DNA of 25,758 bases, taken from a virus. The position numbers and the translations under genes are program-made. The stretch covers positions 1 through 25,758 of IMG/VR virus record IMGVR_UViG_3300017752_000133; one strand, given 5' to 3'. This document shows positions 1 to 25,758 of this stretch, piece after piece (the stretch's first letter is position 1; each line of letters begins with the position of its first letter). The notes under the pieces were generated by a model. That model did no database searches, was not told where the DNA came from, and worked only from the letters and a program-made list of their open reading frames with translations.

Positions 1-2144
1 TCGCCTACTAAATCTTTAATCATATTACCTGGAACATAGTCTGGTAGTACTGCTTCTAGTGCTGCTTTAATATCATAAGTCTTTTTAGCCATAGTAATAA
101 AGTCATCTACAAATGGTGCTAACGTGTCGTTTTGTTCCATTTCTGCAGCCACTTCATCAATCTCTTGTGCTACATCACTCATGCGACCTTCTTCTACACT
201 TTCTGTAGCACCCTCAAACCATCCAAGTTCTCTAAGTGCTTTCATAACCTTTGTCTTGACTGCTTTGTCTTCACCACCAGCATATTTAATGAAAAGTTCT
301 TTTACTTGCTCGTCGGTTGCAGGATCTTCCTTTTCAATTTTATCTAAAATTCTGTTTGCTTTGTACATTACTTCGCCACCTTTGCCACCTACATATCCTG
401 TAGTTGTTTTGGTGCCTTTGAATTCCCCTGGCTTGTCTGTTTTAATAGTATATCCTGGTTCTAATTCAATCTCTGCTTCTTCTACACTTTCTGCTTTGCC
501 TTTCAAACCAGCAAGCACTGCTTTGATTGCGTCTGTATACTGTTCTGGATATCTGTAACGACCACCGTATTGATTATTTTCGAGCCACTTAATGATCACC
601 GGACGAGCATCTCTGTCAGCACCATTTTTCTCTACAAACACAGCTATGTCATCCAACATATCGTCATCACCTACAAACTTCATTACAGCATTGATAGCAT
701 CTTCGCCATCTTCTCCTGCTTTAAGAGGTTGTTTGAGAAGGTCAAGGAAGTCTTTAATCTCTTCCTCTGTACTAAACAAATGCCAAGTGCCTTCTGCAAT
801 CATATCCATGCTCTGTTCAAATGATTCAAATGTTACACTCTCAGACTTCTCTTTGCCGTACAAATCTTTCTTAGCAGCCTTCTGTTTGACTTCGTACTTG
901 CCTTGGATAAACTTCTTAGCAAGTGCATAGCCTGCTGCCATGTGCTTTTTGTTTTCTACATCAAACTCACTCATTGCATTAGCAAGATTGTCATTAGTAC
1001 TATTCTTAACTAGGAAACGCACAATAGCAACTACTAGTGCTTGATTCTTACGCTGTGCTTCCATATCACTGTTTTTAATGTACTGCATGTAGTTTTTGAT
1101 TTCAGCCATGTCTGCTTCATTATCAAAGATTTCAATGGGCTCATCGCTCATTGCCATCTTTAGTGCTTCTTCATCATTTGCTTCACGCATTTGTGAACGT
1201 TGTTCCATAGCACGACGTACTGCTGGTAGCGCAGTTGTAAGACGTTCGTCATACACTGTACGAGTTAGTTTTTCTTTAAGATCGTCTAAATCGCCTTCAT
1301 CTTCTACTGCTTCTGGAACCCAGTTTTCAAAGTAAGATTGATAACCATTTGCACTTGCCAGGCTTTTTAGCGTATCTTTCAAACCATAGTATCTGTCTGT
1401 TGCGGCTTCAATGATTTCGTTTTGTTCATCTGTGACATAATCTTCACGCTTAATAGCACGAACAAATGTTTTAAGGTCATTCATTTCATGCATTATGCTT
1501 ACAATATGTCCACCTCGTTCATCACGAGTGTGACCTTCGTTGCTAATGTGTCTTGCCATTGCTCTCGCACCTGGCAGATAGTTATTAGCAAACTTAAAGC
1601 GTTCGCCGTCTGCATTCTCAATGTAGATTGCTTTGATGTTGCGGCTTCTCGCACCCATCTTAGTTTCGTCTACTGTCTTATCATGTTGAATAATAAGTTT
1701 TGCGGTTCCTTGTTCTAAGAAACTCTTTTGGCTGGTTCCATACATTTTGTTTTCCATCACTTCGTCCTGGCTACGTTGTGTTAAAAACTGATAATCTTTC
1801 TTATCAAGTCGTTCTTTTGTTACGTTATGTGTTTCATAGTTAAGCATATTTCTTGCACTGAACTTGCTTAGTTCTTTGAGAAAGCCGTACCAAGCATTTG
1901 CTGTGTTAGTGTCTACATCTTCCACCATGCTGTTTGGGAAGTATACTTGCAATACGCCTTCTTCATTGAGGCTTATTGTTACTGCACCTACTGGTAAGTT
2001 TCTGTGTTTAAAGTTAAACTCAAAGAAACGTGCTTGTTTTGGATCTGTAGTGACTGCACCAGTTTCATCGCCTAAGCGAATACTGCTAACTCTACTACGA
2101 ATCTTATCAAATAGTTCTTGTGATATGTTTTCTATTGGTCGCAT
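1..2144 (-). CDS. Large uncharacterised phage protein, C-terminus beyond the left edge
   Basis: An open frame of 714 codons runs without a stop from an ATG at 2144 off the left edge, so the C-terminus is missing. The visible protein is hydrophilic, rich in Glu, Lys and Asp, with no signal peptide or membrane segment. Helical charged stretches dominate, and the short element ESV recurs (residues in ESVTFESFEQ, ESVEEAE and ESVEEGR), perhaps marking repeated or processed segments. I do not recognise a catalytic motif. It follows gp17 on the same strand, 14 bases downstream of its stop, but has its own late promoter whose predicted start site is the A of this ATG; no Shine-Dalgarno is visible. 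Large size, late promoter and position suggest a virion or assembly protein. This is inference; the family is not identified. Confidence 0.85.
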   Translation of the reverse strand, partial: MRPIENISQELFDKIRSRVSSIRLGDETGAVTTDPKQARFFEFNFKHRNLPVGAVTISLNEEGVLQVYFPNSMVEDVDTNTANAWYGFLKELSKFSARNMLNYETHNVTKERLDKKDYQFLTQRSQDEVMENKMYGTSQKSFLEQGTAKLIIQHDKTVDETKMGARSRNIKAIYIENADGERFKFANNYLPGARAMARHISNEGHTRDERGGHIVSIMHEMNDLKTFVRAIKREDYVTDEQNEIIEAATDRYYGLKDTLKSLASANGYQSYFENWVPEAVEDEGDLDDLKEKLTRTVYDERLTTALPAVRRAMEQRSQMREANDEEALKMAMSDEPIEIFDNEADMAEIKNYMQYIKNSDMEAQRKNQALVVAIVRFLVKNSTNDNLANAMSEFDVENKKHMAAGYALAKKFIQGKYEVKQKAAKKDLYGKEKSESVTFESFEQSMDMIAEGTWHLFSTEEEIKDFLDLLKQPLKAGEDGEDAINAVMKFVGDDDMLDDIAVFVEKNGADRDARPVIIKWLENNQYGGRYRYPEQYTDAIKAVLAGLKGKAESVEEAEIELEPGYTIKTDKPGEFKGTKTTTGYVGGKGGEVMYKANRILDKIEKEDPATDEQVKELFIKYAGGEDKAVKTKVMKALRELGWFEGATESVEEGRMSDVAQEIDEVAAEMEQNDTLAPFVDDFITMAKKTYDIKAALEAVLPDYVPGNMIKDLVG

Positions 2145-2149
2145 ATATG

Positions 2150-2157
2150 TATTTATG
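2150..2157 (-). promoter_or_regulatory. T4-type late promoter (CATAAATA), leaderless spacing
   Basis: CATAAATA on the minus strand matches the T4 late -10 box TATAAATA in 7 of 8 positions. Exactly five bases separate it from the ATG at 2144. With T4 geometry the transcript would begin at the A of that ATG. Confidence 0.6.
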
Positions 2158-2158
2158 C

Positions 2159-3724
2159 CTACATCATAATGAATGGCATCGGATCCATGTTATAATCGTC
2201 ACTGTCTGCCATGTGACTATCAAGCTCTGGATTGTAACTTTTCAGCGTTTGTGCCATACGCATTACTAACAGTGTTGCCATTACTAGGTCATCTGTATCA
2301 CCTACTTTAGCACTGTAACTATTTCCACTAGCAATGAAACTTTTAAGTTCACTAATAAGAGCTTTGCTGTTTATCTTTACTTTTTCTGTTTCTACCAGTG
2401 TTTTGAACTTAGCACAGACTGTTAGTTTACTGCGATGTGTAGTGTTAAAGCCTCTTCTATATGCTCTAGCATTGCCGTGTGATTTTGGTTCTGTTAAGAA
2501 AAATCCTGATATGTTTTCTTCACCTATTTCTGCAATGCTCATTAATGCTGCTTCGCCAATAGTATTGTTCTCTACACTGTAGTACACACTATTGTTATCA
2601 CCGCATTCCTCAACTAGATACTTTGTTATGTCCATTAATATGCGAACTTGTTGTGGAATAGGAGTTTTGTTATGACTCCATTCGCCTACCTGTATCATAC
2701 TAGGCACTTCAAATATCTCAATAGCCGCTGGATCTCCGCCAGTACCCAAACTAGGATCAAGTCCTACTAGATAACTTTTGCCTTTTTCTGGTTTTTTATA
2801 CCAACGTACTTTGCCGTGTCTAAAACTAGGATCATTGCCAATCATGTTAGTAAGCACAAGACTGTCGATCAATGTTTCATCGAAGATAATAAACTCACAA
2901 TCGTGTTCACGTCTAAAACGTTCTTCTCCAATACGACCTAGTTCTTCTGCTTTCCATTGATCGTCTCTGTCTGGATGTTCCCACCAGTAACTGCGGTAAC
3001 TCTTAAAGCCATTAACACCTATATCTGTTTCTTCTCCATCGCTATCAAATGTTTTGTTAGCATCACGCCAAATAGTTGCAAACTGGTCTTCGTCACTGTT
3101 AGGTGTACTTGTAATAATAGCCTTACCACCTGTTGCTAGCGTAGGCGAAATACTAGTCCAAAACTCACGAGCAATACTAGGACGCACAAATGCAAACTCA
3201 TCACAGTATAGCAATGTAATACTCATGCCTCGACCAGTGTTGTCTGTAGTTGCTTGTGCTACAATACGACTGCCATTATCAAAGTCAATGCTACCCTTGT
3301 TATAACTAGTAACACCTGCACGAATATGATCTGGACACAGTTCATAAGCATAGCGTATGCGTTGCATAATCTCCTGCGCACCAGCATACTTGTGTGCCGC
3401 AATAAGGATTACACTGTCTGGTACAAACATTGCATACCATAGCAAGTAGCCTGCGGCTGTTGTTGATTTGCCTGTTTGTCTGGGCAACATGTTAATGTTA
3501 AAGCGATAGTTGTGATAAACGTCTATAAGTTTTTCTTGGTATTCAAACGGATTATACACCATACGACCTTTAGTAGGGTGCTGAATAGCAAAATAGTTGC
3601 TGAGAAAGTATTTTACTCCGTTCTTAGGATCGGCGCACTTAGCAAACTCTGTGAGTTGTTCACGAGTAAATGTTTCTTTTTTGTATGCTTTTTTAACTAG
3701 CACACCGTCTAGGCTTTTAGACAT
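2159..3724 (-). CDS. 17: Terminase large subunit (T4 gp17-like ATPase/nuclease)
   Basis: This 521-residue protein is the DNA packaging motor of T4-like phages: an N-terminal ATPase pumps DNA into the prohead and a C-terminal RNase H-fold nuclease cuts the concatemer. Visible motifs are the Walker A LPRQTGKST (residues 80-88), Walker B LLYCDE with D175 and E176, and the coupling motif TSTPNS (205-210). The nuclease acidic residues are D323 in GLDPSLGTGGD, E385 in SVENN and D478/D479 in DTDDLVMATL. Length fits the family (T4 gp17 is 610). All key residues are present, so it should be active. The start ATG overlaps the stop of the upstream 141-residue gene (TAATG), implying translational coupling. 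The gp16 partner lies about 4 kb away, not immediately upstream as in T4. Confidence 0.97.
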   Translation of the reverse strand: MSKSLDGVLVKKAYKKETFTREQLTEFAKCADPKNGVKYFLSNYFAIQHPTKGRMVYNPFEYQEKLIDVYHNYRFNINMLPRQTGKSTTAAGYLLWYAMFVPDSVILIAAHKYAGAQEIMQRIRYAYELCPDHIRAGVTSYNKGSIDFDNGSRIVAQATTDNTGRGMSITLLYCDEFAFVRPSIAREFWTSISPTLATGGKAIITSTPNSDEDQFATIWRDANKTFDSDGEETDIGVNGFKSYRSYWWEHPDRDDQWKAEELGRIGEERFRREHDCEFIIFDETLIDSLVLTNMIGNDPSFRHGKVRWYKKPEKGKSYLVGLDPSLGTGGDPAAIEIFEVPSMIQVGEWSHNKTPIPQQVRILMDITKYLVEECGDNNSVYYSVENNTIGEAALMSIAEIGEENISGFFLTEPKSHGNARAYRRGFNTTHRSKLTVCAKFKTLVETEKVKINSKALISELKSFIASGNSYSAKVGDTDDLVMATLLVMRMAQTLKSYNPELDSHMADSDDYNMDPMPFIMM

Positions 3725-4149
3725 TAACCAATCCTTACTTTAAACTGTTGCGGTGTTGTACTTAGTCTGATGACTTCGCTGACGATTTCAAAATGTTGAC
3801 ATAGATCCTGAAATAGGTTATAATGTAGTTGTTTACTGGCAATGTCATAACTTGTCTTGCCAATATTAATATAGTAGTCTGTGCTCACTCCATAGTCAGG
3901 AAAAACACTAACTACAAACAAACACACATCTGCAAGTTCTTTTGCGTTTGCGCTATCTCGTCTCGTTAATTGAAGATAACTTTCTGCAAAACTATCCGCA
4001 GGTAGAAAATCTGGACGGTCAACAAAGCTGCCTAATAGTATTGCACAGTATGCTTCTACATCCTCTGGCAATGTGTAGCCCGCATGTTGACTGGTTTGCG
4101 CAATGCAATCCTTAAAAGCAGATATGTAATGATTGTCAACATATCTCAT
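3724..4149 (-). CDS. Uncharacterised 141-residue protein coupled to gp17
   Basis: The open frame extends upstream to 4221, but that part would overlap the divergent HNH gene. The ATG at 4149 (MRYVDNHYIS) sits just behind a perfect late promoter and is the best start. The product is soluble and mostly helical, with a central stretch LADVCLFVVSVFPDYGV followed by DYYINIGKTSYDIAS. I do not recognise a named family or a helix-turn-helix. The stop codon overlaps the gp17 ATG (TAATG), so it is translated together with the packaging motor. T4 has gp16 in this position, but a better gp16 candidate is at 7601-8113. A packaging accessory role is an inference from position only. Confidence 0.8.
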   Translation of the reverse strand: MRYVDNHYISAFKDCIAQTSQHAGYTLPEDVEAYCAILLGSFVDRPDFLPADSFAESYLQLTRRDSANAKELADVCLFVVSVFPDYGVSTDYYINIGKTSYDIASKQLHYNLFQDLCQHFEIVSEVIRLSTTPQQFKVRIG

Positions 4150-4154
4150 ACAAA

Positions 4155-4162
4155 TATTTATA
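4155..4162 (-). promoter_or_regulatory. Consensus late promoter TATAAATA, leaderless spacing
   Basis: This is a perfect TATAAATA on the minus strand, five bases before the ATG at 4149. By T4 late-promoter geometry transcription would begin on the A of the start codon. There is no room for a Shine-Dalgarno. It probably drives the 141-residue gene and gp17. Confidence 0.8.
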
Positions 4163-4177
4163 AAAACAACCCAGGGT

Positions 4178-4185
4178 GGTAAATA
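4178..4185 (+). promoter_or_regulatory. Late-promoter-like box GGTAAATA for the HNH gene
   Basis: GGTAAATA matches TATAAATA in 6 of 8 positions, with the TAAATA core intact. It lies eight bases before the ATG at 4194, giving a predicted leader of only about three bases. It is arranged back to back with the minus-strand late promoter at 4155-4162, 15 bases away. Confidence 0.45.
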
Positions 4186-4193
4186 ATAGTGCA

Positions 4194-4739
4194 ATGAGTG
4201 ATACGCTACTTTTAAACACAAGTGGACAACCTATATCACAGTTCCCTGTCAGTGTCATCGACTGGCGTAGAGCAGTCAAACTTTACTTTCAAGATCGTAT
4301 AACAGTGCTTAACTGGTATGAAGATTGGGAAGTTAGCAGTCCAACAACTACCATGAAAGTTCCTGCAACTATCATGACAAAACGCTATCATCACATTAAA
4401 AAACCTGTACGCTTTAGTAGATTCAATGTACATATGCGTGACGAGTTTAAGTGTCAGTATTGCGGAGACGAACATACATTTAAAGAACTTACCATGGACC
4501 ATGTAAAGCCTCGTAGTGCTGGCGGAACTACATGTTGGATGAACATTGTTAGTGCTTGCAAAGATTGCAATAGGGACAAAGGCAGTGATTTGTGGCGGCC
4601 CATGCGGGAACCGTTTGAACCAAATGTATATCAACTAGCGGCTCTTCGGAGCCGTTTTCCGTTTCAAGTAAAACATCAATCATGGCTAGACTACATTCCA
4701 AATGGCGAATATCGTGAAACTAGTTCAGTACGGGTGTAG
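4194..4739 (+). CDS. HNH endonuclease
   Basis: The 181-residue product has the domain order of the common HNH family. An N-terminal segment beginning LLLNTSGQP with VIDWRRAVKL is followed by KKPVRFSRFNV and the zinc/HNH module. That module has C87-x2-C90, the D102-H103 catalytic pair in TMDHVKPRSAGG, N117, and C122-x2-C125 followed by NRDKG. The core should therefore be an intact metal-dependent nuclease. A GTG at 4176 would add six residues, but the family N-terminus fits the ATG at 4194 better. It diverges from the gp17 operon and overlaps the next gene by 38 bases. It may be a homing-type nuclease or a packaging helper; HNH proteins beside terminases are known packaging components in other phages. 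The sequence does not decide between these. Confidence 0.93.
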   Translation: MSDTLLLNTSGQPISQFPVSVIDWRRAVKLYFQDRITVLNWYEDWEVSSPTTTMKVPATIMTKRYHHIKKPVRFSRFNVHMRDEFKCQYCGDEHTFKELTMDHVKPRSAGGTTCWMNIVSACKDCNRDKGSDLWRPMREPFEPNVYQLAALRSRFPFQVKHQSWLDYIPNGEYRETSSVRV

Positions 4740-5292
4740 TGTTAGTTTAGGCGAGGAAGCCACTATCTGTTATGGGCAACTCATAGCAGAACAGTTAGGC
4801 TATGACTTTATACAACGCAGTGAAAGCAGTGCTAGTAATCCTCACATAGCATTAAAGTTTTGCGAAACTTACACCGATATTACGCCTGATGATTTAGTTA
4901 TATTTGGATGGAGTCATCCTAATAGGCAAAGTTGGTACAACAAGTACCAACAGCGTTGGGAACATATGAACTACATTCAACAGAAAGAACGTGGCAGTAT
5001 AAACACAGAAAGCGTTCGTGATTATATACTGCATCAAAACTGTGATTACATAGAACAGTTACACGGTTGGTATCCTCGTCACATAGTAGAAACTACATGT
5101 GAGTTAAACAATCTAAGATACATGCATGTGGATTGTGTACCAGGAATGGTAGGAATATTAGGTGCGGATGGAAGTAATAATAAAAGTAAGTCAAAATATA
5201 TAGCGGATCACTTACATCCTAATGACGAAGGTCACCGCTATATTCATCGGTTGTTACAGAATCAACTGAAGTTTGGATCATCCTCGCCGTAG
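4702..5292 (+). CDS. SGNH/GDSL-hydrolase-like protein
   Basis: The 196-residue product carries the scattered blocks of the SGNH hydrolase fold. Block I is YGCSVSLGEE (candidate nucleophile S13, Cys replacing the Asp of GDS). A G-W-S-H stretch at 69-72 stands at the position of the G-x-N-D block. The C-terminal D169-x2-H172 is in ADHLHPNDEGHRYI. Such enzymes act on esters, for example acetyl groups on carbohydrates; the substrate here is unknown. There is no signal peptide or membrane segment. The ATG at 4702 lies inside the end of the HNH gene, indicating coupling. The 3' end overlaps the convergent gene at 5262-5522 by 31 bases. The weak third block leaves open whether it is catalytically active. 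Confidence 0.8.
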   Translation: MANIVKLVQYGCSVSLGEEATICYGQLIAEQLGYDFIQRSESSASNPHIALKFCETYTDITPDDLVIFGWSHPNRQSWYNKYQQRWEHMNYIQQKERGSINTESVRDYILHQNCDYIEQLHGWYPRHIVETTCELNNLRYMHVDCVPGMVGILGADGSNNKSKSKYIADHLHPNDEGHRYIHRLLQNQLKFGSSSP

Positions 5293-5522
5293 TCGCCGTC
5301 CTCACCTGGGTGATTCATGTCATGTTCTCTACGGAAGTCTGCGACAAAGCGTTTAATATCGTCACCGCTCATAAAGTTTACAAGCTCGTCAATAAGTGCT
5401 TTGTGTGCATCGCTTGGACATTCACCGCCACAGTAATCATCTTGTAGTTCGTAGAATGGTTCTGCAAACTCGCCTGATGCTTCAGTTGTAAGTTGGTCTA
5501 GGCTTTCCAATAAATCACGCAT
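5262..5522 (-). CDS. Small acidic protein with MRDLLESLD N-terminus
   Basis: This 86-residue acidic protein begins MRDLLESLDQ, the same nine residues that start the LysM-like protein at 6280-7065, although the DNA differs. The C-terminal tail is very acidic (DGDYGEDDPNFS). No enzyme motif is visible. Its ATG overlaps the stop of the upstream gene (TAATG), so it is the last gene of the run from 7568. The shared N-terminus resembles the short capsid-targeting peptides of T4 internal head proteins, which gp21 removes after L/I-x-E; LLE-S would fit. A role as an internal or scaffold-type head protein is a hypothesis from this peptide and the operon. Confidence 0.8.
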   Translation of the reverse strand: MRDLLESLDQLTTEASGEFAEPFYELQDDYCGGECPSDAHKALIDELVNFMSGDDIKRFVADFRREHDMNHPGEDGDYGEDDPNFS

Positions 5523-6283
5523 TACTTCATATCTTTTCTAACTTGTCTTAGAGGAGCATCATCGTACTTGCTGTCTCTGTTTTTCAACCAGGATTTACTA
5601 GTACCACCTTTGCCAGCACCTGCAATGATTTTTCCGTCTTTAGTTGCTACTGCTTGGATTCCTTCATCAGCTTGTTCTTCGTCAAGTTCAATCTCTTGTG
5701 CTTCTAAAAAGTCTTTGTAAGACTTGTATAGATTTTGTTCTACACTTTCAATAGTGTCTTCTTCTTCAACTTTGCGTGGCTCTTGATCCATTGGATTGTC
5801 ACCACCAGCTGCTGCAGGATGCATATTCTTAGGTCCGTTAAGTCCGCCACTTAGACCAATAAGTTGATCTTCAATGTCCATGTATTCTTCTTCTGGCTCG
5901 TTAGCATATTCTTGTACTGGCTTGTATCCATCAAAACCTGCTAGTTGCATAAGTTCTTCAAGTGCAGCTACAGGAACTTCAACAGTTTCTTCAACTTCTT
6001 CCTCAGCAACTTCTTCTTCTTCAACTTCTAGGTCATCTTCTTCAGCAAACTCTAGTTCTGCTTCAGGTGTTTCTACTTCTTTAACTGCTTCTTTCTTCAT
6101 TTTCTTTGAATTCATTGGGCCTGATGCATCTATATCAATTGGCGAACCTTTCATAAGTTTTTCTAACTCATGCTCTTCGTCATCTTTTTTGCCTTCAACT
6201 GCAACATCTTCTTGCTGAATGTCTTGCTCTGCAAGTTCAGCTGCGATATCTGCTAGTCTGTTTCTAAGTTCAGCAATATTCAT
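5522..6283 (-). CDS. Acidic scaffold-like protein
   Basis: The 253-residue product is highly charged, with a long Glu run at about residues 75-105 (EVEEEEVAEEEVEETVEV) that should form a helix or coiled coil. A conserved-looking segment follows at about 118-170, including LAGFDGYKPVQEYANEP, DQLIGLSGGLNGPK and AAAGGDNPM. I recall this segment from proteins of marine T4-like phages. The C-terminus is basic (LRQVRKDMK). There is no catalytic motif, signal or membrane segment. The gene overlaps both neighbours (ATGA upstream, TAATG downstream), so the group is co-translated. Composition and context fit a prohead core or scaffold protein, but no T4 counterpart can be named. Confidence 0.85.
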   Translation of the reverse strand: MNIAELRNRLADIAAELAEQDIQQEDVAVEGKKDDEEHELEKLMKGSPIDIDASGPMNSKKMKKEAVKEVETPEAELEFAEEDDLEVEEEEVAEEEVEETVEVPVAALEELMQLAGFDGYKPVQEYANEPEEEYMDIEDQLIGLSGGLNGPKNMHPAAAGGDNPMDQEPRKVEEEDTIESVEQNLYKSYKDFLEAQEIELDEEQADEGIQAVATKDGKIIAGAGKGGTSKSWLKNRDSKYDDAPLRQVRKDMK

Positions 6284-7065
6284 TTTTTGTCTCCGGTGTT
6301 AAATCGTTTCATTTGCCCGCTTGTGCTGGGCTTGGCATCAACCATGCTTTTGATCTGCTGATACAAACTATCTGCACGTTGTTGCTTAGTTGGCGTTGGC
6401 TGAGGTTTAGGTTGATCAGCAGGCTTCATTTTAGGTTGAATAGGATTGCTAACTGGTGTAATTTTGCCGTCTTTATCCGTAGAATATGTATTAGGCAAAG
6501 CATTTTTAGTATCTTGTGATGCCCTTGGATCTGACTGTACACCTTTTGCAAAAACGTCTGCAGCTTTATCCCCTGCCATGTTTTTAATCGCATTGTATTT
6601 GTTTGTTATTTGAGCTGTCTGGTCTACTGGTTTTGTGTCTACTGCTTTTGTAGCTTTTGGCTCGGCTTTGTTTTTAGGGCTAAAAATGCCTAACGGATCA
6701 GCGCCACCTTGTTTAGGTCTGTCTTTTACTTTTGCTCTGACTTCAGGTGATGGATTCATGATGTTTAGTGGATCAGGTCCTTTACCTTTTTTAGTTGTAG
6801 GAGCATTACCCAAGTCATCACCGTCATATTTTCCATCAGGGCCTGATTTACCAATATTACCTAGTCTGTAATCCTGTGCTATACCACTAAGTGTATCGCC
6901 ACGCTTTACTGTGTAACTGCCGCCGCCCGGCAGTGTAATCTTTTGACCTGGATAAATCTTATCTGGGTTTTCAATACCGCTTAGTTTAGCAAGTGTACTA
7001 TAAGTTACACGCTCGTCTAGATCTTGTTCTGCAATACTGTCCAGGGATTCTAGTAGATCTCTCAT
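6280..7065 (-). CDS. LysM-like protein with swapped LysM halves
   Basis: The 261-residue protein starts MRDLLESLDS, shared with the gene at 5262-5522. Residues 21-46 (TYSTLAKLSGI to YPGQKITLP) look like the second half of a LysM domain. Residues 51-67 (YTVKRGDTLSGIAQDYR) look like the first half, so the order is reversed relative to a normal LysM. The remainder is a low-complexity linker rich in Pro, Lys, Gln and Thr, probably disordered. LysM domains bind peptidoglycan or chitin and occur in phage tail and lysis proteins. Without a signal peptide or lytic domain, this is more likely a virion or assembly component. The ATG overlaps the previous stop (ATGA), with AAGGAAG as ribosome binding site. 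Confidence 0.85.
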   Translation of the reverse strand: MRDLLESLDSIAEQDLDERVTYSTLAKLSGIENPDKIYPGQKITLPGGGSYTVKRGDTLSGIAQDYRLGNIGKSGPDGKYDGDDLGNAPTTKKGKGPDPLNIMNPSPEVRAKVKDRPKQGGADPLGIFSPKNKAEPKATKAVDTKPVDQTAQITNKYNAIKNMAGDKAADVFAKGVQSDPRASQDTKNALPNTYSTDKDGKITPVSNPIQPKMKPADQPKPQPTPTKQQRADSLYQQIKSMVDAKPSTSGQMKRFNTGDKK

Positions 7066-7568
7066 TTTTCTTCCTTAGCAAACTCGTACTTGCGGGTTTC
7101 CAAATCTTTAAGCATGTTCTCGTTGTACTTGTCACCAAAGTGATCTTCTGCTTTGATCTTATCCGCATCTTTGTATTCTGCATCATCTAGTTTTGCTTCA
7201 TACTCATCACCTTCCTCTTTAAGTGCTTCTTCACGAGCAATCTCTTCAGGATGGGCTTGGTCAATAACAACTAAATGACTAGCAGGAACGCCAACAGTTT
7301 GACTAATATATTCATATAGCTGATGTGCAGTTACTGGATACTGTAGTTCTGTATCCATGATAAACACTTCTGCATTTGTAAGTGTTTGAAAATCCATTGG
7401 ATGTTCTTGAATAGGAGTTTTCTTTGGCTTGCTCATACTCTTCATATCATATTTCTGTAGAGCAGTCTCTAGTGCGTCCATTGTTTCATCACTGCACTTT
7501 TCTGCCATTTTAATGCGAAACTTATATGTTTGTTCGCTTTCTACAAGATAACTTCTAAAACTTTTCAT
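7062..7568 (-). CDS. Uncharacterised protein with capsid-targeting-like N-terminus
   Basis: The 168-residue product begins MKSFRSYLVESEQ. This resembles the targeting peptide of T4 internal proteins (MKTYQEFIAEA type) that is cleaved after L/I-x-E. Next comes a compact domain at about 15-110 with DALETALQKYDMKSMSKPKK, TPIQEHPMDF and NAEVFIMDTELQYPV, which I recall from structural-region proteins of marine phages without an assigned function. The C-terminal third is charged and helical (EEIAREEALKEEG onward). It is first in the tight run 7568-5262 and has its own late promoter and the ribosome binding site AAGGAA. An internal head or core role is suggested, not shown. Confidence 0.85.
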   Translation of the reverse strand: MKSFRSYLVESEQTYKFRIKMAEKCSDETMDALETALQKYDMKSMSKPKKTPIQEHPMDFQTLTNAEVFIMDTELQYPVTAHQLYEYISQTVGVPASHLVVIDQAHPEEIAREEALKEEGDEYEAKLDDAEYKDADKIKAEDHFGDKYNENMLKDLETRKYEFAKEEK

Positions 7569-7594
7569 TGCCGTATTCCTTGCTAATATACTAC

Positions 7595-7602
7595 TATTTA
7601 TT
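7595..7602 (-). promoter_or_regulatory. Late promoter AATAAATA fused to the gp16 stop codon
   Basis: AATAAATA on the minus strand (7 of 8 matches to TATAAATA) overlaps the TAA stop of gp16, forming TAATAAATA. It is followed by a 26-base gap containing AAGGAA before the ATG at 7568. Confidence 0.7.
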
Positions 7603-8113
7603 ACTTTTCTGGATTATTTCTGCCTAAAATCTCCATAAGCAGAGCGTTTCTATCTACTACTTGACCATCACCTTCTTCAGTATCTTCGCCATTTGCTTTT
7701 GCTTCTTTAGCAAGTCTAGCATCAAGATTGGCTTTTTTCAACTGTAGGTCAACCATTTTTAGTTTTTTGTTTACTTTGTGTGCTTTTGCACTCAGCGCAG
7801 TATCCAACATACGGCTTGCATTGCTGAAGATTTCGCCACTAAAACGTGCTTCTACATTCATGCCAAGATCCATTAAGTCTTTAAATGTGTCCTGTGCCAT
7901 CTGTGCAATATCATCCATTTCTTTATCACTGCTTTCCAAGTCTTTCACACTAGGCAGTGCAGCATCAATCTTGTCTACATTTGTTAGCGCAGTTTGCAGT
8001 TGTGGAATATCTTCCGCTGTAACAGTTTCAACGACTTCCTTGTTTTCTTCTGCTGTGATGTCTAGTTGATCTGTTGTATCTAAATCAAATAGTTCTTCTA
8101 GTTTTTTAGTCAT
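7601..8113 (-). CDS. 16: Terminase small subunit (T4 gp16-like)
   Basis: The 170-residue, nearly all-helical protein matches the size of T4 gp16 (164). Its central segment, FKDLMDLGMNVEARFSGEIF followed by ASRMLDTALSAK and NKKLKMVDLQLKKANLDARL, has the pattern of gp16 proteins in cyanophage-like genomes. That pattern is a helical hairpin with a long basic helix for ring assembly. gp16 recognises DNA and regulates the gp17 ATPase. The gene is separated from gp17 by four minus-strand genes and the plus-strand HNH/SGNH insert, unlike the adjacent 16-17 order of T4. The ATG at 8113 is preceded by TAGGA at good spacing. Assignment is from remembered family pattern, without alignment. Confidence 0.8.
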   Translation of the reverse strand: MTKKLEELFDLDTTDQLDITAEENKEVVETVTAEDIPQLQTALTNVDKIDAALPSVKDLESSDKEMDDIAQMAQDTFKDLMDLGMNVEARFSGEIFSNASRMLDTALSAKAHKVNKKLKMVDLQLKKANLDARLAKEAKANGEDTEEGDGQVVDRNALLMEILGRNNPEK

Positions 8114-8122
8114 AATATTTTC

Positions 8123-9157
8123 CTAGTTATTGAGATACCAGTTTATCTCGTTGTCACGTTCTCCAAACAATATGCACAAAGGTCTTACTACATCACTGTT
8201 GTTCCATGTAGCATGACAGTAGTTAAAGTTAAAGAAAGTGCCATGATCCAAGTTTATCAATCCTGCTTGACTTACTTTAAAGTAATGTCCCTTTGTGTCC
8301 TCTGCTAGATTAAGCACAAAACTACAAGGGCCTTGCAAGTGCATTTTTGTTTCCTGTTCATAGTGTGTATCCACATGTGGAGCAAATGTTTCACCTGGAT
8401 ATTGTGTTTGCAATGTTACTGCAAGCATACGTTTAAATCCAACAAGTTTACAGAGTTTTTGCAGTTCTTCTCCTGGCAAATCTTCTATCTCTGTAAAAGG
8501 CAAATACGGGCTTTCTCTGAAACATCTGCGTCCTCCTCGGAGTTCAACTCCTTTTTTAGGAAAGGCAAACTCTTTGCTATCTCTGTTAAACTCGCACATT
8601 GCATCCATTTCTGCTAATAGTTTTTTCTTATCAATGTCTGCAAGCACACTAGGATCTAGTGTTTCGTAAGGAGTGGTTACACTGTTTTTACGCCACCATC
8701 TAGGACCATTGCTATGTGAAAAGAAACCTCTCACATGCTCAGGATAGTCTGTGCTTAGTGTTACAGGAGTATCTATAGTGTGTATATACTTGTCAAATAA
8801 GTTAGTACTAAAATCTCGATGTACAATACTTTCTTTTAACGTTTGCCATATCAGTCCAATATTTGGATGTATCCAGATTTCATACTGTCCTTGAGTATAT
8901 AATGTTGTACCTGGACAAACTTTGTTTCCTGTGCTTGTTTCTAAAAACCATCCACTATATAGCAAGTTTTCCAATGTACGTCCGTTTATCTTGATATCTT
9001 GTATTTTTAGTTTACTGCCAGGATATTCAATCACTAGTTTATACCAAGTATAAGATACATCAAAAAACTTTCCACATTCAAAGTTTACTATGTTGCCGTC
9101 TACGTCCTGCAAATAGAAGTTTTGCAGAGGCTTGTTTGCAACAATGTCTATTAACAT
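8123..9157 (-). CDS. 2OG-Fe(II) oxygenase-like protein
   Basis: The 344-residue product has a C-terminal double-stranded beta-helix signature. This comprises H261-x-D263 in APHVDTHYEQ, the distal H315 in FNFNYCHATWN, and R325 in DVVRPLCILF as likely 2-oxoglutarate ligand. This is the layout of Fe(II)/2OG dioxygenases, perhaps of the Asp/Asn-hydroxylase or prolyl-hydroxylase kind. The N-terminal 180 residues form a separate beta-rich region with WYKLVIEYPG, suggesting recognition or assembly. The substrate could be protein, nucleic acid base or small molecule and cannot be inferred. A TTG at 9160 precedes the ATG; I chose the ATG, which has AGGAG at good spacing. It lies between gp16 and gp4, an unexpected place for an oxygenase. 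Confidence 0.8.
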   Translation of the reverse strand: MLIDIVANKPLQNFYLQDVDGNIVNFECGKFFDVSYTWYKLVIEYPGSKLKIQDIKINGRTLENLLYSGWFLETSTGNKVCPGTTLYTQGQYEIWIHPNIGLIWQTLKESIVHRDFSTNLFDKYIHTIDTPVTLSTDYPEHVRGFFSHSNGPRWWRKNSVTTPYETLDPSVLADIDKKKLLAEMDAMCEFNRDSKEFAFPKKGVELRGGRRCFRESPYLPFTEIEDLPGEELQKLCKLVGFKRMLAVTLQTQYPGETFAPHVDTHYEQETKMHLQGPCSFVLNLAEDTKGHYFKVSQAGLINLDHGTFFNFNYCHATWNNSDVVRPLCILFGERDNEINWYLNN

Positions 9158-9181
9158 CAATGATTCTCCTAGGATTGTATG

Positions 9182-9195
9182 AAGTACTAGTACTT
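9182..9195. repeat. Perfect 14-base palindrome
   Basis: AAGTACTAGTACTT is perfectly self-complementary and lies in the short gap between the gp4 stop and the oxygenase start. With no loop and no T-run it is a poor terminator. It could be an operator, a weak hairpin or a restriction-type site. Confidence 0.6.
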
Positions 9196-9199
9196 AGTG

Positions 9200-9640
9200 C
9201 TAGCGTTTACCGTTGTGAAATATGTCGTCTTCTGTCACGACACGAAAGCGAAGACCTTTGTGTTTCGCCCACTTTGCAGCCGCTTCCCACTTTGCATGGT
9301 TAATAGCGATTGCTAGTTTCTCTTTTTCACGAGTCTTTTCGGTAAGCATGGTCTGTGCTTTAGGTTTGATTTCAATAAGCTCGGCATGTTTTTGACCTTG
9401 TTTGTTTTGATATACTACAACAAAGTCAGGCACATATATAGTACCTTTGCCTGTCAGTGGATTACGATATGGTATAGATATTGCTTCACTAGCCCAACTA
9501 ATAACACTTGGATGATTATCACAAAAGCGCATAAACGCATGTTCCCAGGCACTTCGATAGCGAGGCTCTTTGTTGCCGCTATATTTTCCTGGATTCTTGA
9601 TTGTATATATACCGTTTGCGTATTTGTTACGGCTGAACAT
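9200..9640 (-). CDS. 4: Head completion protein (T4 gp4-like, TnsA-type nuclease fold)
   Basis: The 146-residue protein matches T4 gp4 (also called gp50/gp65, about 150 residues), which finishes the packaged head before tail joining. The N-terminus has the typical GIYTIKNPGKYSG and YRSAWEHAFMRFCD. The residues E33, D72 (in VPDFVVVY) and E90-x-K92 (in LIEIKPKAQ) give the E-D-ExK arrangement of TnsA/PD-(D/E)xK nucleases, so a nuclease-like active site is preserved. The ribosome binding site GGAGG lies in the last codons of the upstream gene; only one base separates its stop from this ATG. Together with gp16 and gp17 it makes this strand a packaging and head-finishing unit. Confidence 0.92.
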   Translation of the reverse strand: MFSRNKYANGIYTIKNPGKYSGNKEPRYRSAWEHAFMRFCDNHPSVISWASEAISIPYRNPLTGKGTIYVPDFVVVYQNKQGQKHAELIEIKPKAQTMLTEKTREKEKLAIAINHAKWEAAAKWAKHKGLRFRVVTEDDIFHNGKR

Positions 9641-9641
9641 G

Positions 9642-10013
9642 TTACGCCTCCACTTGGCGTTTCATATTTTCTGTTGGCTGAATGTCTGCTTCGTATCCTA
9701 GCAAACTAGTTGATCTACGACTGAGATTTAAAAAAGTTGGAACTGCACTTTTAAGATCTTCGCTATCTTCAAACTGTTTAAGGACATCTAAAATATAAAT
9801 GTTTAATCTGTTTGCGGCTTCTACAGTTGCCGCAGTAAGTGCAGCGGCTGCTTCTTCTGTGTTAGTTCTAGCAATAAAAAATGATTTTGCTGCTTCGTAT
9901 TCATTGTCAGTCATAACAATATCGTCAGCAAAATAGTTAACAAAATAATCTTGCACACGCTGGTCAAAAACATCAGCTGGATTTGTTAGAGGTAGATTTG
10001 TATTTTGAGACAT
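9642..10013 (-). CDS. Uncharacterised 123-residue helical protein
   Basis: This short protein is mostly helical, with VQDYFVNYFADDIVMTDNEY, an Ala-rich helix (EEAAAALTAATVEAANRLN) and a C-terminal LNLSRRSTSLLGYEADI. I recall similar small proteins with an R-x-T-S-x-L-G-Y ending beside tail genes of marine T4-like phages, but no function is established to my knowledge. Its ATG overlaps the stop of the baseplate tube-fold gene (TAATG), and its end supplies the ribosome binding site of gp4. An assembly or structural role is likely only from this embedding. Confidence 0.8.
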   Translation of the reverse strand: MSQNTNLPLTNPADVFDQRVQDYFVNYFADDIVMTDNEYEAAKSFFIARTNTEEAAAALTAATVEAANRLNIYILDVLKQFEDSEDLKSAVPTFLNLSRRSTSLLGYEADIQPTENMKRQVEA

Positions 10014-11275
10014 TAACTTATCCTGTTGTTACCAATACCTAACCCTCTAGCGAAGTCTGCTACAAGATTTGTATCACTGATTTTACCTGGGTAACTCTGT
10101 GTTCTATCTCCGCTTGGAGCTATTTTAGCACCACCGAAGTTATTTTGACTAACTCTTCTAGTGTTGTTTTGTGTTTGTATGTTTTGTCCTTGACTTGAAA
10201 CTTTTCCCTCAAACAAATCACCTACAAAGTTTACACCTGATTTTATATAGCCTTCTGCAGCTGATACTATGCCAACTTCATTAACTTTATTTGTTACAGC
10301 CGCTTCAATAGCACCTGTCACAGGCACAAGAACATTACTGCTTAGTTTCTTGCCTGTCAGTGCATTGTTTGCAACAATAGCAAGGGTATCCTGCAACAAT
10401 CCTCCGGTAAGGTTAAAGCCAAGTCTTGCTTCATCATGTATTATGGTTGCATCTTTGATGACACCAATAACATTGCCTTGGAACAAGTCTCTACTTCGTT
10501 GTCCTTCTACACTTTGTAAACTACCATCAATAAATGCTTGGTTTTCTGGCAGATTATTACTTAGATCACTGGTCTCAACATCGTAATGTATATCACCAAA
10601 TCCACGTGGGCTAATATTATTCACATAACCAGTTGCATATTTTACAGTTTCATATGCAAGTTGCATTGTATGCTCCATCAATGCACCACTAGCATAAGCA
10701 TGAGCATCATGCTGAAAACTTGTAATAATAGGATTAATCAGCGTGTATTCAGCAAACTTATGATTGTGCATGCTGTATATTTTAATGTTTTTAAAGAACC
10801 TTTTGTTGCCTCTTTGCATGCCCCATTGTTGTTGTGTGCGATCTGTGTACTTGTCTGTAGTAGTATAACTGTTTCCATCTAATGCGTATGTTGGATCCGC
10901 GTTGTAGTATATGTAGTATTTGTGCCACATATTTCTAATAACTTCTTTTTGGTCATCATGGAATCTTACTGTAATAGGTTGATAGTCTATTCTGTGATGG
11001 CTCTGTGTTCTTCTATTATACTGATTGTGTGTTTGTACGTCAATAGTATATGCTGGAAGATCTACACTTTTTACAAGTATAGGTATTTCCAGTTGATCAA
11101 CTGTATTGAATAAAGTACTTGCGTCAGGTGTAAACTCAAACACAACATGAAACAGATTACTGTAACGTGGTTGTAGTTCAAAGTTGTTATCAACAAAAGT
11201 GCGTGACCCATGTTTGTAGTCACGCACTGTACCTGTCGCTGATAAACCATTTAGTAATGGATTCACACTAGCCAT
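10013..11275 (-). CDS. Tail-tube-fold baseplate protein (gp54/gp48 type)
   Basis: In this 420-residue protein the first 220 residues have the plan of a tail-tube fold. YSNLFHVVFEF is followed by LVKSVDLPAYTIDVQTHNQY, then PITVRFHDD and a returning strand series (RFFKNIKIYSMHN, AEYTLINPIITSF, MQLAYETVKYATG). The same plan is seen in gp19 next door. In T4 such proteins cap the baseplate hub and start tube growth (gp54, gp48). The C-terminal 200 residues are Gly, Asn and Ser rich and perhaps extended. Its place directly after gp19 supports a tube-initiator role. I cannot separate gp54 from gp48 by eye. The start is supported by TAGGAG upstream, 13 bases after the gp19 stop. Confidence 0.75.
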   Translation of the reverse strand: MASVNPLLNGLSATGTVRDYKHGSRTFVDNNFELQPRYSNLFHVVFEFTPDASTLFNTVDQLEIPILVKSVDLPAYTIDVQTHNQYNRRTQSHHRIDYQPITVRFHDDQKEVIRNMWHKYYIYYNADPTYALDGNSYTTTDKYTDRTQQQWGMQRGNKRFFKNIKIYSMHNHKFAEYTLINPIITSFQHDAHAYASGALMEHTMQLAYETVKYATGYVNNISPRGFGDIHYDVETSDLSNNLPENQAFIDGSLQSVEGQRSRDLFQGNVIGVIKDATIIHDEARLGFNLTGGLLQDTLAIVANNALTGKKLSSNVLVPVTGAIEAAVTNKVNEVGIVSAAEGYIKSGVNFVGDLFEGKVSSQGQNIQTQNNTRRVSQNNFGGAKIAPSGDRTQSYPGKISDTNLVADFARGLGIGNNRIS

Positions 11276-11287
11276 AGAAAACTCCTA

Positions 11288-11905
11288 TTAGCCAGTTACT
11301 GTTTGACCAAGTGTTCTCGTTACTGCAGCACCAATGCCATCACCTAGTGGAGATTGCACAGCGTTGTCAAATCTAAGTTGCAAAGTAATGGTTGCTGGAT
11401 CTTGTGATGCGTAATCTAAATCACCATAGTTGATGTTTTGTACAAAGCATCCATATAGTTCCCATGTTTCCAACACTGATGGAGTGTTAGCACCGTTACC
11501 GCCGTCTAGTAGTTCAAAACGTGTAACGAACTTGTAGTCAATACCTGAACTAGCACTGCTCTGCTCCATAAAGTCAAACTGCTTCTGGATTTGCTCTCCA
11601 CACAACTTTGTGACGCCACCGTTTACATCATCACGCATAGTGATAGTCACAGGATCCCAAGTGTGCTTACCTACCAAATAGACTTTACTGTTGTAGATAT
11701 CAATCTGCTGTTCTTCAAAAGTCACTGCAGGTCTTGTGATATTCATAACTTGTTTAGTCATTTCAGTACGTGGAGTACTAATACCAAAGTTTTCAAAGCT
11801 CGCTCTAAAGCGATACTTTAGTTTTGGCATCAACAAGCCTTGGCTTGATGCACTCTGATCACCGTCAATAGGTACTGTAAACTTTGTTAATGATGAAACT
11901 GACAT
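11288..11905 (-). CDS. 19: Tail tube protein (T4 gp19-like)
   Basis: The 205-residue protein (T4 gp19 is 163) forms the stacked hexameric rings through which DNA leaves the head. Family features are KYRFRASFENFG near the N-terminus, TRPAVTFEEQQIDIYNSKVY, the strand DPVTITMRDDVN, WELYGCFVQNINYGDLDY and the closing ATITLQLRFDNAVQS. It lies directly behind the sheath gene, as in T4. It is separated from gp18 by a strong terminator and has its own late promoter and AGGAG site. Tube and sheath dosage can therefore be set separately. The C-terminal extension of about 25 residues is Gly/Thr rich. Confidence 0.93.
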   Translation of the reverse strand: MSVSSLTKFTVPIDGDQSASSQGLLMPKLKYRFRASFENFGISTPRTEMTKQVMNITRPAVTFEEQQIDIYNSKVYLVGKHTWDPVTITMRDDVNGGVTKLCGEQIQKQFDFMEQSSASSGIDYKFVTRFELLDGGNGANTPSVLETWELYGCFVQNINYGDLDYASQDPATITLQLRFDNAVQSPLGDGIGAAVTRTLGQTVTG

Positions 11906-11933
11906 TTCGTTTCGCTCCTATTTAATATAAAAG

Positions 11934-11941
11934 TATTTATC
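11934..11941 (-). promoter_or_regulatory. Late promoter GATAAATA for gp19
   Basis: GATAAATA on the minus strand (7 of 8 matches) is followed by C, as in the extended T4 consensus, and gives a leader of about 23 bases carrying AGGAG. It sits just downstream of the terminator, so gp19 can be transcribed independently of gp18. Confidence 0.75.
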
Positions 11942-11954
11942 TGTTTCCAGTCAT

Positions 11955-11988
11955 AAAAAATGGGGGGTATCTCAACCCCCCATATTTT
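11955..11988. terminator. Bidirectional intrinsic terminator between gp18 and gp19
   Basis: A perfect nine-base stem (ATGGGGGGT at 11960-11968, ACCCCCCAT at 11975-11983) with a six-base loop is flanked by an A-run on one side and a T-run on the other. It reads as a rho-independent terminator on both strands. On the minus strand it ends the gp18 transcript 17 bases after the stop codon. Confidence 0.92.
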
Positions 11989-11999
11989 TCTTATTTTTA

Positions 12000-14900
12000 T
12001 TATACTGTGCTTGCAGCCGCTACGTTACCGCTTGCAATCTCACCTGTGTTCTTAAGTCTGATCGGAATAAAGATAAACTCCGCAGCCTTTGTAGGTTCAA
12101 TAGCAACGTCTACATACAACTCGTTGCGGTCGATTCTTTCACTAGTGTTGTTTGTTTCATCACACACTACCAAGTAATCGTAAATACCGCGCTTTGCAAC
12201 CAAATCGTTAAGAGTTTGTTCAACCTGTTGTTTGATTTCATCTCTTGTTAGTTTATCGTTTGGTTCAAATACAAAGCCAGTTGCAATAGTTTGTAGTTGA
12301 CGTCTTAGGTATCCTGTTAAACGTGATACGTTAATACGGTCCAATGCACTTGTGCTTGGAGCACGAGTCTTGTTACCGTAGTTAAGAATCCCACTACCGT
12401 TGAAGAATGCAATAGGATTAACTCTGTTTGAGTACAGTGTATCTCTTACTGCTTCACGGATGTTGTCTACAACAAACTGTCCTGTTATACCATTAATATA
12501 GCCTAGGCTTGCAATGTTATCTACTAGTCCACGTCTTACGCCAGCTGGTGCAAACCATGGGAAACTAATATCATCGCTTCTTGCAATAGTTCTTAGCATT
12601 GCATGACTTGCAGGAACAACAATACTGTTGCCACTTAGGTCATTTGTGCTTGCGCTTGGATAGAAAACAGCCAAATGCGGATCACTAGTAACTAGCCCAT
12701 CTTCGTTGTTATCTGCAGCCGCTGCTGTGTTAGTAGCCCAGTTTTCAATAGCAGTTGGTGTAGCTGCTAGTCTCATTGGACTGTCACCTACTACAAATGC
12801 TGTTTGACGTCTATCGTTGTTCAAACCTACCATGTTGCTGATTAGCTCTGGATACCCTGGAGCTGCAATAACATTAAATGTTCTTGCATCTTCACGCAAC
12901 TCTGTGCTTGCATCCAATGAACTCTTCATTGCATTTACAACAACTTCGCGCACCGCTTTACGTCCAAACTGACTGCCACTTTCTGAAACCCATGCATCCT
13001 TCTCTGTTGGAAGTGTTGGATATACAGTTGTATCACTAAAGTTTGTGCGTGAGAAGTAGTTGCTTCTAAACTTCTTCACACCGTAAGTACTGCGACGTGT
13101 GTTGAATAGCAACATACCACGCGGATAAACAGTTGGATCTGGACGATCAACATCTAAGTAATCGCTACTAAGTAGTGTCTTAGTTGTTGCAATAGTTCCT
13201 GTGATTACGTCTGTACTGTTATCGCCAATAAAACGAGCATCTCCAAAGATAATACCGTTTTCAGTTGTGCTGTCTGTCTTATCAATAGCAACCCATTGTG
13301 TTTCTCCGCTTACAGTTTGATATCTGTAAAGTGCTGGATAGTTCTCAAGGTCACTTGTATCAATCCAAAGGTCACCTTCAACTAGTGCAGTTTCATCACT
13401 TTGCTGTGTTGGTTCTGCTGTGCTATAGAGTACACCATTTGGACTTGTGTTTGCTAGTGCATATCCTCTTGCATCTGTGATGTTTTGATAGCCTCTCCAA
13501 GTTGTACCATCGTGTACTAGGATGTCTGCTTCAAATCCACCGTGATACCAATGTGTACCATCTACTGGATTTGCACTAGGAGCACTTGTAGCTGCTGTAT
13601 AAGTTGGAGCAATCCAGTTACTTAGAATCAAATCACTGTTGTTGCCTGCACGAACCTGTCCAGTTGTAATGCCTGTGCTAATGCCTGCATCTGCTAGTGG
13701 AGTACCACTTGTATCTTTTGCTACAATCAACCCACCTAGTGAGTGTTTAATAACCAAGTTGCCTGCACTGTTAACACTTGCACTTACGTTAGCAACATTA
13801 GCACCGTTAATATCACTTGCCATATCTGCTAGGCTTGTGCCGCTTAGTATTACTGTTACTGCTGTCGAAAGTGATGTACTGTTTGCAACACTTGCTTGGA
13901 TAGTAAACTCTTCACTTGCTGTAAGTGGATTAGCACTGTCAACTGTGCCAGTAACTTCTAGTTCGCCACTGCTGTAACGTTGGAATAGTTTGTAGGTTAC
14001 AGTATCGTTTTCAGTTGCATCGTACTGGATATAGTAACTACCTGCAGCAATGTTTTTACCGCCAGTTGTGTCCAAGTTCTTAAGTGCAGTTTGATCATTT
14101 TCATACGCTGGTGCACTCTTGCTAGCAAAAGCAGTGTTTGCAGTTGAGTATGAACTTACGTCTGCTAAGAAACCTAAGTTACTTGCAGTTGTTTTGACCC
14201 ACACACTTCCTGTTGGACGTGGAACAGTATCTGTTGTTTTCCAAGTTGGCACTGTATAGTGTGCGCTCTGCTGGATAACTGGAGCAGCATATGTACCTGC
14301 TGTAAGTCCGGCATCTGATAGGATTGTGCCTGAAGCATTTGCTAGTACAATCTTACCATCTGCAACACTGTCTACGCCTACTGCTGAACTTGTAGCATAG
14401 ATTTCAATCTTATTACTCTTAGCCGCTGCTGTTACACCTGTAATACTAGCATTATTAATACTTGTTGCAAGTTGTGCTACAGTTGTTCCTGTGAGTGTAA
14501 CTGTTGTACCGTTAATGGTAATGCTGTTACCGTTTGTAAACAATGGGCTTGCTACTGTGCCTGCAATAGTTGCATGGCTTGTTTGCCAACTGCTACTGCC
14601 TACTAGTACCCATGCATTGTCTCTGTTCTTATAATAAACAGGATTGTTAGCGTTGGTTGCAACCAATGCATAATCACCAATAGCACCGATTGAGGTCTTT
14701 GGAACGCCGCCTGTTAAATCTGTTGTACTTGTAATAACTGTTGGAACTTTATTTGTAAATGCGCCTGTTGATTTATTCCATTCAAATATACCCCAACGTG
14801 TATCTGCGCTGATGTCCCACCATACTGTATTGTTAGTAGGTTGACCTAGTGGACGACTTGTACTGCTTACAAGTTCACTAAGGTCAATGTCTGCTCTTAG

Positions 14901-15227
14901 GACGTATGCGCGGTTGCTTACTCCTAGCAAACTATAAGCTGCCATCAAACCATATTCGTTAAGTTCATAACCGTTAATAGGTGTGCCAGCTGATGTATTG
15001 TAAAAAGTTGGATTACCAAAAGTAGCAGTTAGCTCTCTTTGGCTTCCGATCAAGTATGTCTCGCCAGCATTTGCAGCGGTTGTTCCAACTGCTGTGCCTG
15101 TGCCAGTACCACTTGTTTTATCTTGTGCCGTTGCAATAACAATCGCTGCTACTGTGCCGGCTGCTGAAGGTGTGTAGTTACTTTCGTCAACAACGGTAAC
15201 TTCTACTCCTGGTGATATTAGTGCCAT
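12000..15227 (-). CDS. 18: Tail sheath protein (T4 gp18-like) with large insertions
   Basis: The 1075-residue product is the contractile sheath, much longer than T4 gp18 (659). The N-terminus (ALISPGVEVTVVDES, then LIGSQRELTATFGNP and YVLRADID) and the C-terminal domain from about residue 700 carry the conserved sheath core. C-terminal landmarks are PRGMLLFNTRRSTYGVKKF, WFAPAGVRRG, NRVNPIAFFNGSGILNYGNKT and AKRGIYDYLVVCDETNN. Between about 150 and 660 lie inserted surface domains. Two are related repeats (229-312 and 441-522) with a flagellin-hook-IN-like pattern. Others are short aromatic modules (for example 599-652) also seen in gp14 and gp15. A consensus late promoter and AAGGA site precede the ATG, and a strong terminator follows. 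Confidence 0.96.
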   Translation of the reverse strand: MALISPGVEVTVVDESNYTPSAAGTVAAIVIATAQDKTSGTGTGTAVGTTAANAGETYLIGSQRELTATFGNPTFYNTSAGTPINGYELNEYGLMAAYSLLGVSNRAYVLRADIDLSELVSSTSRPLGQPTNNTVWWDISADTRWGIFEWNKSTGAFTNKVPTVITSTTDLTGGVPKTSIGAIGDYALVATNANNPVYYKNRDNAWVLVGSSSWQTSHATIAGTVASPLFTNGNSITINGTTVTLTGTTVAQLATSINNASITGVTAAAKSNKIEIYATSSAVGVDSVADGKIVLANASGTILSDAGLTAGTYAAPVIQQSAHYTVPTWKTTDTVPRPTGSVWVKTTASNLGFLADVSSYSTANTAFASKSAPAYENDQTALKNLDTTGGKNIAAGSYYIQYDATENDTVTYKLFQRYSSGELEVTGTVDSANPLTASEEFTIQASVANSTSLSTAVTVILSGTSLADMASDINGANVANVSASVNSAGNLVIKHSLGGLIVAKDTSGTPLADAGISTGITTGQVRAGNNSDLILSNWIAPTYTAATSAPSANPVDGTHWYHGGFEADILVHDGTTWRGYQNITDARGYALANTSPNGVLYSTAEPTQQSDETALVEGDLWIDTSDLENYPALYRYQTVSGETQWVAIDKTDSTTENGIIFGDARFIGDNSTDVITGTIATTKTLLSSDYLDVDRPDPTVYPRGMLLFNTRRSTYGVKKFRSNYFSRTNFSDTTVYPTLPTEKDAWVSESGSQFGRKAVREVVVNAMKSSLDASTELREDARTFNVIAAPGYPELISNMVGLNNDRRQTAFVVGDSPMRLAATPTAIENWATNTAAAADNNEDGLVTSDPHLAVFYPSASTNDLSGNSIVVPASHAMLRTIARSDDISFPWFAPAGVRRGLVDNIASLGYINGITGQFVVDNIREAVRDTLYSNRVNPIAFFNGSGILNYGNKTRAPSTSALDRINVSRLTGYLRRQLQTIATGFVFEPNDKLTRDEIKQQVEQTLNDLVAKRGIYDYLVVCDETNNTSERIDRNELYVDVAIEPTKAAEFIFIPIRLKNTGEIASGNVAAASTV
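13662..13907 (-). repeat. Second IN-like repeat within gp18
   Basis: This segment codes for sheath residues 441-522: strands, then LSGTSLADMASDINGANVAN, VSASVNSAGNLVIKHS, and an end at TPLADAGISTG. It is related to the copy at 14292-14543 in protein pattern but clearly diverged at DNA level, so the duplication is old. Confidence 0.65.
14292..14543 (-). repeat. First IN-like repeat within gp18
   Basis: This segment codes for sheath residues 229-312: ITINGTTVTLTGTTVAQLAT, SINNASITGVTAAA, KIEIYATSS and an end at TILSDAGLTAGTY. The I-N-G-x-x-V, INxA and GVTA elements resemble the flagellin hook IN motif. Confidence 0.65.
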
Positions 15228-15267
15228 GTTTTTGTTCCTTATCTCTCACAAGATTTTTTTATACATA

Positions 15268-15275
15268 TATTTATA
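15268..15275 (-). promoter_or_regulatory. Consensus late promoter TATAAATA for gp18
   Basis: This is an exact TATAAATA on the minus strand, 40 bases before the gp18 ATG. The leader of about 35 bases holds AAGGA at proper spacing. Confidence 0.88.
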
Positions 15276-15310
15276 TGATCCAGGGCAAAAAACACCTATT
15301 TTGACGAATC

Positions 15311-15320
15311 CCTTTAAAGG
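15311..15320. repeat. 10-base palindrome in the gp18/zinc-ribbon divergent region
   Basis: CCTTTAAAGG is perfectly self-complementary. It lies between the two divergent late promoters, six bases upstream of the plus-strand box. It may be an operator or chance; no second copy was noticed nearby. Confidence 0.4.
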
Positions 15321-15325
15321 TCCGT

Positions 15326-15333
15326 GTTAAATA
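15326..15333 (+). promoter_or_regulatory. Late-promoter-like box GTTAAATA, leaderless spacing
   Basis: GTTAAATA keeps the TAAATA core and is exactly five bases before the ATG at 15339, the same geometry as the boxes at 2150 and 4155. The predicted transcript begins on the start codon. Confidence 0.55.
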
Positions 15334-15338
15334 CATGT

Positions 15339-15668
15339 ATGAGACCGGTTTGCGAGAAATGTGGACAACGTCCAAAAGCAGTAAACTACCGAAAAGGCGA
15401 TAAGGTTTATTATAGACGCAAGTGCGAGCAGTGTCTAAAACTACACAAGCCTGTAAAACCATTATGGGTAGACAGCGGCTATAAAGTAAAGAGAAAGTGT
15501 GAGGCGTGTGGATTTAAACCTACAATAAGAAGCCAGGTCACTGTGTTCTATATTGACGGTGACCTAAATAATGTTTATAGTAGAAACTTAAAAACGGTAT
15601 GTCTAAACTGTAATGCTGAACTAGTTAAGACAGGATGGAGCAGAGGAGATCTTACCCCCGACGATTAA
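15339..15668 (+). CDS. Zinc-ribbon protein with degenerate HNH-like core
   Basis: This small 109-residue protein has four Cys pairs: C5-x2-C8, C29-x2-C32, C54-x2-C57 and C88-x2-C91, enough for two zinc sites. The segment VTVFYIDGDLNN, then SRNLKTVCLNC, resembles the zinc-bound core of HNH proteins. Tyr-Ile-Asp replaces the usual His motif, so nuclease activity is doubtful. I recall close look-alikes as uncharacterised proteins in many marine phages. A GTG at 15324 would extend the frame but overlaps the promoter box; the ATG directly follows a leaderless-type late box. The 3' end overlaps the convergent DUF3310-like gene by 17 bases. A nucleic-acid-binding role is likely; the exact function is unknown. 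Confidence 0.88.
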   Translation: MRPVCEKCGQRPKAVNYRKGDKVYYRRKCEQCLKLHKPVKPLWVDSGYKVKRKCEACGFKPTIRSQVTVFYIDGDLNNVYSRNLKTVCLNCNAELVKTGWSRGDLTPDD

Positions 15669-15933
15669 GGTCATGTACATACAGTTCAATCAATGCGTAA
15701 TGCAAAACTTTCATTAAGTCTTTGCGATTGTGTCCATCTTTCTTGCCGTAACGTTGAGCATACTTCATTACATTACCAATACAAAAGCCATCTCCATGAC
15801 CTGCATCAATGATAAACTCTGTTGCTTGATATTTGTTTAGACTGTAGTGTTCGCCATAGGTTGCATCAATATAGTCTTTGAACTCTGCAATAAGTTCACC
15901 TTCATTGTATTTGTAATCGATGTTTTTACTCAA
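15652..15933 (-). CDS. DUF3310-like small protein
   Basis: The 93-residue product contains the pattern of DUF3310 proteins of phages: an upstream aromatic/acidic stretch (YQATEFIIDAGHGDGF), then GNVMKYAQRYGKK at 53-65 and KDLMKVLHYALIEL. DUF3310 members are sometimes annotated as nucleotide kinase-like, but I know of no firm function and there is no P-loop here. The start is a TTG at 15933 with AAAGGAG eight bases upstream, a strong site for a weak codon. The gene has a near-consensus sigma70 promoter in place of a late promoter, so it is probably expressed early by host polymerase. That is unusual amid neck and tail genes. Confidence 0.85.
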   Translation of the reverse strand: MSKNIDYKYNEGELIAEFKDYIDATYGEHYSLNKYQATEFIIDAGHGDGFCIGNVMKYAQRYGKKDGHNRKDLMKVLHYALIELYVHDLNRRG

Positions 15934-15960
15934 GATAAGAACTCCTTTAACTGTGCTTAC

Positions 15961-15989
15961 AGTATAGCACTTTAGGAGTTAGTTGTCAA
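15961..15989 (-). promoter_or_regulatory. Near-consensus sigma70 promoter for the DUF3310-like gene
   Basis: TTGACA (15984-15989), a 17-base spacer and TATACT (15961-15966) on the minus strand match the sigma70 consensus in 11 of 12 positions with ideal spacing. The -35 box contains the TGA stop of gp13. A leader with AAAGGAG precedes the TTG start at 15933. Confidence 0.85.
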
Positions 15990-16741
15990 CCTATAATAAA
16001 TGAGAGTGGATCACTACCGTCAACATAGTTGCGTAGTTCTTCATCGAGTTTGTCTATTTCAACTTGTGCTTCTGCTTTAAGTGCATCACCGTTGAGACTT
16101 GTACCGCCTTGTGGTCCGGCGATAGTACTAAACTTTGAACGTGCTTCGCCTAGTGTGTACTTTGCTAGAGCTAGTGCATAATCTTGTATCCATGGACCAG
16201 CGTGTCTGTCTTGAAGTAGTCTAGATTCAGGGCGTAGATTGTATGTCCATAGTACAACTTGTTCGCCACTTGCACTGAACTTGCGCAGTAAGGTTACCTT
16301 TTTAGTTACGGGATTAAACTCAAAGTTTACAAAGCCGCCAAACAATCTTGCGCTTAGTTCTTGATACTGATAGTACATTTCATATGTTGCCATACCGCCA
16401 ATACGTCCACTTTGCAACAAATAAGTGTTTTGGAACGCCGCTTCATATGGCTCAAACTGTGTACTGCCTGTGTTACTACCACTACCAACACCTCGCCTGA
16501 ACACTTGACGCACTTCTTCAATCTCGTCAGGAAGTGTGTACTCTTGTTGTTCTTTCACTACACTTAAAAATACATACGAACTTTCATATGCATTTTGACT
16601 GCGCTGACGAAAACGTTTTACTGACTTATCAATAACATTATCATAGTGTTCTGGATCAAGCTCAACATCCACCATTCCATCGCCGAGACGAAAGCGAATA
16701 TAGTCTACTGTATCTGCTCTTAATGATGCTAGTGTTGCCAT
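15986..16741 (-). CDS. 13: Neck protein (T4 gp13-like)
   Basis: The 251-residue protein (T4 gp13 is 309) forms the collar that closes the head and receives the tail with gp14. It has the family's opening helix and VELDPEHYDNVIDKSVKRFR, a middle beta region (FVNFEFNPVTKKVTLLRKF, VVLWTYNLRPES) and the typical C-terminus. The C-terminus comprises GPWIQDYALALAKYTLGEAR, PQGGTSLNGDALKAEAQVEI and EELRNY ending in SFIIG. Its promoter overlaps the stop of the upstream gene, and the ribosome binding site AAAGGA sits in the loop of a perfect hairpin. The stop TGA lies inside the -35 box of the next gene's promoter. Confidence 0.92.
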   Translation of the reverse strand: MATLASLRADTVDYIRFRLGDGMVDVELDPEHYDNVIDKSVKRFRQRSQNAYESSYVFLSVVKEQQEYTLPDEIEEVRQVFRRGVGSGSNTGSTQFEPYEAAFQNTYLLQSGRIGGMATYEMYYQYQELSARLFGGFVNFEFNPVTKKVTLLRKFSASGEQVVLWTYNLRPESRLLQDRHAGPWIQDYALALAKYTLGEARSKFSTIAGPQGGTSLNGDALKAEAQVEIDKLDEELRNYVDGSDPLSFIIG

Positions 16742-16765
16742 AGTGTATCCTTTGCGTATACACTA
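16741..16765 (-). promoter_or_regulatory. Hairpin over the gp13 ribosome binding site
   Basis: TAGTGTAT and ATACACTA form a perfect eight-base stem around the nine-base loop ACGCAAAGG, which exposes the Shine-Dalgarno. The first base of the gp13 ATG is the last base of the stem. It may tune gp13 translation. Confidence 0.55.
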
Positions 16766-16771
16766 TTTATT
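16764..16771 (-). promoter_or_regulatory. Late promoter AATAAATA fused to the upstream stop codon
   Basis: AATAAATA on the minus strand overlaps the TAA stop of the 401-residue gene as TAATAAATA. The gp13 ATG is 22 bases beyond the box, with AAAGGA between. Confidence 0.7.
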
Positions 16772-17975
16772 ACTTTATCGCTTTAAGAATCACAGTGTCG
16801 GCATTGATGCGTCCATTCATCTGTGTTTCTACAGCATTAATGTTGTCCATGTATTTGCGTAATGCTACCTTGCCTGCTTTGTTAAACTCTCTAAGTTGTT
16901 CCTCAGGCTTGCGCAGTGTCTTTGCAACACTTTGTCTTGGATTGAAGAACTGTAGTGTAGTGCCTTTGACACTAAGAGTAGCGTGATCTTCTGCAACATA
17001 CTTGCCAATCTTGCGTGTCTTAATGTTAAACACCCAAACTTCTGTAGCATCGACGATATCTATAGGATTAATGCTGGCTACTTTATACTTTTCGTCGGTT
17101 TTACAATACTTCATTTTTGCAACCAACTTGTCAGCACTCTTAGGCTTAGGTGTTCTTGTCTTGCGAGTTGCTTTGCTTTCTGCTTCGATCAGATCACAAG
17201 CACCAACAATACTATTAAACAGTTCAACAGCCTTCTTTACATCTGTTTTACTGAGGTGTGCATAACCTTCACGCAGGTCTTCGTCTTGCTCACGCACAGG
17301 CAATGTAAGTTCATTGTACTCTGCAAGTTGAGGTGCATAATAGTTACGAATATGTTTACAGTGTGCTTGATTAACTTGCTTGCCTCGAAAGAACTTTACA
17401 GCATCAAACTTTTTGGACTTGGAAATATCTGCATGAAACGTATCAACAACTTCTTCAAGATCACAAATGATAACATCACTTGCCATTCGGATACGATCCT
17501 GAATACTCACCACACGCTTTTCAACCTGAGCGGCTTTTTCTTCTTCCTTTTTAGCATCAATAAACGGCTTACCTCGGGCAATAGCATCTGCAATGTATTT
17601 TTTTAGATATTCCGTTTTAGGTTTTAGTGTACCTGAAGTGCCTGCTAGACTTTCCCAATATTCTGCATGCTGTGGATGAAAGTCAGGCATGCCATCCAAC
17701 AATAGTTTTGCTACTATACAAGGTACAACGTTTGTACTAGGTGCAGCTTTTGCACATTTTATATCATCAGCAGTGTAATCATTCTTCTTCATCCAAGTGA
17801 ATAAAAATGGAACAAGTTCAGATGCTTTTGCTTCAAAGTACAATGCATCCTGTGCTGCACGTTGTTTACTATGATATACGTTTCCTGCAAGATTTAGACT
17901 ATCGGCCCAATCTAAACTTACACCTACCCCAGTCTTACGTCTTGCTGGTGCTCTTTTTTTCTTACGAACTGCCAC
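16770..17975 (-). CDS. Uncharacterised basic 401-residue protein
   Basis: The protein opens with a basic tail (VRKKKRAPARRKTG) suited to nucleic-acid binding, and many later segments are Lys/Arg rich. A middle helical stretch (AAQVEKRVVSIQDRIRMASD) leads into PVREQDEDLREGYAHLS, then YKVASINPIDIVDATEVWVF, NIKTRKIGKYVAED and LSVKGTTLQFFNPRQSVAKT. I recall this last block from conserved proteins of unknown function in marine T4-like phages. No enzyme motif is recognised. The start is a GTG with a strong AGGAGG nine bases upstream, located inside the end of the 59-residue gene. The group appears to be read from the sigma70 promoter at 18395-18422. Early expression plus basic charge suggests a DNA- or RNA-related task, not a structural one; this is inference. 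Confidence 0.85.
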   Translation of the reverse strand: MAVRKKKRAPARRKTGVGVSLDWADSLNLAGNVYHSKQRAAQDALYFEAKASELVPFLFTWMKKNDYTADDIKCAKAAPSTNVVPCIVAKLLLDGMPDFHPQHAEYWESLAGTSGTLKPKTEYLKKYIADAIARGKPFIDAKKEEEKAAQVEKRVVSIQDRIRMASDVIICDLEEVVDTFHADISKSKKFDAVKFFRGKQVNQAHCKHIRNYYAPQLAEYNELTLPVREQDEDLREGYAHLSKTDVKKAVELFNSIVGACDLIEAESKATRKTRTPKPKSADKLVAKMKYCKTDEKYKVASINPIDIVDATEVWVFNIKTRKIGKYVAEDHATLSVKGTTLQFFNPRQSVAKTLRKPEEQLREFNKAGKVALRKYMDNINAVETQMNGRINADTVILKAIK

Positions 17976-18141
17976 CGGTATTGACCTCCTTTAACATATA
18001 TTCTTCGAACTTACTTACCTCAAGTTTTTTATCTTGAATAAGTTTATCTAACATTTGCACAGTTCTAATAGTACCGCAACCGTTTTTAGCTGCGTCTACA
18101 ACTGCTTCCAAGTCTTCAATATCGTTTAGGATTTCGTTCAT
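17962..18141 (-). CDS. Uncharacterised 59-residue protein
   Basis: This small frame runs from an ATG at 18141 to a TAA at 17962. The product starts MNEILNDIEDLEAVVDAAKN and continues TIRTVQMLDKLIQDKKLEVS, predicted to be helical. Three bases separate it from the 71-residue gene, and it overlaps the 401-residue gene by 14 bases. Its last codons supply the AGGAGG of that gene, which supports real coding and coupling. No function is recognised. Confidence 0.7.
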   Translation of the reverse strand: MNEILNDIEDLEAVVDAAKNGCGTIRTVQMLDKLIQDKKLEVSKFEEYMLKEVNTGGSS

Positions 18142-18144
18142 ACT

Positions 18145-18360
18145 TTATACAACCTTGCCGTTAGCAACAATAGAGGACAACATTAAGCGAACCTGCTTCA
18201 AACGGCTCTCTAACTTACGAATAACTTTAGCGTTATTAGTAGTAGCAACTTCTTGCATTATAAACGCAGGAAGCAAACGCAACTGTCTATCAACAACTGT
18301 TTGCTGATCTTCTGCGCTAAGTGCTACAACGAAGTCTTTAAATTTTGCGTTACTAACCAT
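18145..18360 (-). CDS. Uncharacterised 71-residue helical protein
   Basis: The frame is open to 18396, but the ATG at 18360 (MVSNAKFKDFVVALS) is preceded by GAGGAG at good spacing and is the likely start. The protein is helical and basic at its centre (KVIRKLESRLKQVRLMLSS). It is the first gene behind a sigma70-type promoter and heads the 71-59-401 residue run. No family is recognised; size and early promoter fit a small regulatory or host-interaction protein, but that is a guess. Confidence 0.75.
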   Translation of the reverse strand: MVSNAKFKDFVVALSAEDQQTVVDRQLRLLPAFIMQEVATTNNAKVIRKLESRLKQVRLMLSSIVANGKVV

Positions 18361-18394
18361 AATGTTATCTCTCCTCAACTTCAACTTACTATAC

Positions 18395-18422
18395 ATAGTA
18401 ACATAATCTACTACACTGTCAA
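18395..18422 (-). promoter_or_regulatory. Sigma70-type promoter for the 71-59-401 residue run
   Basis: TTGACA (18417-18422), a 16-base spacer and TACTAT (18395-18400) on the minus strand give a perfect -35 and a 4-of-6 -10. It sits back to back with the plus-strand late promoter of gp14, 13 bases away. Confidence 0.65.
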
Positions 18423-18435
18423 CCTTTTTTTGCTA

Positions 18436-18443
18436 GATAAATA
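18436..18443 (+). promoter_or_regulatory. Late promoter GATAAATA for gp14
   Basis: GATAAATA followed by C (7 of 8 matches) gives a leader of about 18 bases. The leader includes GGAG (18455-18458), placed for the TTG start at 18467. Confidence 0.75.
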
Positions 18444-18466
18444 CATTACCAGATGGAGTTACTACT

Positions 18467-19648
18467 TTGCCAAGAATAAGTTTATGGAAAGACGGCGCAC
18501 ATACCAACGATTACAGGTTCTTTGACCGTCGTATGAAAGAAATGTTCACAATAGGTGGCACAGGAATCAATGTACATAAGTATCTTGGCGTAGCAAGCCA
18601 AGGTGGTAATGACCCAAGTCAGCCTAACTATCAAGAACCAGATCCACTCGGAATACAAGATTTTCTATTTTTAGAAAATAGAGACAGAATTTATGACCAA
18701 GATATTTACAGTTTGCGTGGCATATACAGTGTAAGCGACACTGATTTTGATCTTAGCCAGTTTGGTTTGTTCTTAGCGAACGATACATTGTTTATTACAT
18801 TCCATGAGAATGACATGCTAAACAACTTGGGTCGCAAACTTATGGCAGGCGATGTTATTGAATTGCCACACCTTACAGACTTTAGCGCATTGGATGAAAG
18901 TGTAGAACTTAGTCTCAAACGCTACTATGTAGTACAAGAAGGCAGTCGTCCTAGTGAAGGATTTTCACCAAGTTGGTGGAGTCATCTATGGCGTGTTAAG
19001 TGTACACCACTAACAGACGCACAAGAATACAACGATATTCTTAATATAATGCAAGAAAACAGTGACGGTGATGTAACTGAAACTTCGCTGAGAGACTTGC
19101 TGAGTACATACCAAAAAGAACTTGATATTTCTAACAAAGTAGTACAAGCAGCAGAAGCAGAAGTTCCAGAAAGTGGATATGACACGAGCCAATACTATAT
19201 AGTTCCTACAGATCCAGTAACTGGTAGACCATTAGAACCCAAGGGTGTTAATGCAGATGACTCTGATATGAATGCTGATAATATTGATTCAAGTGCAGAT
19301 TCTAGACGTATTACTCCGCAAAACAGTAGTGCTTACAGCGGGTATCTCATAGGCGATGGGCTTGCTCCTAATGGCGAACCGATTAGTATGGGCACTAGTT
19401 TTCCTAGCAATTCACAAGAAGGTGATTTTGTACTTCGTGTAGACTTTTTACCAAACAGACTATTTAGATACAGTGGATCTCGTTGGATTAAAGTAGAAGA
19501 TGATGTACGTTCAGGAATGACACCAGGAACAGGCAACACACTAAGAGACGGATTTATCAACAACACTAGCACGTTTACAGCAGATGATAATACTACTGCT
19601 AATAGTAGACAGTCGCTTAGTGACGCACTGAAACCTAGGGAAGACTAA
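18467..19648 (+). CDS. 14: Neck protein (T4 gp14-like) with C-terminal extension
   Basis: The 393-residue product is longer than T4 gp14 (256). Residues 98-190 follow the gp14 pattern: QFGLFLANDTLFITF, GRKLMAGDVIELPHL, RYYVVQEGSRPSEGF, then WSHLWRVKCTPLTDAQEYND. gp14 joins gp13 and gp15 at the head-tail connector. The start is TTG at 18467, supported by GGAG upstream and the conserved-looking RISLWKDG; the next in-frame ATG would remove 23 residues. The extension from about 240 is Ser, Asp and Asn rich and contains the module GDFVLRVDFLPNRLFRY, then GSRWIKVED (319-345), similar in style to segments of gp15 and gp18. The stop overlaps the gp15 start (TAATG). Confidence 0.85.
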   Translation: MPRISLWKDGAHTNDYRFFDRRMKEMFTIGGTGINVHKYLGVASQGGNDPSQPNYQEPDPLGIQDFLFLENRDRIYDQDIYSLRGIYSVSDTDFDLSQFGLFLANDTLFITFHENDMLNNLGRKLMAGDVIELPHLTDFSALDESVELSLKRYYVVQEGSRPSEGFSPSWWSHLWRVKCTPLTDAQEYNDILNIMQENSDGDVTETSLRDLLSTYQKELDISNKVVQAAEAEVPESGYDTSQYYIVPTDPVTGRPLEPKGVNADDSDMNADNIDSSADSRRITPQNSSAYSGYLIGDGLAPNGEPISMGTSFPSNSQEGDFVLRVDFLPNRLFRYSGSRWIKVEDDVRSGMTPGTGNTLRDGFINNTSTFTADDNTTANSRQSLSDALKPRED

Positions 19649-21036
19649 TGCCGCAACAGTTTTTTTACGATGAACAAATAAGACGTTTTCTATTACAGTT
19701 CGTACGAGCATTTAGTAACTTTCAAGTAGAATACGGCAAAGACAGAGACGGCAATACTACACTGCTTACAGTACCTGTAAAGTATGGCGATAGTACTCGT
19801 ATGGTAAGCAGTATTATTCGTGAGAACAGTGAAAACAAGATTATACCAACACCAATGATTAGTTGTTATATAACTGGATTAGAATATAATCCAGAGCGCA
19901 GACAGGATCCAACGTTTGTTGATAAAAAGCATATCCGTATGCGCAAGTTTGATCCAAACACAAATGAATATAACACACAGCAAGGTAATGCATTTACTAT
20001 TGAACGCATGATGCCTGTTCCGTATACACTGCAAATGAGTGTAGATGTTTGGACCAGTAATACAAATCAAAAACTACAACTAATGGAACAGATACTAGTG
20101 CTTTTCAATCCGGCATTGGAAATACAAAGCACAGACAACTATTTAGACTGGACCAGTCTAAGTTACATAGAACTACAGAATGTGCAGTTCAGTAGCAGAA
20201 GTGTTCCGCAAGGAGTAGATGAACAAATAGATATTGCAACACTACAGTTTACTGTGCCAATCTTTTTAACTGCGCCAGCAAAAGTTAAAAAACTTGGTGT
20301 CATTAACAAGATTGTTGCAAGCATATATGACGATCAAGGCGGCATTGCCGATGGGGTGATTGACGGACAAATACTAATGGGAGAACGCATGAAGTTTACT
20401 CCTATGAACTTTGGTATTATTGTACTGGGCAATACAGTGCAAATACTAGATCGTAACGAAACAACAACTAATAAAGTAGACTACACACCTCTAAACGATC
20501 CACCGACGAAAATAGGAGACGACGATGTAAGTTGGGCAGCTCTTATTAATCAATATGGTGAGATGCAAAGTGGTATTAGTCAGATACGTTTAGAGACAGG
20601 TGGTGCTGCAGAGATTGTTGGAACTATTGCATTTCATCCTAGCGATGCACACAAACTTTTATGGACTGTACAACAAGATACTATCCCTACAAATGATATA
20701 GGTGCAGTAAACAAAATCATAAACCCATTAAGGTCAAGTCCGGGCACACATTTACCAACAGCAGCAACTGGGCAAAGATATCTCATTCTTAACGCAATAG
20801 GAGATGCAGATAACAGTGATGGGCCAGATGCATGGGGTGATTTAGTAGCAGGTGCAAATGATATTATTGAGTATAATGGTGTCAACTGGCAAGTTGCATT
20901 TGACAGTAGTGCAGAAGAGGGTGTACACTATATGACAAATAGTCATACAGGACTTCAATACAAGTACAACGGCACGGAATGGGTTAAGAGTTATGAAGGC
21001 GAATATCGAGCAGGCGACTGGAGTATCGTCATTTAA
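19648..21036 (+). CDS. 15: Tail completion/sheath stabiliser (T4 gp15-like) with extension
   Basis: The first 220 residues match the plan of T4 gp15 (272 residues), which caps the tail and joins it to the neck. They contain QFFYDEQIRRFLLQFVRAFS, NFQVEYGKD, LLTVPVKYGD, PTPMISCYITGLEYNPER, PVPYTLQMSVDVWTSNTNQ, MEQILVLFNPAL and ATLQFTVPIFL. Residues 220-462 are an extension absent from T4. It ends in repeated short aromatic modules such as DIIEYNGVNWQVAFDSS and LQYKYNGTEWVKSYE, probably surface-exposed. It is translated directly after gp14 (TAATG), so the two connector proteins are coupled. Confidence 0.92.
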   Translation: MPQQFFYDEQIRRFLLQFVRAFSNFQVEYGKDRDGNTTLLTVPVKYGDSTRMVSSIIRENSENKIIPTPMISCYITGLEYNPERRQDPTFVDKKHIRMRKFDPNTNEYNTQQGNAFTIERMMPVPYTLQMSVDVWTSNTNQKLQLMEQILVLFNPALEIQSTDNYLDWTSLSYIELQNVQFSSRSVPQGVDEQIDIATLQFTVPIFLTAPAKVKKLGVINKIVASIYDDQGGIADGVIDGQILMGERMKFTPMNFGIIVLGNTVQILDRNETTTNKVDYTPLNDPPTKIGDDDVSWAALINQYGEMQSGISQIRLETGGAAEIVGTIAFHPSDAHKLLWTVQQDTIPTNDIGAVNKIINPLRSSPGTHLPTAATGQRYLILNAIGDADNSDGPDAWGDLVAGANDIIEYNGVNWQVAFDSSAEEGVHYMTNSHTGLQYKYNGTEWVKSYEGEYRAGDWSIVI

Positions 21037-21469
21037 CGCTAGTGTTGGAGCATTATTCTTCAGTAAATCAACTAAACGTTACTTGTTTGTACTACGCAAT
21101 GGTGCAAAACACGATAGCACATGGGCTTTTGTTGGTGGAAAAACAGAACAAGGCGAAACAGAGTACACTGCACTACAACGAGAAATAGTTGAAGAAATAG
21201 GCTTTATGCCTCTTGTGCTTAAAACTATCCCAGTAGAAAAGTTTACTAATAAGAAAAATAACTTTACTTACAGTTCATATGTTTGTGTTGTAGAAGAAGA
21301 GTTTTTACCTACACTTAATCACGAACATAAAGGTTATGCTTGGAGTAAACTAGATGCCTGGCCCAAGCCACTGCATCCAGGCGTGTTTACTACTTTTCAG
21401 ATTGATGAGATTGTTAGTAAAATAAAAACTATTGAAGATTTAATGTGCAATAGCACCCAGGCTTGCTAG
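20993..21469 (+). CDS. Nudix hydrolase
   Basis: The 158-residue product has a complete Nudix box at 49-71: G49, then KTEQGE55, and REIVEEIGF (63-71), matching GX5EX7REUXEEXGU with every catalytic Glu present. Flanking strands (VGALFFSKSTKRYLFVLRN, TWAFVGG) complete the fold. Such enzymes hydrolyse nucleoside diphosphates linked to another group; candidates are oxidised dNTPs, NDP-sugars, ADP-ribose derivatives or RNA caps, and the sequence does not select one. The only plausible in-frame start is the ATG at 20993, inside gp15 with a 44-base overlap. Expression is therefore tied to gp15 translation. The 3' end overlaps the convergent gene by 30 bases. Confidence 0.95.
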   Translation: MKANIEQATGVSSFNASVGALFFSKSTKRYLFVLRNGAKHDSTWAFVGGKTEQGETEYTALQREIVEEIGFMPLVLKTIPVEKFTNKKNNFTYSSYVCVVEEEFLPTLNHEHKGYAWSKLDAWPKPLHPGVFTTFQIDEIVSKIKTIEDLMCNSTQAC

Positions 21470-22174
21470 GCTTACATACTGCATCCATTCTAGTTTTTTT
21501 ACGTTAGGACACCAGTTGTATTGTTCTGGCATTATAGTTGCTTTGTCACTGACATAGTAAAACTGTACATCACTATAAGTTAAAAACGTCTTACAGTTCT
21601 CAGAGATAAACTTGTTGTTTGCACCTTGCACATCTGCAAGACCGTAATCCTCTGTATATACATTGTCGTCAGGCTGAGAATAAGTATCCATACCAATCAT
21701 GTACACTGTTTTATGACCGTCTGCACATGCTAGAGTAAGTGCTAGATTACCTGCACTTGCACTGTAAAGTTGAGGATATAAATGAAAATGTCCAGGATGT
21801 TGTAAAATATTTTTTACGTTTGAGAATACAATGTTGTCATCGCCGTATCTCTGATTTGCAAGCTCATCGCAAATATTTTTGTTTGTACAAACAAGAAACG
21901 TAGGATTAAAGTCTTTATAAAGTAAGTTACAACCGTAAGTTTGCCCTACACTGCGAACTTTTTTACCGCCTGTTTGTCCTTTAAGTAAGTTTAAATCAAG
22001 CCAGAGACGCCTTTTACTGTTGCCAATAACATGTGCAATGTTATCATGATCTTCGTTGAAGATAGTTTTTTCAACCCAAGTCATTGTACTTGGGTCTTTT
22101 CTATCTTTCCAACTAGTATTTGCGCTAACCATCTCTCCCAAGTAGTCTGCGGTATAAAACCGACCCTGGGGCAT
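21440..22174 (-). CDS. MptE/DUF115-like Rossmann protein, possible sugar-transfer enzyme
   Basis: The 244-residue product has motifs seen in the DUF115/MptE-like and CST-type sialyltransferase-like fold. There is an N-terminal VIGNSKRR (49-56), TYGCNLLYKDFNPTFLV (79-95), and the pair SAGNLALTLACADGHKTVYM then IGMDTYS (140-166). In that fold the second motif lies by the nucleotide or nucleotide-sugar site. A role in modifying surface glycans or phage proteins would suit its location beside the fibre genes, but catalytic residues cannot be assigned by eye. It abuts the fibre gene upstream by one base and is probably transcribed with it from the late promoter at 22756-22763. Confidence 0.8.
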   Translation of the reverse strand: MPQGRFYTADYLGEMVSANTSWKDRKDPSTMTWVEKTIFNEDHDNIAHVIGNSKRRLWLDLNLLKGQTGGKKVRSVGQTYGCNLLYKDFNPTFLVCTNKNICDELANQRYGDDNIVFSNVKNILQHPGHFHLYPQLYSASAGNLALTLACADGHKTVYMIGMDTYSQPDDNVYTEDYGLADVQGANNKFISENCKTFLTYSDVQFYYVSDKATIMPEQYNWCPNVKKLEWMQYVSLASLGAIAH

Positions 22175-22175
22175 G

Positions 22176-22733
22176 TTAGTTGATTCCTACTGCTACCTCA
22201 ATAACACCGGCTTCTGCACCAGTTTTGTCCTCAACTGCTTTACCAACAATACTGCCAGCAGGTGGTGAACCTTCTTCAGTCCATGCACAAGCATGACCGG
22301 CAGTATCACTAGATACCATTAAATCACCTTTTTGTACTTCGCCTACTACTTTAGCAGGTACACGACCTAAGAGAGCCATTGCAGGAAAGGTTGGATCATC
22401 TCTACGGTCTTTTGGACTATTCATCACACAGTATGGATCAGTTGTTACAATCCCAGAAATACGTTTACTGATTGCTGTTGTTGATTCTGTGACTTCTTGT
22501 TCGCCGCCAAATACTAATAGTGTGCCTGGATCATATTCGGCATCTGCTTGATATCGTTCTGCCACGTCCGCGTATGTTGCCTCTTTAGCGTTTGTTTCAA
22601 AGCCGCCTGCTGTCGATCCATCATGGATTCGAATACTATCAACATCAGTGTTGATACTAAGTTCACCTGCTGCGCCGGTAAACGCATTGTTTTGTGCTGC
22701 TGTTCCTCTACGAAACTGTAATACTGTAGGCAT
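22176..22733 (-). CDS. Small tail-fibre-type protein with C-terminal chaperone-like domain
   Basis: The 185-residue protein has an N-terminal fibre-type head (LQFRRGTAAQNNAFTGAAGE, then DTDVDSIRIHDGSTAGGF) directly fused to a domain from about residue 54. That domain starts YADVAERYQADAEYDPGTLL and continues RISGIVTTDPYCVMNS, LLGRVPAKVVGEVQKGDLMV and IVGKAVEDKTG. It recurs at the end of the large fibre protein at 23715-25758. It resembles the Peptidase_G2/intramolecular-chaperone type ends of fibres, which trimerise and may self-cleave. With almost no shaft, this may be a tip or adaptor protein. A late promoter and GCAGGAGC site precede it. Confidence 0.85.
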   Translation of the reverse strand: MPTVLQFRRGTAAQNNAFTGAAGELSINTDVDSIRIHDGSTAGGFETNAKEATYADVAERYQADAEYDPGTLLVFGGEQEVTESTTAISKRISGIVTTDPYCVMNSPKDRRDDPTFPAMALLGRVPAKVVGEVQKGDLMVSSDTAGHACAWTEEGSPPAGSIVGKAVEDKTGAEAGVIEVAVGIN

Positions 22734-22755
22734 CTTTTGCTCCTGCTATATCCTA

Positions 22756-22763
22756 TATTTATT
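22756..22763 (-). promoter_or_regulatory. Late promoter AATAAATA fused to the upstream stop codon
   Basis: TAATAAATA on the minus strand combines the TAA stop of the fibre gene 22762-23679 with a late box (7 of 8 matches). The leader to the ATG at 22733 holds AGGAG. Confidence 0.7.
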
Positions 22764-23679
22764 ATGTAAATGCACCTAGATCTAAACCATCGCCGCTATT
22801 GTCTTCAATTGTACCAACTGGATCCATCATTGAAAACACACTGCCCAAGTTAACTCCAAATGGATCTGTTGCTCCGCTGTCGAATGGTGTTTCTTGCACT
22901 GTTTGTGCCACATTATAACTTAAATCAAAGTTACCGTTTTTACCTGGAATAGTACTAATGGTACTGTTATTGTACCCAGAACTACTACCTCCGCCACCGC
23001 CGGCTGCAAAACTTAGATTACCTGCACCGTCTGTGGTCATAACATGTCCACTAGCACCATCTGCATCGGGCCATGACATAGTAAAGCTAGTAGCCACTGT
23101 AGCTGGCGCCTTAAATGCTACAAAGTTACTGCTATCACTGTCATAATAACGTGTGCTTGCTTGGGCATTCATGTCCAGCGTAGTACTAACTTCTGGTTCT
23201 GTTATTGTTGGAGATGTAAGTGTCTTGTTTGTTAGTGTATCTGTAGTTGCTTTACCAACTAGTGTATCTGTTGCGGCAGGTAATGTGATTGTAACGTCAG
23301 CAGTACTTGCAGGACCTATTAATGTAGCCTTGTTAGTGCCGTTATCACTATCTTCAAAAAACTCAATAAAGCCAGCACTGGTAGCACCGTTTTTTAGTTG
23401 TAATCCTGCATTTGCCAACGGAGTAGTCAATGTTGGAGTAGTCAGTGTTTTGTTTGTCAGCGTTTGTGTATCGCTAGTACCAACAAAATCTCCGCTAGGA
23501 GCGGCTTTGTTAGTAGTTACTGCACCTGTACCAGCGCCAACAAGAACACCGCCGCTAGTAAGTGTGACTACACCAGTACCACCGTCAGCGACTTCAATAA
23601 AATCCGATGAGGTATATTCTGCTAGTCCAGTTACATCGCTACCACTAAAGGTTGCTTTAATCGGTGTTTTTGCTGCCAT
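22762..23679 (-). CDS. Tail-fibre-type repeat protein
   Basis: The 305-residue product is built of Thr-rich fibre repeats (DTQTLTNKTLTTPTL, TDTLTNKTLTSPTITEP). These are followed by a module with SDSSNFVAFKAPATV, TMSWPDADGASGHVMTTDGA and GNLSFAAGGGGG that is also present in the large fibre gene upstream. The C-terminus is separate: GKNGNFDLSYNVAQTVQETP and FGVNLGSVFSMMDPVGTIED, probably a cap or attachment piece. Such repeats form trimeric beta shafts. No receptor-binding domain is recognisable. It has its own late promoter (23702-23709) and an AGGA site, and lies between two other fibre genes on the same strand. Confidence 0.9.
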   Translation of the reverse strand: MAAKTPIKATFSGSDVTGLAEYTSSDFIEVADGGTGVVTLTSGGVLVGAGTGAVTTNKAAPSGDFVGTSDTQTLTNKTLTTPTLTTPLANAGLQLKNGATSAGFIEFFEDSDNGTNKATLIGPASTADVTITLPAATDTLVGKATTDTLTNKTLTSPTITEPEVSTTLDMNAQASTRYYDSDSSNFVAFKAPATVATSFTMSWPDADGASGHVMTTDGAGNLSFAAGGGGGSSSGYNNSTISTIPGKNGNFDLSYNVAQTVQETPFDSGATDPFGVNLGSVFSMMDPVGTIEDNSGDGLDLGAFT

Positions 23680-23701
23680 TTAAACTATCCTGTCTTTAGT
23701 A

Positions 23702-23709
23702 TATTTATC
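23702..23709 (-). promoter_or_regulatory. Late promoter GATAAATA for the fibre gene
   Basis: GATAAATA on the minus strand (7 of 8 matches) lies in the gap between two fibre genes, 22 bases before the ATG at 23679, with AGGA in the leader. Confidence 0.75.
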
Positions 23710-23714
23710 AAGTG

Positions 23715-25758
23715 TTACATCATCATTGCTAGTATTTCAATGATGCCTTCGCCATTAACATTTTCTTCAATTGCTTTACCAATGATTGTTCCAGACTTTG
23801 CATCATTGTTAGTCATTGCCATTCCATTTCCAGCACTTACCATTAAGTCACCTGCTTCAACAGGGCCTATTACTCTGCAAGGTACTCGACCACTTATAGC
23901 AAGTGGCACGCCTTCACATGCGCTATTCATTAGATATGCAGGATCTGTACTAACAATACCTGCTACTCGTCTACAGTTCTCATCATTGCAAGGCTTTACT
24001 TTGCCTGCTCCAGCAAACATTACTACAGTGCCTGCACTTATTTTTTCATCTGTAGCATACATCTCAGCCAAGTCAGCATACTGTGCTGATGTCGCTGTAC
24101 CAGTAAATATTGATGCACCAAGATTTCCTGTGCTAGGATTGTATGTTAATCCTGTATCTGTTTCAATACCTTGTGTACCAGTAGCGCCATCTACAAATGT
24201 AAGGTATACTGTTTCGTTTGCTGTGTTATTTGCGGTAACTGTTACTGAAGTTCCAATGGCTGCTGTGCCACTTGTATCTTGATTACCAGCAGTGTTAACA
24301 CCAGGCAAATCTATATCAACACTTCCGTTAAATGATACGCCGCCGATATTTCTAGCATTTGATAATTCAGGAACGCTATCTAGTCCAGTTTGCAGTGTAG
24401 TATGACTAGTACCGCTACTGTCTGTAAATGCCATGCGGTATTTTTGAGAAACTCTGTCATTCATATATCCTAGTATTGTAGTAGTATCATAAGCATTTGT
24501 AAGTTCAATAAGAACTGCTGTACCGTCTCTTTTTGTAAAGTTTACAGTTGGTACAACTTCATGTTTTGCTTTATTTTCAAAACCGCTTCCAGTATAAACT
24601 ATCAAGTCGTTTACTGCTATACTTGATACTGTCACATCATTTAGACCACCTAGTGTGCTTGCACCGCCGCCTCCGCCGCCGTCAGTCCAACTAAGTGTGC
24701 CACTACCATCGGTAGTTAGTACCTGTGTGTTAGAACCATCTTCTGCTGGTAAAGTCCAAATATTGTTTGCTGTTACTGTAGCAGGTGCTTTAAAACCTAC
24801 ATAATGACTGCTATCACTATCTGCAAAGCGTAAATCTGCTTGTGCGTTTAGTGTTACAGCGGTAGTCACTGTTGGGGATGTCAAACTTGCACCAGTTATA
24901 GTAGGACTTGTTAGAGTTTTATTTGTAAGTGTTACAGTATTTGTAAGTGTAACAAAACTATCATCACTAAGTGCAGTGTTAAACTCTGCTGTAGTGCCTG
25001 TAAGTGTGCCTTCACTTAAATCTAGTGTAAGTGTGTTACTTGCACTATCTATTGTTTTGTTTGTTAATGTTTGTGTATCGCTTGAGCCAATCACTGCTCC
25101 GCTAGGGAATGTAATGCCTGCAACTGTTTGCAATGCACTGCTGACTGTAACATCAGTTTGACTATTTCCACTATCATCTGTTGCGATTAAGTATGTACCA
25201 TCAAAGTTAAGACCAGCTCTTGCTGTTAAGTTTGATCCTGCATTTTGAATAGTATGACCAGCAGTTTGCCCGCCGCCGCTTGCTGCAGCCCATGTAAGTG
25301 TGCCTGCGCCATCTGTAGTAAGCACATAACCATCTGTGCCTAGTCCTGTGGGCCATACACTGCCGTTAATTTGTACACTGCCTGTACCGTTTGGCACAAG
25401 GTTAATATGATCGTTACTTCTAGTAGATTGAATGTTGTTGTCAACTATCTTCAATCCTTCAGTAGTAAAGTTATCGGCATTTACATTACTTGTTACAGTT
25501 AAGTTTCCTGTTACTGTGCCATTTCCTGTGCCACTGAATCCATTTATTGTTGGGGTTGTAAGTGTTTTATTTGTAAGTGTTTGTGTAGCAGTAAGAGTTG
25601 CTAGTGTATGACTTCCTCCGCCTACAGGAAGTAGCGTAGTGTTTGAACTATGGTTAAACGTAATACCACTAGCATGTGTTTGTAATGAAAATGCTTCCAA
25701 GAAAAGACTTGATCCGCTGAGATACAAGTCTTTAAACTTTAAACTAGAAGATCCTAAA
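23715..25758 (-). CDS. Large tail-fibre protein, N-terminus beyond the right edge
   Basis: The frame is open to the window edge, with 680 residues visible. A TTG at 25727 is not a credible start, because the residues before it (SSSLKFKDLYLSGSS) continue a normal fibre motif. The protein has several copies of TQTLTNKT with TTPTI or SPTI, typical of triple-stranded beta shafts. A DSDSSHYVGFKAPATV module then ends in a five-Gly run, and a central region carries FTKRDGTAVLIELTNAYDTT. The C-terminal domain starts YADLAEMYATDEKISAGTVV and continues RRVAGIVSTDPAYLMNSA, ISGRVPCRVIGPVEAGDLMV and GKAIEENVNGEGIIE. That end domain is shared with 22176-22733 and resembles chaperone/self-processing fibre ends. 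It is probably a receptor-facing long fibre. Confidence 0.9.
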   Translation of the reverse strand, partial: LGSSSLKFKDLYLSGSSLFLEAFSLQTHASGITFNHSSNTTLLPVGGGSHTLATLTATQTLTNKTLTTPTINGFSGTGNGTVTGNLTVTSNVNADNFTTEGLKIVDNNIQSTRSNDHINLVPNGTGSVQINGSVWPTGLGTDGYVLTTDGAGTLTWAAASGGGQTAGHTIQNAGSNLTARAGLNFDGTYLIATDDSGNSQTDVTVSSALQTVAGITFPSGAVIGSSDTQTLTNKTIDSASNTLTLDLSEGTLTGTTAEFNTALSDDSFVTLTNTVTLTNKTLTSPTITGASLTSPTVTTAVTLNAQADLRFADSDSSHYVGFKAPATVTANNIWTLPAEDGSNTQVLTTDGSGTLSWTDGGGGGGASTLGGLNDVTVSSIAVNDLIVYTGSGFENKAKHEVVPTVNFTKRDGTAVLIELTNAYDTTTILGYMNDRVSQKYRMAFTDSSGTSHTTLQTGLDSVPELSNARNIGGVSFNGSVDIDLPGVNTAGNQDTSGTAAIGTSVTVTANNTANETVYLTFVDGATGTQGIETDTGLTYNPSTGNLGASIFTGTATSAQYADLAEMYATDEKISAGTVVMFAGAGKVKPCNDENCRRVAGIVSTDPAYLMNSACEGVPLAISGRVPCRVIGPVEAGDLMVSAGNGMAMTNNDAKSGTIIGKAIEENVNGEGIIEILAMMM

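Follow-up and report, generated by a model that had tools for sequence, protein, structure and literature searches.

In bacteriophage T4, late genes are transcribed by the gp55/gp33/gp45 system from promoters that carry the box (N)ATAAATA and have no conserved −35 element (PMC2988020, PMC1524935). The box, TATAAATA, lies at −13 to −6 (PMC1524935), and therefore an ATG placed five bases downstream of it (N5) would have its A at +1. The late promoters of the cyanophages S-PM2 and Syn9 have the same box (NATAAATA; PMC2984593), and the phages HTVC008M, Mosig and Melnitz belong to the same family as those cyanophages, the Kyanoviridae. In T4 and the Synechococcus phages that we tested, the box is located about 19–34 nt before the ATG and an excess of sites at a spacing of four to six bases (N4-6) is absent, whereas the phages described here have a second class of late box, positioned at N4 or N5 and lacking a Shine-Dalgarno (SD) sequence. 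The likeness to T4 lies in the box itself, in its position before late genes and in the gp55 homologues found in related contigs and in HTVC008M. The arrangement also resembles that of bacterial leaderless genes, such as those of Mycobacterium tuberculosis (PMC3898074; reviewed in PMC9031893), in the fixed distance from promoter box to AUG, in the AUG being the predicted 5′ end and in the absence of an SD. It differs from them in that the box is of the phage late type and not a sigma-70 −10 element, that the genes are late genes of lytic phages and that the 5′ ends are predicted from sequence. In the open-access papers that we searched, we found no earlier report of a leaderless T4-type late mRNA, although a prior mention is possible.

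Results

Three late boxes in the window lie five bases from a start codon

The DNA that was analysed, referred to here as the window, is a virus contig of 25,758 nt (IMG/VR record IMGVR_UViG_3300017752_000133, positions 1 to 25,758) carrying T4-like late genes, namely gp17, gp18, tail tube genes and fibre-region genes. A first-pass annotation had listed three TAAATA-N5-ATG sites, and all three are present, at 2157-2142(−) (CATAAATACATATATG), 4162-4147(−) (TATAAATATTTGTATG) and 15326-15341(+) (GTTAAATACATGTATG). They are exactly the matches to TAAATANNNNNATG in the whole window; dinucleotide shuffles gave 0.45 expected matches, and none of 100 shuffles contained three or more. Each ATG opens an ORF, and none is preceded by an SD at normal spacing. 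The box at 2150-2157(−), CATAAATA, is situated inside the 14-nt gap past the gp17 stop and is followed at N5 by the ATG (2144-2142) of a predicted leaderless ORF of at least 714 codons (3-2144(−)), which belongs to a virion structural protein family and is cut by the contig end. The box at 4155-4162(−) precedes the ATG (4149-4147) of a 141-aa ORF upstream of gp17 (3724-4149(−)), also predicted to be leaderless, for which a family search gave no match and whose start the ORF caller had placed upstream of the N5 ATG. The third box, GTTAAATA at 15326-15333(+), stands before the ATG at 15339 of a 109-aa zinc-ribbon ORF (15339-15668(+)), likewise predicted to be leaderless, and is itself preceded by the palindrome CCTTTAAAGG at 15311-15320. 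All three boxes end in TAAATA, as had been described, but only the box at 4162 is a perfect TATAAATA.

The three N5 sites were real, but the annotation had overlooked a near-leaderless site, GGTAAATA-N8-ATG, at 4178-4196(+). This late-like box (4178-4185(+)) adjoins the box at 4162 in a back-to-back arrangement and leads at N8 into an HNH endonuclease ORF (4194-4739(+)) that diverges from the 141-aa gene and has a predicted 3-nt leader. The window also contains leadered late boxes, all on the minus strand, that served as a comparison class: those of gp18 (15266-15275, N40, SD present), gp19 (11934-11939, N28), a 251-aa gene (16764-16769, N22), two fibre-region genes of 185 aa (22756-22761, N22) and 305 aa (23702-23707, N22), and a 168-aa gene (7595-7600, N26).

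The spacing is enriched in related phages

Raw TAAATANNNNNATG counts per genome were dropped as a measure, because they were too noisy and reversed controls scored too. We therefore used an ORF-aware test, in which boxes were counted upstream of called ORFs, with the 14 remaining permutations of TAAATA as control boxes. The window alone gave 3 sites against 0.38 expected (P=0.007). N4-6 sites were enriched in every contig of the window's clade that was tested, for example 11 vs 1.87 expected in contig G001 and 7 vs 0.44 in G003. The Pelagibacter phage HTVC008M had 13 sites vs 1.03 expected (P about 1e-10), and the distant contigs G022 and G023, both of which have a gp55 gene, had 12 vs 0.94 and 13 vs 1.08, respectively. 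Mosig, Melnitz and P-SSM2 showed a weaker excess, all of it at N5. No N4-6 excess was seen in T4, Syn9, S-ShM2, PA5oct, Atu_ph07 or two marine single-cell phages, all of which have leadered late boxes; in the cyanophages Syn9 and S-ShM2 there is no N4-6 site at all. Because the contigs of a clade have genes in common, counts pooled over them are not fully independent, and the argument is carried by the single-genome results (HTVC008M and G023).

A motif-free scan of all hexamers at 31 distances upstream of start codons put TAAATA at N5 in first place for the window's clade, for G022 plus G023 and for HTVC008M, above the SD sequences; an SD hexamer was on top in T4, Atu_ph07 and Mosig plus Melnitz. 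The N5 enrichment that the first-pass annotation had suggested looking for in relatives is borne out in the window's clade, G022, G023 and HTVC008M, both by the N4-6 excess over permuted boxes and by the top rank of N5 in the scan. The spacing is non-random, but it is not strictly five, given that N4 and N7 occur too.

Two correlates of the trait were considered and rejected. A restriction to phages of alphaproteobacterial hosts does not hold, since Melnitz, which infects OM43, has a few N5 sites too. A link with the phage-encoded ribosomal protein bS21 was rejected because PA5oct and Atu_ph07 have bS21 but lack the trait; the bS21 gene is found at 20179-20325(−) of G001, the largest contig of the window's clade, and also in HTVC008M and Mosig. 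Two further observations concern individual genomes. TATATT abutting the ATG (N0) is strongly enriched in HTVC008M, Mosig and Melnitz, and a PA5oct gene at 144985 has the sequence TATAAATACGTGTATG and should be leaderless.

Start sites at N4-6 have the features expected of leaderless mRNAs

The assignment of +1 to the A of the ATG in the first-pass annotation agrees with the T4 geometry (PMC1524935). An SD-like sequence was found at 6% of the N4-6 starts compared with 75% of the N15-45 starts in the window's clade, at 15% compared with 60% in HTVC008M, and at 0% compared with 65% in Mosig plus Melnitz. RNA polymerase prefers to start on a purine (+1) that follows a pyrimidine (−1). A pyrimidine was immediately 5′ of the ATG at 95–98% of N5 sites in three sets and at 81% of the zinc-ribbon loci, as opposed to 43–64% of leadered starts, and this bias is what the A of the AUG as +1 predicts. 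At N7 sites the two bases 5′ of the ATG are pyrimidines in 95% and 82%, so that the A of the ATG is the first purine close to where transcription should begin. The start codons at N4-6 in the window's clade and HTVC008M were 54 ATG, one GTG and no TTG, and the N5 ATGs of HTVC008M are the CDS starts annotated by NCBI.

Some divergent gene pairs are separated by 12–44 bp, and the gap holds only back-to-back boxes, which leaves no room for an SD leader unless the promoter lies inside the opposite gene. In the extreme case (G003 and G004), the HNH and 141-aa genes each have an N5 box within the palindrome CATATAAATATTTATATG, and gp2 and gp4 of HTVC008M have 26 bp in common between them.

In the window's clade TAAATA has an A in front of it at 71% of the leaderless-type sites and at 68% of the leadered ones, which fits a T4-type box with a variable first base. 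The first two bases of some boxes differ from TATAAATA, as in GTTAAATA and GGTAAATA, and this A is missing from some boxes of the zinc-ribbon and HNH genes. No common upstream hexamer that could represent a −35 element ranked in the motif-free scan, and the zinc-ribbon loci share the upstream palindrome. The gp55 gene is present in larger relatives, the contigs G021–G024, and in HTVC008M, Mosig and Melnitz; it was not found in the fragments of the window's own clade that were searched.

The spacing is conserved at orthologous genes

We collected 71 virus contigs carrying the zinc-ribbon gene. All 67 loci having a late box place it at N5 (43) or N4 (24), the spacer bases vary, and in proteins that begin one residue further upstream (MQRP vs MRP) the box is shifted along with the start. 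Orthologues of the 714-aa protein retain N5 with six distinct spacers, and those of the 141-aa protein have N5 at all five sites found, with three spacers. At 80 separate TerL loci (65–90% identity to the window's gp17), the gene downstream mostly has N5, the remainder having N7, N19-27 or no box. When genes with late boxes were sorted by protein family, the leaderless-type families (zinc ribbon, Smr-like, 714-aa and 141-aa) had N4 or N5, little or no SD and 3–11 different spacers. The leadered families had N17-42 or more with drifting spacing, and an SD at 95–100% of starts (gp18 and others) or, for gp19, 74%.

The zinc-ribbon palindrome, ATCCCTTTAAAGGT with the core CCTTTAAAGG, is located just upstream of the late box in nearly all loci (L004–L064 as well as the window) and occurs once per contig of the window's clade; distant relatives have CCTTTRTAAAGG at this position. 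At L066:3899-3960, the palindrome and an N5 late box precede a different gene, encoding a signal-peptide-like protein beginning ATGCAACG, and the zinc ribbon of that contig starts elsewhere, so a gene has apparently been swapped in behind the putative leaderless promoter. The window's zinc-ribbon protein has remote relatives in Vibrio phages that carry the annotation HNH endonuclease, and it looks like a degenerate HNH/zinc-ribbon protein.

Virion genes are among the leaderless-type genes

The first-pass annotation had proposed that leaderless messages could separate their genes from the virion genes. This is contradicted by the 714-aa protein, which matches the virion structural family PHROG 13484 and has a homologue in PA5oct whose annotation as a virion protein cites mass-spectrometry evidence, and by HTVC008M, in which the leaderless-type starts include those of the tape measure, gp2, gp4, gp54, a baseplate wedge protein and gp3. 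In G022 and G023 the leaderless-type genes, judged by eye from their sequences, look to include tail-tube-like, baseplate-like and zinc-ribbon genes.

Respiratory genes and the likely host

G001, a relative of the window, encodes a complete respiratory cytochrome b of 403 aa (15683-16894(−)), and this gene is itself at a TAAATA-N5-ATG site. The protein is 89% identical to that of a SAR116 single-cell genome, where, judging by the sequence, the gene is surrounded by the usual genes of a bc1 operon; the Pelagibacter-type entries listed were 64–67% identical, and the phage collection gave a single distant match. A copper-binding gene of the plastocyanin/azurin family lies at 12386-12823 of G001, and the two are possible auxiliary respiratory genes. 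Given the SAR116-like cytochrome b, SAR116 is likely to be the host of the G001 phage and, by extension, would also be the host of phages closely related to the window. Phages of SAR11 and, weakly, of OM43 show the trait as well. A habit of leaderless genes in the hosts themselves was also considered: an SD-like sequence precedes 28% of SAR116 and 10% of SAR11 starts, and a test of −10-to-ATG distances in the hosts was small and noisy.

Discussion

We regard it as highly probable (about 85%) that the boxes described here are T4-type late promoters, recognised by gp55, that specify leaderless mRNAs as a second class of late mRNA. A gp55-type promoter would be placed so that transcription begins on the A of the start codon, and the mRNA would be leaderless or within 1–3 nucleotides of being so, with leaders of 2–3 nt at the N7 and N8 sites. 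Translation would then proceed without an SD, by recognition of the 5′-terminal AUG. Because the same phages have ordinary leadered late promoters with an SD, late mRNA would fall into two architectural classes, set gene by gene. We infer the actual 5′ ends, the recognition by gp55 and the translation from a 5′ AUG; the tests of spacing, SD, start context and enrichment all agree with the late boxes set for leaderless mRNAs and the two mRNA classes that the first-pass annotation had envisaged.

One could envision that the box is instead a −10 element for host sigma-70, giving a leaderless early or constitutive mRNA. A −10 element stands at a similar distance from +1, and a TTGACA-like sequence is found upstream at some of the zinc-ribbon loci. 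That sequence is not conserved, however; the hexamer enriched at N5 is the full TAAATA, which does not match TANNNT, and the same ATAAATA box is found upstream of leadered late structural genes, so we think that this is improbable. Marginally less credible still is the idea that the motif is no promoter and acts in translation, as an AT-rich signal that lets ribosomes start without an SD on longer mRNAs. AT-rich context is indeed frequent at SD-less starts, but such a signal would need neither the exact late-promoter hexamer at a single exact distance nor the pyrimidine before the ATG, and the divergent pairs have no space for a leader from a local promoter. Chance spacing in compact AT-rich genomes has the least to recommend it: AT-rich phages show the raw pattern not infrequently, and reversed controls score too, but this explanation is already strongly disfavoured by the ORF-aware counts, with P as low as that in HTVC008M, by the conservation of spacing across orthologues and by the lack of an excess in the equally AT-rich T4 and PA5oct.

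On this reading, a large group of environmental T4-like phages has many late genes whose promoter is placed for an mRNA that should start at the start codon, without a leader for ribosome binding. T4 lacks the trait, so work on T4 would not have exposed it. The motif is precise, NATAAATA-N4/5-ATG, and can be tested in HTVC008M, Mosig and Melnitz, all of which are in culture. A bolder and rather doubtful version is that a major T4-like lineage runs SD-led and leaderless translation of late genes in parallel, fixed by promoter position alone, with bidirectional promoters down to 12 bp between start codons and a leaderless regime that takes advantage of host ribosomes altered or under stress as infection proceeds to its late phase. 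A different regulation of the leaderless class, through stress or 70S initiation, is speculation. Should the 5′ ends be confirmed, annotation of start codons and promoters would improve, as such starts can be missed when the longest frame or an SD guides the call. A widespread group of environmental phages would then make part of its late proteins from leaderless mRNAs, and late expression would hinge on how the host ribosome handles 5′-terminal AUGs.
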